The notes beneath the pieces are model-generated. The model was given only the letters and a program-made list of their open reading frames with translations. It had not been told where the DNA came from and searched no databases. Positions 1-64,000 of a stretch of 64,000 nt of DNA are shown one piece after another. The stretch's first letter is position 1. Every line of letters begins with the position of its first letter. The DNA comes from an uncultured Lachnospiraceae bacterium. Lineage in GTDB: Bacteria; Bacillota; Clostridia; Lachnospirales; Lachnospiraceae. The position numbers and the translations under genes are program-made. The DNA lies in the NCBI GenBank assembly GCA_902774915.1, contig CACYKH010000008.1, positions 44,416 through 108,415 on the forward strand, in the 5' to 3' direction.

Positions 1-107
1 GTGAGGCCTGGCTGGAGATAGAAGATGGTTCAGCAAGACTCTATGTATTTAGCGATACAAATTCAAAGAGAAATGTAAAAAATGTAGTGAGGATAGAGGT
101 TAAATGA
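1..107 (+). CDS. C-terminal fragment of an unidentified upstream gene
   Basis: An open frame enters the window (first full codon at 3) and ends at TGA 105-107. The visible tail is 34 residues, begins EAWLEIEDGSARLYVF and ends in RIEVK. Its stop overlaps the ATG of mobA in an ATGA arrangement, so the two are probably translationally coupled and related to molybdenum cofactor or molybdoenzyme metabolism, which is inference from position only. I do not recognise the family from this tail. Confidence 0.55.
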   Translation, partial: EAWLEIEDGSARLYVFSDTNSKRNVKNVVRIEVK

Positions 108-694
108 CAGAGTATTCTGCGATTATCCTGGCTGGTGGAGAAAGCAAACGAATGGGACAAAAGAAATCCACTTTGCTTCTTCAAGGGAAAACATTTATTG
201 AAATCATAATTGATAAGCTCATTGATATTGGCATTAGAGAAATACTGATTTCCGGTTATGAATATAATCTGGAAAAATATAGGGATACCGAGTGTGTTTT
301 TAAAACCGTGAAAGATATTTATCAAAATAAGGGACCGCTTGCCGGAATTCATGCAGGGCTGGAAGCTGCGGATCATAATTCTGTTCTGATTGTCACGGAA
401 GACGCACCGTTGGTTCCGATAGATTTTATGAAACAATTGATGCAGGAACATGAGGAAAATGATTCTTCTATTACAGTTACCAGAAGTGGCGATAGACTTC
501 AGCCATTACTTGGTATTTATGACAAGAGTCTGATTTCTGAGTGCGATGATATTCTTCAGGGAGACAAGGCTACTGTAAGGGCATTGATTGACAGAGTAGG
601 ATGCGGTGAAGAGACTTTTGATGGTGACGAAATATTGATCAGAGGCTGCAACACACCCGAAGAATATGAACTGGTGAGAAAGCATTTATCCTAA
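104..694 (+). CDS. mobA: MobA-like molybdenum cofactor guanylyltransferase
   Basis: A 196-residue nucleotidyltransferase of the MobA/MocA group. These enzymes transfer a nucleotide to molybdopterin in the cytoplasm to make the dinucleotide form of molybdenum cofactor. The N-terminal nucleotide-binding signature LAGGESKRMGQKKS is at about residues 10-23 and is the main evidence; the GPLAGIHAGL segment near residue 78 and the acidic EDAPLVP metal-site region near residue 99 fit the fold. Length matches the family. It starts inside the stop of the upstream frame (ATGA). Whether GTP or CTP is used cannot be told from sequence alone. No other moa/moe genes are in the window. Confidence 0.8.
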   Translation: MTEYSAIILAGGESKRMGQKKSTLLLQGKTFIEIIIDKLIDIGIREILISGYEYNLEKYRDTECVFKTVKDIYQNKGPLAGIHAGLEAADHNSVLIVTEDAPLVPIDFMKQLMQEHEENDSSITVTRSGDRLQPLLGIYDKSLISECDDILQGDKATVRALIDRVGCGEETFDGDEILIRGCNTPEEYELVRKHLS

Positions 695-739
695 AAACGT
701 GACATAGGTTTATAGAAGAAAAATTAGGAGGCGATGAAA

Positions 740-1213
740 ATGGGCAATGTATTAGTGGCATATTTTAGTGCGAGCGGAGTTACTTCAGGGGTTGCCAAGA
801 AATTGGCAGATGCGGCTGGCGCTGATCTTTATGAAATAGCACCGGAGCAGGTTTATACAAAGGCAGACCTTAACTGGATGGATAAGGAGAGCAGAAGTTC
901 AGTGGAGATGAATGACCGCTCAGCGCGTCCGGCTATTGCAACAAAAGTTGAAAATATGGATCAGTATGATACGGTATTTGTAGGCTTCCCAGTATGGTGG
1001 TACAGAGAACCATCCATAATAGATACATTTATGGAAGCTTATGATTTCAGTGGAAAGAAAGTTGTTCCTTTCTGTACATCAGGAAGCAGCGGAATCGGTG
1101 ATACATATAAAAACCTTCAGGAACTTGCACCTGGTGCAACTGTTGTAGAAGGAAAAAGATTAGCAAAAGGAGTTTCAGAATCGGATCTGAGTGCATGGGT
1201 TAAGGAGTTTTAG
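740..1213 (+). CDS. Flavodoxin family protein
   Basis: A 157-residue flavodoxin-like FMN protein, a soluble low-potential electron carrier or quinone/flavin reductase relative. The phosphate-binding loop is VAYFSASGVTSGVAKKL at the N-terminus, followed by the FVGFPVWWYREPSIIDTF segment typical of the flavodoxin_4 group and FCTSGSSGIGDT near residue 114. The ATG at 740 is chosen over the one at 734 because AGGAGG (726-731) sits 8 nt before 740 but only 2 nt before 734. The aldo-keto reductase gene begins 2 nt after its stop, so the two are one operon and may share electrons. Confidence 0.85.
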   Translation: MGNVLVAYFSASGVTSGVAKKLADAAGADLYEIAPEQVYTKADLNWMDKESRSSVEMNDRSARPAIATKVENMDQYDTVFVGFPVWWYREPSIIDTFMEAYDFSGKKVVPFCTSGSSGIGDTYKNLQELAPGATVVEGKRLAKGVSESDLSAWVKEF

Positions 1214-1214
1214 T

Positions 1215-2414
1215 ATGCAATACAGAAAAGATAAAAATGGAAATGAACTTTCCATGTTGGGTTATGGCTGTATGCGCTTCACAAAGAAGGGCAATAGCAT
1301 TGATATTGATAAGGCTGAAAAAGAAATCATGGCAGCCTTTGAAGCAGGTGTAAATTATTATGATACAGCCTATATTTACCCAGGAAGTGAGGCGGCTCTT
1401 GGAGAAATAGTAGAGCGAAATGGAATCAGAGATAAGATTAATATCGCGACAAAGCTTCCTCAGTATTTAATTAAGAATCGCAAAGGCCTTGATAAATATT
1501 TTGATGAAGAGCTTTCACGTCTTAGAACAGATCATGTTGATTATTACCTGATGCATCATCTTACAGATGTGGAGATGTGGGAGAAACTCAAGGCGGTAGG
1601 AATTCTTGAGTGGATAGAAGAAAAGAAGAAATCCGGTCAGGTAAGAAATATCGGTTTTTCATATCATGGAAACACAGATAATTTTATAACCATATTAAAT
1701 GACTTCGACTGGGATTTTTGTCAGGTCCAGTACAACTATCTGGACGAGGTTACACAGGCTGGTGTTAAAGGAGTTAAGGCTGCGGCTGAGAAGGGCGTTC
1801 CAGTAGTTATTATGGAGCCACTTCGTGGTGGTAAGCTTGTGGGGATGCTTCCAGAAAAAGCAAAGAAGATATTTGCTGACAGCGACAGAGGATGGACTCC
1901 TGCAGAGTGGGCTTTCAGATGGCTTTATAATCAGTCGGAAGTAACAGTTGTTCTTTCAGGAATGAATTCTCTCGAGATGGTTCAGGAAAATTGTAAAACA
2001 GCCAGTGATATGCAGGCTGGAACTCTTACTGATAAAGACTTTGAACTTCTTGAAGAAGTAAAGAAAGCAATAAAAGAAAAAGAAAAGGTAGGCTGTACGG
2101 GATGCCGCTATTGTATGCCTTGTCCTAAGGGCGTGGATATTCCTGGAACTTTTGCCTGCTGGAACACAATGTATACAGAAAAGAAAAAAGAAGGCAGGTT
2201 CCAGTATGCTCAGACAGTTGGTCTTACAAAAGAACCAGCCTTTGCTACACAGTGTGTTGAGTGTGGTAAATGCGAGCAGCATTGTCCTCAGAGTATTCCA
2301 ATCAGGGAAATGCTTAAGAAAGCAGATAAGGATCTTCGTCCACTTGGATATAAGATAGGAATCAATGTGGCAAGAAAATATATGTTTAGAAAAAAGAAGA
2401 AAAAGACACAATAA
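1215..2414 (+). CDS. Aldo/keto reductase with C-terminal 4Fe-4S ferredoxin domain
   Basis: A 399-residue fusion: an aldo/keto reductase TIM barrel (about 1-280; DTAYIYPGSE with the catalytic Tyr/Asp region, MHHLTD, and the NAD(P)-contact segment GMNSLEMV) followed by an Fe-S tail with CTGCRYCMPCPKG and CVECGKCEQHCPQ. Such proteins are common in anaerobes; substrates are mostly unknown. The start at 1215 is chosen because AAGGAG (1202-1207), lying inside the flavodoxin stop region, is 7 nt upstream. Operon with the flavodoxin, a plausible redox partner. A close paralogue lies at 55666-56853 on the minus strand; the two proteins agree at roughly four of five positions by eye. Confidence 0.88.
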   Translation: MQYRKDKNGNELSMLGYGCMRFTKKGNSIDIDKAEKEIMAAFEAGVNYYDTAYIYPGSEAALGEIVERNGIRDKINIATKLPQYLIKNRKGLDKYFDEELSRLRTDHVDYYLMHHLTDVEMWEKLKAVGILEWIEEKKKSGQVRNIGFSYHGNTDNFITILNDFDWDFCQVQYNYLDEVTQAGVKGVKAAAEKGVPVVIMEPLRGGKLVGMLPEKAKKIFADSDRGWTPAEWAFRWLYNQSEVTVVLSGMNSLEMVQENCKTASDMQAGTLTDKDFELLEEVKKAIKEKEKVGCTGCRYCMPCPKGVDIPGTFACWNTMYTEKKKEGRFQYAQTVGLTKEPAFATQCVECGKCEQHCPQSIPIREMLKKADKDLRPLGYKIGINVARKYMFRKKKKKTQ

Positions 2415-2449
2415 AAAAGTAGCGAGCCCTCGGGCTCGTTACTTTTTTT
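2415..2449. terminator. Bidirectional rho-independent terminator
   Basis: An A-tract, a stem GTAGCGAGCC / GGGCTCGTTAC around a 4-nt loop, and a T-tract lie between two convergent genes. The A-tract serves as the U-tract for the minus-strand gene. The T-tract overlaps the stop codon of the minus-strand gene at 2448. Confidence 0.9.
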
Positions 2450-4055
2450 ATACCAATCCAGATGTTACTCCGTTTCCAACATTTGGAGAAACAATTGACC
2501 AAATCAAATCAATAATAAACAGAATCGAAAGGACTATACATATTATCCATCTATATTTCTTAGCGGCCTTTCCATAAAGGTCATCCAGGAACGGCGATAT
2601 GATGTAGGTGAATGCCCATCCCGCCATGCCGAAGACCAGAAGTCCCTCGAAGCAGATGCGTCCGTTAAGATTTAGGAAGTATCCTGTATAGTCCCACCAT
2701 TTTTCGTTGAATAAAACTTCAAGTATCCATGAAGTAAAGTATTCTACAGCTCCACATACAATTACGGTTAGAGTAAACAGAAGTGCTGGTTTTTCTCTAA
2801 ATGGTCTCAGTAAGAGGATTATCAGCATTCCACCAACTCCGTATATTGGAAGCCATGGTCCATGCATGGTTCCTCTGTTAACAAATTGACCAGTATTGGC
2901 AAGATAGAAGATGACCTCCCAGCACCATCCAAATAACGAATATGTAAAGAACAGTTGAAGGAGTGAAAGGAAGGAATACTTCCTCATGTAATCATATTTA
3001 AATTTGTGTACATCTATTGTAGGGATATCCAGAGTTTCTTCCCCAGATGGATGCTCTCTTTCTTCTATATGTTCAATGGCCAGCATGTCATCATTTAGAA
3101 GTTTTCTAAGACCAAGAGGAAGATCGTTCTTTCTGAGTCCCCTTATTGTCATATACAGCTCTGCTTTAACACATTCAATATATGCATCTGAGAAAAACAG
3201 ACCCGAAAGATTGAAGGTGAAGTAAGAGACAATGTACCAAGGGAACAGAGAAAGTTCTATCAGGAATGCACGGTATTTATTTCCATACATAAGATCCTTG
3301 GAAAGTCTGAATGCTTCCCTTGTGGATACATTTGGATTCTCCGCTACAATGTATGGAATCATCATATATTCATAATGCTTTATGATTCCGCCGATGATAG
3401 TAATGTTCCACAATGTCTGGAAAAGATATTTAATGAACATTACCTTGGATATATTTTTAAGTCTTTTATTCTTGTATGGGAAAAGAAGTTCGCCTGCGCC
3501 AGTTGCATGGTATCTGCGCTGTTCCAGATAGTACCTGTTCTTTCCGACAATGATTACATTTTTAACAAAAACGAACCAGAAGATAGAAATAACTGAGAAG
3601 ATAAAAATAACTACCGAGGTTGCAATCTTTCCTTTAAATACAAGTTCGTTCACACCATTAAGAATTCCGAAAACAAAGGACTGACTACCAGTTATTTCAT
3701 TTACGAAAACGGAAGCAACACCTCCATAGTATTTAGCTGAAGTAGTAGATGCCTCGTCAACCTTTGGGTAATCCTTTATATCAAACAGATTTAGGAAGAA
3801 TGTCATTATGGTCTGAGAATTGGAGAGCCCGGCATCAAGTCCCATAGTACTGTTATTTCTTGTCTCCTCCAGAACCCCAACCGCAGATGTGATGCTTGGA
3901 TCTGCCGGCGTTTCAAAACGCTTGGTTGCCAGCTGGTATCCTCCATTTATGATAATTGAAACAAGGAAGATGATAAGCACATTTAGATAGTAGCGCCTCT
4001 TCAGATTCTTCAATCCTTCCCGTCTTATTTTTCTTCTCGTATTTTTATCTAACAT
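2448..4055 (-). CDS. Membrane protein: DUF975 domain fused to CmpB-like ABC permease domain
   Basis: A 535-residue integral membrane protein. The N-terminal part has a basic head (MLDKNTRRKIRREG), several hydrophobic segments and the amphipathic pattern of DUF975 proteins (ENPNVSTREAFRLSKDLMYGNK near residue 240). The C-terminal part (about 350-535) resembles the putative ABC-transporter type IV/CmpB membrane family: FFTYSLFGWCWEVIFY, RGTMHGPWLPIYGVGG and VEYFTSWILE. The two families usually occur as separate proteins, so this is a fusion. Function is unknown. It follows the dehydrogenase gene by 35 nt on the same strand and has only a weak ribosome site. Domain names are from memory of the families. 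Confidence 0.7.
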   Translation of the reverse strand: MLDKNTRRKIRREGLKNLKRRYYLNVLIIFLVSIIINGGYQLATKRFETPADPSITSAVGVLEETRNNSTMGLDAGLSNSQTIMTFFLNLFDIKDYPKVDEASTTSAKYYGGVASVFVNEITGSQSFVFGILNGVNELVFKGKIATSVVIFIFSVISIFWFVFVKNVIIVGKNRYYLEQRRYHATGAGELLFPYKNKRLKNISKVMFIKYLFQTLWNITIIGGIIKHYEYMMIPYIVAENPNVSTREAFRLSKDLMYGNKYRAFLIELSLFPWYIVSYFTFNLSGLFFSDAYIECVKAELYMTIRGLRKNDLPLGLRKLLNDDMLAIEHIEEREHPSGEETLDIPTIDVHKFKYDYMRKYSFLSLLQLFFTYSLFGWCWEVIFYLANTGQFVNRGTMHGPWLPIYGVGGMLIILLLRPFREKPALLFTLTVIVCGAVEYFTSWILEVLFNEKWWDYTGYFLNLNGRICFEGLLVFGMAGWAFTYIISPFLDDLYGKAAKKYRWIICIVLSILFIIDLIWSIVSPNVGNGVTSGLV

Positions 4056-4090
4056 TTCTCTATTCTCTTTCTATCAATTTTATAATCGTT

Positions 4091-5053
4091 TTATAAAACA
4101 TTAAGTGATTCGCCATTAAGATATGCTTTCACATTTGCTGCAACTGTATCTATAAGTCGCGTTCTTGCTTCCACGCTTGCCCATGCCATATGTGGTGTTA
4201 TACAAAGATTTGGTGCAGTTAGAAGTGGGTTATCTGCAAGCATTGGTTCACTGGTAACAACATCAACAGCAGCTCCACCTACCTTACCACTCTTTAGGGC
4301 ATCTGCAAGGTCCTGCTCATTCACAAGACCGCCACGAGAAACATTTATTATTATAATTCCATCCTTCATCTTGGAAATGTTTTCGGTACGAATTATCTTT
4401 TCAGTTTCGTTTGTCATTGGACAATGAAGAGTTACTACATCAGAGTTTTTCCAAATCTCTTCAAGAGATGTAAATGTAACCGATTTATCATCGATATATT
4501 TTTCCGGGTGCGCTGTATATACGAGCACATTCATGTGGAAAGCATTTGCTATTTCAGCAACTCTTTTTCCTATGTTTCCGTATCCAACAATTCCAATGGT
4601 TTTTTCAGCAAGCTCTGTAACCGGGCTGAGCCAATAGCAGAATGTTTCCGATTTCACCCAATCGCCTTTATGCACGCTTTCATTGTGAGTACTAATGTGA
4701 CAGGCACATTCAAGGATGAATCCCCATGCCAGCTGAGCAACAGACTCTGTGCTATAAGCTGGAACATTTGTTACAGTTACGCCATGTCGTTTTGCGGCTT
4801 CTAGGTCGATAACATTGTAGCCGGTAGCACAAACGCCAAGATATTTTAGATTAGGAAGACGACTGAAGGTTTCCTCGTCAAAGATTATCTTATTCGTGTA
4901 GACCACATCTGCATCTCCAATGTGCTCATACTTATCATCTTCAGTAGTGTTGGAATAAACCGTCGTTTCCATTATAGATGTGATTGGTTCGAGAGAAATA
5001 TCGCCGCGGTTTACGGCCCCTTCTTCCAAATAAACTGCTTTCATTTGCTTCAC
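4091..5053 (-). CDS. D-2-hydroxyacid dehydrogenase (glycerate dehydrogenase-like)
   Basis: A 320-residue NAD-dependent D-2-hydroxyacid dehydrogenase. These cytoplasmic enzymes reduce 2-oxo acids such as hydroxypyruvate to D-hydroxy acids. The dinucleotide fold motif is GIVGYGNIGKRVAEIA near residue 155. Catalytic Arg is in NVSRGGLVNEQDL, Glu in VTSEPML and His in ITPHMAW, the standard triad. Length is normal for the family. Substrate cannot be assigned with certainty; the TNVPAYSTESVAQLAWG region resembles HprA-type glycerate dehydrogenases. First gene of a probable two-gene minus-strand unit with the membrane protein at 2448-4055, divergent from 5161-5658. Confidence 0.85.
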   Translation of the reverse strand: MKQMKAVYLEEGAVNRGDISLEPITSIMETTVYSNTTEDDKYEHIGDADVVYTNKIIFDEETFSRLPNLKYLGVCATGYNVIDLEAAKRHGVTVTNVPAYSTESVAQLAWGFILECACHISTHNESVHKGDWVKSETFCYWLSPVTELAEKTIGIVGYGNIGKRVAEIANAFHMNVLVYTAHPEKYIDDKSVTFTSLEEIWKNSDVVTLHCPMTNETEKIIRTENISKMKDGIIIINVSRGGLVNEQDLADALKSGKVGGAAVDVVTSEPMLADNPLLTAPNLCITPHMAWASVEARTRLIDTVAANVKAYLNGESLNVL

Positions 5054-5082
5054 CTAATTTATTGTTTATTTCTTTATTCAAA

Positions 5083-5134
5083 AAGTATATACTGAGTAGT
5101 GTGGTTTTAATAACCACATTTACAAGTATACACT
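5083..5134. promoter_or_regulatory. Divergent control region with palindrome and flanking direct repeats
   Basis: Between the divergent genes starting at 5053 and 5161 is a perfect 7-bp inverted repeat TGTGGTT (5100-5106) / AACCACA (5112-5118), flanked by near-identical 11-mers AAGTATATACT (5083-5093) and AAGTATACACT (5124-5134). The 11-mers carry TATACT-like -10 sequences, so a repressor on the palindrome could govern both directions. The regulator is unknown. Confidence 0.4.
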
Positions 5135-5160
5135 AAATTAGTAGTACAAGGAAGATAGAT

Positions 5161-5658
5161 ATGGACCAAGATTATTTTAATCCTGATCAAGAGCCAAATT
5201 ACGTTCCACCACAGGATCAGATGTATATGCAGCAACCACAAATGCAGCAGTCATATATGCAACAACCACAAATGCAGCAGATGCCACCACAGCAAATGTC
5301 AAATGAGATTTCTCCTGAGGATAATCATAAGGCGAATATGTACTGCGTTGCGTCACTTTTGTGCACCTTCGTAATTCCACTGGCTACAATGATGGTGTCC
5401 GGAGTTCTGGTTAATGTTTTCGTGAGTGTGGATAATGATACTACAACAAGTCTATTATCATCAGCTGTGTCAACCATCAGTGGATTGTCCCATCTTGCAG
5501 GATGGGTTCTGATGATTATTACACGTGTAAGATTCCCGAAGAACAAATTTGGTAAGGTTCTTATGATAGTTTATCTTGCACTCCTTGCACTTGTTGTTAT
5601 TGGAATTGTTGTACTTATAATTTCCTGTATAAAGTGTCTACAGGATTGTCCAGGTTAA
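5161..5658 (+). CDS. Hypothetical Gln/Pro/Met-rich membrane protein
   Basis: A 165-residue protein with a low-complexity N-terminal tail (about 1-55) made of Pro, Gln and Met, including two copies of YMQQPQMQQ, then two or three hydrophobic segments (about 62-85, 105-121 and 135-158; LMIVYLALLALVVIGIVVLI is the clearest). This is the pattern of small bacterial proteins with a disordered cytoplasmic tail and a membrane anchor. No enzyme motif is visible and I do not recognise the family. The AAGGAAG ribosome site is close upstream of ATG 5161. It precedes the Lgt-like gene by about 25 nt. Confidence 0.6.
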   Translation: MDQDYFNPDQEPNYVPPQDQMYMQQPQMQQSYMQQPQMQQMPPQQMSNEISPEDNHKANMYCVASLLCTFVIPLATMMVSGVLVNVFVSVDNDTTTSLLSSAVSTISGLSHLAGWVLMIITRVRFPKNKFGKVLMIVYLALLALVVIGIVVLIISCIKCLQDCPG

Positions 5659-5683
5659 CAATATATTTTTAGTGGAGTTTATT

Positions 5684-6382
5684 TTGAATATTCATATTCC
5701 AAATCTTGAATATACATTTTACGGACCGATAGTTCTTCTATCGATAGTAATAGGCATAATAATCGCCTGCATTCTTATGCGGAATGCAGGCGTTAAATCT
5801 ATTACTTGTTTTTATACTGTAATTTTTACATTCATGTCAATTTTGGTATGTTCAGCAATTCTTTCTATTTCAATAACTGGTGATATCAGAAAAGTAGGTT
5901 TTGTTGGAGCCGGCGGAGCACTTGGTCTGATTGTTGGTGCGGTTACATCTGCTTTGATTCATCGTGACCATATATCCGAATCAATGTCAGCATGGATAAT
6001 CGTAGCACCACTAATGTATGGTCTTTCCAAAATTGGCTGTCATATAGCAGGCTGCTGTAATGGGATTCCATATAACGGTTTCTTTACAATTACCTACGCC
6101 GAGAAAGGTAATATAAGCTACTTTCCAATACAAATAACAGAAACAATAGTCTTTGTTTTAATCTTTATCATCGGACTAATTCTCTATTTAAAATCAAAGA
6201 ACAAAACTCGCGTAGCAATTTTAGTCCTTCTTCTTTCGGGAATCGCAAAGATAGGTCTGGAATTTCTTCGCGAATCACATATAGGACATACGATAACAAG
6301 CTACCAGATTATTGTTCTTTCTATTTCTATTATAGGAGCAGTCTCTCTCCATCTAACTAACAAGTCAGCAGAGACAGAGTAA
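5684..6382 (+). CDS. Prolipoprotein diacylglyceryl transferase-like membrane protein
   Basis: About 232 residues with seven or so hydrophobic segments and an Lgt-like central motif, LSKIGCHIAGCCNGIPYNG. In true Lgt this region carries an Arg needed for phospholipid transfer; here the equivalent place has Lys and the C-terminal Lgt signature is weak, so the activity is uncertain. The start is a TTG at 5684 because GGAG (5674-5677) is 6 nt upstream; a GTG at 5672 is in frame but has no ribosome site. Co-directional with, and 25 nt after, the Gln-rich membrane protein. A divergent Lgt homologue of different function is the main alternative. Confidence 0.55.
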   Translation: MNIHIPNLEYTFYGPIVLLSIVIGIIIACILMRNAGVKSITCFYTVIFTFMSILVCSAILSISITGDIRKVGFVGAGGALGLIVGAVTSALIHRDHISESMSAWIIVAPLMYGLSKIGCHIAGCCNGIPYNGFFTITYAEKGNISYFPIQITETIVFVLIFIIGLILYLKSKNKTRVAILVLLLSGIAKIGLEFLRESHIGHTITSYQIIVLSISIIGAVSLHLTNKSAETE

Positions 6383-6408
6383 TATCAGGATTGGTATAAA
6401 AAGGGCAG

Positions 6409-6437
6409 TTGACAAAGCAACTACCCTAGTGTACTAT
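6409..6437 (+). promoter_or_regulatory. Strong sigma-A-type promoter for a small RNA
   Basis: TTGACA (6409-6414), a 17-nt spacer and TACTAT (6432-6437). Transcription would begin near 6444. No start codon with a ribosome site follows before the terminator at 6493-6540. Confidence 0.6.
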
Positions 6438-6443
6438 CTGATC

Positions 6444-6540
6444 AGAGGTATCGGAGTCAGTTTCCCGACCACCTCACAAGTTGATATTATTTAAAGAAAT
6501 AGCATCACACCTTGCGCGTTGGGGATGCTATTTCTTTTTG
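6444..6540 (+). ncRNA. Probable small structured RNA with its own promoter and terminator
   Basis: A transcript of about 95 nt is predicted between the promoter at 6409-6437 and a strong terminator (14-bp stem 6493-6506 / 6524-6537 followed by T residues). The first half can fold into GAGGT (6445-6449) / ACCTC (6471-6475) with inner pairs CGG/CCG. It has no coding potential that I can see and does not match SRP, 6S, tmRNA or a riboswitch class I know. It could instead be the leader of the fic gene, which starts 95 nt after the terminator. Confidence 0.5.
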
Positions 6541-6569
6541 TCTTCGTGGTTACTGTGATTAATTATTTT

Positions 6570-6610
6570 CCGCACAGCGTTTGTTTTATGTTAAAATAAG
6601 CGTTGTGCGG
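6570..6610 (+). promoter_or_regulatory. Inverted repeat before the fic gene, terminator-like
   Basis: CCGCACAGCG (6570-6579) and CGTTGTGCGG (6601-6610) form a 10-bp stem (one G-U pair) with a 21-nt AT-rich loop containing TAAAAT, and are followed by TTTTT. The GGAGG of the fic gene lies 12 nt further. It could be an attenuator or an operator around a -10 element. Confidence 0.4.
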
Positions 6611-6634
6611 TTTTTGTATATCGGAGGTTTTGAG

Positions 6635-7372
6635 ATGAGTCATACTTATGAAGATGTTTTAAAGTATTGGCAGGAGAATCTGCCTAAAACGAAAGATGAT
6701 TTTCTAACTATTCTTGATAACTTCAAAATTATGTTTGCATTTAATTCTAACAAGATAGAAAATCCAGAAACAACATATCATAATACAAGAGAAATTTTTG
6801 AAAATGGTAAAGTAATTAATTATACGGGAGATCTTCGAAATCTTTTTGAAATACAGAATCAGAAGGATGCATTCGATTTTATTATTGATAATATAGTAGA
6901 GAAGAAACCTATTGATAAACAGTTTATCCTGGAGTTACATGAAGCTTTGATGAAAGGTTGTTATGATGAAACCCGTTATAATAAAGGTGAAAGACCTGGG
7001 GTATTCAAACTTCATGACTATGCTGTGGGAGATGATATTGGAGCGGCGCCTGAGGATGTTGAGCAGGAAATAGAGGATTTATGCGCAGAGCTTATGGAAA
7101 ATGAAGGTAAGGATCCTCTAAGAATAGCAACATATCTTCATTTGACTTTTGAAACAATTCATCCTTTTGCTGATGGCAATGGTAGAGTCGGAAGAACTCT
7201 GCTAAATTATTATCTGATGACACATGACTATCCGCCAACAATTCTTTACGATGAGGATAAAGAAACATACTATATGGCTCTTACTGTATTTGACAAGAGT
7301 GGTCAGTTTACTGGTTTTGAACAGTTCCTGAAGGAACAGACCGTAAAAACATGGTCAAAGAGGTTGGGGTAA
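6635..7372 (+). CDS. Fic family protein with N-terminal inhibitory motif
   Basis: A 245-residue Fic-domain protein. Fic proteins usually transfer AMP from ATP to hydroxyl side chains of target proteins. The active-site motif HPFADGNGRVGR is complete at residues 176-187. The N-terminal S38-N-K-I-E42-N43 matches the (S/T)xxxE(G/N) inhibitory helix motif of class II Fic proteins, in which Glu blocks ATP binding, so the enzyme is predicted to be self-inhibited. ATG 6635 is chosen because GGAGG (6623-6627) is 7 nt upstream; the reading frame is open further 5' but without a ribosome site. No antitoxin gene is next to it. The target is unknown. Confidence 0.85.
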   Translation: MSHTYEDVLKYWQENLPKTKDDFLTILDNFKIMFAFNSNKIENPETTYHNTREIFENGKVINYTGDLRNLFEIQNQKDAFDFIIDNIVEKKPIDKQFILELHEALMKGCYDETRYNKGERPGVFKLHDYAVGDDIGAAPEDVEQEIEDLCAELMENEGKDPLRIATYLHLTFETIHPFADGNGRVGRTLLNYYLMTHDYPPTILYDEDKETYYMALTVFDKSGQFTGFEQFLKEQTVKTWSKRLG

Positions 7373-7379
7373 AATATTG

Positions 7380-7407
7380 TTGCAATTTCAAAATTTCGTA
7401 TTATACT
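7380..7407 (+). promoter_or_regulatory. purF promoter
   Basis: TTGCAA (7380-7385), a 16-nt spacer and TATACT (7402-7407). The start of transcription would be near 7414, only about 15 nt before the ANTAR-type hairpin. Confidence 0.6.
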
Positions 7408-7428
7408 AAGAGAGTAATATTTGGAAAT

Positions 7429-7475
7429 GAAGCAAAGGCGCTTCGAGCTTACTGGCTCGGAGTGCCTTCTTTTTT
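7429..7475 (+). promoter_or_regulatory. ANTAR-type antiterminator hairpin overlapping a terminator, purF leader
   Basis: Hairpin GAAGC (7429-7433), hexaloop AAAGGC (7434-7439), GCTTC (7440-7444), with A at loop position 1 and G at position 4. From the loop G4 onward the same bases form the 5' arm of a 12-bp terminator, GGCGCTTCGAGC (7437-7448) / GCTCGGAGTGCC (7455-7466), followed by TTCTTTTTT. The two structures exclude each other. Same design as at 9086, 25588, 33742 and 35975. Confidence 0.8.
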
Positions 7476-7530
7476 ATTCCGCGTTTGTAAATCGCATTGC
7501 GAAATATGCATGCAATGAAAGGATTATGCT

Positions 7531-8976
7531 ATGTACAAATCTGTTGTTTCAGACGATAAGTTACATGAGGAGTGTGGGGTCTTTGGAATTTACTCCTTGG
7601 CGGGTGATGATGTAGCGGAGGATATCTATTACGGTCTTGTGGCTCTTCAGCACAGAGGCCAGGAGGCGGCAGGAATTGCAATTTCTGATACGGAAGGACC
7701 TATGGGAAATCTTTCCATCAAGAAAGATATGGGGCTGGTAAGCGAAGTCTTCTCTGAAAAGGACCTTCATGAAATGAAAGGAAACATTGGTGTTGGTCAC
7801 GTTCGTTATTCTACTACCGGCGGAAGCGTGGTTGAAAATGCACAGCCAATTGCAATGAATTATATCAAGGGTACCCTGGCGATTGCTCATAATGGAAACA
7901 TAGTAAATGCGTCCGAGCTGAAACAGCAGCAGATGTATCGCGGTCTTGCTCACTACACAACCTCAGATACAGAAGTTCTTGCCTACGAAATAATAGGAGA
8001 ACGTGTTAAGAACCCTACTATAGAAGATGCTATCAAAAGCACTGCTTCAAAATTAAGAGGTGGTTATGCAGTAGTTGTAAACAGTCCTCGTAAGCTGATC
8101 GGTATGAGGGATCCTTTCGGAATCAAACCTCTTATTCTTGGTCGAAAGATGAACTATTCTATAGATAAGAATATTCTGGAAGAAAATGAGAGTACAGTTA
8201 AAGAGCTTTATACATACATCCTTGCATCAGAAAGTGCAGCTATCACTTCAGTTGGTGGAGAGGTTATTAGAGATATCGAGCCGGGAGAAGTTATTTCTAT
8301 AACCAAGGATGGCTTGGAATCCGACAGAACTCTCTGTCAGGAAAAAAGAGCTCATTGTATTTTTGAGTATATTTATTTTGCCCGTAATGATTCAGTCATG
8401 GACGGAATAGAAATACATGATGCAAGAGTGAATGCTGGTCGTGCCCTTGCAAAGAAAGCAAAGGTAGATGCAGACATAGTAGTGGGTGTTCCAGATTCTG
8501 GTCTTGCAGCAGCAGAAGGTTATGCATTGGAATCCGGTATTCCATTTGCACTTGCCTTCCATAAGAATAGCTATATAGGTCGAAGCTTTATTAAGCCAAC
8601 AGATAAAGAAAGACAGACTGCGGTTCATATGAAACTGAGTGTTATGAAAAGCGTAGTTGAGAATAAAAATATTGTAATCATTGATGACTCCATAGTACGT
8701 GGAACCACAATGAGACAGCTTATAGAGATGCTTCGAGATGCAGGAGCGAAGTCAGTTCATGTAAGGATAAGCTCTCCACCATTCCTTTATCCCTGCTATT
8801 ACGGAACTGATGTTCCAACAGCGAAGCAGCTGATTGCATCTCACCATTCAAGTCAGGAGGTCTGTAGAAGCGTTGGTGCGGATTCGCTGGAGTACCTCAG
8901 TATAGAGGACTTTAAATCTATGGTTGGTGACCTGCCACTTTGTACAGCCTGCTTCACCAATGAATATCCTGTTTAA
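7531..8976 (+). CDS. purF: Amidophosphoribosyltransferase
   Basis: A 481-residue enzyme of the first committed step of purine synthesis: PRPP plus glutamine gives phosphoribosylamine, glutamate and pyrophosphate. The N-terminal glutaminase nucleophile is Cys15 in HEECGVFGIY, implying removal of a 14-residue propeptide as in the Bacillus type. The PRPP-binding loop is VIIDDSIVRGTT. Cysteines suited to a structural 4Fe-4S cluster are present (CIFEYIYF, YPCYYG, LCTACF), as in the oxygen-sensitive Bacillus enzyme. It stands alone, without other pur genes, behind a nitrogen attenuator, which suggests control by glutamine status in addition to purines. Confidence 0.95.
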   Translation: MYKSVVSDDKLHEECGVFGIYSLAGDDVAEDIYYGLVALQHRGQEAAGIAISDTEGPMGNLSIKKDMGLVSEVFSEKDLHEMKGNIGVGHVRYSTTGGSVVENAQPIAMNYIKGTLAIAHNGNIVNASELKQQQMYRGLAHYTTSDTEVLAYEIIGERVKNPTIEDAIKSTASKLRGGYAVVVNSPRKLIGMRDPFGIKPLILGRKMNYSIDKNILEENESTVKELYTYILASESAAITSVGGEVIRDIEPGEVISITKDGLESDRTLCQEKRAHCIFEYIYFARNDSVMDGIEIHDARVNAGRALAKKAKVDADIVVGVPDSGLAAAEGYALESGIPFALAFHKNSYIGRSFIKPTDKERQTAVHMKLSVMKSVVENKNIVIIDDSIVRGTTMRQLIEMLRDAGAKSVHVRISSPPFLYPCYYGTDVPTAKQLIASHHSSQEVCRSVGADSLEYLSIEDFKSMVGDLPLCTACFTNEYPV

Positions 8977-9027
8977 CGTTGTCAGAAAAAAAATAATAGA
9001 AATAATAAAATTAAGTAAAAATAATAC

Positions 9028-9055
9028 TTGACTTTTAAAAATAAAGTCATATACT
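9028..9055 (+). promoter_or_regulatory. gltB promoter
   Basis: TTGACT (9028-9033), a 16-nt spacer and TATACT (9050-9055). Transcription would begin near 9062, about 24 nt before the ANTAR-type hairpin. No terminator is visible between purF and this promoter. Confidence 0.75.
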
Positions 9056-9085
9056 AATAATAGTTTCAAAAAATAAATATCTTGA

Positions 9086-9135
9086 GAAGCAATGGCGCTT
9101 CAGGTTTTAGGACCTGGGGCGCCTTCTGTTTTTTT
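9086..9135 (+). promoter_or_regulatory. ANTAR-type antiterminator hairpin overlapping a terminator, gltB leader
   Basis: Hairpin GAAGC (9086-9090), hexaloop AATGGC (9091-9096), GCTTC (9097-9101). The terminator stem starts at loop position 4: GGCGCTTCAGGT (9094-9105) / ACCTGGGGCGCC (9112-9123), then TTCTGTTTTTTT. The hairpin and the terminator compete for 9094-9101. Confidence 0.82.
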
Positions 9136-9159
9136 CAGATTAGTTTTGGAGGAATCACA

Positions 9160-12100
9160 ATGAATAAGTCAGTTGAAGAAATAAGAAGAAAGGGTTTATA
9201 CGATGCATCTTTTGAGCATGATAACTGTGGTATTGGTGCCATCATTCATTTAGATGGTAAGGCTAGCCATGATCTTGTTGCAGATGCGCTCTCTATAGTT
9301 GAAAACCTTGAGCATAGAGCGGGTAAGGATGCAGAAGGAAAAACCGGTGACGGTGTTGGTATTCTCACTCAGGTGCCTCATAAATTCTTCAAGAAGATTA
9401 TGAAAGAACAGGATGTAGTACTTGGTGATGCCAGGTCCTACGGTGTTGGTATGTTCTTCTTCCCTCAAAATGATCTGGAGAGAAGACAATCTAAAAATAT
9501 GTTCGAAACTATTGTAAGAAAAAGCGGTCTTAAGGTTCTTGGATGGAGAAGAGTTAATATCAGCCCAGACGTTCTTGGTTCTAAAGCAAGAGAATGTATG
9601 CCAGTAATAGAGCAGGCATTTATCCAGAGACCAGAAAGCATTTCACTGAAGAATAAAGATGAGTCTCAGGATCTCGCCTTCGACCGTATGCTCTATATCA
9701 TTCGAAGAGAGTTCGAGCAATGCAGCGTAAGCACATATGTTCCTTCTCTTTCCTGCAGAACTATTGTCTATAAAGGTATGTTCCTGGTTGGGCAGCTGAG
9801 AACCTTCTTCCTGGATCTACAGGATAAGGATTATGAATCAGCTATTGCCATGGTTCATTCCCGTTTCTCAACAAATACAAATCCAAGCTGGAACAGAGCT
9901 CATCCAAACCGTCTTATGGTTCATAATGGTGAGATAAATACTATCAAGGGAAATGCAGACAAGATGCTTGCCCGTGAAGAGACAATGCATACAGATACCT
10001 TCAGCGAAGAGGATATGACTAAGGTTCTTCCGGTTATTTCTTCAAGCGGTTCAGATTCTGCAATGATGGATAATACTCTGGAGTTCCTCATGATGAGTGG
10101 AATGGACCTGCCACTTGCAGCCAGTGTTCTGATTCCTGAACCATGGGCGCATAACGATACTCTGACTCAGGAGGAAAGAGACTTTTATCAATACTATGCA
10201 ACTATGATGGAGCCATGGGACGGCCCTGCATCAATCGTTTTTTCTGACGGAGATGTAATGGGTGCAATCCTTGATAGAAATGGCCTTCGTCCATCACGTT
10301 ATGTCATAACAGATGATCGTCGTCTCATCCTTGCATCTGAGGTTGGTGTTCTTCCTCTTGAGGAAAAGCATATCCTTAAGAAGGATAGACTTTATCCAGG
10401 AAAGATGCTTCTCGTAGATACAAGAGAAGGAAAAATATATTCCGATGATGAGATAAAAGGAAAGTATGCACATCGCGAGCCATATGGTGAGTGGCTGGAT
10501 ATGTCTCTCCTTGAGCTTCATGATATTAAGATTCCTAATGAGAAAGTTCCAGCAGTTTCTGGTGATGAAAGAAAGAAGCTGCAGAAAGCATTTGGCTATA
10601 CATATGAGAATTACCGTGAAGGAATTCTGAATATGGCACTGAACGGTATTGAGCAGATTGGCTCTATGGGCGTTGATACTCCTATAGCAGCACTGTCTCA
10701 TGAATACCAGCCACTGTTCTATTATTTCAAACAGCTCTTCGCACAGGTTACAAATCCACCTATCGATGCAGAACGTGAGAAGATTGTAACTTCAAGAAGT
10801 GTTTATGTTGGAAAGAATGGTAATCTCCTTGAAGAGAAATCTTCAAATTGTCACGTACTTAAAATTCACAATCCAATCCTTTCGGATCTGGATATGCTGA
10901 AGATTAAGAGTCTTTCTGGAGATGGTGATGGAGACCTTAAATCTGCAGTAGTATCTATCCTCTACTACAAGGGTTCTCCTATAAGACATGCATTGGAGCA
11001 TCTCTTTGTAGAGGTTGACCGTACTTACCGTGAGGGCGCAAACATTCTTGTTCTTTCAGATAGAGGAGTGGATGAAAACCATCTGGCTATCCCTTCGCTT
11101 CTTGCAGTAGCAGCAGTTCATAAGCACCTGGTAGAAACAAGAAAGTGCACAGCAATGTCACTTATTCTTGAGTCAGGTGAACCAAGAGAGGTACATCATT
11201 TTGCAACACTTCTTGGCTTTGGTGCATCTGCAGTTAACCCATATCTTGCGCATGCAAGCGTTGGCGAACTTATAGAAGAAGGTCTGGTTGAAAAAGATTA
11301 TTATGCAGCTGTTGAGGATTATGATGAGGCAATCATCAGCGGTATTGTAAAGATTGCATCTAAGATGGGTATCTCGGCTATCAAGTCTTATCAGGGTAGT
11401 AAGATATTCGAGGCAATCGGTATATCAGAAGAGGTAATAGATGAATACTTTACAGGAACAGTAAGCCGTGTTGGCGGAATTACTCTTGATGACATTGGAA
11501 GGAATGTGGAAGCTCAGCATAGCAAGGCTTTTGATCCACTTGGACTTCCAGTTGAGCTTGAACTGGATTCTACAGGAAGACACAAGTTCCGCAGTCAGAA
11601 GGAAAATCACAGATACAATCCTCAGACTATCCATATGCTTCAAATGTCAACTCGTGAGGGTGACTATTCTAAATTTAAACAATATACAGAAATGGTAGAT
11701 AACGAGAAGACAGGTTATCTCAGAAGTCTTATGGAGTTTGAATATCCAGAAACAGGAGTTCCTATTGAGGAAGTGGAAAGTGAGGAATCTATTGTTCAGA
11801 GATTTAAGACTGGTGCAATGTCTTATGGTTCTATTTCCGAGGAGGCACATCAGACTCTTGCAATCGCAATGAACCATCTGCATGGTAAATCCAACAGTGG
11901 AGAAGGTGGAGAGAGTGATGAAAGAATAGCTTCAGCTGGAACAGATAATGATAGAAGCTCTGCTATCAAGCAGGTGGCAAGCGGTAGATTTGGAGTTACA
12001 AGTAAATATCTTGTAAGTGCTCGTGAGATTCAGATAAAGATGGCACAGGGTGCAAAGCCTGGTGAAGGAGGACATCTTCCAGGAAAGAAGGTTTATCCAT

Positions 12101-13770
12101 GGATTGCAAAAACTCGTCATTCAACTCCAGGTGTAAGTCTTATTTCTCCACCACCTCATCATGACATCTATTCAATAGAGGATCTGGCACAGCTTATTTA
12201 TGATCTCAAATGTTCAAATAAGCAGGCAAGAATTTCGGTTAAGCTTGTTTCAGAGGCAGGCGTAGGTACAGTAGCAGCTGGTGTTGCTAAGGCAGGTGCA
12301 GAGGTTATTCTCGTATCTGGTTATGATGGTGGTACTGGTGCGGCTCCACTCAGTTCAATCCACAACGCTGGACTTCCATGGGAAATGGGTCTTGCAGAAA
12401 CACATCAGACCCTGGTTCAGAACGGACTTAGAAATCAGGTTGTTATCGAGACAGATGGAAAGCTTATGAGCGGAAGAGATGTGGCCATCGCTGCAATCCT
12501 TGGTGCTGAGGAATTTGGATTTGCAACGGCTCCATTGGTAACAATGGGCTGTGTAATGATGAGAGTCTGCCAGAGCGATACCTGTCCAATGGGTGTTGCA
12601 ACTCAGAACCCAGAGCTTAGAAAACGTTTCAGAGGTAAGCCGGAATATGTGGAGAACTTTATGCTCTTTATTGCAAGAGAGCTTCGTGAATATATGGCTA
12701 AGCTGGGTGTTAGAACTCTGAGTGAATTGGTTGGTAGAACAGACCTTCTGAAGATGAAGAATTTTGATTCAGAAGATGCAGGCGTTAAAGAGAAGATAGA
12801 TCTAAGTCGTATACTACTTGATATGTCAGGTGTTGCCAGAGAGGAGCAGACATTTAATCCAGAACTTAAGTATGACTTTAAGCTCGAGACAACAAAGGAT
12901 GAAAGTGTTCTCCTGAAGGATAAAGCAATAAAGGCTGTACTTTCTCAGGCTTCAAAAAATCAGAAGGCTGATAACAGCTGCGAGGTAAGTGTAAATGTTT
13001 CAAATACAGACAGAGCATTTGGAACCCTTCTCGGTGCAGAGATAACAAGAAATGTGGCCGAAGGACTGAAAGAGGATACCCTCGTTATCAACGCAACTGG
13101 CGCAGGTGGACAGAGCTTTGGTGCATTTATCCCTCGCGGACTCACTATTAATCTTGTGGGTGACAGTAATGATTATTTCGGAAAGGGACTTTCAGGTGGT
13201 AAGCTGATCGTTCATGCTCCAGAGGATGCTGGTTATAACGCTGAAGAAAATATAATCATCGGTAATGTTGCACTTTATGGTGCTACATCCGGTGAAGCAT
13301 ATATAGCAGGTATGGCAGGAGAAAGATTCTGCATAAGAAACTCAGGCGCAACTGCAGTTGTTGAAGGTGTGGGTGAACATGGATGCGAATATATGACAGG
13401 TGGACGCGCAGTAATCCTGGGACCTACTGGTAAGAACTTTGCTGCTGGTATGAGCGGTGGTATCGCTTATGTACTTGATGTAGATAATACACTTTACAAG
13501 AATCTCAATAAGCAGATGGTAAATATGCAGCAGCTTACAGAGAAGAATGATATGGAAGAACTTAGAAGCATCATTGAAAAGCATGTTGCATTAACAGGTT
13601 CGGAAAAAGGTAAGAAGATTCTTGATGAATTTGAAGAGTATGCACCACACTTTAAGAAGATAATTCCAGAGGGATATGACAAGATGATCAGAACAACTGC
13701 AGAATTGGAAGCAAAAGGTATTTCACATGAACAGGCTCAGATAGAAGCCTTCACTAAACTCGTTGGGTAA
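9160..13770 (+). CDS. gltB: Glutamate synthase, large (alpha) subunit
   Basis: A 1536-residue glutamate synthase: glutamine plus 2-oxoglutarate plus reductant gives two glutamates. The glutaminase nucleophile is Cys23 in DNCGIGAI after a 22-residue propeptide, followed by the class II amidotransferase domain (about 23-430), the central domain, the FMN-binding synthase barrel (GGESDERIAS, KPGEGGHLPG, VSGYDGGTGAAP) and the C-terminal beta-helix (GAGGQSFGAF). The 3Fe-4S cysteines are in CVMMRVCQSDTCPMG (C-x5-C-x4-C). ATG 9160 follows GGAGG at 9148-9152. The frame is open further upstream, through the terminator, but that part is not expected to be translated. Forms an operon with gltD. Confidence 0.96.
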   Translation: MNKSVEEIRRKGLYDASFEHDNCGIGAIIHLDGKASHDLVADALSIVENLEHRAGKDAEGKTGDGVGILTQVPHKFFKKIMKEQDVVLGDARSYGVGMFFFPQNDLERRQSKNMFETIVRKSGLKVLGWRRVNISPDVLGSKARECMPVIEQAFIQRPESISLKNKDESQDLAFDRMLYIIRREFEQCSVSTYVPSLSCRTIVYKGMFLVGQLRTFFLDLQDKDYESAIAMVHSRFSTNTNPSWNRAHPNRLMVHNGEINTIKGNADKMLAREETMHTDTFSEEDMTKVLPVISSSGSDSAMMDNTLEFLMMSGMDLPLAASVLIPEPWAHNDTLTQEERDFYQYYATMMEPWDGPASIVFSDGDVMGAILDRNGLRPSRYVITDDRRLILASEVGVLPLEEKHILKKDRLYPGKMLLVDTREGKIYSDDEIKGKYAHREPYGEWLDMSLLELHDIKIPNEKVPAVSGDERKKLQKAFGYTYENYREGILNMALNGIEQIGSMGVDTPIAALSHEYQPLFYYFKQLFAQVTNPPIDAEREKIVTSRSVYVGKNGNLLEEKSSNCHVLKIHNPILSDLDMLKIKSLSGDGDGDLKSAVVSILYYKGSPIRHALEHLFVEVDRTYREGANILVLSDRGVDENHLAIPSLLAVAAVHKHLVETRKCTAMSLILESGEPREVHHFATLLGFGASAVNPYLAHASVGELIEEGLVEKDYYAAVEDYDEAIISGIVKIASKMGISAIKSYQGSKIFEAIGISEEVIDEYFTGTVSRVGGITLDDIGRNVEAQHSKAFDPLGLPVELELDSTGRHKFRSQKENHRYNPQTIHMLQMSTREGDYSKFKQYTEMVDNEKTGYLRSLMEFEYPETGVPIEEVESEESIVQRFKTGAMSYGSISEEAHQTLAIAMNHLHGKSNSGEGGESDERIASAGTDNDRSSAIKQVASGRFGVTSKYLVSAREIQIKMAQGAKPGEGGHLPGKKVYPWIAKTRHSTPGVSLISPPPHHDIYSIEDLAQLIYDLKCSNKQARISVKLVSEAGVGTVAAGVAKAGAEVILVSGYDGGTGAAPLSSIHNAGLPWEMGLAETHQTLVQNGLRNQVVIETDGKLMSGRDVAIAAILGAEEFGFATAPLVTMGCVMMRVCQSDTCPMGVATQNPELRKRFRGKPEYVENFMLFIARELREYMAKLGVRTLSELVGRTDLLKMKNFDSEDAGVKEKIDLSRILLDMSGVAREEQTFNPELKYDFKLETTKDESVLLKDKAIKAVLSQASKNQKADNSCEVSVNVSNTDRAFGTLLGAEITRNVAEGLKEDTLVINATGAGGQSFGAFIPRGLTINLVGDSNDYFGKGLSGGKLIVHAPEDAGYNAEENIIIGNVALYGATSGEAYIAGMAGERFCIRNSGATAVVEGVGEHGCEYMTGGRAVILGPTGKNFAAGMSGGIAYVLDVDNTLYKNLNKQMVNMQQLTEKNDMEELRSIIEKHVALTGSEKGKKILDEFEEYAPHFKKIIPEGYDKMIRTTAELEAKGISHEQAQIEAFTKLVG

Positions 13771-13808
13771 TGAGGCGCAGCGAAGGATTTTGAAAAGGAG
13801 AAAAGGTA

Positions 13809-15407
13809 ATGGGTAAACCAAGCGGATTTTTAGAATATGACAGAGTAGACGGGCCTGTAGTAAGCGAAGAAAAAAGAATAGAAAACTTTCTTGAGTTTCA
13901 TGGACTTTTAAGCAAAGAGGAACAACAAAAACAGGGTGCCAGATGTATGGACTGTGGAGTGCCATATTGCCAGGCGGGAATGATGATCTCCGGTATGGCT
14001 TCTGGCTGCCCGCTCAATAATATGGTGCCAGAAACGAATGACCTGGTCTATCGTGGGGCATTTGATAAGGCTTATAGAAGGCTCTCTATGACTCACAGTT
14101 TTCCAGAGTTTACTTCCAGAGTATGCCCAGCTCTTTGCGAGGCTGCATGTACCTGTGGCGTAGATGGAGCTCCAGTAAGCACAAAAGAAAATGAAAAAAC
14201 AATTATTGAATATGCTTTCGAAAATGATCTGGTTAAAGAACTTGTTCCTGAAACCAGAACCGGAAAGAAGGTGGCGGTCATTGGAAGTGGTCCTTCGGGA
14301 CTAGCTGCAGCCCAAATGTTAAACCGCAGGGGCCACTCCGTGACTGTCTATGAAAGAAATGACCGTATTGGCGGACTCCTTCGTTATGGCATTCCGAATA
14401 TGAAGCTGGATAAATCTGTGATAGACAGAAGAGTTAAGCTTATGGAGGATGCTGGCATTCGTTTCATTACAGGTGTTAATGTATGTGGAAATGACGCACA
14501 GGATAAACTCAGTTCAGGACTTATAGTTGAAAACGTTAAGCATATAAGTGCAAAAGAATTAGAGAAAGAATATGACGCTATAATACTTGCCTGTGGAGCT
14601 TCCAATCCAAGAGATATCAAGGCTCCGGGAAGAGAGGCGGAAGGAATACATTTTGCTGTAGAATTTCTTGGCAGAGTAACTAAGGAGCTTCTTGACTCTG
14701 AGTTTGGAATCCTGGATGACATGAAGAAGGCTGGCAAAGGAAAACTGGGAAATATAATCGATAAGGTTTATGGAAAAGATGTAATAGTTATTGGTGGTGG
14801 CGATACTGGTAATGACTGTGTAGGAACAAGCATACGTCTTGGATGTAAGTCTGTAACTCAGCTGGAGATGATGCCTAAGGCACCGGATGAAAGACTAGAA
14901 ACAAATCCATGGCCAGAATGGCCTCGTGTCTGCAAGACTGATTATGGTCAGGAAGAGGCTATCTATAAGTTTGGTCATGATCCACGTATTTATAAAACAA
15001 CAGTAAAAGAATTTGTGGCAGATGAAAAAGGTAAACTGAAGGAAGTTGTAATTCAATCGCTTGAACCTAAGAAGGACGAGAAGACAGGAAGAATGATGAT
15101 GGTTCCTGTTGAGGGAAGTGAGAAAACACTTCCAGCGCAGCTTGTACTCATAGCTGCTGGATTCCTGGGAAGCGAGAACTATGTAATAGAAGACTTTGGT
15201 GTTGAAGTTGATGGTAGAACAAACATAAGGACTGAAGCAGGACATTACAAGGCTGAAATTAAGGAAGGTGCATCTGGCAGATCAAAGAAGAATCCTGCAA
15301 AGATTTATACTGCTGGAGATATGCATAGAGGTCAGTCTCTTGTGGTATGGGCTATCGCAGAAGGACGCAGAGCGGCCCTGGAATTAGACCATGATTTAAT
15401 GTTATAG
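13809..15407 (+). CDS. gltD: Glutamate synthase, small (beta) subunit
   Basis: A 532-residue flavoprotein that passes electrons from NAD(P)H through FAD and Fe-S clusters to GltB. N-terminal cysteines CMDCGVPYCQ, SGCPLNN and CPALCEAACTCG bind two 4Fe-4S clusters. The FAD fold is VIGSGPSGLAAAQML near residue 155; the NAD(P)H fold is VIGGGDTGNDC near residue 327; AGDMHRGQSLVVWAI is the C-terminal FAD-contact motif. It is some 40 residues longer than many GltD proteins, the extra residues being around the linker between the two nucleotide folds. An AAAAGGAG site precedes the ATG. Same operon as gltB (38-nt gap). Confidence 0.95.
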   Translation: MGKPSGFLEYDRVDGPVVSEEKRIENFLEFHGLLSKEEQQKQGARCMDCGVPYCQAGMMISGMASGCPLNNMVPETNDLVYRGAFDKAYRRLSMTHSFPEFTSRVCPALCEAACTCGVDGAPVSTKENEKTIIEYAFENDLVKELVPETRTGKKVAVIGSGPSGLAAAQMLNRRGHSVTVYERNDRIGGLLRYGIPNMKLDKSVIDRRVKLMEDAGIRFITGVNVCGNDAQDKLSSGLIVENVKHISAKELEKEYDAIILACGASNPRDIKAPGREAEGIHFAVEFLGRVTKELLDSEFGILDDMKKAGKGKLGNIIDKVYGKDVIVIGGGDTGNDCVGTSIRLGCKSVTQLEMMPKAPDERLETNPWPEWPRVCKTDYGQEEAIYKFGHDPRIYKTTVKEFVADEKGKLKEVVIQSLEPKKDEKTGRMMMVPVEGSEKTLPAQLVLIAAGFLGSENYVIEDFGVEVDGRTNIRTEAGHYKAEIKEGASGRSKKNPAKIYTAGDMHRGQSLVVWAIAEGRRAALELDHDLML

Positions 15408-15414
15408 GTTTTAT

Positions 15415-15448
15415 GTATAGCAGTTAATAAAAAACTGCTATACTTTAT
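15415..15448 (+). terminator. Terminator after gltD
   Basis: Perfect 11-bp stem GTATAGCAGTT (15415-15425) / AACTGCTATAC (15433-15443) with an AATAAAA loop, followed by TTTATAA. The U-tract is short, so termination may be incomplete. Confidence 0.6.
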
Positions 15449-15456
15449 AACGTTAA

Positions 15457-15491
15457 AACCTATTGACATAATAGGTTGATAGTATTAATAT
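15457..15491 (+). promoter_or_regulatory. metY-cysK promoter with a palindrome over the -35 box
   Basis: TTGACA (15463-15468), a 17-nt spacer and TAATAT (15486-15491). A perfect 8-bp inverted repeat, AACCTATT (15457-15464) and AATAGGTT (15470-15477), spaced by 5 nt, covers the -35 box, so a bound repressor would block the promoter. Its size would suit an Rrf2-family regulator such as CymR, the usual cysteine regulator in Firmicutes; that assignment is inference. A short stem GCACT/AGTGC (15494-15515) begins the transcript. Confidence 0.6.
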
Positions 15492-15543
15492 ACGCACTAT
15501 AGCGAGCTAAAGTGCTATGAAATAAATTAGGAGGCAAAACATT

Positions 15544-15669
15544 ATGAGAAGTTATTCACTTAACAAAACATTATATGAAATGTGTTGTTGTCGAATGCAG
15601 AACTCCCGGGCAGTTAATATGGCTGGTATCTTAACATGTCGATGTTTGAGCCTCGAAAATGTAAGATAA
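15544..15669 (+). CDS. Cysteine-rich leader peptide of the metY-cysK attenuator
   Basis: A 41-codon reading frame with an ideal ribosome site, AGGAGG at 15529-15534, 9 nt before ATG. It contains three consecutive Cys codons (14-16, TGT TGT TGT, positions 15583-15591), and a second cysteine pair, CRC, at codons 32-34. The gene downstream makes cysteine or homocysteine, so this is read as a regulatory peptide whose translation senses charged Cys-tRNA. The peptide itself has no membrane or toxin features. Polycysteine leader frames are known before sulfur genes in other bacteria, for example mycobacteria; this one is assigned by its content and position. Confidence 0.75.
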   Translation: MRSYSLNKTLYEMCCCRMQNSRAVNMAGILTCRCLSLENVR

Positions 15670-15720
15670 AGATTAACCAAGCATATTTGCCCGGGAGCTG
15701 AAAAAGGCCTCGGGCTTTTT
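15603..15720 (+). promoter_or_regulatory. Cysteine attenuator: antiterminator/terminator pair
   Basis: A terminator, GCCCGGG (15689-15695) / CTCGGGC (15709-15715) with inner GCT/GGC pairs and TTTTT, precedes metY. Its 5' arm also lies in TGCCCGGGAG (15688-15697), which pairs perfectly over 10 bp with CTCCCGGGCA (15603-15612) inside the leader peptide frame, codons 20-23, starting 12 nt after the Cys triplet. Adjacent GTTAAT/ATTAAC can add to it. A ribosome stalled at the Cys codons would leave the 15603 arm free to pair and prevent termination. Confidence 0.72.
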
Positions 15721-15769
15721 AAAACCAAATTTTACCAAAAGTTATTTATTACAAAGGAGATTTATAAAA

Positions 15770-17050
15770 ATGAGTAATTACAAATTCGAAACACTTCAGT
15801 TACACGTTGGACAGGAGAAGTCAGATCCTACTACAGATTCAAGAGCAGTACCTATTTATCAGACTGTTGCCTATACATTCCATAATGCTCAGCACGCAGC
15901 TGACAGATTTGGACTTGCTGATCCAGGAAATATTTATGGAAGACTTACAAACTCTACACAGGGAGTTCTTGAAGAAAGAATAGCTGCTCTCGAGGGTGGT
16001 TCAGCAGCCCTTGCAGTTGCATCAGGAGCAGCAGCAATTGCTTATACTATTCAGGCACTTGCAGCTAACGGTGGTCACATCGTTGCACAGAAAACTATCT
16101 ACGGAGGAACTTATAATCTTCTGGAGCATACATTTACACAGTATGGAATTAATTCAACATTTGTTGATACAAATAATCTTGATGAGGTTAAGGGTGCTAT
16201 AAAGGAAGATACAAGAGCAATCTTCATTGAGACTCTTGGAAATCCTAACAGTGATATTCCTGATATTGAAGAGATTGCTAAGATTGCACATGGTGCTGGA
16301 ATTCCACTTGTAATAGATAATACATTTGGTACACCTTATCTTATCAGACCTATTGAGTACGGTGCAGACATCGTTATTCATTCCGCAACTAAGTTTATCG
16401 GCGGCCATGGAACAACACTTGGCGGAGTTATAGTTGAGTCAGGTAAGTTCGATTGGTCTGCTTCTGGTAAATACCCTAACATTGCAGCGCCAAACCCAAG
16501 CTATCATGGAATTTCATTCTATGAGGCTGTTGGCCCTGCAGCATTTGTAACATACATTAGAGCAATTCTTCTTCGTGATACAGGTGCAACACTTTCACCA
16601 TTCAATGCATTCCTTCTTCTTCAGGGAGTTGAAACACTTTCACTCAGACTTGAGAGACATGCTGAGAATGCAAAGAAGGTTGTTGATTTCTTAGCAAATC
16701 ATCCAAAGGTTGCAAAGGTTAATCATCCATCACTTCCAGATCATCCAAATTATGATCTTTATAAGAAGTACTTCCCTAATGGAGGTGGATCAATCTTCAC
16801 ATTCGAGATCAAGGGTGGAAAGGAAGAAGCTTGGAAGTTTATTGATAGCCTGAAGATATTCTCTATTCTGGCAAATGTTGCTGATGTTAAGAGTCTCGTT
16901 ATACATCCAGCTTCAACAACACATTCACAGCTTACAGAGGAAGAACTTCTGGCTAATGACATTAAGCAGAGTACTATCAGACTTTCTATTGGTACAGAGC
17001 ATGTTGATGATATAATCGCAGACCTGGATAATGCACTCGCATCAATTTAA
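15770..17050 (+). CDS. metY: O-acetylhomoserine sulfhydrylase
   Basis: A 426-residue PLP enzyme of the Cys/Met metabolism family, at the length typical of O-acetylhomoserine aminocarboxypropyltransferase. It joins sulfide (or methanethiol) to O-acetylhomoserine, giving homocysteine (or methionine). The PLP lysine is in IHSATKFIGGHGT; the N-terminal RLTNSTQGVLEERIAALEGG and C-terminal SLVIHPASTTHSQL motifs fit the family. An AAAGGAG site precedes ATG 15770. It is controlled by the cysteine leader peptide, so cysteine rather than methionine seems to be the sensed amino acid. Cystathionine synthase relatives are shorter, making that alternative unlikely. Confidence 0.9.
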   Translation: MSNYKFETLQLHVGQEKSDPTTDSRAVPIYQTVAYTFHNAQHAADRFGLADPGNIYGRLTNSTQGVLEERIAALEGGSAALAVASGAAAIAYTIQALAANGGHIVAQKTIYGGTYNLLEHTFTQYGINSTFVDTNNLDEVKGAIKEDTRAIFIETLGNPNSDIPDIEEIAKIAHGAGIPLVIDNTFGTPYLIRPIEYGADIVIHSATKFIGGHGTTLGGVIVESGKFDWSASGKYPNIAAPNPSYHGISFYEAVGPAAFVTYIRAILLRDTGATLSPFNAFLLLQGVETLSLRLERHAENAKKVVDFLANHPKVAKVNHPSLPDHPNYDLYKKYFPNGGGSIFTFEIKGGKEEAWKFIDSLKIFSILANVADVKSLVIHPASTTHSQLTEEELLANDIKQSTIRLSIGTEHVDDIIADLDNALASI

Positions 17051-17065
17051 TACTTCGCATTTGAT

Positions 17066-17094
17066 TTGCAGCCCTCCTGGAAAAAGAGTAAAAT
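17066..17094 (+). promoter_or_regulatory. Possible separate cysK promoter
   Basis: TTGCAG (17066-17071), a 17-nt spacer and TAAAAT (17089-17094) in the 77-nt gap before cysK. Read-through from metY is also likely since no terminator is present. Confidence 0.45.
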
Positions 17095-17127
17095 AATTAT
17101 TGCAAATTCAAATAAAAGGAGATCATT

Positions 17128-18057
17128 ATGAGTAAGATATACAAGGGTACTACTGATTTAATTGGAAACACACCTCTCGTTGAGGTAGTAAATATAGAGA
17201 AGGAACTTGGGCTTGAGGCAACAATCCTCGTAAAGCTTGAGTATCTTAATCCTGCAGGAAGTGTAAAAGATCGTATTGCAAAAGCTATGATCGAGGATGC
17301 AGAGGAAAAGGGTCTTCTGAAGGAAGGTTCAGTCATTATTGAACCTACTAGCGGAAACACAGGAATTGGTCTTGCATCTTTAGCTGCCTCAAAGGGTTAT
17401 AGAATAATTCTTACAATGCCTGAGACAATGAGTGTCGAGAGAAGAAATATCCTCAAGGCTTATGGTGCAGAGATTGTTCTTACTGAAGGCGCAAAGGGTA
17501 TGAAGGGTGCCATTGAAAAGGCTAATGAACTTGCTGAAGAGATTGAAGGAAGCTTTATTCCTGGTCAGTTTGTTAACCCAGCTAACCCTGCTATTCATAA
17601 AGCAACAACAGGTCCTGAGATCTGGAATGATACAGATGGAAATGTAGATATATTCATCGCCGGTGTTGGTACTGGTGGAACAGTAACAGGTGTGGGAGAG
17701 TACCTCAAAGAGCAGAAGGCTGATATAAAGGTTGTAGCTCTTGAGCCAGAGGATTCACCGGTTCTTTCAGAAGGTAAGGCTGGAGCTCATAAGATTCAGG
17801 GAATCGGAGCTGGTTTTGTTCCTGATGTACTTAATACAGATGTATTCGACGAAGTATTTAAAGCACCAAATGAGGCTGCATTTGAAACTGCTAAGCTTCT
17901 CGCCAAGAAGGAAGGAATTTCAGTTGGCATTTCTTCAGGCGCCGCTCTTTATGGAGCTATTCAGCTTGCTAGGAAACCTGAGAACAAGGGTAAGGTAATC
18001 GTTGCCCTGCTTCCAGATAGTGGCGACAGATACTATTCAACTGCATTATTTAATTAA
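17128..18057 (+). CDS. cysK: Cysteine synthase (O-acetylserine sulfhydrylase)
   Basis: A 309-residue PLP enzyme making cysteine from O-acetylserine and sulfide. The PLP lysine is in NPAGSVKDRIAKAM; the substrate-binding loop TSGNTGIG and the phosphate-binding GVGTGGTVTGVG are intact. An AAAAGGAG site precedes the ATG. Downstream of metY and the Cys leader peptide, it fits a sulfide-assimilation operon. No serine acetyltransferase gene is nearby. CysK-like cystathionine beta-synthase is an alternative, less likely at this length. Confidence 0.92.
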   Translation: MSKIYKGTTDLIGNTPLVEVVNIEKELGLEATILVKLEYLNPAGSVKDRIAKAMIEDAEEKGLLKEGSVIIEPTSGNTGIGLASLAASKGYRIILTMPETMSVERRNILKAYGAEIVLTEGAKGMKGAIEKANELAEEIEGSFIPGQFVNPANPAIHKATTGPEIWNDTDGNVDIFIAGVGTGGTVTGVGEYLKEQKADIKVVALEPEDSPVLSEGKAGAHKIQGIGAGFVPDVLNTDVFDEVFKAPNEAAFETAKLLAKKEGISVGISSGAALYGAIQLARKPENKGKVIVALLPDSGDRYYSTALFN

Positions 18058-18111
18058 TCTACGTATAATTTTGCTTTTTAGCACACTTTACTTAGATAAA
18101 GCAAAAAACTC

Positions 18112-18141
18112 TTGACAAGAGTAACACTGTGGTGGTACTAT
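18112..18141 (+). promoter_or_regulatory. Promoter of the trp T-box transcript
   Basis: TTGACA (18112-18117), an 18-nt spacer and TACTAT (18136-18141). The leader RNA would start near 18148. Confidence 0.6.
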
Positions 18142-18147
18142 CCACAC

Positions 18148-18446
18148 ATAAACCGAAGATGAAGAGTAAGTAGGCGAGACCTCCTTATCTACAGAGAACC
18201 GCTTGGTGGTGAGAAAGCGGATGTTAAGTGTTTTGTTGAATGGACTTCAGAGGGCGACCTGAACTGATTACACATAGTATGGGAGCCGGAGTAAGAACCT
18301 CCGTTAACAAAGTTCGGCATATAAAAGTATGATGGATATCATATGGAGTATGTACTGAGTGGGTGTAAGTATACACCAAGCCGGGTGGCACCGCAGGAAA
18401 AAGATTAACCTGTCCCAGCAATCGAATTAGATTGCTGGGACTTTTG
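18148..18446 (+). promoter_or_regulatory. T-box leader specific for tRNA-Trp
   Basis: This T-box RNA controls the trp operon by sensing uncharged tRNA. Visible parts: the GA-rich kink-turn start (GAAGATGAAGAGTAAG), the AGAGA bulge (18193-18197) with the apical loop CCGCTTGGTGGTG, the specifier TGG (Trp codon, 18241-18243) in the context GAATGGAC, the T-box bulge GGGTGGCACCGC (18383-18394) and the terminator stem 18412-18423 / 18430-18441 followed by TTTTGT. The TGGC in the T-box would pair with an acceptor end GCCA, consistent with the G discriminator of bacterial tRNA-Trp. Confidence 0.92.
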
Positions 18447-18463
18447 TATTTCAGGAGGTTTTT

Positions 18464-18868
18464 ATGATAACTCAATTATCAGTATTCACAGAGAATAGCA
18501 AAGGAGCAATGCTTAAGGTATCAAGGCTGATATCTGATGCAGGAATAGACATCTACAATGTTGTAACAAACGACAGTGCAGAATTCGGAATTGTAAGAAT
18601 GCTGGTCACTGAACCAGAGAAGGGGTTCGAGGTTCTTAAGTCTGAGGGCTATATGTGCAAGCTTGATAAAGTTATGGGAGTCGAGATACCTGATGAGGTT
18701 GGCAGTCTCACAAAGCTTCTTGATACTTTAGATAAAAGCTACATCAATATAGATTACATTTACGTTTCATACAGCAGGGATTCAAAAACTCCACTTGCTG
18801 TTATGAAGGTTGGAGGTTATGACGAAGTAGAGTCGAGCCTCAGAAGCAGAGGTTACACAACGGTTTAG
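18464..18868 (+). CDS. ACT-domain protein, first gene of the trp operon
   Basis: A 134-residue protein made of two ACT modules in tandem (about residues 4-65 and 70-134), with the typical starts LSVFTENSKGAMLKVSRLISDAGIDI and VEIPDEVGSLTKLLDTLDKSYINI. ACT domains bind amino acids. It has no enzyme domain. Being the first gene after the Trp T-box (GGAGG just upstream of the ATG), and 36 nt before trpE, it may bind tryptophan or another aromatic amino acid and act on a Trp enzyme. Function is not established; branched-chain or general amino-acid binding remains possible. Confidence 0.8.
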   Translation: MITQLSVFTENSKGAMLKVSRLISDAGIDIYNVVTNDSAEFGIVRMLVTEPEKGFEVLKSEGYMCKLDKVMGVEIPDEVGSLTKLLDTLDKSYINIDYIYVSYSRDSKTPLAVMKVGGYDEVESSLRSRGYTTV

Positions 18869-18904
18869 TTTCACATCCTGAAAAGGAACTATGGAGAAGT
18901 AAAA

Positions 18905-20356
18905 ATGGAAGTAAGACCAACACTTGAGGAATTAAAAAAAGTTGATACCAGTAAATATTCAGTGGCTCCTGTGAGTTACGAAATTCTGTCAGATTTTATA
19001 ACTCCTATCGAAGCACTGAGGATACTAAAGAATGTTTCAACTCACACTTACATGCTTGAATCTGCCCAGGCAGATGAGACCTGGGGAAGGTACACATTCC
19101 TTGGTTTCGAACCAAAGATGGAGATCACATGTATGAATGGTGAGATGAAAGCGGGGGACCTGAGTTTTAAGACTGAGAATCCTACGGATTATCTGAGACA
19201 GATTCTTTCAGAGTATAGAAGTCCTAAGTTCGATTATCTCCCTCCTTTCACTGGTGGACTGGTTGGATACTTCTCGTTTGATTATCTGAAGTATAGTGAG
19301 CCAATCCTTAGAACAGAGGTTAAGGATGAAGAGGAATTCAGAGACGTGGACCTGATGCTCTTTGATAAGGTGATTGCATTTGACAATGTGAAACAGAAAA
19401 TTGTTCTTATTGCAAATGTAAAACTTGCGGAGCTGGATACAGAGTATAACAGAGCTATCAATGATCTGAAGCAAATGGCTGACCTTCTTGAGAATGGAGA
19501 AAAGTTTAAGGATTCAAAGGGAAAGGTTACCGGAGAATTCAAACCACTTTTTAACGAGGAAGAATATTCCGAGATGGTTGAGAAGGGGAAGAAATACATC
19601 TTTGAAGGTGACATCTTCCAGATAGTTCTTTCTAATAGAGTAGAAGCTTCTTTCGAGGGAAGCTTGCTGAATACTTACCGAGCGCTTAGAACTATAAATC
19701 CTTCACCTTATATGTTCTACTTTTCAGGAACAGATGTTGAGGTTGCGGGTGCATCTCCGGAAACTCTTGTGAAACTTGAAAATGGAGTGCTGCATACATT
19801 TCCTTTGGCTGGCTCAAGACCAAGAGGGAAGAACCCTAAAGAGGATGCGGAACTTGAGGCAGAGCTTCTTCAGGACGAAAAGGAACTTGCTGAGCACAAC
19901 ATGCTGGTGGATCTTGGAAGAAATGACTTGGGAAGGATCAGCAAGTTTGGAACAGTTGAAGTTGAGAGATATATGGATGTGCTGAAATTCTCACACATAA
20001 TGCACATCGGTTCGACGGTAAGAGGCGAGATTAGAGATGACAAGGATGCGCTGGATGCAGTTGAGGCTGTGCTTCCTGCAGGAACGCTTTCGGGAGCGCC
20101 GAAAATCAGAGCCTGTCAGTTGATAGATGAGCTGGAGAATAATAAGCGAGGCATTTACGGTGGAGCAATAGGATATATCGACTTCACAGGAAATATGGAT
20201 ACATGCATTGCCATTAGGATAGCATATAAAAAGAATGGAAAGGTATTCGTTAGAAGCGGAGCCGGAATAGTTGCAGATTCAGTTCCTAAGAAGGAATATG
20301 TAGAAACACTTAATAAAGCTAAGGCCGTGATAAATGCTCTTCAGGCTGAGCTGTAG
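18905..20356 (+). CDS. trpE: Anthranilate synthase component I
   Basis: A 483-residue chorismate-using subunit that makes anthranilate with ammonia delivered by TrpG. The N-terminal YMLESAQ matches the tryptophan feedback-inhibition motif (LLES type), so the enzyme is probably inhibited by Trp. The chorismate-binding domain has IFQIVLSNR, ASPETLVKL, DLGRNDLGRIS, and the C-terminal AGTLSGAPKIRA and GRSGAGIVADS-like VRSGAGIVADS. Second gene of the T-box operon. Confidence 0.95.
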   Translation: MEVRPTLEELKKVDTSKYSVAPVSYEILSDFITPIEALRILKNVSTHTYMLESAQADETWGRYTFLGFEPKMEITCMNGEMKAGDLSFKTENPTDYLRQILSEYRSPKFDYLPPFTGGLVGYFSFDYLKYSEPILRTEVKDEEEFRDVDLMLFDKVIAFDNVKQKIVLIANVKLAELDTEYNRAINDLKQMADLLENGEKFKDSKGKVTGEFKPLFNEEEYSEMVEKGKKYIFEGDIFQIVLSNRVEASFEGSLLNTYRALRTINPSPYMFYFSGTDVEVAGASPETLVKLENGVLHTFPLAGSRPRGKNPKEDAELEAELLQDEKELAEHNMLVDLGRNDLGRISKFGTVEVERYMDVLKFSHIMHIGSTVRGEIRDDKDALDAVEAVLPAGTLSGAPKIRACQLIDELENNKRGIYGGAIGYIDFTGNMDTCIAIRIAYKKNGKVFVRSGAGIVADSVPKKEYVETLNKAKAVINALQAEL

Positions 20357-20389
20357 TATTGTAAGCAGAGTTAACAGGGGAATAAAGCT

Positions 20390-20995
20390 ATGATTTTATT
20401 AATAGATAATTATGACAGCTTCTCATATAACTTGTATCAGTTGATCGGTGATATTGAGCCGGATATCAAGGTTATAAGAAATGATGAGATGACTGTTCAG
20501 GAAATAGAAACACTTAAACCCTCCCATATAATACTTTCTCCAGGTCCCGGTAAGCCGCAGGACGCCGGGATCTGTGAAGACGTTGTAAGAGAGCTGGGAC
20601 GAAAGATTCCGATACTTGGTGTGTGTCTCGGACATCAGGCCATATGCGAAGTTTATGGAGCCACAGTAACATATGCATCCAGGCTGATGCATGGTAAGCA
20701 GTCGGTTTGTTCTATAAAAGAGTCAGATCCGATTTTTGCTGGATTAAGTGGTGACGAAGGCGACGGCTTGGAAAATGGTAAGGGCAAGAAGCTTAAGGTT
20801 GCCAGATATCATTCTCTTGCGGCAAAGGCGGAGACAATGCCAGAAGATTTAGAAGTGATAGCAACAGCAGATGATGATAATGAAATCATGGCTGTTAAAC
20901 ATAAAAATCATCAGGTGTATGGACTTCAGTTCCATCCGGAATCAATCCTTACACCCGAGGGCAAACTTATACTAAGTAATTTTATAAATAAATAA
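20390..20995 (+). CDS. trpG: Anthranilate synthase component II (glutamine amidotransferase)
   Basis: A 201-residue class I glutamine amidotransferase. The nucleophile is in [16 protein letters not shown]; the His-Glu pair is in [11 protein letters not shown]; the N-terminal [14 protein letters not shown] is the standard TrpG/PabA start. It carries an insert of about ten residues ([13 protein letters not shown], near residue 120) relative to the usual length. It may also serve folate synthesis as PabA, since no separate pabA is visible here. Gap to trpE is 33 nt. Confidence 0.94.
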
Positions 20996-21027
20996 TCATT
21001 GTAAAGAGTTTTAGGAGGTACACCAAA

Positions 21028-22047
21028 ATGATTAAGGAAGCAATTGAGAAGATAGTTAATAAGCAGGACCTTACTTATGATGAGGCATATACAGTAATGA
21101 ATGAGATAATGAGTGGTGATACAACACCTACACAGAACGCTGCATTTCTCTCAGCTCTTTCAACAAAGAGTGCAAAGGCTGAGACAAAGGACGAGATAGC
21201 AGGATGTGCTGCAGCTATGCGTGACCATGCTATCCCAGTGGAAACAGGAATGGATGTTTTCGAAATCGTAGGAACTGGTGGAGATAATGCGCACAGCTTT
21301 AACATCTCAACAACATCAGCGCTTATTGCTGCAGCAGGTGGCATGAAGGTTGCTAAGCATGGTAACAGAGCAGCTTCTTCCAAGTGCGGAACAGCTGACT
21401 GCCTTGAGGCTCTCGGAGTTAACATTCAGCAGGAGCCAGAGAAGTGTGTTGAACTTCTGAATGAGGTTGGAATGTGCTTCTTCTTTGCACAGAAGTATCA
21501 CACATCAATGAAGTATGTTGGACCTATCAGAAAGGAACTTGGATTCAGAACAGTATTCAATATTCTTGGACCTCTTACAAATCCTGCAAAGCCAACATAT
21601 ATGCTTCTCGGTGTTTATGATGAGTATCTTGTTGAACCACTTGCACAGGTTCTTGCAGACCTGGGTGTTAAGAGAGGTATGGTTGTATTCGGTCAGGACA
21701 AGCTGGATGAGATTTCACTTAGTTCACCAACTACAATCTGTGAGATAAAGGATGGATGGTACAAAACAAGAGTTATTAAGCCTGAGGATTTCGGTTTTAA
21801 GACATGTAATAAGGAAGACCTTGTAGGTGGAGCTCCAGAAGAAAATGCAAACATAACAAGAGACATTCTCAGTGGTAAGGAAACAGGACCAAAGAGAGAT
21901 GCGACTCTTTTAAATGCAGGTGCAGCACTTTATATCGGTGGCAAGGCAGATTCTATGGCAGCAGGTATTGAACTTGCTAAAGAACTGATTGCATCTGGCA
22001 AGGCTACAGAAACACTTGAGAAGTTTATTGAAGTAAGTAATCGTTAA
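21028..22047 (+). CDS. trpD: Anthranilate phosphoribosyltransferase
   Basis: A 339-residue enzyme that joins anthranilate and PRPP. The PRPP-binding glycine loop [17 protein letters not shown] and [18 protein letters not shown] are intact, as are the Mg-binding DELDE-like residues ([11 protein letters not shown]). AGGAGG lies 12 nt before the ATG. Third enzyme gene of the T-box operon. Confidence 0.95.
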
Positions 22048-22064
22048 TTCTTATAGGTAGAAAA

Positions 22065-22859
22065 ATGATATTAGATGAATTAGCTCAGTTAACAAGAGCG
22101 AGAATAGAAAAACAAAAACAGGATTATTCCTTCGAGGATATAAAGAGAGATGCTGAAATGATGGCAGCTCGTGAAATGGAAGTTCAGGAATTTGATTATC
22201 CTTTCGAAGAGGCGCTTTCAAAGAAGGGGCTTTCGATCATCTCTGAGGTGAAGAAGGCATCTCCTTCCAAGGGAGTCATTGCTGAGGATTTTCCTTACCT
22301 TGAAATTGCAAAGACATATGAGGTCAGCGGGGCAGATGCAATCTCTTGTCTTACTGAGCCGGATAGGTTCAAGGGCAGTGATGAATATCTGAAGGCAATC
22401 GTAAAGGAAGTTAGCATTCCGGTTCTCAGAAAAGATTTTACGGTCGATCCTTATATGATCTACCAGGCAAAGCTTATGGGTGCTTCTGCAGTACTTCTAA
22501 TTGCAGCTATCCTTTCGGACGAGGAGCTTAAGGAATATTTTGAGATTGCTGATACACTTGGACTTTCATGTCTCTTTGAAGCTCATGATGCTGAGGAGGT
22601 TAAGAGATGCCTCGCAGCCGGTGCAAGAATAGTTGGTGTTAATAATAGAAACCTGAAGGATTTCACAGTTGATATTAATAATAGCATTCGACTTCGTGAG
22701 CTGGTTCCAGAGGATATAATCTTCGTTTCTGAAAGCGGAATTGAAAGTCCTGCAGATGTGCAGGTTCTTAAAGAGAATGGAACAGATGCGGTTCTTATCG
22801 GAGAGATGCTGATGAGAAGTGATGACAAGAGTGGTCTTATTAAGGCTATGAAGTCGTAG
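22065..22859 (+). CDS. trpC: Indole-3-glycerol phosphate synthase
   Basis: A 264-residue TIM barrel that closes the indole ring. Motifs: SIISEVKKASPSKGVIAED (first substrate-binding strand with catalytic Lys), VLRKDFTVDPYMIYQA, GVNNRNLKDFTVD and VSESGIESPADV. The gene starts 17 nt after trpD, with a modest ribosome site (ATAGGTAG). Confidence 0.95.
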   Translation: MILDELAQLTRARIEKQKQDYSFEDIKRDAEMMAAREMEVQEFDYPFEEALSKKGLSIISEVKKASPSKGVIAEDFPYLEIAKTYEVSGADAISCLTEPDRFKGSDEYLKAIVKEVSIPVLRKDFTVDPYMIYQAKLMGASAVLLIAAILSDEELKEYFEIADTLGLSCLFEAHDAEEVKRCLAAGARIVGVNNRNLKDFTVDINNSIRLRELVPEDIIFVSESGIESPADVQVLKENGTDAVLIGEMLMRSDDKSGLIKAMKS

Positions 22860-22888
22860 GTTGTTTTGGCGGATAAAGGATAGTTGAT

Positions 22889-23494
22889 ATGAGTGATGCG
22901 AAGATTAAAATTTGTGGACTCACCCGACTCGAAGATATAGAGGCGGCAAATGCACTCCTCCCTGATTATATAGGCTTTGTATTTTGGGAGCGGAGTAAGC
23001 GTAATGTTTCTAAAGAACAGGCGAAAGAATTAAAGAGCAGGCTGGACAGTCGGATAAAAGCGGTTGGAGTTTTTGTGGATGCTGAAATAGATTTTATTGC
23101 CGACCTTGTCAGCTGTGGTATAATAGACGTCGCGCAGCTTCACGGCTCTGAGGATGAGGATTACATTTCACAGCTGAGAGGAAGAATAGGTGGGGCTGAG
23201 ATAATCAAAGCTTTCAATATTAATAAAATAGAGTCCTTTGATGAGGCAGAAAAATCTTCGGCAGATCATATTATGATTGATTCCGGTAAAGGTTCTGGGA
23301 TAGCATTTGACTGGTCGAAGCTGGAAAGACTTAAAAGACCATACTTTCTGGCGGGCGGGTTAAGTGCTGAAAATATCAGCGAGGTGCTGGCAAGCATTAA
23401 ACCTTTTGCGGTAGATGTAAGCTCGGGAGTTGAAACTGATGGCTTTAAGGACAGAGCGAAGATGAAACGATTCGTGGAAAGTGTAAGGTCCTGA
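22889..23494 (+). CDS. trpF: Phosphoribosylanthranilate isomerase
   Basis: A 201-residue TIM barrel. Catalytic Cys is in KICGLTRLEDIEAANA; GFVFWERSKRNVS, AQLHGSEDEDY and the C-terminal FLAGGLSAENISEVL and AVDVSSGVETDGFKD fit the family. Stand-alone rather than fused to TrpC. Confidence 0.94.
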   Translation: MSDAKIKICGLTRLEDIEAANALLPDYIGFVFWERSKRNVSKEQAKELKSRLDSRIKAVGVFVDAEIDFIADLVSCGIIDVAQLHGSEDEDYISQLRGRIGGAEIIKAFNINKIESFDEAEKSSADHIMIDSGKGSGIAFDWSKLERLKRPYFLAGGLSAENISEVLASIKPFAVDVSSGVETDGFKDRAKMKRFVESVRS

Positions 23495-23532
23495 TGAGGG
23501 ATCCTAGCAAATAGAAAGAGTAGGAAAGAAAT

Positions 23533-24738
23533 ATGGAAAAAACAGTTAGCGAAGCTATTAATGGAAGATTTGGAGAGTTTGGTGGACAGTATATTCCGGA
23601 AACTCTTATGAATGAAATTCATAAGCTGGAAGCTGCATATGAGCATTATAAAAATGATCCTGAATTTATAGCTGAACTGGATACTCTGAATAGAGAATAT
23701 GCCGGTCGTCCATCACTTCTTTATTATGCAGAGAAGATGACAAAGGATCTGGGCGGTGCAAAGATTTATCTGAAACGTGAGGACCTTAATCATACAGGTT
23801 CTCATAAGATAAATAATGTTCTTGGTCAGGTGCTTCTTGCAAAGAAGATGGGCAAGACAAGAGTTATCGCTGAAACAGGTGCCGGCCAGCACGGAGTTGC
23901 TACTGCAACAGCTGCTGCACTTATGGATATGGAATGCGAGATATTCATGGGCGAGGAGGATACCATTCGACAGGCCCTCAATGTTTTCAGAATGGAACTT
24001 CTTGGCGCGAAGGTTCATGCTGTTAAGACAGGAACTAAGGTTCTGAAGGATGCAGTTAACGAGGCGATGCGTGAATGGGTTAGCCGTGTGGATGATACAC
24101 TCTATGTTCTTGGTTCAGTAATGGGACCACATCCATTTCCTACTATTGTAAGAGACTTCCAGTCTGTTATTAGTAAGGAGAGCCGTGCTCAGATACTTGA
24201 GGCTGAGGGAAAGCTTCCTGATGTAGTGATCGCGTGCGTAGGTGGAGGAAGTAATGCAATCGGTTCCTTCTATGAATATATTAAGGATGATGGAGTTAAG
24301 CTTATAGGTTGTGAGGCTGCCGGACTTGGAGTTGATAATCCAAAGAATGCGGCGACTATGGCAAATGGTTCACTTGGTATTTTCCATGGTATGAAGTCAC
24401 TGTTCTGCCAGAATGAGGACGGACAGATTGCTCCAGTTTATTCTATATCGGCTGGACTTGATTATCCTGGAATTGGACCTGAGCATGCATATCTTGCTTC
24501 TACTGGAAGAGCTGAGTATGTACCTATTACAGATGATGAGGCAGTAAATGCATTCGAATATCTTTCAAGAACAGAGGGAATTATCCCTGCTATCGAGAGT
24601 AGTCATGCTGTAGCGCATGTTCTGAAGATTGCACCAAAGATGCCAAAGGATAGCATTATCGTTTGTACCATTTCTGGTCGTGGTGATAAGGACGTTGCTG
24701 CAATTGCAAGATATAGAGGAGTTGATATTTATGAGTAA
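23533..24738 (+). CDS. trpB: Tryptophan synthase beta chain
   Basis: A 401-residue PLP subunit joining indole and serine. [16 protein letters not shown] opens the protein; the PLP lysine is in [14 protein letters not shown]; the phosphate-binding loop is [20 protein letters not shown] is near the C-terminus. This is the standard TrpB1 type. Its last 8 nt overlap trpA, consistent with coupled synthesis of the two subunits. Confidence 0.96.
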
Positions 24739-25498
24739 TATATATAAAGCGTTTGAAAATAAAAAAGCATTTGTTTCATTCCTGACAGCAGGTGATCCTG
24801 ATTATGAAACAAGCCTTGCGAACTTCAGGGCTGTTATCGAGGCAGGGGCTGACCTGGTTGAGGTTGGTATTCCTTTCTCAGATCCTATAGCAGAGGGACC
24901 TGTTATTCAGGAGGCAGATATCAGAGCTCTTGAATCCGGAATGACAACTGACAAGGTATTCGAACTGGTTAAAGAAATCAGAAAAGACTATGATACACCG
25001 ATTGTATTCATGACTTATGCAAATCCTGTTTTCCATTATGGAACAGAGAAGTTCTTCAAGAATGCATCTGAGTCAGGTGCGGACGGAATTATCATTCCTG
25101 ACTGCCCATACGAGGAGAGACATGAATTCGATGAGACAGCTGCTAAGTACGGAATGGATTTTATTTCCATGATCGCACCTACCAGCGAGGACAGAATTAA
25201 GACCATCGCTTCTCAGGCGAAGGGATTCATTTATGTTGTTTCATCTCTGGGTGTTACAGGAGTTAGAAGCGAGATCAAGACCGACCTTGAATCAATCATA
25301 AATCTTATCAAAGAATCTACAGATGTTCCGGCTGCTATCGGTTTCGGAATCAGTACACCTGAGCAGGCAGAGAAGATGTCACAGTACGCTGACGGAGTTA
25401 TTGTTGGCTCCGCTATGGTCCGCATCGTGGCAGAGTACGGCAAGGACGCCCCAGCCAAACTCGGCGAGTACGTTCGTAGCATGAAGTCTGTACTATAG
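24731..25498 (+). CDS. trpA: Tryptophan synthase alpha chain
   Basis: A 255-residue TIM barrel that releases indole from indole-glycerol phosphate. Catalytic Glu is in [19 protein letters not shown], catalytic Asp in [17 protein letters not shown] and GFGISTPEQ form the phosphate site. The ATG at 24731 lies inside the end of trpB. Last gene of the T-box operon. No separate terminator follows before the pyrG promoter at 25511. Confidence 0.95.
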
Positions 25499-25510
25499 CT
25501 TATTTTCTCC

Positions 25511-25538
25511 TTGACTTTTGTTTATAAAGTTATATACT
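25511..25538 (+). promoter_or_regulatory. pyrG promoter
   Basis: TTGACT (25511-25516), a 16-nt spacer and TATACT (25533-25538), identical boxes and spacing to the gltB promoter. Transcription would begin near 25545, about 43 nt before the ANTAR-type hairpin. Confidence 0.75.
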
Positions 25539-25587
25539 AGATATTGTTTAAGAAATTAAGGGAAAAATCTAAATATTGTTATTATGT

Positions 25588-25631
25588 GAGGCAAAGGCGC
25601 TTCGAGTACATAGCTCGAAGTGCCTCTTTTT
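25588..25631 (+). promoter_or_regulatory. ANTAR-type antiterminator hairpin overlapping a terminator, pyrG leader
   Basis: Hairpin GAGGC (25588-25592), hexaloop AAAGGC (25593-25598), GCTTC (25599-25603), with one G-U pair. The terminator begins at loop position 4: GGCGCTTCGAG (25596-25606) / CTCGAAGTGCC (25614-25624), followed by TCTTTTT. It also appears to be the only terminator for transcripts coming from the trp operon. Confidence 0.8.
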
Positions 25632-25660
25632 ATTTGTTTTGTACAGGATCAGGGTCATAG

Positions 25661-27334
<1,674 letters not shown>

Positions 27335-27414
27335 ATTAACTATTGTGGCGGAGGACATGTAGTTATAAAATAGGGGATGGTTTTTTATAGTAATAAAAAT
27401 AGGAAGAGAAGAAG

Positions 27415-28536
27415 ATGTCGAATTACAACAAAAAATTAATTCTAGAGGATGGTAGTGAGTACCTGGGCTTTGGCTTTGGTGCTGACAAAGAAGCTGTTTG
27501 TGAGATTGTATTTAACACATCCATGGCAGGCTACCAGGAAATCATTTCCGATCCATCCTACACAGATCAGGCCATAGTTATGTCCTACCCGCTTATAGGT
27601 AACTATGGAATCACAGATGAGGACTTCGAGAGTAAGCTGGTTAATCTCGGAGCTCTTGTTGTGCGCGAGGTAAATGAATTCCCATCCAATTTCCGTTTCA
27701 CAAGAACTCTCTCTGAACTCTTAGAGGATTCAGATGTGCCGGGAATTTATGGTGTGGATACGAGAAAGCTTGTGCGCAGCATCAGAGACCACGGTTCAAG
27801 AAAGGTTCTTATAACAGATATTGGAACCAGCCTTGAGGAAGGTCTTAAAAAGCTTGAGGCAACTGAACTGCCTCGAGATCAGGTAGAAAGATGCAGCTGC
27901 AAGAAGAGATGGTATGCAAGAACTTCAAATCCGAAGTTTAACGTTGTGGCAATCGACTGCGGTATGAAGATGAATATCGTAAGAGAATTAAATGCACATG
28001 GATGCAACGTTACTGTAGTGCCTTATAACACTTCTGCAGAAGAGATTAAGAAGATGAATCCGGACGGACTTTTTATTTCAAATGGTCCTGGAGATCCTGA
28101 GGATGTTCCAGAGGTTATTGAAACATTAAAGAATCTGAAGGGTAAGCTCCCTATGTTTGGCATTTGTCTGGGACATCAGCTCATTGCCCTTTCTTATGGT
28201 GCAAAGACCTACAAGCTGAAGTTCGGACATCGTGGTGGAAACCATCCTGTAAAGGACCTGGCAACAGGCAAGATAGAAATAACAAGTCAGAACCACAGCT
28301 ATGCTGTTGATGACAAAACAGTTGAAGGTACAGGACTTAAGGTTTCTCACATCAATCTTCTGGATAATACAGTTGAGGGACTTTGTAATTACGATATAGA
28401 AAATGGTGGTGGAGATGCTCCAAGAGTATTCTCAGTACAGTACCACCCAGAGAGTGCACCTGGCCCACAGGATAGTACTTATCTTTTCGATAGATTTATA
28501 GAAAATATGGAAGTTAATAGAAATACATCAAAATAA
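27415..28536 (+). CDS. carA: Carbamoyl phosphate synthase, small (glutaminase) subunit
   Basis: A 373-residue subunit that hydrolyses glutamine and channels ammonia to CarB. N-terminal LILEDGSEYLGFGFGA and FNTSMAGYQEIISDPSYTDQ are CarA signatures; the glutaminase nucleophile is in FGICLGHQLIALSYGA; VQYHPESAPGPQD contains the His-Glu pair. A weak promoter (TTGTGG-17-TAAAAT at about 27345-27373) could exist in the 80-nt gap after pyrG. The gap to carB is 20 nt. Confidence 0.95.
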   Translation: MSNYNKKLILEDGSEYLGFGFGADKEAVCEIVFNTSMAGYQEIISDPSYTDQAIVMSYPLIGNYGITDEDFESKLVNLGALVVREVNEFPSNFRFTRTLSELLEDSDVPGIYGVDTRKLVRSIRDHGSRKVLITDIGTSLEEGLKKLEATELPRDQVERCSCKKRWYARTSNPKFNVVAIDCGMKMNIVRELNAHGCNVTVVPYNTSAEEIKKMNPDGLFISNGPGDPEDVPEVIETLKNLKGKLPMFGICLGHQLIALSYGAKTYKLKFGHRGGNHPVKDLATGKIEITSQNHSYAVDDKTVEGTGLKVSHINLLDNTVEGLCNYDIENGGGDAPRVFSVQYHPESAPGPQDSTYLFDRFIENMEVNRNTSK

Positions 28537-28556
28537 TTTTTGAAGGAATATAGAAA

Positions 28557-31500
28557 ATGCCTAAGAGAACAGATATACACAAAATATTAGTTATCGGCTC
28601 TGGTCCTATCGTCATCGGTCAGGCAGCAGAGTTCGACTACGCAGGAACCCAGGCCTGCCTTGCCTTAAAAGAGGAAGGCTACGAGGTTGTTCTTGCAAAC
28701 TCAAATCCTGCGACCATCATGACAGATACCATGATCGCCGATAAGGTTTATATGGAGCCACTTACTCTTGAATACATGGCCCGCATTTGCCGTTATGAAA
28801 GGCCAGATGCCATTGTACCGGGAATTGGTGGACAGACTGGACTTAACCTCGCAATGCAGCTGAATGATAAGGGAGTTCTTAAGGAGTGTGAGATTGAACT
28901 TCTGGGAACAGATGCTGCCAGCATAAGATGTGCCGAGGATAGAGAAGAGTTTAAAGAGCTCTGCGAAAAGCTGGGTGAACCAGTAGTTCCATCAGAGATA
29001 ACATATTCCGTTGAAGAGGGACTTAAGGCAGCCGAGGAGATTGGCTATCCGGTTATCCTGAGGCCTGCATTTACCCTTGGTGGAACGGGTGGTGGATTTG
29101 CAGATAACCCTGAAGAGATGGCAGAGATGATGAAGAATGCTCTGGCACTTTCTCCAGTTCATCAGGTTCTGGTTGAGAAGAGTATTAAGGGTTATAAAGA
29201 GATTGAATACGAAGTAATGCGAGATGCAAACGATACAGCTCTCGTTGTCTGTAACATGGAGAACCTGGACCCTGTTGGTATCCACACCGGTGACTCAGTG
29301 GTTGTGGCACCAAGCCAGACTCTCACAAACAAGGAATATCATATGCTCCGTGACAGCGCCCTGAAGATCATCAGAGCTCTTGGAGTTGAGGGTGGTTGTA
29401 ACTGCCAGTTCGCTCTGGATCCGGAGTCATTTGATTACTATGTTATCGAGGTTAATCCTCGTGTGTCCAGATCATCAGCCCTTGCATCAAAGGCCAGTGG
29501 CTATCCTATAGCCCGTGTTTCTGCAAAGATTGCTGTAGGTATGAACCTGGATGAGATTAAGCTTGCTAATACACCTGCATGCTTTGAGCCAACACTGGAC
29601 TATGTAGTAACAAAGATGCCAAGATTCCCATTCGATAAGTTCACTCTTGCGTCAAATGTACTCTCAACCCAGATGAAGGCTACAGGTGAGACCATGAGTA
29701 TCGGACGTACTGCAGAGGAGAGTCTGCTTAAGGCTATCAGATCTCTGGAGGACGGAAAGAACCACATCCATTTAGAGAAATTCGATGTTAAGAGTCTCTC
29801 TGAAAAGACAGATGCAGAAGAGGCTAAGGAGGAAGCTATTGAGAAGCTTCTGAAATATGTTGAAGAAGGAACTGATGACAGAATTTATGCATTGTCACAG
29901 CTGATATGGCTTGGGGTTGACCTTCAGGTTATTTACAATAAGACAAAGATAGATATGTTCTTCCTGGATAAGATCAAGAACATAGTTGAGTATGAGAGAC
30001 GCATTGAAAAGATTGCGGAAAATATAGATGGCAAGGATATAGAAGGCATTAAGAATGCATTTGACAGAGAGACTCTCTATGATGCTAAGAAGATGGGCTT
30101 CTCTGATTCTTACATAGCAGAGCTGGTGGGCTGCACTGAGGATGACATTTGGCAGCTTCGCAAGGAGTATAACATTAAGCCGGTTTACAAGATGATCGAT
30201 ACCTGTGCCAGCGAGTTTGACAGCTATGTGCCATATTTCTATTCAACTTATGAGGATGAAAATGAGTCTGTAGTTTCTGACAATAAGAAGGTCATTGTTC
30301 TTGGTTCGGGTCCTATCCGAATTGGACAGGGCGTGGAGTTCGATTATTCCACAGTTCACGCGGTAAGAACAATTCACGAGATGGGATACGAGGCTATTGT
30401 TATAAATAACAACCCTGAGACGGTTTCGACGGATTATACAACCGCGGATAAGCTGTATTTCGAGCCTCTTACTGTTGAGGATATTATGAATATCATTGAT
30501 CTGGAACAGCCGGAGGGTGTGATCACATCTCTCGGTGGACAGACAGCTGTTAACCTGGCAGAGCCTCTTGAGAAGAGAGGGGTTAAGATAATCGGTACAA
30601 GCTGCGAGGCCATTTTCAGAGCTGAAGACAGGGACGCATTCGAAGGAGTTATTGAATCTCTTGGTATCCCTCATCCAAAGGGAGTTGCTGTTACAGATAT
30701 TGAAAGTGGCGTTCAGGCTGCAGAGAGAATAGGCTATCCTGTTCTGGTTCGTCCTAGCTTCGTGCTGGGTGGACGTGCCATGGAGATCGTGGCAAACGAG
30801 GAGATGCTCCGTCATTACCTCAAGACCGCCGTTGAAGTGGATGAGGATAGACCTGTACTTGTAGATAAATATATTGTTGGTAAGGAAGTTGAGATAGATG
30901 CTATCTGCGACGGAAAGGAAGTTTTCCTGCCTGGTATCATGGAGCTGGTTGAGAGAACAGGTGTTCACTCTGGAGACAGTACCAGCGTTTATCCACCTTA
31001 CTCAATTTCTGAAAAGGTAAAAGAGACTATAGCGGAGTACTCCAGCAAGCTGGGACTCGGTATTGGAATAATAGGTCTCTTCAACATACAGTTCATCGTT
31101 GATAAGGAAGATAATGTTTATATCATCGAGGTTAACCCTCGTGGTTCGCGTAGTGTTCCATTCCTGTCAAAGTCAACAGGTTACAGCCTGGTCGATATAG
31201 CAACCAAGGTTATGCTGGGACACAGTCTTGCTGAGCAGGGCTACACTGGAACTGCACCAGAAGGTGGACTTAAAGATGCTGCTAAACCAAAATGGTATGT
31301 TAAAACGCCTGCATTTTCATTTGCAAAGCTGAATGGTATGGACCCATATCTTTCACCAGAGATGAAATCTACAGGTGAAGCTATTGGTTATGATAAGAGT
31401 CTGAAGAGGGCATTTTACAAAGCTCTGCAGGCCAGTGGAATCAAGATGAAGGAATACGGAACTGTAATGGTTACCCTTGCTGACGAGGATAAGGAAGAGG

Positions 31501-31832
31501 CACTTCCACTTGTCAGAAGATTCTATGAGCTTGGTTTCAATATCGAGGCGACTGTGGGAACTGGTGAGTTCCTGAAGGAGCGCGGTATAAGAACACGTAT
31601 CAGAGGAAAGCTTAGTGATGGTAGCGACGAGGTGCTTCGTTCTATCGAGGCAGGCTACGTAAGCTACATCATCAATACAAGAGCAATTCTCTCAGGAATA
31701 CACTATCAGGATGGAGCGGAGATAAGACGCTGCGCCATTATGAACGGAGTAACTATATTCACATCACTCGATACAGTGCGTATCCTGCTTGATGTCCTGG
31801 AAGACATCACACCACGCATATCGACGATTTAG
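28557..31832 (+). CDS. carB: Carbamoyl phosphate synthase, large subunit
   Basis: A 1091-residue synthetase feeding arginine and pyrimidine synthesis. Two homologous ATP-grasp halves are seen, starting [22 protein letters not shown] and [20 protein letters not shown], with [17 protein letters not shown] and [16 protein letters not shown] as metal/ATP motifs. The C-terminal MGS-like allosteric domain (about 950-1070; [18 protein letters not shown]) suggests control by nucleotides or ornithine. It lies 34 nt before glnA. Confidence 0.96.
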
Positions 31833-31866
31833 AATAAGTATTCACTTATTGTGAAAGGAAAGAAGT

Positions 31867-33033
31867 ATGAATTATACAGAGTCAGAAATCATGGAGTATA
31901 TTGAGGAGGAAGATGCCAAGTTTATAAGACTGGCCTTCAGAGATGCATTTGGCGTGCAGAAAAATATTTCTATCATGCCTAGTGAGGTGCATAAGGCATT
32001 TGATAAGGGTATTCCAATCAATGCCAAAGCCATAAGAGGCTTTGAAGGTTGCGGGGAGGCTGTCCTCTATCTGAAACCGGATCCAGCAACACTTTCGGTT
32101 CTGCCATGGAGACCTGATTCTGGCAGAGTTCTTAGGATGTTCTGTGATGTATGCAAGGGCGATGGAAAGCCTTTTGAGGCAGATACCCGCAACATACTTA
32201 AGGATGCGGTAAAAGCCGCTGAGGAGGCTGGAATTGAATTTAAATTTGGTTCTGAGCTGGAATTCTATCTTTTCAAGACTGACGATGAGGCGAATCCTAC
32301 AAAGATACCTTACGATGAGGCAGGCTATCTGGATATTGCTCCGCTTGATCGTGGAGAAAACATCCGCCGTGAAATCTGCCTTACCATAGAGGAGATGGGC
32401 CTTACTCCAGAGCGCTCTCATCATGAGAGAGGTCCTGGACAGAATGAGATTGACTTCCATTATGGCAAGCCACTTAAGGCTGCAGACCAGGTTACAACCT
32501 TCAAGATGGTTGTAAATACTGTGGCAGATAGAAATGGCCTCTATGCTGATTTTTCACCTCTTCCAATTGCGGACAAACCAGGAAATGGCTATCACATCAA
32601 CATCTACGCTAAGAACAGAGATGGCGAGGATGTTGTTAAATATGCGGCAGCAGGCATTTTGGATAAGATCAAGGATATAACTATTTTCCTTAATCCTACA
32701 GATGCTTCCTACAACAGATTTGGTAACGGAACAGCACCTACTAAGGTGAATTGGTCCAGAGAAGGTGGCTCTGAGCTTATGTACATAAACTCAGCTGGCA
32801 CCAAGGTTGAACTGCGCAGTCCGGATGCACTCAGCAATCCGTATCTTGTGCATGCCCTGCTTATCTATGCAGGACTTTATGGAATTGAGAATAAGCTGGA
32901 GCTCCCACAGGAAATGGATGAGAGCAGCGTGCTTCTTCCAAAGTCTCGTAGAGAGGCTATGAAGAACGCTAAGAACAGCGACTTTATCAAGGAATTACTT
33001 CCAGAAAGTATAATCGACAAGTATATTTCGTAA
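31867..33033 (+). CDS. glnA: Glutamine synthetase, type I, short form
   Basis: A 388-residue type I glutamine synthetase: glutamate plus ammonia plus ATP gives glutamine. Visible motifs: KFGSELEFYLF (metal Glu), ERGPGQNEIDFHY, NGYHINIYAKN (catalytic region), NPTDASYNRF and KVELRSPDALSNPYL. It is some 50 residues shorter than usual GlnA (about 440), from a compact N-terminus and shortened loops, so feedback control may differ. No adenylylation tyrosine context was identified. It follows carB and is followed after 31 nt by the ANTAR regulator; glnA next to an ANTAR gene (nitR) is known in Clostridium saccharobutylicum. Confidence 0.9.
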   Translation: MNYTESEIMEYIEEEDAKFIRLAFRDAFGVQKNISIMPSEVHKAFDKGIPINAKAIRGFEGCGEAVLYLKPDPATLSVLPWRPDSGRVLRMFCDVCKGDGKPFEADTRNILKDAVKAAEEAGIEFKFGSELEFYLFKTDDEANPTKIPYDEAGYLDIAPLDRGENIRREICLTIEEMGLTPERSHHERGPGQNEIDFHYGKPLKAADQVTTFKMVVNTVADRNGLYADFSPLPIADKPGNGYHINIYAKNRDGEDVVKYAAAGILDKIKDITIFLNPTDASYNRFGNGTAPTKVNWSREGGSELMYINSAGTKVELRSPDALSNPYLVHALLIYAGLYGIENKLELPQEMDESSVLLPKSRREAMKNAKNSDFIKELLPESIIDKYIS

Positions 33034-33064
33034 CCCCTGATCTGTTATTTAAGAGCATTTTGTG

Positions 33065-33640
33065 ATGGAAAAAAAGAGTACCTCAAGATATTCGATACTC
33101 ATTGTATCGAATTCCGAACAATTCAATATGCTTGCTCAGAAATCCATGCCAAGTGGCAGGTTCGATGTGATTGAGAAAAGGAAAAGCGCCTCCGCTGCGA
33201 GACGTGAAATTTTAGTGCGTGAATATGATATCGTGCTCATAAATGCGCCTCTCTCAGATGGCTTTGGTGTGGACTTTGTAATGGATGTTGTGGATAGACA
33301 CAGCTCCGGAATAATCATGGTTGTTCCTGTTGAGGTTTATCCTGATATGGCAGCCAGACTCACGGATTATGGCGTGATCGTTGTTCCAAAGCCTCTTCAG
33401 AAGGGAATTCTGGACAGAAGCCTGAGACTTCTGATTGCATTTGGCGAGAGACTCAGAAAATCTCAGAAGAAGGTCAGGACTCTGGAAGAAAAAATGAACG
33501 AGCTTAAAATTATCAGCAGGGCAAAAATTGTGCTTGTACAAAGAGGTATGAGCGAAGAGGAAGCCCACGAATATATTATCCGGGAAGCCATGAATAATGG
33601 GCTTACGAAGAGGGAAGTTGCGGAAGATATTCTGGACTAA
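33065..33640 (+). CDS. ANTAR-domain antitermination regulator (NitR-like)
   Basis: A 191-residue protein with a receiver-like domain (about 9-122), a helical linker (125-147) and a C-terminal ANTAR RNA-binding domain (about 135-190; SRAKIVLVQRGMSEEEAHEYIIREAMNNG). ANTAR proteins bind hexaloop hairpins and prevent termination. The receiver is degenerate: Asn60 (YDIVLINAPLSDG) replaces the phosphorylated Asp, and the acidic pair near the N-terminus is SNSE; Lys109 (VVPKPL) is kept. So phosphorylation is unlikely and another signal, perhaps a protein partner, is expected. The start is ATG 33065 (a GTG sits just before); the ribosome site is weak. Likely regulator of the five hexaloop terminators in this window. 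Confidence 0.88.
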   Translation: MEKKSTSRYSILIVSNSEQFNMLAQKSMPSGRFDVIEKRKSASAARREILVREYDIVLINAPLSDGFGVDFVMDVVDRHSSGIIMVVPVEVYPDMAARLTDYGVIVVPKPLQKGILDRSLRLLIAFGERLRKSQKKVRTLEEKMNELKIISRAKIVLVQRGMSEEEAHEYIIREAMNNGLTKREVAEDILD

Positions 33641-33686
33641 AAACAGTCCTTAAAAATATTTCAAAAAATTTTTTTGAAAAAAGGTA

Positions 33687-33715
33687 TTGACAAATCCGAT
33701 TTAACGGAGTAAAGT
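33687..33715 (+). promoter_or_regulatory. glnN promoter
   Basis: TTGACA (33687-33692), a 17-nt spacer and TAAAGT (33710-33715), preceded by an A/T-rich palindrome (33660-33681) that could act as an upstream element. Transcription would begin near 33722, about 20 nt before the ANTAR-type hairpin. No terminator separates it from the ANTAR gene. Confidence 0.65.
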
Positions 33716-33741
33716 GTGAAACCATAAAAGAACAAGTGCGA

Positions 33742-33791
33742 AAGACAATGGCGTCTTAGAGAATAATTCTCTGAGGCGCCTTTTCTGTTTT
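33742..33791 (+). promoter_or_regulatory. ANTAR-type antiterminator hairpin overlapping a terminator, glnN leader
   Basis: Hairpin AAGAC (33742-33746), hexaloop AATGGC (33747-33752), GTCTT (33753-33757). The stem has changed on both sides relative to purF and gltB (A-U for G-C), while the loop is unchanged. Terminator: GGCGTCTTAGAG (33750-33761) / CTCTGAGGCGCC (33769-33780), 12 bp, then TTTTCTGTTTT. Confidence 0.83.
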
Positions 33792-33847
33792 CATACGAAT
33801 CGCTTAGCGATTTATGAACTCGCACGAAATGAAAAAGGAGAAACGAT

Positions 33848-35947
33848 ATGGAAAATCAAAATGTACCAGAGCTTTTCGGATCACTCGTGTTTGATGACAG
33901 AGTAATGAGAGCAAGACTTTCAGACGATGTATATGCATCACTCAAGAAAACCATCGACGAAAATGTTCGACTGGATGAACAGGTTGCAGATGCAGTTGCT
34001 GAGGAAATGAAAAATTGGGCTATTGAGAATGGAGCGACACATTTTACTCACTGGTTCCAACCTCTTACAGGAGTTACTGCAGAGAAGCATGATAGTTTCA
34101 TATCACCTTCTCCAGACGGCGGAGTTCTGATGGAGTTCTCCGGTAAGGAACTTATCAAAGGTGAGCCTGATGCTTCATCCTTCCCATCAGGAGGACTGAG
34201 AGCAACATTTGAAGCAAGAGGTTATACAGCATGGGACCCAACTTCATTTGCATTTATCAAGGACCACACACTTTGCATTCCAACAGCTTTCTGTTCATAC
34301 TCAGGTGAAGCACTTGATAAGAAGACACCACTTCTCAGATCAATGCAAGCTATTAACAGACAAGCAAAGAGAATCTTGAAGCTCTTCGGAACAGAAGCTA
34401 ATTACGTTAGAACAAGCGTAGGACCTGAGCAGGAATACTTCCTGGTTGATCAAGAAGTATTTAACAAGCGTCCTGACTTAATCTATACAGGTAGAACACT
34501 CTTCGGTGCAATGCCACCAAGAGGACAGGAAATGGATGACCATTACTTCGGAGTTATCAAGCCTCGTGTAAATGAGTTTATGGAGGACTTAAATAAAGAA
34601 CTCTGGAAGCTTGGAATCCTTGCTAAGACAGAACATAACGAAGTTGCTCCTGCACAGCATGAGCTGGCACCAATCTATTCCACAACAAATGTGGCAACAG
34701 ATTCCAACCAGTTAACAATGGAGATTATGAAGAAGGTTGCATCTCGCCACGGTATGGTTTGTCTCTTACATGAGAAGCCGTTCGCAGGAGTTAACGGATC
34801 AGGTAAGCATAACAACTGGTCCATCGGAACAGATACAGGAATCAACCTACTGTCACCTGGAAAGACACCATATGAAAATGCACAGTTCCTGCTTTTCCTT
34901 TGTGCAGTAATCCAGGCGGTAGATGATTATCAGGATCTTCTGAGACTGTCAGTTGCAACTGCTGGAAACGACCACAGACTTGGAGCTAACGAAGCACCAC
35001 CTGCTATCATTTCAGTATTCCTTGGTGATGAGCTTTCAGCTATCCTTAAGGCTATTAAAGAAGATAAGCCTTATGAGGGAACAGAAGATGTGGTTATGAA
35101 ACTTGGAGTTCATTCAATCCCAAGCTTCAGCAGAGATACAACTGATAGAAATAGAACTTCACCATTTGCATTTACAGGTAATAAGTTTGAGTTCAGATCT
35201 CTTGGTTCTTCAAACAGTATTGCATGCTGTAACATCATGCTGAATGCATCTGTTGCAGAAAGCTTGAAGCAATATGCAGACGAACTCGAAGGTGCAGCTG
35301 ATTTCGAAACTGCACTTCATGACCTTATCAAGAGAGTTATCACAGATCATCAGAGAATTCTCTTCGATGGAAATGGATATGGAGATGAGTGGATTAAGGA
35401 AGCAACTGAAGTAAGGGGTCTTTCAAATCTTAAGACCACTGCAGATGCAATGCCACATCTCCTTGATGAGAAAAATAAGAAGATGCTTATGGAGCATAAG
35501 GTATTTACTGAGGCAGAGCTCCAGTCAAGATGCGAGATCATGCTTGAGAACTATGTAAAGACAGTAAATATCGAAGGTAATACAATGGTTGATATGGTTC
35601 GTAAGAACTACCTTCCAGCAATTGAGAGATACCTCTTCAGACTTGCTGAGACAACATCTCTTATGAAGTCAGTAAGTGCAAATGTTAAATGCAATTATGA
35701 AGTATCAACTATGGAAAGACTTTCAGAACTTACAGATCACATTTTAGATTCTGTAAAGGCTCTTGAGGATGATCTTGATAAGTTCAAGTCATTAGATGAT
35801 GTATTCGAGTCATCAGCATTTGTAAGAGACGAAATGCTTCCTTCAATGGAAACACTTCGTGGTTATGTAGATGAAGCTGAAATGCTTACATCTCAGAATG
35901 ATTGGCCATTCCCAAGCTATGGACAGTTATTATTCAGTGTTAAATAA
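33848..35947 (+). CDS. glnN: Glutamine synthetase, type III
   Basis: A 699-residue GSIII, the long dodecameric glutamine synthetase found in Bacteroides, some clostridia and cyanobacteria. Motifs: [70 protein letters not shown] and [21 protein letters not shown]. An AAAAAGGAG site precedes the ATG. Second route to glutamine besides glnA, here under the ANTAR attenuator and co-directional with the ammonium transporter. A very similar paralogue begins at 63345. Confidence 0.96.
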
Positions 35948-35974
35948 TTTGGGAATCAAATTAAATAATTTATA

Positions 35975-36024
35975 AAGGCAAAGGCGTCTTGGTTTTTAAA
36001 TAAAAAAAACTGAGGCGCCTTTTT
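35975..36024 (+). promoter_or_regulatory. ANTAR-type antiterminator hairpin overlapping a terminator, between glnN and amt
   Basis: Hairpin AAGGC (35975-35979), hexaloop AAAGGC (35980-35985), GTCTT (35986-35990), one G-U pair. The terminator is the longest of the five: a 15-bp stem (35983-35997 / 36005-36019) and TTTTT. No promoter fits in the 27 nt after glnN, so this element controls read-through from glnN into amt. Confidence 0.8.
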
Positions 36025-36072
36025 AAATGTGATCCAAAGGATTATATAAAGTAACAAAAAGGAGTTAAAGTT

Positions 36073-37839
36073 ATGACAGAAGAAGTAATGAGTTTCGTGA
36101 ATGATAATGTATTCGCGGTATGGTTTCTTATTGGAGCGGCACTGGTATTCTGGATGCAGGCCGGATTCGCAATGGTTGAAACAGGTTTCACTAGAGCGAA
36201 GAATGCAGGTAACATTATAATGAAGAACCTGATGGATTTCTGTATCGGATGCTGTGTTTTCATCCTTATCGGTTTTAGTTTATTACTAGGCGAAGATATG
36301 ATGGGTCTTATCGGAAAACCTGGTTTTGATATTTTCACTGCTTATGCAGATTTTGATTGGTCAAACTTCGTGTTTAACCTTGTATTCTGTGCAACAACAG
36401 CAACAATCGTTTCTGGTGCTATGGCAGAGAGAACTAAGTTCCTGAGCTACTGCGTATATTCAGCAGTTATATCAGCACTTATCTATCCTGTAGAAGCACA
36501 CTGGATCTGGGGCGGCGGTTGGCTCGCACAGTTAGGATTCCATGATTTCGCAGGATCATGTGCAATCCACATGGTAGGTGGTATCTCATCAATCATCGGA
36601 GCAAAGATGGTTGGTGCTCGTATAGGTAAATTTGAGAAAGATGAAAATGGCAAGATAGTAAAAGTAAATGCATTCCCAGGACATAACCTGGTAATCGGTG
36701 CACTGGGTGTATTCATCCTCTGGCTTGGATGGTACGGATTCAACGGAGCAGCTTGTACATCAACAGATCAGCTTGCATCTGTATTCGTAACAACAACAAT
36801 CGCACCTTCAATCGCAACTGTAGTTTGTATGATCTTTACATGGATCAAATATGGTAAGCCTGATGTTTCAATGTGTCTTAACGCATCACTTGCAGGTCTT
36901 GTGGCAATCACAGCTCCTTGTGATGTAACAGATGCATTTGGCGCAATAGTAATCGGTGCTGTATCAGGAGTTCTCGTAGTATTTGCAGTTTGGTTCCTCG
37001 ACTTCAAGCTCCGCATCGACGATCCTGTTGGTGCTGTAGCAGTTCATATGATGAATGGTATCTGGGGAACAATCGCAACTGGACTTTTTGCAACAACAAC
37101 AGCTCCTGGAAATGATACACTTAACGGTCTTTTCTACGGTGGCGGATTCCATCTTTTAGGAATTCAGTTACTTGGTTTTGCAGCAGTAGCTGCTTGGACA
37201 GCAGTAACAATGACGATAGTATTTGCAGTAATCAAAGCTATCTTCGGACTTAGAGTTTCTGAGGAAGAAGAGCTTGAAGGTCTCGATTCAACTGAGCATG
37301 GTCTTTCATCTGCTTATTCAGGATTCAGTATCGTGGATATGTCTAGTGCAATGATGGTTGAGAATGAAAATACAAGCCTTGGCGCTGAGTCATATGAAGA
37401 GGCAAGTGAGGCTAAGAAGAATGCATCTGTCCCTGTAGTAAATGCAGCAGATGATATGGCTAAGGCAGGTATCGTTGCAGATACAGGCATCAATAAGGTA
37501 GTAATTATTACAAAGCTTTCAAGATACGACAAGATCAAGAAGGCGCTGAATGCACTTGGTGTAACAGGTATCACAGTAACTCAGGTAAGTGGATGCGGTA
37601 TCCAGAAAGGTACCGGTGAAAAATACCGTGGAGTTGAGATGGACGTAACACTCCTTCCAAAGATCAAGCTGGAAGTTGTAGTTAGCAAGATTCCTGTTGA
37701 GAGTGTAATCGAAACAGCTAAGAAGACACTCTATACTGGTAAGATCGGCGATGGTAAGATTTTCGTTTACCCAGTAAGCCGAGTTGTCAAGATCCGTACA
37801 GGCGAAGAAAACTACGACGCCCTGCAGGATGTTGAATAA
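36073..37839 (+). CDS. Ammonium transporter fused to a PII domain
   Basis: A 588-residue fusion. Residues 1-400 are an Amt/MEP/Rh ammonium channel with about 11 membrane helices (FVFWMQAGFAMVETGFTRAKN, GAMAERTKF, HMVGGISSIIGA, DDPVGAVAVHMMNGIWG with the twin His region). After a 70-residue linker, residues 473-588 are a PII signal protein (KVVIITKLSRYDKIKKAL, EKYRGVEMDV, TGKIGDGKIFVYPV). In PII the residue after VE is Tyr51, the uridylylation site; here it is Met523, so control by uridylylation is unlikely and binding of ATP/ADP and 2-oxoglutarate is the probable signal. The PII tether would allow built-in gating of the channel. Follows glnN. Confidence 0.92.
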   Translation: MTEEVMSFVNDNVFAVWFLIGAALVFWMQAGFAMVETGFTRAKNAGNIIMKNLMDFCIGCCVFILIGFSLLLGEDMMGLIGKPGFDIFTAYADFDWSNFVFNLVFCATTATIVSGAMAERTKFLSYCVYSAVISALIYPVEAHWIWGGGWLAQLGFHDFAGSCAIHMVGGISSIIGAKMVGARIGKFEKDENGKIVKVNAFPGHNLVIGALGVFILWLGWYGFNGAACTSTDQLASVFVTTTIAPSIATVVCMIFTWIKYGKPDVSMCLNASLAGLVAITAPCDVTDAFGAIVIGAVSGVLVVFAVWFLDFKLRIDDPVGAVAVHMMNGIWGTIATGLFATTTAPGNDTLNGLFYGGGFHLLGIQLLGFAAVAAWTAVTMTIVFAVIKAIFGLRVSEEEELEGLDSTEHGLSSAYSGFSIVDMSSAMMVENENTSLGAESYEEASEAKKNASVPVVNAADDMAKAGIVADTGINKVVIITKLSRYDKIKKALNALGVTGITVTQVSGCGIQKGTGEKYRGVEMDVTLLPKIKLEVVVSKIPVESVIETAKKTLYTGKIGDGKIFVYPVSRVVKIRTGEENYDALQDVE

Positions 37840-37878
37840 AGACATAGCGTCTCTTCCATAAAAATAGACGTTAAAAAG

Positions 37879-37917
37879 GCGTGGCAGCTGAGAAAAAACT
37901 CGGTTGCCACGTTTTTT
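37879..37917 (+). terminator. Terminator after amt
   Basis: A long stem CGTGGCAGCTGAG / CTCGGTTGCCACG with an A-rich loop and TTTTTT. Ends the glnN-amt transcript. It lacks the hexaloop hairpin of the regulated terminators. Confidence 0.88.
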
Positions 37918-37920
37918 GAA

Positions 37921-38017
37921 GTCACTGGGGACAGAACTACCAGTCGGTAGGGACAGATCTAGGAGTCAACGGGACCGGGTCTCGTTGACTCCTAGATCTG
38001 TCCCCGTTGACTTATTT
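37921..38017. repeat. Long palindromic intergenic repeat, copy 1
   Basis: A perfect 22-bp inverted repeat (37950-37971 / 37983-38004) begins GGGACAGATCTAGGAG, with an 11-nt loop GGACCGGGTCT. Outer bases extend it: GTCACTGGGGACAG at 37921 and CTGTCCCCGTTGAC at 37999, then TTATTTT. An extra small hairpin CTACC/GGTAG (37938-37950) and a repeated GGGACAGA suggest a partial duplication. A related copy is at 49584-49658. There is no coding potential. Resembles REP/REPIN-type elements moved by a transposase acting in trans (inference). Confidence 0.8.
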
Positions 38018-38065
38018 TGTGACAGGTGGTAAGTTTAGTAGCATATTGGAAAGAGGTGGATCTTT

Positions 38066-38764
38066 ATGAAAATTCATGGTTTGCAAAAGATGACGCTGCT
38101 GGACTACCCGGGACAGGTGGCGTGCACAGTATTTTTGGGCGGATGCGACTTCAGGTGTCCGTTCTGTCACAACTGGGATATTCTTGACCCTTCTACGCCT
38201 GTTATCATGGACGAGATTGAATTCTACAAGTTTCTGGATAAAAGGGTAGGGCTCCTGGATGGCGTGGCTATAACGGGCGGAGAGCCGCTTCTAAGGACGG
38301 GTATGCCGGAGTTTATACAGGGAATAAAGGACAAGGGCTTCAAGGTTAAGCTGGACACAAATGGTAATCATCCTGACAAGCTGAAGGAACTTGTGGGCGC
38401 AGGCCTCGTTGATTATGTGGCAGTAGATATAAAGAATGATAAAGCGAGATATGGCACAACAATCGGTGTTCCAAATTTCGAGATATCTAAATTAGAAGAA
38501 ACGGTTTCTTTCTTATTAGAAGGAAATGTAATCTATGAGTTCAGGACTACTGTTGTAAAACAGTTCCATGACGAGGATTCCTTCAGAGGTATAGCTGAGT
38601 GGATTGATGGAGCTGAAAATTATTATCTACAGAGCTTTGTGGATAGAGAAACAGTTCATTATTCCGGACTTGAAGCATATGGTCCAGAGCAGCTTGAAAT
38701 ATTTAAATCTATAGTAGCTCCACATGTAAAAAATATAGAAATAAGAGGTGTAGATGCTGAGTAA
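38066..38764 (+). CDS. nrdG: Anaerobic ribonucleotide reductase activating protein
   Basis: A 232-residue radical SAM protein that makes the glycyl radical on NrdD. The cluster motif is C-x3-C-x2-C in GGCDFRCPFCHNWDIL; GGEPLL is the SAM-binding motif. The opening KIHGLQKMTLLDYPGQVACTVF is typical of NrdG. It lies upstream of nrdD instead of the more common downstream position, separated from it by a terminator and the NrdR-controlled promoter. An AAGAGGTGG site precedes the ATG. Confidence 0.9.
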   Translation: MKIHGLQKMTLLDYPGQVACTVFLGGCDFRCPFCHNWDILDPSTPVIMDEIEFYKFLDKRVGLLDGVAITGGEPLLRTGMPEFIQGIKDKGFKVKLDTNGNHPDKLKELVGAGLVDYVAVDIKNDKARYGTTIGVPNFEISKLEETVSFLLEGNVIYEFRTTVVKQFHDEDSFRGIAEWIDGAENYYLQSFVDRETVHYSGLEAYGPEQLEIFKSIVAPHVKNIEIRGVDAE

Positions 38765-38814
38765 ATTGGCACCAAAACCTGAAACATTAGAGAAATAGGG
38801 CGTTCGGAGCCCTG

Positions 38815-38832
38815 ACCACTAGATATAGTGGT
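38815..38832. promoter_or_regulatory. Isolated NrdR-like palindrome after nrdG
   Basis: ACCACTAGATATAGTGGT, an imperfect palindrome with the ACTA...TAGT arms of an NrdR box, just after nrdG and before the terminator. It has no adjacent partner box or clear promoter, so its role is unsure. Confidence 0.35.
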
Positions 38833-38842
38833 TTCCATAATC

Positions 38843-38893
38843 AACCAACCGCAAGAAATCAAGGACTTTTATCCCTAAGCGGTTGGTTTTTTA
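38843..38893 (+). terminator. Terminator after nrdG
   Basis: Perfect 10-bp stem AACCAACCGC (38843-38852) / GCGGTTGGTT (38879-38888), followed by TTTT. The 26-nt loop can form a small inner hairpin (GGA/TCC). Confidence 0.85.
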
Positions 38894-38903
38894 TTGCCCT
38901 TCA

Positions 38904-38974
38904 CCACTATATATAGTGTTTTATAAAAAAAGTTCACACTATATATTGACACGAGGGCCTATTAGTGGTATCTT
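38904..38974 (+). promoter_or_regulatory. nrdD promoter with tandem NrdR boxes
   Basis: Box 1 CCACTATATATAGTGT (38904-38919) and box 2 ACACTATATATTGACA (38936-38951) match the NrdR consensus (ACAC-A/T-ATAT arrangement) and are centred 32 bp apart, three helical turns, as known for paired NrdR sites. The -35 box TTGACA (38946-38951) lies inside box 2, with TATCTT (38969-38974) as the -10 box after 17 nt. NrdR bound with dATP/ATP would block this promoter. The remaining leader (38981-39100) holds a 9-bp hairpin AGGCTGAAA/TTTTAGCCT near 39024-39049 and no riboswitch I recognise. Confidence 0.88.
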
Positions 38975-39100
38975 CTTATAGACGGTCTACATCTAGTGGC
39001 TCGTTTTATGCGGAATTAAGGCTGAAAAGGACGTATTTTAGCCTAAAAACATAAAAATAAAATCTTAAACTAATATTTATTAAAGGGGAGGTTACTTTAC

Positions 39101-41512
39101 ATGTACCGAGTGGTAAAAAGAGATGGTGAAACAGTTGATTTTAATGTAGCGAAGATCAGTGCTGCGATTGAGAAGGCATTTGTGGGCTGCGAAAAGCAGT
39201 ATCATCCAAGTGTTATCGATATGCTTGCTCTCAGAGTTACAAGTGATTTTGAGGATAAGATTAAGAATGATGTTATCTCTGTGGAAGATATCCAGGATAG
39301 CGTTGAGAAGATTCTCTCAGAGGCTGGATATACAGAGGTTGCTAAGGCTTATATCCTTTATCGTAAGCAGCGTGAGAAAGTTCGTAACGTTAAGAATGCA
39401 ATGCTCAACTACAAGGACATTGTAGATAACTATCTTCAGATTAATGACTGGAGAGTTAAAGAGAACTCTACAGTTACATATAGTGTTGGAGGACTTATCC
39501 TTTCCAACTCAGGTGCTATCACAGCTAACTACTGGCTCAGCGAAATTTATGATCAGGAAATAGCAGATGCACACAGAAAGGCAGATATCCACATCCATGA
39601 TCTTAGCATGCTTACAGGATACTGCGCAGGATGGTCACTGAAGCAGCTTATTCAGGAAGGACTTGGTGGAGTTCCTGGAAAGATAACATCTGCTCCAGCA
39701 GGACATCTTTCAACTCTTTGTAACCAGATGGTTAACTTCTTAGGTATCATGCAGAATGAATGGGCAGGAGCTCAGGCATTCTCATCATTCGATACTTATC
39801 TTGCTCCATTTGTAAAGGTTGATAACCTTACACAGAAGGAAGTAAAGCAGTGCATCCAGTCCTTCATCTTCGGTGTAAACACACCATCAAGATGGGGTAC
39901 TCAGTCACCATTTACTAACATCACACTTGACTGGACAGTTCCAAGAGATATGAGAGAAGAGAACTGCTGGGTTGGTGGTGAGCAGGTTGACTTTACTTAT
40001 GGCGACTGCCAGAAGGAAATGGATATGGTCAACAAGGCATTCATCGAGATTATGATCGAGGGAGATGCAAACGGCCGTGGATTCCAGTATCCAATCCCTA
40101 CATATTCAATCACAAAGGACTTCAACTGGGATGAGACAGAGAACAACAAGCTTCTCTTCGAGATGACAGCTAAGTATGGTACTCCATACTTCTCAAATTA
40201 CATCAACTCAGATATGGAGCCTTCAGATGTACGTTCAATGTGCTGCCGTCTGAGACTCGACCTTCGTGAGCTTCGTAAGAAGTCAGGTGGATTCTTCGGT
40301 AGTGGAGAGTCAACAGGATCAGTTGGTGTTGTTACAATCAACCTTCCACGTATTGCATATCAGGCAAAGGATGAGGCTGATTTCTATGCAAGACTTGATC
40401 GTCTCATGGACATCTCAGCCAGATCACTTAAGACAAAGAGAGAGGTTATTACAAAGCTTCTTGATTCAGGTCTTTATCCATATACAAAGAGATACCTTGG
40501 AACATTCAACAACCACTTCTCAACAATCGGTCTTATCGGTATGAACGAAGTTGGTCTTAATGCTAAATGGCTTCACAAGGATCTTACAAATGTAGAGACA
40601 CAGAAGTTTGCAGCTGACGTTCTCAATCATATGAGAGAGAAGCTCAGTGATTATCAGGAAATGTACGGAGATCTGTACAACCTTGAGGCAACTCCTGCTG
40701 AGTCAACAACATATAGATTTGCTAAGCATGATAAAGAGCAGTTCCCAGAGATCATCACAGCTAATGAGAATGGAACACCTTACTATACTAACTCATCACA
40801 TCTTCCAGTTGGTTATACAGAGGACATTTTCTCAGCTCTCGATGTTCAGGATAATCTGCAGACACTTTATACATCAGGTACAGTATTCCATGCATTCCTT
40901 GGCGAGAAGCTTCCTGACTGGAAAGCAGCAGCTAACCTCGTTAGAAAGATTGCTGAGAACTACAGCCTGCCATATTACACAATGTCACCTACATACTCAG
41001 TATGTAAGAATCATGGATATATCACTGGTGAAGTTTATGTATGTCCTGATTGCGGTGAGAAGACAGAGGTTTACAGCCGTATAACTGGTTACTATCGTCC
41101 AATTCAGAACTGGAATGATGGTAAGACTCAGGAGTACATGGATCGTCGCGAGTACGATATCAAGGTAAGCAAGCTTACACATGATGGTCCTATTAAGAAG
41201 ATCAGCTACGAAGAGCCTTCAGAGGTTGCTGAAAATGCACCAGCACCTCAGGTTGCAGAAGCAGAGCAGAAGGTAGAGAACAGAGCGGAAGTTCCTACAA
41301 TGTACGTTAAGGATCATTGTCCAAAATGTAAGGGCGCTGAGCAGAGATTCAAACTTGCAAACGTTGAGTACAGCGAAGTAAATTGTTCTGAAAATATGGA
41401 TGTTGCAAGAGAGCTTAATATTCAGCAGACACCAACTATCATTGATCCAGATGGAACAAGATATGAGGGAGCTAATGCAGCAGCTGAGTGGCTTAAAGCA
41501 CATAATGCATAA
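39101..41512 (+). CDS. nrdD: Anaerobic ribonucleoside-triphosphate reductase fused to a glutaredoxin-like domain
   Basis: An 803-residue class III ribonucleotide reductase. Residues 1-90 are an ATP cone (MYRVVKRDGETVDFN), the allosteric activity site. The core has the glycyl radical loop SRITGYYRPIQNW (Gly663) and a Cys/His metal cluster (CKNHGY, CPDCG). After an Ala/Glu/Pro-rich linker (about 705-730), residues 731-803 form a glutaredoxin/thioredoxin-like domain with active site CPKC (740-743) and the cis-Pro motif QQTPTII. The fused domain implies that a dithiol, not formate, reduces the enzyme; trxB follows after 10 nt. GGGGAGG precedes the ATG. Confidence 0.94.
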   Translation: MYRVVKRDGETVDFNVAKISAAIEKAFVGCEKQYHPSVIDMLALRVTSDFEDKIKNDVISVEDIQDSVEKILSEAGYTEVAKAYILYRKQREKVRNVKNAMLNYKDIVDNYLQINDWRVKENSTVTYSVGGLILSNSGAITANYWLSEIYDQEIADAHRKADIHIHDLSMLTGYCAGWSLKQLIQEGLGGVPGKITSAPAGHLSTLCNQMVNFLGIMQNEWAGAQAFSSFDTYLAPFVKVDNLTQKEVKQCIQSFIFGVNTPSRWGTQSPFTNITLDWTVPRDMREENCWVGGEQVDFTYGDCQKEMDMVNKAFIEIMIEGDANGRGFQYPIPTYSITKDFNWDETENNKLLFEMTAKYGTPYFSNYINSDMEPSDVRSMCCRLRLDLRELRKKSGGFFGSGESTGSVGVVTINLPRIAYQAKDEADFYARLDRLMDISARSLKTKREVITKLLDSGLYPYTKRYLGTFNNHFSTIGLIGMNEVGLNAKWLHKDLTNVETQKFAADVLNHMREKLSDYQEMYGDLYNLEATPAESTTYRFAKHDKEQFPEIITANENGTPYYTNSSHLPVGYTEDIFSALDVQDNLQTLYTSGTVFHAFLGEKLPDWKAAANLVRKIAENYSLPYYTMSPTYSVCKNHGYITGEVYVCPDCGEKTEVYSRITGYYRPIQNWNDGKTQEYMDRREYDIKVSKLTHDGPIKKISYEEPSEVAENAPAPQVAEAEQKVENRAEVPTMYVKDHCPKCKGAEQRFKLANVEYSEVNCSENMDVARELNIQQTPTIIDPDGTRYEGANAAAEWLKAHNA

Positions 41513-41522
41513 GGAAAAATAA

Positions 41523-42428
41523 ATGTACGATATTATAGTAGTCGGCGGTGGGCCTGCAGGGCTCACCGCTGCAATATATGGACTAAGAAACGGTAAATCC
41601 GTTTTTGTTATAGAAAAGGAAGTATTCGGTGGTCAGATAGTTAATTCTCCTAAGGTGGAGAATATACCAGGATTCAATTCCATAAGCGGAGATGAATTCG
41701 GAGATAAGATGCTGGAGCAGGCAATGGGCCAAGGCGCCGAGGTTACCATTGAAGAGGTAACAGGCATCGGAAAAAGTGGGGATGCCTTTATCGTAAGAAC
41801 TATGGAGGGTGGTTCTTACGAGGGCAGAACCGTTATACTGGCAACTGGAACAACACATAGAGTTCTCGGTCTTGAAGGCGAGCAGGATCTGATTGGAAGT
41901 GGCATCAGCTTCTGTGCAGTCTGCGATGGTGACTTCTACCGTGATAAAAAGGTTGTTATGATCGGCGGAGGTAATTCTGCATTTGTAGAATCAAGCCTTC
42001 TTGTGGATATTGTTAAGGAACTTGTTATCCTTCAGGATATGCCTTATTTCACAGCAGATCAGAAGCTTCAGGATCAGGTGCTGTCACGTGGCAATGTAGA
42101 AACTCATGTGAATACAAAAATAAAGGCATATGTCATTCAGGACGGAAAGCTGACAGGTGTTCAGTATGAAGAGAATGGCGAAGCAAAAGAAGTCAGCTGC
42201 GACGGAGTTTTCCTTGCAGTAGGGCTTGTACCAGAGAATGGTGCATTTACAAATGTTGCTGAGATAGATGGAAGAGGTTACTTTGTAACTCCTGATATCT
42301 GTACAACCAGAACTCCTGGAATATTTATTGCAGGCGACTGCAGAGCAAAGACCTTAAGACAGGTTGCAACAGCCTGCTCAGATGGCGCATATGCGGCTAT
42401 AGCTGCTTGCGACTTTCTGAAGAATTAA
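41523..42428 (+). CDS. trxB: Thioredoxin reductase
   Basis: A 301-residue FAD/NADPH enzyme that reduces thioredoxin-like disulfides. FAD fold IIVVGGGPAGLTAAIYGLRNG, active site CAVCDG, NADPH fold VVMIGGGNSAFVESSLL and the C-terminal GIFIAGDCRAKTLRQV are complete. It begins 10 nt after nrdD, so it is most simply the electron donor of the NrdD-fused glutaredoxin domain. No separate thioredoxin gene is adjacent, in keeping with that reading. Confidence 0.93.
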   Translation: MYDIIVVGGGPAGLTAAIYGLRNGKSVFVIEKEVFGGQIVNSPKVENIPGFNSISGDEFGDKMLEQAMGQGAEVTIEEVTGIGKSGDAFIVRTMEGGSYEGRTVILATGTTHRVLGLEGEQDLIGSGISFCAVCDGDFYRDKKVVMIGGGNSAFVESSLLVDIVKELVILQDMPYFTADQKLQDQVLSRGNVETHVNTKIKAYVIQDGKLTGVQYEENGEAKEVSCDGVFLAVGLVPENGAFTNVAEIDGRGYFVTPDICTTRTPGIFIAGDCRAKTLRQVATACSDGAYAAIAACDFLKN

Positions 42429-42465
42429 TAAGATGTAGGTTCAAAAATAAATAGCATGTATGATA

Positions 42466-42508
42466 TAATAGATAATTGGCTACAAGCTGATTATCTATTA
42501 TTTTTTTA
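42466..42508 (+). terminator. Terminator after trxB
   Basis: Perfect 11-bp AT-rich stem TAATAGATAAT (42466-42476) / ATTATCTATTA (42490-42500), followed by TTTTTTT. Confidence 0.8.
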
Positions 42509-42550
42509 GTAGAAAAATAAAGGTAAAAAAAAGAATTAGGAGAAGGTCAA

Positions 42551-43393
42551 TTGATTAAATTAAATGACATCAAAAAGACGTTCGGCATGAATCAGGTCCT
42601 GAAGGGGGTATCCTTCCAGATTGATGATGGAAGCATATACGGACTGATTGGTCGAAACGGTGCAGGAAAAACAACCCTGATGAACATTATGTCCGGTCTC
42701 ATGAAGGCAGACGGCGGAAGCTTTACCATCGATAAAAAGGTGGGATATCTTCCTGATCTTCCAGCTTTCTATGAATATCTCACAACTGATGAGTATCTGG
42801 ACTTTTTACTTATGAATAAAAATCCTGAAAGAAGAGATAAGCTGCTGGAAACAGTTGGACTACCAAAGGGCGCCAAGGTAAAGACTATGTCCCGTGGTAT
42901 GAGACAGAGACTTGGAATAGCTGCAGTCCTTGTTAATAATCCAGATGTAATCCTGCTTGACGAACCAACTAGTGCTCTTGACCCAGCGGGAAGAAATGAT
43001 GTAAAGGATATTCTTCTCAAACTCAAGAATGAAGGCAGGACTATCATCCTTTCTACTCATATCCTTGCTGATATGGATAACATCTGTGACAAGGCAGGCT
43101 TCCTCAGTCGCGGTGTTATTGCGAGAGAGGTGGATGTGGCAAAGAGTCGTCAGGAAAATTCAGCTATGATCGTGAAGTTTGCATCTGAACCAGACTTGGA
43201 TAAGTTGTACCAGTTCACGCAGGATATAATACAACTGGATGCGGTTACAGTAAGGCTAAATATAAATGAAAGTGAAAAGATTAACAGCCAGCAGAAAGTG
43301 CTCCAGGGACTTGGAAACCTTTCCCAGGAGATAACATCTATCAGCAGCGCAGCCGTTTCACTGGATTCTATTTTCCAGGAGGTGTGCTTATGA
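42551..43393 (+). CDS. ABC transporter ATP-binding protein (ABC-2 type)
   Basis: A 280-residue ABC ATPase. Walker A GRNGAGKTTLM, signature MSRGMRQRLGIA (a variant of LSGGQ), Walker B VILLDEPTSALDPAG and the switch His in STHILAD. The start is TTG 42551, with GGAGAAGG closely upstream and MIKLNDIKKTFG matching family starts. C-terminal 80 residues are an accessory domain common in drug, lantibiotic or peptide exporters. Its stop overlaps the start of the permease gene (ATGA). Substrate unknown. Confidence 0.88.
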   Translation: MIKLNDIKKTFGMNQVLKGVSFQIDDGSIYGLIGRNGAGKTTLMNIMSGLMKADGGSFTIDKKVGYLPDLPAFYEYLTTDEYLDFLLMNKNPERRDKLLETVGLPKGAKVKTMSRGMRQRLGIAAVLVNNPDVILLDEPTSALDPAGRNDVKDILLKLKNEGRTIILSTHILADMDNICDKAGFLSRGVIAREVDVAKSRQENSAMIVKFASEPDLDKLYQFTQDIIQLDAVTVRLNINESEKINSQQKVLQGLGNLSQEITSISSAAVSLDSIFQEVCL

Positions 43394-44187
43394 TGACGAA
43401 TATTAAATGCTGTATTTTGAAAGATATTAAAGAAGTTCTCAGAACCGGAAAGGTGGCGCTGTTCCTTATTCTTGCATTCGGAATTGGCGTTATGATAATG
43501 GGATTCACGGTGATCTTCACAGATATCCCTGATTATCTGACGGCGGAGCTTCCGGGCTTCGACATCCAGTCTCTGGAAGAACTAATGGGAACGCTTTATC
43601 CAAAGATGGTGAGAGAAAACCTTGGTGTATTTTCGTACTACATTGGTTTCTTCTATTCGCTGATCACCATCCTTGTCTGCAACAACATAATCCCTCGCGA
43701 GAGAAAGAAGGGCAAGTGGATACTCCCTATCGAGCAGGGTTATAACGGACGTGATTTTCTTATAGGTAAATGTGTAGTCTATGGATGTCTTGCAGGCATT
43801 TCAGTTTTCCTTAGCTACATGGTTTACTACTTTATTGCGAATACATTTATGGAGCAGAATCTACCATTTGGAAATGCATTCTTCCTTGCACTTCTTCACG
43901 GGTTAAATGTCTTCTTCATTCTGGACTTTACAATACTTATGTCAGCATGGTTTAACAGCGGCGTTGTAGCTGCTATCTCCATGATTGGTACCGTACTCTT
44001 CGTGCCAGATATCATGAATTATCTCAGCATTGGAAAGTACCTTCCAACATATCTTCTGACATTTGTTTATGAGAGTGGAAATAATTACGGATCAATTGTT
44101 GTTCCGCTGATATTGAATATTATTTGTTTTATTGCAACTTATATTTTTGCAAGTACGAAGGTGGAAAATGGCTTACATCGAATTTAA
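43390..44187 (+). CDS. ABC-2 type transporter permease
   Basis: A 265-residue membrane protein with six predicted membrane segments (VALFLILAFGIGVMIMGFTV, YIGFFYSLITILVCNNII, and others) and the cytoplasmic loop PRERKKGKWILPIEQGYNGRDFLIGK that contacts the ATPase in ABC-2 exporters. ATG 43390 is chosen because AGGAGG (43377-43382) is 7 nt upstream. The partner is the overlapping ATPase at 42551-43393. It overlaps the start of the next ATPase gene by 20 nt. Confidence 0.85.
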   Translation: MMTNIKCCILKDIKEVLRTGKVALFLILAFGIGVMIMGFTVIFTDIPDYLTAELPGFDIQSLEELMGTLYPKMVRENLGVFSYYIGFFYSLITILVCNNIIPRERKKGKWILPIEQGYNGRDFLIGKCVVYGCLAGISVFLSYMVYYFIANTFMEQNLPFGNAFFLALLHGLNVFFILDFTILMSAWFNSGVVAAISMIGTVLFVPDIMNYLSIGKYLPTYLLTFVYESGNNYGSIVVPLILNIICFIATYIFASTKVENGLHRI

Positions 44188-44866
44188 ATCAGTAGATAAA
44201 GAATATCGCGGTGAGGTAAAGGTTCACGCCGTAAGAAAATGCTCCTTCGAAATTGAAGAAGGAGAGATGGTGGCAATCCTTGGCCAGAGTGGTGCCGGAA
44301 AAACTACTATCCTCAACATGCTGGGCGGAATGGACAGCCCAACAGGTGGAGATATTCTTGTTGATGGCAAGAACGTGGCGAAGCTGAAAAATCGCGAGCT
44401 GATACGTTACAGACGTCACGATATCGGATTTGTTTTCCAGTTCTATAATCTGGTGGCAAATCTTACAGCGGTAGAAAATGTGGAGCTGGCATGTCAGCTT
44501 TGCGAGGATGCCTTGGACCCTGTGACAGTTATGGAAGAGGTGGGGCTTGGAGAAAGACTTTCCAGCTTTCCTAGTCAGCTGTCCGGTGGCGAGCAGCAGC
44601 GTGTTGCCATAGCAAGAGCGATTGCAAAGAATCCAAAGATATTGCTTTGCGATGAGCCAACTGGTGCTCTTGATTCCGAGACAGGAAAGAAGATAATAGA
44701 GCTTCTTATCGAAACCTGCCGCGCGAGAAAAATGACTACAGTCATTGTTACGCACAATTCTGAAATAGCAAAGGTTTGTAATAAGATCATCCGCATTAAG
44801 AATGGTTCGGTTGATAAGATTAAGATTAATGAAACACCACTTTCTCCTGACGAGATTGAATGGTAG
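44168..44866 (+). CDS. ABC transporter ATP-binding protein (MacB/LolD type)
   Basis: A 232-residue ABC ATPase of the MacB/LolD/FtsE group: Walker A GQSGAGKTTILNMLGGMD, FVFQFYNLVANLTAVENVEL (Q-loop), signature LSGGEQQRVAIARAI, Walker B ILLCDEPTGALD and VTHN. ATG 44168 has AAGGTGG just upstream and lies within the end of the permease gene. Partner of the FtsX-like permease 27 nt downstream. Such pairs usually do mechanical work on the membrane or cell wall or remove peptides. Confidence 0.9.
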   Translation: MAYIEFKSVDKEYRGEVKVHAVRKCSFEIEEGEMVAILGQSGAGKTTILNMLGGMDSPTGGDILVDGKNVAKLKNRELIRYRRHDIGFVFQFYNLVANLTAVENVELACQLCEDALDPVTVMEEVGLGERLSSFPSQLSGGEQQRVAIARAIAKNPKILLCDEPTGALDSETGKKIIELLIETCRARKMTTVIVTHNSEIAKVCNKIIRIKNGSVDKIKINETPLSPDEIEW

Positions 44867-44893
44867 TTTAGAATTTGGATAAGAAACTAGAAA

Positions 44894-47812
44894 ATGATAG
44901 CGAAGAATACATTAAAAAAGATTAAACATTCCTTCGGTCGTTTTATCTCCCTTGTGGCGATAATTCTGATCGGAGTTGGTTTCTATGCAGGCATCCGACA
45001 GTCGACGCCTGCTATTCGTGATGCCGAAAATCGCTTCGTTAAAGAATACAATATGATGGACCTGCATCTTATCAGCACACTTGGATTTACGGAGGAGGAT
45101 TTGAAAGAAGTCCGAAAGTTAAAGTCCGTGGATCTGGTGACGGCTGGCTATTCCAAATATGTCTACGAGGGCGAAGATGTAATCCGCGTTCTTTCTATCG
45201 ATTCTTATATAAATCGTTATCTGTTGTGGGAGGGTAATCTTCCGACGAAGCAGAATGAATGCCTTGCGGATAGCCGCTTCTATAAAGTAGGAGATGTTAT
45301 TTCCATCAAGGAACCGGTGAGTTCGGATGATGAGGATAGTTCGGGTAAGAAGTCTGATGATGCAGACAGTGATTCGAGTGCAGATAAAGATGGTGATAAG
45401 AGCTCGGATGAAGATGATGATTTGAGTTCAGATGAGGATGACGATGAGAATGTTGAACAGCTGACAGAACATAAGTTTATTGTGTCGGGTGTTGTCACAT
45501 CTCCAATATATATGGGTACAGATTACGGCAGCACCAACATTGGAAATGGAGAACTGAAATCCTATATCCTGGTTAAGAAAAGCGTTTTTGATATTGATGC
45601 TTATACGGATCTTTATGTGACCATGAGGAAGACGGATGAGGATATTCCGTATTCAGATAGCTACAATGAAAAACTGGAACAGCTGACTTCCGAGGTGGAG
45701 GCTATTCAGTCCGAGAGAGAAAAGGCAAGAGAAGATGGACTCTACGAAGAAGCAAAAGAGACGGCTTTGGAAGAGGTTGCTAAACGTAAGGAAGAGATTG
45801 AGGCTGAAACCAGGGATGCGGTTGAGGAAGAAGTTAGAGCGGAGATAGATAAACAACAGGAGGAGACCAAGTCCAAGCTTAAGGAACAGGCCGGAAAGTT
45901 TGGGATGACATTTGAAAATTTTATCGGAACTCTTTCTGAAACAGTGCAGGAACAATTGTCACCCCTAACAGATGCGCAGGTTGACGTTCTTGTGGATGAA
46001 CAGATGGATGATGCACTGGATACCGCTATGGAAGAGGCTGAGAGCACGGCTTTGGAAGAAATTGAAATTCCTGAATGTAAATGGTTCGTCCGCAACAGGA
46101 ATGATGAGGTTGCAAATTATAAGATACTGAGTGATCAGTATGAAGAGGTGGATTCTATTGCGGATATTATTCCGATTTTCTTTATAGTTATTGTTATTCT
46201 GATGACATCTAATACAATGTCGCGAATGATTGCTGAGGAAAGAGGGGAGATGGGAACGCTCACATCTCTTGGTTATTCCAATGCCTCTATAATCGGCGGC
46301 TATATGATCTATGTTTTTGTCGCAACGATTGTTGGTGTTGTGGCGGGCTATTTTATTGGCGTTAATACATTGCCGCAATTTGTTTTTAATTGCTTCCCGA
46401 TTTCGGTGATGAGTATTGTGGTTAAGTTTAGTCCGATCATGTTTTTTGGCTCGCTGGCTGTCTCCTTTATACTCATGACTGGGGTGACAATCTTTAGTTG
46501 TATGAAAGAGCTTATTCATAAGCCGGCTTATCTTATGCGACCGGTTCCTCCAAAGAGAGGCAAGAAGCTTCTGTTGGAGAGGGTGACAGGACTTTGGAAG
46601 AGGATGACATTTTCCTGGAAGACGACTCTGAGGAATATTGCACGTTATCAGCGAAGAGTTTTGATGACGGTTGTAGGAGTTGGCGGCTGTACATTCCTGA
46701 TGTTTATTGGCTTTGCGCTGAGGGACTGCACCAGTACTGTGGGTAATAAGCAGTTCGACGAAATACATCACTATGATGTGATGGTGATTCTCAGTGACGA
46801 TTTTAAGAGCTTTAATGATATTGAAGGCGGTAAGGAAAAGAAGCTGAAGGACGAGGGGCTGTTGAAGGATCCGCTGATGCTTCGCCAGGAAATGGTGAAG
46901 GTGGAAAATAGCGAGGGTCATAGTCTGGATGTTTATCTTCAGGTGCCGGATGAGGAAAATGCACTCTTTGAAGAATATTACACTTTGAGAGAGGCTGATC
47001 CAAGAGACGCTGGAGTTAAGGTGATAGATAAGGGACAGGGCGAGAAGCTGACTCTGCCGGAGGACGGAGCTATAATCACACCTCGTATCGCAAGTATTCT
47101 GGGATGCAAAGTTGGAGATACCATTCAGCTTGTGGATGACGAAGACGAGACGGTTGATATTCTGGTTTCTGGCGTAACGGAGAATTACGTTTCTAATTAT
47201 GTTTATATGTCCAAGGCTGCTTATAAAAGAGCCTTCAGGCATGGCGTGATGTACAATTCCATTGTGGCAAAGAATGGACTTGCTAAGGATTCGGAAAGTG
47301 ATACGGATATTGGTAAAAAATTATCGAAAAGGCTGTATAAATCAGATGATGTGGCAAGTGTGACAACTACGGATTCTGTTTTGAAAAAAGCGAACGAATC
47401 AATAAAGGGATTAGATGCGGTTGTAGTTCTGCTAGTTGTGATTGCATCTTTGCTGGCATTTACTGTATTATATAACCTGACGGCCATAAGCATCAGCGAA
47501 CGAACTCGCGAAATCGCGACTCTTAAGGTGCTAGGCTTTACGCCGGTTGAAACAAATGATTATATTTATCGGGAAACGATTATCAGTTCCATAATAGGAA
47601 TTGTGGCAGGACTTGCTGTGGGTCCTTACCTTCATGGAAAGGTCATGGATGTTATAGCGGTGGACAATCTTGTGTTCCTGCGAGAACTGAGGGTGCCAAG
47701 CTTTCTGATCGCGGCTTGCCTTGCGATGGCATTTACCCTGATTATGATGCTGGTAACGTTTATAAAACTGTTCTCCATAAATATGATCGAATCGCTGAAA
47801 TCAGTAGATTAA
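44894..47812 (+). CDS. FtsX-like (MacB-type) ABC permease with acidic insert and coiled coil
   Basis: A 972-residue permease with an N-terminal membrane helix (about 15-35), a large extracytoplasmic part, three helices around 420-540, then a second extracytoplasmic domain and a final three-helix bundle (about 840-965; LLAFTVLYNLTAISISERTREIATLKVLGF). The first external region holds an insert of mostly Ser, Asp and Glu (about residues 139-191) and a long charged, Ala/Glu-rich coiled coil (about 255-365). The acidic insert is not part of the usual fold and may bind divalent ions or act as a spacer. Works with the ATPase at 44168-44866. Substrate unknown. Confidence 0.85.
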   Translation: MIAKNTLKKIKHSFGRFISLVAIILIGVGFYAGIRQSTPAIRDAENRFVKEYNMMDLHLISTLGFTEEDLKEVRKLKSVDLVTAGYSKYVYEGEDVIRVLSIDSYINRYLLWEGNLPTKQNECLADSRFYKVGDVISIKEPVSSDDEDSSGKKSDDADSDSSADKDGDKSSDEDDDLSSDEDDDENVEQLTEHKFIVSGVVTSPIYMGTDYGSTNIGNGELKSYILVKKSVFDIDAYTDLYVTMRKTDEDIPYSDSYNEKLEQLTSEVEAIQSEREKAREDGLYEEAKETALEEVAKRKEEIEAETRDAVEEEVRAEIDKQQEETKSKLKEQAGKFGMTFENFIGTLSETVQEQLSPLTDAQVDVLVDEQMDDALDTAMEEAESTALEEIEIPECKWFVRNRNDEVANYKILSDQYEEVDSIADIIPIFFIVIVILMTSNTMSRMIAEERGEMGTLTSLGYSNASIIGGYMIYVFVATIVGVVAGYFIGVNTLPQFVFNCFPISVMSIVVKFSPIMFFGSLAVSFILMTGVTIFSCMKELIHKPAYLMRPVPPKRGKKLLLERVTGLWKRMTFSWKTTLRNIARYQRRVLMTVVGVGGCTFLMFIGFALRDCTSTVGNKQFDEIHHYDVMVILSDDFKSFNDIEGGKEKKLKDEGLLKDPLMLRQEMVKVENSEGHSLDVYLQVPDEENALFEEYYTLREADPRDAGVKVIDKGQGEKLTLPEDGAIITPRIASILGCKVGDTIQLVDDEDETVDILVSGVTENYVSNYVYMSKAAYKRAFRHGVMYNSIVAKNGLAKDSESDTDIGKKLSKRLYKSDDVASVTTTDSVLKKANESIKGLDAVVVLLVVIASLLAFTVLYNLTAISISERTREIATLKVLGFTPVETNDYIYRETIISSIIGIVAGLAVGPYLHGKVMDVIAVDNLVFLRELRVPSFLIAACLAMAFTLIMMLVTFIKLFSINMIESLKSVD

Positions 47813-47840
47813 ATTTTAGAAAGTGTGATAGGTAGGAGTT

Positions 47841-48740
47841 ATGAAAATCATCGACATTCTAAACAAGAAAAATATGTCCCTCTCTTTTGAGGTTTTCCCT
47901 CCAAAGAAGGAGAGTACATTTGAGAGCGTGGTGGAAGCGACTGAAAAGATCGCGGCCAGCCACCCTGCATTCATGAGTGTAACTTACGGCGCCGGCGGCG
48001 GAACCAGCAAATACACTCTTGAGATTGCGAGAAATATAAAAGACAAATACAACGTTCCGACATTGGCGCATCTTACTTGTGTTTCTTCAAGCAAGGAAAC
48101 GGTGCACCAGAGAATTCAGGAACTGAAGGACATGGGCATTGAGAATGTTATGGCACTTCGTGGTGACCTTACACCAGAACTGGAGGCCAGCGACCCATCT
48201 ACATGGGATTATAAGTATGCCATCGAGCTTGTAAGGGAGCTTAAAGAGGCAGGAGATTTCTGCATTGGTGCGGCATGCTATCCAGAGATACATCCTGAAA
48301 GCACGAACCAGGAAGACGACCTTCTTCACATCAAAGAAAAGGTGGATGCGGGTGCAGACTTCCTGACAACACAGATGGTATTTGATAATAACCTTTTCTT
48401 TAATTTCATGTATAAGATCAGGGAGATTGGTGTGACGGTTCCGATAATTCCAGGAATCATGCCTATTACGAACGCGAACCAGGTGGCGCGTGCCATCAAG
48501 CTTTCTGGCTCATTCATGCCACAGCGTTTTAAGAGTCTGGTTGATTATTTTGGGAATGATCCAGAGGCTATGAAGCAGGCCGGAATTGCATATGCTACCG
48601 ACCAGATTATCGACCTCTATGCGAATGGAATAACAAACGTCCATGTTTATTCAATGAACAAACCGGACGTTGCGATAAGCATATTAAATAATCTTTCTGA
48701 TATTCTTGGAAAGGATTTTCAGAGAGGAAGACTTTCATAA
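47841..48740 (+). CDS. metF: 5,10-methylenetetrahydrofolate reductase
   Basis: A 299-residue TIM-barrel flavoprotein that makes 5-methyltetrahydrofolate, the methyl donor for MetH. Motifs: LSFEVFPPKKE (catalytic Glu), SVTYGAGGGTSKYT, LTCVSSSKE, NVMALRGDLTPE, GADFLTTQMVFDN and VPIIPGIMPITNANQV. GTAGGAG lies close before the ATG. Its last 22 nt overlap the convergent ABC ATPase gene, with no terminator between them. Confidence 0.95.
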   Translation: MKIIDILNKKNMSLSFEVFPPKKESTFESVVEATEKIAASHPAFMSVTYGAGGGTSKYTLEIARNIKDKYNVPTLAHLTCVSSSKETVHQRIQELKDMGIENVMALRGDLTPELEASDPSTWDYKYAIELVRELKEAGDFCIGAACYPEIHPESTNQEDDLLHIKEKVDAGADFLTTQMVFDNNLFFNFMYKIREIGVTVPIIPGIMPITNANQVARAIKLSGSFMPQRFKSLVDYFGNDPEAMKQAGIAYATDQIIDLYANGITNVHVYSMNKPDVAISILNNLSDILGKDFQRGRLS

Positions 48741-49579
48741 ATTTTAGAATAGTAAGATACAATATCAGTATCATAGATTTCTTCAAGAAGGTTTCGGGTC
48801 AGGACATCCTGAGTGGAACCTTCTTTTATTATTGCTCCGTCCTTCATTAGTAGAATGCTATCTGCAATGAGCGCTGCTGCTCCAATATCATGAAACACTG
48901 AAATGACGGTATTCTTATGAGTGATTCCACCGACCTCAGTTTCGCCTGTGGACCACTTCTTCAGATAATCCAGAAGCTCGGTGTGGAATTTGAAATCCAG
49001 ATGATTGGTTGGCTCATCCAGAAGTATTATCGGAGTTTCCTGAGCGATGGTACGTGCAAGAAGAACACGCTGAAGCTGTCCGCCAGAGAGGGCATTTAAC
49101 TCTTTGTCTTTGATGTCGGAAAGACCTGTGATTTCCAGAGCCTTATCAGTTGCCTCCCTGTCTGCCTGTGTGGCAGAACCCAGGGCATCCTTAAGACCAT
49201 TTCCACGGTGAGCATAGCGGCCCATCAGAACCGCATCATAAATCGTGTACGAAAAATATATGGAAGAAAACTGAGGCATCATGGCAATGTACTTCGCAAG
49301 CTCTTTGTGGGAAGTCTTCGAAATCTCAAATGACTCAGTAGCGTCCTTTGATTCGGAGTTTTCTTTGACGGAATTGCTGTGTATCAAGGTCGCATTACCA
49401 CTATAAGGAAGAATCCCTGCAAGCACACGAAGAAGAGTGGTCTTTCCGGCCCCATTCGGACCAAGAATACCCCACACCCCACCCTCATTAAATTCGTGGT
49501 TGATGTTCTTGATTATTAAATTGTCCTTGCCATATCCCGCGGATACGTTTGTGAGTGATATATTCATATACTTCTCCAT
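48719..49579 (-). CDS. ABC transporter ATPase, siderophore/cobalamin type
   Basis: A 286-residue FecE/BtuD-like ATPase. Walker A GPNGAGKTTLLRVLAGI, signature LSGGQLQRVLLARTIA, Walker B IILLDEPTNHLD and VFHD. An insert of about 25 polar residues (NSVKENSESKDATESFEIS) follows the first strand region near residue 70. Third gene of the importer operon, after the binding protein and permease, but separated from the permease by the palindromic repeat at 49584-49658. Cargo is inferred to be a corrinoid from the metF/metH neighbourhood; iron-siderophore is the alternative. Confidence 0.88.
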   Translation of the reverse strand: MEKYMNISLTNVSAGYGKDNLIIKNINHEFNEGGVWGILGPNGAGKTTLLRVLAGILPYSGNATLIHSNSVKENSESKDATESFEISKTSHKELAKYIAMMPQFSSIYFSYTIYDAVLMGRYAHRGNGLKDALGSATQADREATDKALEITGLSDIKDKELNALSGGQLQRVLLARTIAQETPIILLDEPTNHLDFKFHTELLDYLKKWSTGETEVGGITHKNTVISVFHDIGAAALIADSILLMKDGAIIKEGSTQDVLTRNLLEEIYDTDIVSYYSKIYESLPL

Positions 49580-49583
49580 AATA

Positions 49584-49658
49584 AGTCAACGGGGACAGAT
49601 CTTGGAGTCAGTGGGACCGGGTCTCATTGACTTATAGATCTGTCCCTACTGACTTATT
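49584..49658. repeat. Long palindromic intergenic repeat, copy 2
   Basis: Copy 2 of the repeat at 37921-38017. AGTCA, GGGACAGATCT and the loop GGGACCGGGTCTC are conserved, with matching arm AGATCTGTCCC, and it ends in TGACTTATTTT. The inner arms have several changes that are partly compensated, so the hairpin is retained with internal mismatches. It lies inside the importer operon, between permease and ATPase genes; the permease stop (49654-49656) is within its edge. Confidence 0.78.
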
Positions 49659-50661
49659 TTCGTTTTTTGAAGAATATTAGCATGAAGAATGGGGCGCCTA
49701 GCAGGGCGGTGACGGCGCCAACCGGAATCTCTCGTGGGGAGAGGACGGTGCGGGCAACCAGGTCTGCCAGGGACATAAACATTCCACCGAAGGCGAAGCT
49801 CATTGGAATGACCGCCTTATGCTTCGAACCAAAAATCTTTCTTACAACGTGTGGAGCCACCAGGTCAATGAAACCAATGGTTCCGGTAAATGCAACTGAA
49901 ACTCCAGTCAGAACAGTGGTCAGAACTATCAGTAAAATCTTATTGAAACGGGTATTAACTCCTAGTGACATTGCCTGCTCATCTCCGAAGGTCATAATGT
50001 CCATTTCCCTTGATTTGAACCAGATGATAATAGTAAAAATGATGGTCACAGGAAGAATTATCTTCACATGTGTCCAGTTCCTCGATGAGAAGGAACCCAT
50101 CATCCAGTAAAGTATCTGCTGGTAATGATCAGGGAAAAGAGATGTCATCAGCGTCAGGAGTGCATTTACAAATAACGAAATAACCATACCGACCAGAATG
50201 ATGGTATAGCTATGAATGTTTTTATCAATTCGGCTTGAGAAAAATATAACGAATAGAACAGTCAGCAGGGCGAAAATGAAACCTGCAAGTGGAAGCAGGA
50301 AGCTATGAAGAGTATAAGACTGAATTCCTGCGACTATGACAAATGCGGCTCCAAGGGCTGAGCCCGATGAAACGCCCATTGTATAAGAAGATGCCAGCGG
50401 ATTCTGGAGGAGTGATTGCATTACTGCGCCGCTCACTGCCAGGGCTCCACCAACCAGAAATGCTACAAGTGCTCTTGGAACACGTATCTCCCAGAAGATT
50501 GAAACAGCCATAGGTTTAACCGTGTCAGGGAGTGGTCGTCCAAAGAGCTTGTGCATTGCAATATAAAGAGAATCAGGGAGCGATATAGAAACGCTCCCTA
50601 AATTAATGCATACTAATAGAACTATTATACATATGATAATTGATAATATATATTTTCTCAT
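49654..50661 (-). CDS. FecCD/BtuC family permease
   Basis: A 335-residue permease with about ten membrane helices. Family motifs: RVPRALVAFLVGGALAVSGAVMQSLLQNPLA near residue 58, GVSSGSALGAAF, and the C-terminal FIDLVAPHVVRKIFGSKHK with AFGGMFMSLADLVARTV and REIPVGAVTALLGAPFFMLI. It forms the channel of an iron-siderophore or cobalamin importer. It begins 2 nt after the end of the binding protein gene. Confidence 0.92.
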   Translation of the reverse strand: MRKYILSIIICIIVLLVCINLGSVSISLPDSLYIAMHKLFGRPLPDTVKPMAVSIFWEIRVPRALVAFLVGGALAVSGAVMQSLLQNPLASSYTMGVSSGSALGAAFVIVAGIQSYTLHSFLLPLAGFIFALLTVLFVIFFSSRIDKNIHSYTIILVGMVISLFVNALLTLMTSLFPDHYQQILYWMMGSFSSRNWTHVKIILPVTIIFTIIIWFKSREMDIMTFGDEQAMSLGVNTRFNKILLIVLTTVLTGVSVAFTGTIGFIDLVAPHVVRKIFGSKHKAVIPMSFAFGGMFMSLADLVARTVLSPREIPVGAVTALLGAPFFMLIFFKKRK

Positions 50662-50663
50662 AC

Positions 50664-51725
50664 TTACTCAGCGTCGGTTGCTGATGCGAATGGGTCGTCG
50701 AAGTCTGCAAACTGATCTGGGTAGATGAGCTTAGCCATCTGGATCATAGCGTCAACAACATGGTTGTTTGGCTGGTTACTTGAATCGCTGTCGATGTAGT
50801 AAACTGCATCGTTCTGGATAGCGGCAACATTCTCCCAACCCTCAGCGGACTTGATGACATTTTCAACATCGTCAATATAGTTAACATTTGTAATGATTAC
50901 ATCTGGGTTCATAGCGATAGCTTCTTCTTCTGAAATGCTGATCCAGCTTTCCTGGTCGCCAGTTACATTCTCAGCACCAACAGATGTTATCATCTCGTCA
51001 AGGTAAGTTCCCTTACCAAATGTATAGATAGAAGGGTACTCCTCAGTAGGAATAGAAATCATGAAAAGAACCTTCTTCTTCTCTGTAATAGTTTCGCCAA
51101 CTTCCTGAACCTTGGCAATCTGCTCCTCGTAAGCGTCGATGATTGTCTGAGCCTTGTCCTCTTCCTTAACAGCCATTCCGATGAACTCAAGATCCTTTGT
51201 AATCTCATCGAAAGATGTACTCGAAGGGATGTCAGCAACACAAATGCCAGCATCGCGTGCGCTCTGGTAAACATCCTCGCCACCAGCGTTGCTCATGCCA
51301 GATGTAAAGATGATATCAGGACTGAGTGCAATGAGTGCCTCGTTATCAGGAGCCATCATATCGAACTCTTTAACATCAGCTGGAAGTTCATCAGCATAAG
51401 CAAGTGAATTTGTATCTATAGCGACAATCTTATCTGCAAGACCAAGATCGATAAGGAATCTTGTTGTTGATGGAGCCATAGAGATAATGGAATCTACCTC
51501 ATCAGGAATGATGATAGTATTTCCGGCTCTATCCTGAGTCTCAGTACCTTCGAAGGAAGCAACGTTCGAAGTAGCAAGGTCGTCTTCCTCGATTACGTCA
51601 GTTGCGCCGTCGCCGACTACAACTTCCTCAGTAGTTGTCTCCGCAGTGTCCTTCTTGCCGCAAGCTGTAAATGCAGAAAATGCAAATACACTTACCATTA
51701 AAAGTGCAGTAATTTTACGTTTCAT
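50664..51725 (-). CDS. Lipoprotein substrate-binding protein, BtuF/FepB type
   Basis: A 353-residue lipoprotein. Signal peptide MKRKITALLMVSVFAFSAFT and lipobox FTAC with Cys22, then a Thr/Glu/Asp-rich spacer, and a class III binding protein fold (DSIISMAPSTTRFLIDLGLADKIVAID; NPDVIITNVNYIDDV; HVVDAMIQMAKLIYP). ATG at 51725 is chosen because AAAGGAG precedes it and it fits the signal peptide; an open frame continues further upstream without a ribosome site. First gene of the importer operon. Position between metF and metH favours a cobalamin-type cargo, which is inference. Confidence 0.88.
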   Translation of the reverse strand: MKRKITALLMVSVFAFSAFTACGKKDTAETTTEEVVVGDGATDVIEEDDLATSNVASFEGTETQDRAGNTIIIPDEVDSIISMAPSTTRFLIDLGLADKIVAIDTNSLAYADELPADVKEFDMMAPDNEALIALSPDIIFTSGMSNAGGEDVYQSARDAGICVADIPSSTSFDEITKDLEFIGMAVKEEDKAQTIIDAYEEQIAKVQEVGETITEKKKVLFMISIPTEEYPSIYTFGKGTYLDEMITSVGAENVTGDQESWISISEEEAIAMNPDVIITNVNYIDDVENVIKSAEGWENVAAIQNDAVYYIDSDSSNQPNNHVVDAMIQMAKLIYPDQFADFDDPFASATDAE

Positions 51726-51748
51726 ATTAGTGTATCTCCTTTTATATA

Positions 51749-51763
51749 ATCTTTCCGAAAGAT
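51749..51763. promoter_or_regulatory. Short palindrome upstream of the importer operon
   Basis: ATCTTTC (51749-51755) C GAAAGAT (51757-51763), a perfect 7-bp inverted repeat with one central base, lying about 24 bp before the binding protein start. A possible operator; it does not match a Fur box. Confidence 0.35.
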
Positions 51764-51857
51764 ATGATAGCATATAAGCCTTAACAAAACCAGCCATAAA
51801 TGATAAGATGAAAGGTAGTTTTTATTTAGCCAGATTGTTTTATATGGGGTGGCAGAT

Positions 51858-52487
51858 ATGATGAATGAATTTGTAATGAAATACGGCGTGAGCATAATCT
51901 TCTGGGTGATAGGTCTGTTCTTTGTAATAGTCAGCTATGCGGCGACCAGGACAAAGAGTAGTGGTGTGCCTATAGTTGGTGGAATAATGATCCTGATCGG
52001 AGGGCTTCTTTCACCAATAAAGTGGCTGGCGCTGTTATGCTTTGTGGATTATGGCTTTTGGTATTTGCCTATAAGTTTTATTTTAGATGGAAAAAATTGG
52101 AAGAAGGCATCTGCCAGGATCACGGAGGCTTATGATAAGCATGGCCTGAAAAAAGCATCCTCAGAGGAAGAGTCAAATGTCAGCATAGATTTTGATGATA
52201 CAAAGGAACTTGTGTTAAGGGTGCCGGAAACAAAAGATGGCGATTTAGTATGGCGGTATTATAAAGGTCCCTGTTATAGACTTCAGTACCCTCAGATTAC
52301 ATTTGTGATATACGAGGATGAGAATGGCAGAAAGCTGATACTGGTTGATGATCCTGATGAAGAGGCAAAGCTTCTCGATTTTGATAAGGATAAGCTCTTC
52401 CTTGGAAGATACTCCAGAAGGGGTAAGGAATACAGCGTAGAAATCGAAGTAAGAGAAAGCGAAGAGAATAGAAAGCGAAGAGAATAG
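51858..52487 (+). CDS. Hypothetical membrane protein
   Basis: A 209-residue protein with two or three N-terminal hydrophobic segments (about 8-27, 35-53 and possibly 55-72) and a hydrophilic C-terminal half with strongly alternating acidic and basic residues, ending ESEENRKRRE. I do not recognise it. ATG 51858 is preferred over GTG 51849 because a GGGGTGG stretch (51846-51852) is close upstream. Its final codons are made by a tandem 16-bp repeat (see 52455-52518). It is co-directional with the MetH activation protein 45 nt downstream. Confidence 0.6.
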   Translation: MMNEFVMKYGVSIIFWVIGLFFVIVSYAATRTKSSGVPIVGGIMILIGGLLSPIKWLALLCFVDYGFWYLPISFILDGKNWKKASARITEAYDKHGLKKASSEEESNVSIDFDDTKELVLRVPETKDGDLVWRYYKGPCYRLQYPQITFVIYEDENGRKLILVDDPDEEAKLLDFDKDKLFLGRYSRRGKEYSVEIEVRESEENRKRRE

Positions 52488-52518
52488 AGCGGATAATAAA
52501 GAAGAAAGCGAAGAATAG
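52455..52518 (+). repeat. Tandem 16-bp repeat at a gene end
   Basis: GAAAGCGAAGAGAATA occurs twice head to tail (52455-52470 and 52471-52486), and a third copy lacking GA, GAAAGCGAAGAATAG, is at 52504-52518. The first two copies encode the C-terminus of the gene at 51858 in two different frames and supply its TAG stop. It looks like slippage. Confidence 0.75.
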
Positions 52519-52532
52519 TAAGAGGTAACGCT

Positions 52533-53234
52533 ATGATAAATATAAATAGAAAAGAAGTAGAAAGATATCTGGGTTTCAAAGGCGTAACAGAAATCGATGA
52601 GAATCTAAGTAAGATAATCGATGAAAGCATAGCCGAAATGCAGGAGCAGGTAAATCCTAAATATACCTATAAAACCTTTCCTCTGGAGTGGAAATTCAGT
52701 TTTAAACTTGTTCCAAATGAGGACGGAGAAGGAACTCATAAAGAGAAAAATGTTACTTGTGAATTCTCTGGAATAAAGGTAACCTCCGGTAACCTTCTTA
52801 AGAATCTAGATGGCTGCGCCGAGATAGTTATGATGGCAGTAACCCTGGGTAGCGTCCCTGATATGCTGGTAAGAAAAGCTGAGGTTAGAGATATGCTTAA
52901 GGCTTATACCTATCAGGCGGTAGGAGCGGCAATGGCAGAAGCCTGGGCAGACGAGATAAATGAGAAGATAATAGTAGAGGCAAAGGAAAGAGGCCTTTTT
53001 GCAAGACCAAGATTTTCTCCGGGCTACGGTGACTTCCCACTAGAAGTTCAGAAGGATTTTGAGAGAATCCTGGAGATGCCAAAGACTATCGGGGTAACAC
53101 TTTCTGATAGCTTACTGATGACACCAACAAAGTCCATCACAGCAGTAGTTGGACTTACAGAGATAGATTCAAATTGCGAGAAGAGTGGCTGCGAGCAGTG
53201 CAGCATGGCTGGAAAATGCGCATACGCGAGGTAA
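52533..53234 (+). CDS. Stand-alone methionine synthase activation domain protein
   Basis: A 233-residue protein matching the vitamin B12-dependent methionine synthase activation domain that is usually the C-terminus of MetH. The key region RPRFSPGYGDFPLEVQ corresponds to the conserved RxSPGY motif that binds AdoMet. GVTLSDSLLMTPTKSITAVVGL is the second family motif. A Cys-rich end (CEKSGCEQCSMAGKC) is present. It is followed by metH after 3 nt, and MetH lacks this domain, so the two form a split enzyme. Role: reductive remethylation of oxidised cobalamin on MetH. Confidence 0.88.
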   Translation: MININRKEVERYLGFKGVTEIDENLSKIIDESIAEMQEQVNPKYTYKTFPLEWKFSFKLVPNEDGEGTHKEKNVTCEFSGIKVTSGNLLKNLDGCAEIVMMAVTLGSVPDMLVRKAEVRDMLKAYTYQAVGAAMAEAWADEINEKIIVEAKERGLFARPRFSPGYGDFPLEVQKDFERILEMPKTIGVTLSDSLLMTPTKSITAVVGLTEIDSNCEKSGCEQCSMAGKCAYAR

Positions 53235-53237
53235 GAG

Positions 53238-55682
53238 ATGAAAAAGGATTTACGAGAAAAACTTGGAAAAGAATGGCTGTTCTGTGATGGTGGAACAGGA
53301 ACCTTTCTGCAAGAGCATGGACTAGAGGGAGGAGAGCTTCCAGAAACCTGGAACGTGGATCATCCTGATGTGATAATGCAGCTTTACGAAGGTTATCTTA
53401 GAGCTGGTTCAGATATTTTTAATACGAATACCTTTGGCCTTAACAGTCTGAAATTTCCAGGAAGAGTTGAGGAACTAATGACGGCTGCGGTTGACCTTGC
53501 AAAGCAGGCAATCCAGAATACAGGCAGGGAAGACGCCTATATCGCTATAGATATTGGACCTACAGGAAAGCTCCTTGAACCAATGGGCGACCTTAGCTTT
53601 GATAGAGCAGTGGAACTGTTTGGTGAAGCTATGTCGGCCGGCGAAAAGGCGGGCGGCGACCTTATACTTATAGAAACTATGAGCGACAGCTACGAGGCAA
53701 AGGCGGCCGTAATTGCAGCTAAGGAATATACTAGTCTCCCTGTTATCGTAACAACAGTTTACGATCAGAAGGGTAAGCTTCTGACAGGCGGAAATGTAGA
53801 TTCAACCGTTGCTATGCTCGAAGGACTTGGAGTAGATGCCCTCGGTATGAACTGTGGAATGGGACCAGACCTAATGCTACCTATGGTGGAAAGAATGGTC
53901 GAGGTTGCATCTGTTCCGATAGTTGTAAATCCAAATGCAGGTCTTCCAAGAACGGAAAATGGCAAGACTGTTTTCGATGTTACTCCAGAAGAATTTTCAG
54001 ATGTAATGTGTCAGATAGCAGATCTTGGAGTGCAAGTTTTAGGTGGATGCTGCGGAACAACTCCAGAGCACATTCGCCAGACCGTAGAAAAGGTTAAGAA
54101 GAGAACATTTAAACCTAATACTGAAAAGAATCTGACAGTTGTAACTTCCTTCTGTCAGGCAGTGACCTGTGACAAGAGACCGATAATCATAGGTGAGAGG
54201 ATTAATCCAACAGGTAAGAAGAGATTCAAGCAGGCTCTTCGTGATGCGGATATGGATTATATTCTTTCGCAAGGACTTGAACAGGAAGATGCAGGCGCTG
54301 ACATTCTGGATGTAAATGTAGGCCTTCCTGAAATAGATGAACCAAAGATGATGCGTGAGGTTGTAACTAAGCTTCAAGGTGTTACAGGACTTCCTCTGCA
54401 ACTAGATACAACGGATACTGTAGCTCTCGAGCAGGGACTTAGATATTATAACGGTAAGGCTATGATCAATTCCGTAAATGGTAAGAGGGAAGTGATCGAA
54501 GCGGTTATGCCACTTGTAAAAAAATATGGTGGTGTACTGGTAGGACTTGTTCTCGATGAGGACGGAATACCTGAAACAGCAGATGGAAGAATAGCCGTTG
54601 CTGAGAAGATTTATAAAGCGGCAGATGAGTACGGAATACCTAGAAAGGATATAGTTATCGATGGTCTCTGTATGACGATTTCTTCTGATTCCTCTTCAGG
54701 TGTGACAACTCTTGAAACTATCAGAAGAATAAGAGATGAGTATCAGGGCCGTTCAATCTTGGGAGTATCAAATATTTCCTTTGGACTTCCTCAGAGACAG
54801 GTTATCAATTCCTACTTCCTTACTATGGCTATGCAGATGGGACTCTCCTTTGCGATAATGAATCCGAACAATGAGCAGATGATGGCGGCATATCGCTCCT
54901 TCCTTGCATTATCGAATCTCGATCCTCAGTGTATGGGATTTATAGAAGCTTATGCAAATGCAACTCTTTCAACACTTAGTACGAGTTCGGCAGGTGCGGC
55001 ACAGGCTGGAACAGCACCGGCGGGAGCGGGTGCACCGGGGGACGCTGCGGAGTCCGGTAAATCTCAGCTTGGTCATGCGATTGAAAAGGGTATGGTTGGA
55101 GTCGCAGAAAGTGCGATGAAGGAAGCTATAAAAACCAGGGATGCTCTAGAGGTTATAAATGAAGAGCTGATACCTGCTCTTGATAAAGTAGGTAAGGGCT
55201 TTGAAAAGGGAACAGTTTTCCTTCCACAGCTACTACTTAGTGCAGATGCTGCAAAGGCGGCCTTCGAAGTAGTTAAGGCATCTATGGCAGGTAAGCCTAG
55301 AGACCTTAAGGGCAAGGTTATCATCGCAACAGTAAAGGGCGACATACACGATATAGGTAAAAATATAGTCAAGGTAATGCTTGAAAATTATGGATATGAT
55401 GTAATAGATCTTGGTAAGGATGTTCCTCCAGAGGTGATAGTAGAAAAGGCTATCGACGAAGACGTGAAGCTAGTCGGACTCAGCGCACTTATGACCACAA
55501 CGGTGGTAAGTATGGAGGATACCATTAAGCTTCTTCGTAAGAAAAAACCAGATACCAAGGTTGTGGTTGGTGGCGCTGTAATGACTCAGGAATATGCAGA
55601 TGCTATAGGGGCTGACTGCTATGCAAAAGATGCAATGGCAACCGTCAGATATGCAGATTCTATTTTTACTTCCCCTTCTTAA
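53238..55682 (+). CDS. metH: Cobalamin-dependent methionine synthase without activation domain
   Basis: An 814-residue methionine synthase. Domains: homocysteine-binding (1-295; GMNCGMGP and LGGCCGTTPEHI supply zinc Cys), pterin-binding (about 315-560; IIGERINPTGKKRF), an Ala/Gly-rich linker (about 579-605), and cap plus B12-binding domains (about 610-814) with GDIHDIG, whose His704 is the lower cobalt ligand. The usual C-terminal activation domain is absent and encoded by the preceding gene. It takes methyl groups supplied by MetF. Converges on, and overlaps by 17 nt, the aldo-keto reductase gene. Confidence 0.95.
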   Translation: MKKDLREKLGKEWLFCDGGTGTFLQEHGLEGGELPETWNVDHPDVIMQLYEGYLRAGSDIFNTNTFGLNSLKFPGRVEELMTAAVDLAKQAIQNTGREDAYIAIDIGPTGKLLEPMGDLSFDRAVELFGEAMSAGEKAGGDLILIETMSDSYEAKAAVIAAKEYTSLPVIVTTVYDQKGKLLTGGNVDSTVAMLEGLGVDALGMNCGMGPDLMLPMVERMVEVASVPIVVNPNAGLPRTENGKTVFDVTPEEFSDVMCQIADLGVQVLGGCCGTTPEHIRQTVEKVKKRTFKPNTEKNLTVVTSFCQAVTCDKRPIIIGERINPTGKKRFKQALRDADMDYILSQGLEQEDAGADILDVNVGLPEIDEPKMMREVVTKLQGVTGLPLQLDTTDTVALEQGLRYYNGKAMINSVNGKREVIEAVMPLVKKYGGVLVGLVLDEDGIPETADGRIAVAEKIYKAADEYGIPRKDIVIDGLCMTISSDSSSGVTTLETIRRIRDEYQGRSILGVSNISFGLPQRQVINSYFLTMAMQMGLSFAIMNPNNEQMMAAYRSFLALSNLDPQCMGFIEAYANATLSTLSTSSAGAAQAGTAPAGAGAPGDAAESGKSQLGHAIEKGMVGVAESAMKEAIKTRDALEVINEELIPALDKVGKGFEKGTVFLPQLLLSADAAKAAFEVVKASMAGKPRDLKGKVIIATVKGDIHDIGKNIVKVMLENYGYDVIDLGKDVPPEVIVEKAIDEDVKLVGLSALMTTTVVSMEDTIKLLRKKKPDTKVVVGGAVMTQEYADAIGADCYAKDAMATVRYADSIFTSPS

Positions 55683-56853
55683 ACATATATTTCCTGGCAA
55701 GATTAATACCGATTTTATATGGGAGCGGACGAAGCTTTTTGTCCGCTTCTTTTAATTTTTCTCTGATAGGTATACTCTGTGGACAGTGCTGCTCGCACTT
55801 ACCGCAGCCAACACATTGAGAGGCAAAGCAAGGCTCCTTTGTAAGACTTACCGCCTGAGCATATTGGAATCTTCCGGCACTCTTGCCCTCAGTATACATA
55901 TAGTTATAGCTGGCGAAGGTTCCCGGAATATCTACTCCCTTAGGACAAGGCATACAATATCTGCATCCTGTGCAACCTACCTTTTCCTTTTCCTGAATTG
56001 CCTTCTTAACATTATCTAGTAGTTCGAAGTCTGCTTCTGTGAAGCTGCCTGCCTCCATGCTGTCAGCAGTCTTGCAGTTTTCTTCCACCATTTCCAGAGA
56101 ATTCATACCTGACAGAACTACTGTTACTTCCGGCTGGTTCCAGAGCCATCTGAAGGCCCACTCTGCAGGGGTCCATCCATGAGAATCTGCCTCGAAGAGT
56201 TTTCTTGCTTTATCAGGAAGCATATTTACGAGCTTGCCTCCACGAAGGGGTTCCATTATAACAACAGGTATTCCCTTTTCGGCAGCAGCTTGTACACCCT
56301 TTTTACCAGCCTGTGTAACTTCGTCCAGATAATTATACTGTACCTGGCAGAAATCCCAGTCATAGTCATTTAGTATCTTGATGAAGCTGTCCGTATTACC
56401 GTGGAAGGAAAATCCTATATTTCTGATCTGTCCACTTGCCTTTTTCTTATCTATCCAGTCCTTGATTCCGAGAGACTTGAGGGACTCCCACATATCTAGA
56501 TCTGTGAGATGATGCATCAGATAGTAGTCTACGTGATCTGTTCTAAGACGGGAGAGCTCTTCCTCCCAATACTTATCTATTCCCTTACTCTTCTTGATAA
56601 GGTACTGGGGCAGCTTAGTGGCGATATTTACTTTGTCCCTTATGCCATTTCTCTCTAGTATCTCTCCGAGCGCAGCCTCGCTGCCGGGATATATGTAAGC
56701 GGTATCGAAGTAATTAACGCCAGCCTTGTAGGCGGCCATTATTTCTTTCTCAGCTTTGTCGATATCAATGGAGTTGCCCTTTTTAGTAAAGCGCATGCAT
56801 CCAAATCCAAGGACCGATAATTTGTTACCATTTTTATCATTTCTGTACTGCAT
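55666..56853 (-). CDS. Aldo/keto reductase with C-terminal 4Fe-4S ferredoxin domain, paralogue 2
   Basis: A 395-residue paralogue of the protein at 1215-2414: same barrel (DTAYIYPGSEAALGEI, MHHLTDLDMW, GMNSLEMVEENCKTA) and the same Fe-S tail (CTGCRYCMPCPKG; CVGCGKCEQHCPQS). AAAGGAG precedes its ATG. It stands alone, without the flavodoxin gene that accompanies its relative, so the two probably differ in redox partner or expression. Its 3' end overlaps metH by 17 nt in convergent orientation. Confidence 0.88.
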   Translation of the reverse strand: MQYRNDKNGNKLSVLGFGCMRFTKKGNSIDIDKAEKEIMAAYKAGVNYFDTAYIYPGSEAALGEILERNGIRDKVNIATKLPQYLIKKSKGIDKYWEEELSRLRTDHVDYYLMHHLTDLDMWESLKSLGIKDWIDKKKASGQIRNIGFSFHGNTDSFIKILNDYDWDFCQVQYNYLDEVTQAGKKGVQAAAEKGIPVVIMEPLRGGKLVNMLPDKARKLFEADSHGWTPAEWAFRWLWNQPEVTVVLSGMNSLEMVEENCKTADSMEAGSFTEADFELLDNVKKAIQEKEKVGCTGCRYCMPCPKGVDIPGTFASYNYMYTEGKSAGRFQYAQAVSLTKEPCFASQCVGCGKCEQHCPQSIPIREKLKEADKKLRPLPYKIGINLARKYMFKKGK

Positions 56854-57040
56854 ATAAAACTCCTTTGATCGAAATGCATATAATTCAAAAGTATAATGAA
56901 TTAAATCAACATGGTACTCTTAAAGTATATCATTATTTAATATCTGTAACAATTAGATATGGGCGTTTTTGCTATTATAAAAAGGCGAAATATGTTACAA
57001 TGAATTATTAGGTTACAAAATACAAAAATGGAGAGAGGGT

Positions 57041-58450
57041 ATGATCACAGAAATCTTAGATAGTATTGATAGTATAATGTACTATCCTATTCTTATAATA
57101 GTGATGGCGCTGGCCGGAATCTATTTCACAGTTCTCACAAAGGGAGTTCAGATAAGACTATTTCCTGAATCCATCAGATTACTTAAAGAACCACCTTCAG
57201 ATAAGAAAAATGTTTCTTCGCTTCAGGCTATGCTTGTATCTACAGCTTCACGCGTTGGTACAGGTAATATCGTAGGAGTTTCAACGGCTATATGTCTTGG
57301 AGGTCCAGGAGCCTGCTTCTGGATGTGGATAATGTGTATCATTGGAGCCTCCTCTGCATTTGTTGAGAGTACACTGGCTCAGATATATAAGAGAAAGAAT
57401 TCCGATGGACAGAGTTATGGTGGACCTGCTTACTATATAGAGAGGGCTCTGCATGCTCCATTTCTTGCGGGCCTTTTCTGTGTATTCTTAATTGCAACCT
57501 ACGCGGTCGGATTTAATCTGCTATGTTCTTATAATCTACAGTCTACGTTTGCGGTTTATTCCTTCTACGATGCGAAATGGACACCACTAATAGTAGGTGG
57601 AATTCTTGCAGTCCTTACAGGCTACTGTCTGTTGGGAGGAGGTAAGAGAATAGTAAAGATTACGAGTGTTATTGTTCCAGTTATGGGCGTTGCTTATGTA
57701 ATCATTTCCCTTATTGTTATTCTGGTTCATATAAAGAATATTCCATCAATGTTTGTATATATTTTTAAGGATGCCTTTGATTTCAAGTCTATACTTGGAG
57801 GAGTCGCAGGCTCTTGCATGATCTATGGTATTAAGAGAGGCCTATATTCAAATGAGGCCGGTGTTGGTTCTGCACCAAATGCCTCTGCCTCTGCAAAGGT
57901 TAGTCATCCAGCTAAGCAGGGACTGGTTCAGACACTTTCAGTTTATATAGATACACTTCTTCTATGTACAGCTACAGCACTTATGTGTCTCGCGAGTGGA
58001 GTTGAAAGAAGCGAAGCAGTTTCAGGAGCTCCATATGTACAGAATGCTATATCAACTGTCTTTGGAAAGATTGGTCCGACCTTTATCACGGTCTCCATGG
58101 TGCTTTTCGCTTTTACAACACTTCTGGGAAATCTATACTATGTTGATAATGCACTCATATTCCTGAATCATAAAAAGGAGCCGTCTAAGTTATTTATGAG
58201 ATGCTTCCATATCGGTTGTACAGTAGTTGTTCTGCTAGGAGCGCTTATTCCGATGAATGCTGCCTGGGCTGCGGCGGATATAACAATGGGTGGAATGACC
58301 CTCATCAATCTTCCTACCTGTATGCTGCTTGGAAAGATAGCGATAGATACACTTAAGGATTATGAGAAACAGAGAAAAGAAGGTAAAACGCCGGTATTTA
58401 AGGCGTCTGATATAGGTTTAAATGAAGAAGAACTTGATTATTGGAAATAG
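57041..58450 (+). CDS. Sodium:alanine (AGCS) symporter family protein
   Basis: A 469-residue amino-acid:cation symporter with about 10-11 membrane helices. Family motifs: STASRVGTGNIVGVSTAICLGGPGACFWM, QSYGGPAYYIER and GLYSNEAGVGSAPNASASA, which are the classic AGCS sodium-site segments. Substrates of the family are alanine, glycine or similar; not resolved here. GAGAGAGGG precedes the ATG. The 187-nt region upstream (56854-57040) contains AT-rich promoter-like sequence (TACAAT near 56996) but no riboswitch that I recognise. The gene is followed after 11 nt by the DHH protein. Confidence 0.92.
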   Translation: MITEILDSIDSIMYYPILIIVMALAGIYFTVLTKGVQIRLFPESIRLLKEPPSDKKNVSSLQAMLVSTASRVGTGNIVGVSTAICLGGPGACFWMWIMCIIGASSAFVESTLAQIYKRKNSDGQSYGGPAYYIERALHAPFLAGLFCVFLIATYAVGFNLLCSYNLQSTFAVYSFYDAKWTPLIVGGILAVLTGYCLLGGGKRIVKITSVIVPVMGVAYVIISLIVILVHIKNIPSMFVYIFKDAFDFKSILGGVAGSCMIYGIKRGLYSNEAGVGSAPNASASAKVSHPAKQGLVQTLSVYIDTLLLCTATALMCLASGVERSEAVSGAPYVQNAISTVFGKIGPTFITVSMVLFAFTTLLGNLYYVDNALIFLNHKKEPSKLFMRCFHIGCTVVVLLGALIPMNAAWAAADITMGGMTLINLPTCMLLGKIAIDTLKDYEKQRKEGKTPVFKASDIGLNEEELDYWK

Positions 58451-58461
58451 AGGAGGAACCA

Positions 58462-59970
58462 ATGAAACTTAGTGAATTACTAAAATACGATGATATAGTA
58501 ATACAATGTCATGATAATCCGGATGCAGATGCACTGTCCTCTGGATATGCGCTTTCCTGGTACCTATGTAAGAATGGAAAGACTCCTAGATTCATATATC
58601 GTGGAAAAAATAAGATACAGAAGAGTAATCTTCTTATTATGCTGGATGAACTGGATATTCCTGTTACCTACGAGCCAGACTTCGACGATAATCCAGAGCT
58701 TCTCGTTACGGTAGACTGCCAGTATGGTAATACAAATGTAACTCCAACTAGAGCACAGAATATCGCGATAATAGATCATCATCAGGTAACGGTTTCTCTT
58801 CCTGAACTGGCAGAGGTAAGAAGCAATATAGGAAGCTGTGCGACTATTATATGGGATATGATAAGGAGTGAGGGACTCGATGTTACAGAAAATATGCTTC
58901 TGTCTACGGCTCTTTATTATGGACTATATACAGATACCAATAGAATGTCTGAGGTATCACATCCTCTCGATAGAGATATGCGTGATAACCTGCAGATAAT
59001 TAGTAGTATAGTAAAAGAAATGGCTACCTCAAATATATCTCTTGATGAGCTCAAAATTACAGGTAAAGCTATTCTCGACTATGAATATTTTCCTAAGAAT
59101 AAATATCTGATTATCCGTGCGGATAAATGTGATCCAAATATCCTCGGTGTTATCAGTGACTTCGTAATGGAGACAATTGGAGTAAATGTTTGCCTTGCTT
59201 ACTATGTCAGTGATTTCGAGGTTAAGTATTCTGTCAGAAGCTGCGTGAAGGAGGTTCACGCAAATGAACTGGCCGCCTTTGTAGCTAAGGGCTATGGTGG
59301 TGGTGGCGGTCATATCACCAAGGCAGGGGGTAACCTTATGCCGGAGAAACTGATCGAGTCGCCAGGAGACGATCCAAGGCAGAAAGCAGATGAACTATTC
59401 ACTAAAAGAATAGATGAATACTTTGATATGTATGAAATCATCTATGCAAAGGATACTGTGCTGGACACTTCTGAGATGAAGAAGTATGATAAGCAGCCAC
59501 AGTTACTTGGATATGTAAAGCTTACAGATGTATTTCCACTCAATACTATGGTAGAGATACGTACTCTTGAGGGCGATGTTAATATCAGACTAGATGAGGA
59601 TAAATATCTTATGATAGGTATAGAAGGGGAAGTTTATCCGATAACGAAGGAGAAGCTGGAGAGTAGCTATAAGCCTTCTGATAAACCTTATGATAGAACC
59701 TTTGAATATGAGCCTAGCATCAAGGATATCTTCACAGGTGAGACAAAGAATGTACTGGAATATGCTAAGGGAGTTATCAGTACAGGCAGGTCCAGAATAT
59801 ATGCTAAACCACTTACTCGCTGCGTGAAGCTCTTTACTATGTGGGATATGGAGAAATATTATTCCGGAAATCCTGGAGATTATATAGCAGTACGTGAGGA
59901 CGATCCACATGATATCTATATCATAAATGGAAGATTATTTGATCAGCTGTATAAAGAAGTAGAGGAGTAA
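58462..59970 (+). CDS. DHH-family phosphoesterase with C-terminal extension
   Basis: A 502-residue protein. The N-terminal 310 residues are a DHH/DHHA1 phosphoesterase: CHDNPDADALSSG (DxD metals), VDCQYGNTN, IIDHHQVTV and the DHHA1 glycine motif GYGGGGGHITKAGG. Family members degrade short RNAs (NrnA) or cyclic dinucleotides. The last 190 residues, after the DHHA1 domain, hold an unfamiliar domain (PLNTMVEIRTLEGDVNIR; YIAVREDDPHDIYIING) not present in NrnA. ATG 58462 is chosen because AGGAGG lies 5 nt upstream and overlaps the end of the symporter gene. Cytoplasmic; the exact substrate is unknown. Confidence 0.85.
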   Translation: MKLSELLKYDDIVIQCHDNPDADALSSGYALSWYLCKNGKTPRFIYRGKNKIQKSNLLIMLDELDIPVTYEPDFDDNPELLVTVDCQYGNTNVTPTRAQNIAIIDHHQVTVSLPELAEVRSNIGSCATIIWDMIRSEGLDVTENMLLSTALYYGLYTDTNRMSEVSHPLDRDMRDNLQIISSIVKEMATSNISLDELKITGKAILDYEYFPKNKYLIIRADKCDPNILGVISDFVMETIGVNVCLAYYVSDFEVKYSVRSCVKEVHANELAAFVAKGYGGGGGHITKAGGNLMPEKLIESPGDDPRQKADELFTKRIDEYFDMYEIIYAKDTVLDTSEMKKYDKQPQLLGYVKLTDVFPLNTMVEIRTLEGDVNIRLDEDKYLMIGIEGEVYPITKEKLESSYKPSDKPYDRTFEYEPSIKDIFTGETKNVLEYAKGVISTGRSRIYAKPLTRCVKLFTMWDMEKYYSGNPGDYIAVREDDPHDIYIINGRLFDQLYKEVEE

Positions 59971-59974
59971 GAAA

Positions 59975-60007
59975 AAAGTAAGCTGCCGTTTACAAACGGC
60001 AGCTTAT
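59975..60007. terminator. Bidirectional terminator between convergent genes
   Basis: Perfect stem AAGCTGCCGTTT / AAACGGCAGCTT, a short ACA-type loop, flanked by AAAAAG on one side and ATTTGTT on the other. It separates the DHH gene from the minus-strand TIR gene. Confidence 0.85.
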
Positions 60008-60030
60008 TTGTTGGAATTATAATACCTGTT

Positions 60031-63000
60031 TTAGTCCTCGTCTGAAAGACCGTATCTTGTTTTAAGCTCCTCTGACAGCTCAGTTCCACCAGTTATTTCT
60101 TTTGCTTTTTCGACGAGCTCTTCATTTGAATATCTATCATAATAACCAATCTTATATACTTCATAAGAAGGATTTGAATAGGTTAAAAATCTATCGGTCT
60201 TTCTGTGGTATCCGAAGCAGCGCTCTATATAAGTTGTTTCCGTCCAGCTCTCCAAATCTATTATATTTGTAAGATCCTCTGATTGGATATATAGATTAGA
60301 ATCTTCTTCACTGAATATGAACTCGGCGGAATCTGAGCCTCCATAGTAAGAGGAAATCTCTGATTTACCTTTTAGGTCCCCGGTAGTAGCGGAGTATCTA
60401 TAAAATGTTCCATCGTTGTATGCGACAAGAAGCAGTTCTTCTTTTGATTTTTTTGGTTTATAGAAGGCCATTCCAATAGGTTCTACACCAGGACAGGCTA
60501 TAGTGAACTTGGTGCTTCCATCTGGTGTTACAAGCTGTATCTGAGATTTATCAGATATAGCAAAGCTCTTCTCATCACTGCTGGCGGCAATAATACTTGT
60601 ACCTATCCAGGATACAGGGAGTTCCATTTCCTGAATCTTGCCGCTCTTAGCATTTATGAAATAATCTCCTTCTTCGTCGGCATAATATATTAAATTACTA
60701 TTTTCAAAATACTTTGGAGCCATTGTTGGAGAGAGATCTTCAGTTGGAAGTTGAAACTCCTTGGTTTTGTTATTATTGATACTTTGTACTACAACGTAGT
60801 TGTCTTGGTATTCCTTACTGTAGGCGTATGTCAGCTTTCCATTTGAGAAGGAAGCTGCCTTATCAGGAGAATTATAGGTTGCAAATATATCAATAGAATC
60901 CATATCTCCAGTTGCCATATTTACAGTTATCAGATTGTAACTGCCACTGGAGGAATTAGCTATGTAAAGCTTACCCTCGTAGGTGCCAAGTATATCAAAG
61001 TTATAGGCGGAATCACCGTCTAACTCTAGCTGATGAATCTTTGAAGGATCTTCAAGATTATAAGCCAGAAGTCCAGGTTTATCATTTTCTGAGGTGATAA
61101 TGGCTAGTACAGTTTCATCCATATAGGTGTCATTGAAAATGTGGCTCAGAGTTATTCCTTCTTTTATTTCCTTCCAGGACTTATCATATACATCCGTTCC
61201 ATAGTAAATGATTTCGCTAGTCATCTGTTTGTTTACAAAGGCTCCATTATTTACTATAGCCTTTGATATATTATCAGTCAGATACTTGGTGTAAGCTACA
61301 CTATCATCCTCTTCTGAGGCAGGATAAGCTAGACCTCCATCTTCTGTTATATAAATAGGAACTCCATCGCCATCTCTATCGCTGGCATCTATTATTGAAT
61401 CATTTGTATTATTTTCGTACTTAACTTCTCCTGATTTTATGTCATAAGTGGTAGCAATATTACCGCAGAAGTAACAAACTGACTTTGTTTCAGGTAGTGG
61501 CAGGAAACCGCTTTGAACCATTACATCGTTACATATAAAGTCGGCAGACCATACTTCACTGAGGTCACTTGTCTTCAGACATTTGATATCTGAATGATCA
61601 GCAGATAGTATGGATTTATTTCCAAAGGACATACTACTATTCATATAGTCCTTGGAAAAAGCTGCCACCACGTTGTTATCATCTGCGAAGGCAACATCTC
61701 TGATCATATCCTCTGTTGAATCAGTAAAAGATACTTTGCCGGAGTTCAAATCGATTATTCCAACAGCGTAGGTTTCCCAATCTATAAAACCAGAAAATGC
61801 AATCTTGGTCCCATCCGGAGAAATAGTCATGTTATTTAGAGTTATTCCTTCGTTTTTACCCATATCCAGCTTGATGTTCTTTTCTACATTTCCATCTGCA
61901 GTATTTATTTTAGCGAGATTGCCGCTATTTAGCAGGATATATAGATACTTGTCAGAGACAATAAAGGAATCTGCACTGGAATAGCTTTCTTCAAAGGTAT
62001 ATGTCCATTTCTCTTTTCCGGTTTTGAGATCGTATGCTGTGGCGGTTTCATAATTCCATTCAAGGAGTGTGTCGTTATCTAAGTAGAGGATACCGCTGAT
62101 TTTCTGATCCTTTGATTCTAGATGAAGAATTTCTTCATGGCTAGCAGTATTCCATACGATTAGTATTCCGGAATTATCCAGAGCCGCTAAGGTGTTTGCT
62201 TCTGGAGATACATAGAACTTATTAACAGTATTAGGAAGCTGATAATTCCATTCAGCATTGATGTTAGAAGTTGACTCAGAAACATATGCAAGGGTTGCGG
62301 CATTTAGAGCGCTGATAGCATCCGGGGTGACAGGTCTGTCATCATTTTCATCCTTAGGCATAGCTTCGAGCGCCAGCTGAATAGCTGAGATTCGCTGCTC
62401 CTCATCCAGTAGCTTCTCAGATTCATTTGCGAGATATTTTGACTGATTTCTCAGGGATTCAAGATAGGTCTTATGAATCTTATATCTACTGTAAGCCATA
62501 TATCCACTGAAACCGAGAAGTATAGCAAGGGCTCCGGCAAAGCCGAGAGCCATACGCTGCATCTTGTACTGCCTACGTCTATTCATCAGTTCATCATAGG
62601 AGCATCCAATCAGACAACTGGCAAGTCTAGGCAACTCTACGTGGTTCGCCTTTCTCATAGGAAGTCTGTAGTCACAGGAAAGTGGTTCCAGAGGGAATCT
62701 GAACATTTGCTGTCCCTGTAGACCATTATATACACGGTCCTCGTATTGGAGCATAGGAGGGATAACCTCGTTAGGCTCACCATTTACAAGAACTGTAAGA
62801 ATTTGTTGTTTAGTGTGATTACGTAGGAAATATTCTATCTCGCGAGGCACCCACATAGATTCCTTGGTATTAGTGGAACAAATAACTATCAGATAGTCTG
62901 AGTGCTCCAGTGCATACGCAATAGTGCCAGATAGATTACTTGTGATAGGAAGCTCGTCCTTATCTCTGAAGACACGCTGGATTCTTTTCATTCCGGTTTT

Positions 63001-63117
63001 CTTCTGAATCTTCTTTGGAATGTGGAAACGCTCGAGTCCCTTTTGAACAGCTTCGGCAACTCGGTTATCCTCCGGCGCATGTTTATAAGAAATAAATGCA
63101 TTATAATGATCTATCAT
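60031..63117 (-). CDS. TIR-domain membrane protein with large beta-propeller-like exterior
   Basis: About 1028 residues. TIR domain at 1-150 (DHYNAFISYKHAPEDNRVA; RDKDELP; YLIVICSTNTKESMWVPREIEYFL, with the conserved Glu of the catalytic or BB-loop region), then one membrane helix (about 189-209), a Leu/Glu-rich helical hairpin (ISAIQLALEAMP), and 700 residues of repeated beta-sheet units typical of WD40/quinoprotein propellers (TLAALDNSGILIVWNTASHEE; GTKIAFSGF; YDIKSGEVKYENN). The TIR part would be cytoplasmic and the propeller outside. TIR domains in bacteria may cleave NAD or make signalling nucleotides; activity here is unknown. A start at 63129 is possible; ATG 63117 has GGGGG upstream. 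Confidence 0.8.
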   Translation of the reverse strand: MIDHYNAFISYKHAPEDNRVAEAVQKGLERFHIPKKIQKKTGMKRIQRVFRDKDELPITSNLSGTIAYALEHSDYLIVICSTNTKESMWVPREIEYFLRNHTKQQILTVLVNGEPNEVIPPMLQYEDRVYNGLQGQQMFRFPLEPLSCDYRLPMRKANHVELPRLASCLIGCSYDELMNRRRQYKMQRMALGFAGALAILLGFSGYMAYSRYKIHKTYLESLRNQSKYLANESEKLLDEEQRISAIQLALEAMPKDENDDRPVTPDAISALNAATLAYVSESTSNINAEWNYQLPNTVNKFYVSPEANTLAALDNSGILIVWNTASHEEILHLESKDQKISGILYLDNDTLLEWNYETATAYDLKTGKEKWTYTFEESYSSADSFIVSDKYLYILLNSGNLAKINTADGNVEKNIKLDMGKNEGITLNNMTISPDGTKIAFSGFIDWETYAVGIIDLNSGKVSFTDSTEDMIRDVAFADDNNVVAAFSKDYMNSSMSFGNKSILSADHSDIKCLKTSDLSEVWSADFICNDVMVQSGFLPLPETKSVCYFCGNIATTYDIKSGEVKYENNTNDSIIDASDRDGDGVPIYITEDGGLAYPASEEDDSVAYTKYLTDNISKAIVNNGAFVNKQMTSEIIYYGTDVYDKSWKEIKEGITLSHIFNDTYMDETVLAIITSENDKPGLLAYNLEDPSKIHQLELDGDSAYNFDILGTYEGKLYIANSSSGSYNLITVNMATGDMDSIDIFATYNSPDKAASFSNGKLTYAYSKEYQDNYVVVQSINNNKTKEFQLPTEDLSPTMAPKYFENSNLIYYADEEGDYFINAKSGKIQEMELPVSWIGTSIIAASSDEKSFAISDKSQIQLVTPDGSTKFTIACPGVEPIGMAFYKPKKSKEELLLVAYNDGTFYRYSATTGDLKGKSEISSYYGGSDSAEFIFSEEDSNLYIQSEDLTNIIDLESWTETTYIERCFGYHRKTDRFLTYSNPSYEVYKIGYYDRYSNEELVEKAKEITGGTELSEELKTRYGLSDED

Positions 63118-63127
63118 TTTGACCCCC

Positions 63128-63177
63128 ATATAAATGTGATACTTAACCTTATATAACCATATATAAATATGATACTT
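63128..63177 (-). promoter_or_regulatory. Direct repeats upstream of the TIR gene
   Basis: ATATAAATGTGATACTT (63128-63144) and ATATAAATATGATACTT (63161-63177) differ at one base and are spaced 33 bp apart, three helical turns. They lie just before the TIR start and could be regulator sites or overlap the -10 region for the minus strand. Confidence 0.4.
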
Positions 63178-63285
63178 TATTATTTTATGAAATAATTAAT
63201 GGTATGTAAAGGCTCTCTTGTAAGTATTTTTCTTAAATTCTTAAGTGAAGTGCCTCATATCCTTAAAATATTAAGTCTGTAAGGG

Positions 63286-63315
63286 GTTGAACACTTCAAA
63301 TGTTGATGGTAAACT
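63286..63315 (+). promoter_or_regulatory. Promoter of the second glnN
   Basis: TTGAAC (63286-63291), an 18-nt spacer and TAAACT (63310-63315). Transcription would start near 63322, leaving a leader of only about 23 nt with AAAAGGAG, and no terminator or hexaloop hairpin. The rest of 63130-63285 holds AT-rich sequence and no other gene. Confidence 0.5.
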
Positions 63316-63344
63316 TAAGAATGTTTTGAAAAGGAGAGAAATAT

Positions 63345-64000
63345 ATGGATAAAACAAACATATCGGAGCTTTTCGGTTCCCTTGTCTTTGACGACAGAGA
63401 GATGAGAGCAAGACTCTCGGAGGAAGTATATGCTTCCCTCAAGAAAACTATCGACGAGAATGTTAAGCTGGATGAAAATGTAGCTGATGCAGTTGCAGAG
63501 GAAATGAAGAACTGGGCTATAGAGCATGGTGCTACACATTATACTCATTGGTTCCAGCCTCTGACAGGAGTAACTGCTGAGAAGCATGATAGCTTCATAG
63601 AGCCAACTGCTGATGGTGGTGTGGTTATGGAGTTCTCTGGAAAGGAGCTCATCAAGGGTGAGCCGGATGCTTCTTCCTTCCCTTCAGGTGGACTGAGAGC
63701 TACCTTTGAGGCTAGAGGATATACAGCATGGGATCCAACTTCCTTTGCATTTATAAAGGATCATACACTTTGCATACCTACAGCCTTCTGTTCTTATTCA
63801 GGAGAGGCATTAGACAAGAAGACCCCACTTCTTAGATCTATGCAGGCGATTAACAGACAGGCTATGAGAATACTTAAGCTCTTCGGTACAGAAGCTAAGT
63901 ATGTTAAGACAAGTGTAGGAGCAGAGCAGGAATATTTCCTAGTAGATAAGCAGGTTTTTGCTAGAAGACCAGATCTTAAATATACAGGTAGAACTCTTTT
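63345..64000 (+). CDS. glnN: Glutamine synthetase, type III, second copy (3' end outside the window)
   Basis: The first 218 residues of a second GSIII, starting [17 protein letters not shown] and cut by the window edge at 64000. By eye about nine in ten residues agree with the glnN at 33848 over this stretch, including [19 protein letters not shown] and the glutamate-binding [11 protein letters not shown] ([10 protein letters not shown] in copy 1). AAAAGGAG (63329-63336) lies 8 nt before ATG 63345. Unlike the first copy it has no attenuator in its leader, so it may be expressed under different nitrogen conditions. Confidence 0.93.

Follow-up and report, generated by a model that had tools for sequence, protein, structure and literature searches.

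The window, a stretch of 64 kb analysed as a whole, carries the genes purF, gltB, pyrG, glnN and amt, each preceded by a similar short leader, together with a gene for an ANTAR protein. This arrangement raises the question whether the leaders are switched by that protein and how a signal would reach it. The genes of the cluster are as follows:

7531..8976, + strand: purF, amidophosphoribosyltransferase type (GATase_6 and Pribosyltran)
9160..13770, + strand: gltB, glutamate synthase large subunit
25685..27334, + strand: pyrG, CTP synthase
27415..28536, + strand: carA, 3′ of pyrG
28557..31832, + strand: carB
31867..33033, + strand: gene for a GlnA (glutamine synthetase I, GSI)-like protein of 388 aa, proposed sensor partner
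33065..33640, + strand: putative ANTAR antiterminator with a pseudo-receiver, sole ANTAR gene found in the genome
33848..35947, + strand: glnN, type III glutamine synthetase (GSIII)
36073..37839, + strand: amt-PII fusion (Ammonium_transp and P-II)

Directly upstream of the ANTAR gene lies the degenerate GlnA-like gene and downstream of it glnN. The pyrG operon probably extends through carAB and the GlnA-like gene as far as the ANTAR gene.

All five leaders contain a 5-bp hairpin with an A1/G4 hexaloop, whose 3′ strand lies inside an intrinsic terminator, as had been described in the sequence-only reading:

7429..7444, + strand: purF leader, putative hexaloop antiterminator hairpin, GAAGC[AAAGGC]GCTTC
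7436..7467, + strand: purF leader, terminator stem reusing the 3′ strand of the hairpin, followed by a T tract
9086..9101, + strand: gltB leader, hexaloop hairpin, GAAGC[AATGGC]GCTTC
9094..9123, + strand: gltB leader, terminator overlapping the hairpin
25588..25603, + strand: pyrG leader, hexaloop hairpin, GAGGC[AAAGGC]GCTTC
25595..25625, + strand: pyrG leader, terminator overlapping the hairpin
33742..33757, + strand: glnN leader, hexaloop hairpin, AAGAC[AATGGC]GTCTT
33750..33780, + strand: glnN leader, terminator overlapping the hairpin
35975..35990, + strand: amt leader, hexaloop hairpin, AAGGC[AAAGGC]GTCTT
35982..36020, + strand: amt leader, terminator overlapping the hairpin

The loop bases A1 and G4 are present in each of the five. 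The overlap had been placed at the same base throughout, which holds to within one base but not exactly, since loop base 3 is the first base of the terminator arm in the purF, pyrG and amt leaders, as against loop base 4 in those of gltB and glnN. A sixth leader of the same kind is located elsewhere in the genome, outside the window. The plain terminators L008, L012 and L015 of this genome likewise start with AAGGC.

A descriptor was used which fixes only the geometry and the bases A1 and G4, i.e., a 5-bp stem, a terminator stem no shorter than 10 bp, a T-rich tail and the location of the entire 3′ strand of the hairpin within the terminator stem. On both strands of the 64 kb it matched the five leaders and one weak site on the − strand at 51079. 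When applied to 20 dinucleotide shuffles, it gave one match in four and none in 16, an AAWGGC loop occurring in none of them; the leaders exceed this chance expectation. As a plain sequence, AAWGGC shows no enrichment in the window (76 observed, 69.3 expected). Each full leader folds as the terminator, with −20.5 to −25.1 kcal/mol and z-scores of −5.0 to −6.6. The isolated hairpins have folding energies of −2.6 to −4.9 kcal/mol, and those of purF, pyrG and amt alone are matched in folding by 22–23 of 200 shuffles.

Covariation across relatives, on which the sequence-only reading had staked its ANTAR interpretation, was analyzed in 35 leaders, six of this genome and 29 from relatives, the latter found with a model (R1) that encodes the terminator and the sequence and leaves out the hairpin pairing. 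Both mutually exclusive helices covary. The hairpin is paired in 97.1% of the cells, and double-sided changes affect 21 cells vs. 6.1 in shuffles; the terminator is paired in 99.0%, with 74 double-sided changes vs. 19.7 (n = 35 in both cases). By coarser measures, namely double-change pairs (3) and further pair types (6), the hairpin does not rise above shuffles in these 35 leaders.

The leaders also track the ANTAR gene, as the same reading would require. A second model, R2, matched in 93 of 131 family genomes with an ANTAR gene but in only one of 19 without (Fisher p 3.7e-8, relatedness ignored), and this lone match is a plain terminator, so that no true leader was found in the 19 ANTAR-less family genomes. 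At E 0.01 and with stricter filters applied, an R2 match is missing in 38 of the 131. In the order sample the rule was broken once: two of 64 ANTAR-less genomes gave a model match, of which G166 has a plain terminator, whereas G336 (81% complete) has a genuine amt leader and no ANTAR match. Among 90 fetched loci with an R2 match, 82 show an A1/G4 hexaloop hairpin in which four or all of the five pairs form and which overlaps a terminator; 29 of the 90 contain leaders used in training R2, and outside this set the overlap is found in 55 of 61. The genes located 3′ of the 82 leaders are, by similarity, GSIII (27), amt (10), purF (9), gltB (8), pyrG (4), PII (2) and 22 others.

The ANTAR gene at 33065-33640 encodes a C-terminal ANTAR domain (PF03861, E 3.1e-14, 52.9 bits at a cut-off of 27.3) and, described before as the only one visible, is the sole PF03861 match in the whole genome (67 contigs, 98.9% complete). 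The AF2 model of the protein (mean pLDDT 86.7) comprises a receiver, a long helix and a helical ANTAR domain; its best Foldseek matches are 6ww6, 1s8n, 1sd5, 6wsh and 1qo0, the nearest structures being EutV-RNA, Rv1626, EutV and AmiR. Of the residues with which EutV contacts RNA, the position of M172 is a methionine in all 82 ANTAR proteins compared and that of Y164 is H, Y or F in 81 (H 68, Y 7, F 6, E 1), while the positions of R142, K143 and K147 are variable. A phospho-acceptor aspartate is present in none of the 82, the protein of the window having asparagine instead. Due to this pseudo-receiver, the signal most likely arrives via a partner and not by phosphorylation.

Antitermination of nitrogen genes by a single ANTAR protein, with one hexaloop per leader, is thus a reading of these sequences which we hold with good confidence, and two other views of the leaders were weighed against it. 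That they are constitutive attenuators or a small-molecule riboswitch with an incidental hexaloop would fit the strong terminators and the AAGGC start shared with the plain terminators of the genome. This is very improbable, as the hairpin covaries independently and the presence of leaders follows the ANTAR gene; in addition, the window leaders, with a length of about 40 nt, lack an aptamer-sized domain, and no Rfam family scores above its own threshold in the window. Somewhat less remote but still improbable is a classical dual-hexaloop system whose weak or degenerate first hairpin was missed. The ANTAR leaders in print have two hairpins, P1 and P2 (PMC3369931, PMC8164766, PMC8934654), and because EutV requires two hexaloops (PMC8934654), a single one may fall short kinetically. 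In 91 leaders, however, upstream A1/G4 hexaloops are no commoner than in shuffles: stems of at least 3 bp occur in 8 (8.2 ± 3.2 in shuffles), of 4 bp in 2 (2.7) and of 5 bp in none (1.0). In 51 of the 62 leaders with a recognisable promoter, no more than 15 nt separate the end of the predicted −10 box from the hairpin (median 10), so that fewer than 15 transcribed bases precede the hairpin and the space for P1 is missing there. The hexaloop is mostly predicted at the extreme 5′ end of the transcript; an A1/G4 hexaloop of at least 3 bp lies inside 5 of the 62 predicted 5′ parts, which speaks for a second hairpin in these few cases. So does the pyrG leader of the window, where a weak 3-bp A/U hairpin with A1/G4, AAT[ATTGTT]ATT, is found 4 nt upstream of the main one. 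The five leaders of the window have longer 5′ parts, 21–49 nt from the predicted −10 box. Additional A1/G4 hexaloops, located at or before the predicted promoter, are found 28 nt upstream in glnN (stem of 4 bp) and, in amt, 63 nt (5 bp) and 46 nt (4 bp) upstream. Within 80 nt no such hexaloop, even at 3 bp, precedes the hairpin in purF, gltB or the sixth leader.

According to the single-hexaloop reading, the nascent leader RNA would first form the short A1/G4 hairpin. Unless something keeps this hairpin in place, the far more stable terminator would take over its 3′ strand and part of its loop, and transcription would stop before the gene. An ANTAR dimer holding the hairpin would block the terminator and allow the expression of glnN, amt, gltB, purF, the pyrG operon and the sixth operon, presumably when nitrogen is scarce. 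Unlike in the published ANTAR antiterminators, one hexaloop would be enough, and in most relatives only a few bases separate the hairpin from the predicted start of transcription. The GlnA-like protein, which we regard as the best candidate for the sensor partner at about even chances, would retain or release the ANTAR protein depending on ligands such as glutamine or related ones, in the manner of AmiC and AmiR.

In 80 of the 82 loci fetched, its gene immediately precedes that of the ANTAR protein. The protein of the window has Asn, Thr and Gly at the positions of D50, E327 and R339, which we take, in numbering and roles, to be catalytic residues of glutamine synthetase I, and retains all six metal-ligand positions (E129, E131, E212, E220, H269 and E357). 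Among 81 ANTAR-linked GlnA-like genes, the E327 position is non-acidic in 28, including that of the window, whereas all eight GSI located away from ANTAR genes retain D50, E327 and R339. On a quick tree the non-acidic E327 position takes at least 11 changes and E131 and R321 take none, which suggests that catalytic residues were lost repeatedly. D50, R62, E327 and R339 are all intact in 23 of the 81 partners, hence a catalytically dead enzyme is not a requirement. The six metal ligands are intact in 17 of the 28 partners without E327 and in 49 of the 53 with it; as at least one is lost in 11 of the former vs. 4 of the latter, ligand binding may be eroding as well.

These losses would also be expected if the proposed role of the ANTAR protein is right but sensing is done by GSIII or by the PII domain of the Amt fusion, and the GlnA-like protein is an old enzyme decaying after takeover by GSIII. 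The Amt-PII fusion is encoded in the same cluster. With GSIII present in 148 of 150 genomes of the family, GSI could be dispensable. We consider this alternative less likely than not. The degenerate gene is kept beside the ANTAR gene and is missing together with it: a Gln-synt_N match is lacking in 15 of the 19 genomes without ANTAR, three have a distant GSI, and in one a GSI is truncated at the end of a contig. Moreover, the GlnA-like copies of the window and of L022 are 82% identical (pN 0.119, pS 0.726) vs. 64% for the ANTAR proteins, and decay sits poorly with at least 11 changes at E327 against none at E131 and R321. That a glutamine synthetase without catalysis, binding its ligands without turnover, serves as the glutamine sensor of a single-hexaloop ANTAR antiterminator, demoted repeatedly where GSIII can take over synthesis, is proposed tentatively, at somewhat less than even chances. 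A sensor role of the GlnA-like partner would make it a pseudoenzyme derived from glutamine synthetase, in which catalysis was lost several times separately, so that these losses could be compared.

A neighbourhood of glnA and nitR is presumably also found in Clostridium saccharobutylicum. In this species NitR was described as an ANTAR-family regulator of the GS/GOGAT genes (Stutz et al., 2007; PMC6316151), and the ammonia-assimilation cluster of C. thermocellum contains an ANTAR gene (PMC4676874). Both resemble the present system in an ANTAR-family GS/GOGAT regulator and in induction by nitrogen limitation, but as given in these two sources the accounts mention neither leader anatomy nor a degenerate GlnA partner (PMC6316151, PMC4676874). 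ANTAR nitrogen regulons are already in print: they were predicted in several phyla, with leaders upstream of P-II, ammonium transporter and glutamate/glutamine/arginine synthase genes, and with P2 overlapping the terminator (Ramesh et al., 2012; PMC3369931). Their RNA is by definition a dual hairpin, in contrast to the single one here, and purine, CTP and asparagine synthesis genes or a GlnA-like partner do not figure in the passages considered here (PMC3369931). The single hexaloop and the GlnA-like partner go further; since the ANTAR search models in the papers considered here demand two hexaloops, they would miss this class. It would make the question why two are needed directly testable, offers a minimal protein-controlled terminator switch of roughly 40 nt, and provides a concrete nitrogen-control circuit for what is presumably a large group of gut anaerobes.

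EutV/EutW share with it the coiled-coil ANTAR output, the A1/G4 hexaloop, the strand common to hairpin and terminator, and the control of several leaders by one protein, but EutV needs two hexaloops and is activated by phosphorylation, whereas here one hexaloop is present and the phospho-acceptor is absent (PMC3369931, PMC8934654). In AmiC-AmiR and NasS-NasT sensing is done by a partner protein, and AmiR has a pseudo-receiver too (PMC3369936, PMC3795266). The present family shows the AmiR/AmiC-like combination of pseudo-receiver (82 of 82) and neighbouring candidate partner gene (80 of 82), although this partner would be GlnA-like instead of an amide- or nitrate-binding protein and the interaction is putative. 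A GlnA protein as nitrogen-dependent partner of a regulator is known from glutamine synthetase and TnrA in Bacillus, where, unlike in this ANTAR system, the synthetase is active and the regulator binds DNA (PMC6316151).

Five leaders with the anatomy described in the sequence-only reading are present upstream of purF, gltB, pyrG, glnN (encoding a type III glutamine synthetase, GSIII), and amt:

Window G000:C8:44416-108415 (G000 being the genome of the uncultured Lachnospiraceae bacterium): five leaders, each a 5-bp hairpin with an A1/G4 hexaloop whose 3′ strand is reused by an intrinsic terminator
Window 31867-33033: GSI-like (GlnA-like) protein, 388 aa
Window 33065-33640: ANTAR gene

A descriptor fixing only the geometry, A1, and G4 was scanned over both strands of the 64 kb and matched the five leaders and one weak extra site. 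Four of 20 shuffles gave one match each, and none of these had an AAWGGC loop. Counts of the bare AAWGGC hexanucleotide were rejected as a signal, as it is not enriched. The isolated hairpin has a folding energy of -2.6 to -4.9 kcal/mol, while the full leader folds as a terminator (-20.5 to -25.1 kcal/mol). Since the predicted terminator is far stabler, the hairpin would be a transient form in need of help, as an antiterminator should be. No Rfam family reached the gathering threshold in the window, and a lax threshold at six loci gave four matches, all far below gathering.

Using R1, a search model with terminator and sequence but without hairpin pairing, the five leaders were recovered and a sixth good one was identified in the same genome (G000:C31:680-729, E 4.8e-7); 16 nt after it, a large ORF encoding a PPDK_N domain begins. 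The remaining R1 matches in this genome are plain terminators without the 5′ stem, e.g., L008. Upstream of a third type III GS gene (window 63205-64000, cut by the contig end), a decayed-looking leader at 63205-63260 retains AAAGGC but has lost stem and T tract, and was not counted. A Fic-family protein is encoded just 5′ of the purF leader (window 6581-7372), and a single reading frame at 36073-37839 joins the ammonium transporter to a PII domain.

Covariation was analyzed in 35 leaders, the six of the own genome and 29 from relatives found via R1, which encodes no hairpin pairing, yet does include sequence information from the five leaders used to train it. In the hairpin, 97.1% of the cells are paired and 21 are double-changed (6.1 in shuffles), although two coarser covariation measures were not above shuffles for the hairpin in these leaders. 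In the terminator, 99.0% are paired, with 74 double-changed cells against 19.7 in shuffles. Shifting the partner by 1–3 columns lowers the pairing of both helices to about 26–56%. Pairing, double changes, and the drop on sliding together argue that both mutually exclusive helices, which have a strand in common, are conserved, so that the covariation across relatives named as a check of the regulon was found.

As R1 matched many plain terminators (matches in 113 of 150 genomes), it was rejected as sole leader finder; a second model, R2, was built from the 35 leaders and fetched matches were checked with the structural descriptor. The E-values of these model searches are rough, being based on short calibrations. 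In the family sample (150 genomes, 150 genera as coded), which probably represents Lachnospiraceae or a family near it, an ANTAR gene was found in 131 genomes, nearly always as a single copy; the own genome has one PF03861 gene. At E 0.01, R2 matched 94 genomes, 93 of them ANTAR-bearing (Fisher p 3.7e-8, relatedness ignored). Twelve of the 19 ANTAR-less genomes have an R2 match up to E 1 (best 0.0048), and inspection of all 17 of these matches revealed no hexaloop leader, where a leader invisible to R2 would escape. In the order sample (196 genomes, a few common to both samples), R2 matched 66 genomes, 64 of 132 with and two of 64 without ANTAR. One of these two matches (G166) was rejected as a plain terminator; the other, in the 81% complete genome G336, is a real amt leader. 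The expected absence of leaders from ANTAR-less genomes thus applies to the family sample, but not entirely to the order sample.

In the family sample, 90 loci were examined among the R2 matches listed (30 first and 60 further). A leader was found in 82, with all five pairs in 58 and four pairs in the rest; the other eight, without a descriptor-passing leader, are near variants by eye. Excluding the 29 loci which hold R2 training leaders, 55 of 61 have a leader. By similarity to the window proteins, the genes 3′ of the 82 leaders encode GSIII (27), Amt (10), PurF (9), GltB (8), PyrG (4), and PII (2). The other 22 were assigned by eye, and Pfam confirmed the assignment for five representatives: nine of asparagine-synthase type, three carA, two ABC ATPases, two aminotransferases, one RelA/SpoT-domain protein, one PPDK-like protein, and four others. 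The theme of the predicted regulon is ammonium uptake and the production and use of glutamine. PPDK_N-domain proteins behind a leader occur in the own genome (L007:684-2229, Pfam) and in another genus (G112; L289, by resemblance). RelA/SpoT-domain proteins were found behind a leader in two genomes, G103 (L275, Pfam) and G332 (L372, by resemblance), and it is possible that such members tie the nitrogen state to (p)ppGpp. Tandem leaders, each with its own terminator, precede a single gene at L052:1425-1570 (glutamate-dehydrogenase-like), L022:4969-5108 (amt), L029 (amt), and L377 (ABC transporter), the genes being assigned by eye.

ANTAR-target RNA is defined as a dual hairpin in two reports (PMC3369931, PMC8164766). 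For EutV, the discussion of PMC8934654 describes both hairpins as obligatory in vivo, with one dimer bound per hexaloop, and names the role of single-hexaloop sites as a remaining question. In contrast to the EutV system, the leaders described here have one hexaloop. Sigma-70-type promoters, scored by a scheme of our own, were recognisable in 62 of 91 distinct leaders; the end of the -10 box lies a median of 10 nt from the hairpin (at most 15 nt in 51 of 62), so close that the transcript would start within a few bases of it. A1/G4 hexaloops on 3 bp were found in the 45 nt upstream of 8 of 91 leaders, compared with 8.2 in shuffles, and inside the predicted 5′ part in 5 of 62. The window leaders have longer predicted 5′ parts (21–49 nt). 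No A1/G4 hairpin lies within 80 nt upstream of the purF and gltB leaders, a weak 3-bp one is located 4 nt upstream of that of pyrG, and for glnN and amt such hairpins coincide with the predicted promoters or precede them.

The window protein is an ANTAR family member by profile and by fold (AF2 model). In the window and 81 further loci, the receiver is degenerate, with Asp at the phospho-acceptor column in 0 of 82. The position of the EutV methionine which plugs the hexaloop is Met in 82 of 82, and where EutV has the tyrosine stacking on G4, 81 of 82 proteins carry His, Tyr, or Phe; the positions of EutV R142, K143, and K147 are not conserved.

ANTAR loci were fetched from two named relatives (uncultured Clostridiales bacterium and uncultured Eubacterium sp.) and from 80 of the 131 family genomes with ANTAR; of these 82 loci, 80 have a GSI-like frame immediately upstream of the ANTAR gene and in the same orientation. 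The exceptions are a locus with 34 bases of contig upstream and L114, which has a 585-codon ANTAR frame and lacks a GSI. Outside the family but within the order, this neighbor is present at 18 of 20 fetched ANTAR loci (exceptions L248 and L249), and 24 more GSI genes there adjoin an ANTAR frame. In the 19 ANTAR-less genomes, a Gln-synt_N match is absent from 15, the GSI is cut by the contig end in one, and three have a GSI scoring low against the window protein (78–85 bits). One of eight unlinked GSI (L324) adjoins a 464-codon frame matching a receiver-plus-ANTAR profile (E 6.8e-7), which was taken for a receiver match because the genome has no PF03861 match. Three genes of the own genome match PF00120: the GSI-like gene and two that encode type III GS; the third type III GS was detected with PF12437.

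In the set of 81 linked proteins (that of the window and 80 others), the catalytic positions are frequently changed: a non-acidic residue replaces E327 in 28, and substitutions occur at D50 in 18, at R339 in 28, and at R62 in 48. E131, G265, and R321 are kept in all 81, E220 in 78, E212 in 77, E129 in 75, H269 in 74, and E357 in 72. A quick tree built from 99 sequences requires at least 11 changes for E327 (non-acidic), 9 for D50, and 17 for R339, compared with none for E131 and R321, 2 for E220, 3 each for E212 and E129, 5 for H269, and 6 for E357. D50, E327, and R339 are kept in all eight GSI not adjoining ANTAR, a small control. R62 and N264 are poor loss markers, as both vary in such GSI too. 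As a marker, R339 ranks below E327, since in family f22 the linked GSI have lost R339 although D50 and E327 are still in place. The C-terminus after R359 is shorter with E327 loss (medians 92 vs. 109 residues, p 4.8e-12, relatedness ignored).

The repeated loss of catalytic residues and the lasting tie to an ANTAR protein without phospho-acceptor suggest that the GlnA-like protein may be its sensing partner. The fuller reading, a catalytically lost, repeatedly demoted GlnA-like protein acting as the glutamine sensor of a single-hexaloop antiterminator, is tentative and held at somewhat below even chances. A rather less probable explanation is that PII of Amt-PII, or GSIII, is the sensor and the GlnA-like gene encodes an enzyme decaying beside ANTAR. 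The metal ligands bear on both: they seem better kept than the catalytic residues, but also erode where E327 is lost, all six being kept in 17 of 28 such proteins vs. 49 of 53 with E327. This slightly lowered our confidence in the glutamine sensor and slightly raised that in the decaying enzyme. The window protein shares 82% identity with its L022 relative at pN 0.119 and pS 0.726, so it is kept by selection. In eight loci (L087, L130, L159, L243, L244, L245, L250, and L251), the flap glutamate is replaced by Lys/Arg together with a one-residue deletion, and this group may be in a functional state of its own and not simply decaying at random. Two family genomes lack GSIII; G020 is without ANTAR, and the partner in G083 (L143) keeps E327.

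In the proposed circuit, read-through would occur when nitrogen is short, a direction taken from NitR as summarised in PMC6316151. The pyrG leader is followed by pyrG-carA-carB-GlnA-like-ANTAR with gaps of 80, 20, 34, and 28 nt, and in relatives, e.g., L086, L102, and L136, the GlnA-like gene itself is preceded by a leader; this arrangement makes positive autoregulation of the ANTAR gene likely.

The proposed ANTAR antitermination regulon for nitrogen holds by sequence evidence. Such regulons were predicted in 2012 (PMC3369931). New with respect to the literature consulted are the single hexaloop, the phospho-acceptor missing throughout, and the probable GlnA-like sensor. In searches of open PMC papers, no report was recognised that deals with nitrogen leaders of the single-hexaloop kind or with the pairing of ANTAR and a degenerate GlnA. 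Some members may be listed in the supplementary tables of Ramesh 2012.

Elsewhere in the window, a short ORF of 41 codons (15544-15669) contains three Cys codons in a row. It is followed by a CCCGGGCAG/CCCGGGAG hairpin, a T-rich element, and the O-acetylhomoserine sulfhydrylase gene (15770-17050), and looks like a cysteine-responsive leader-peptide attenuator.
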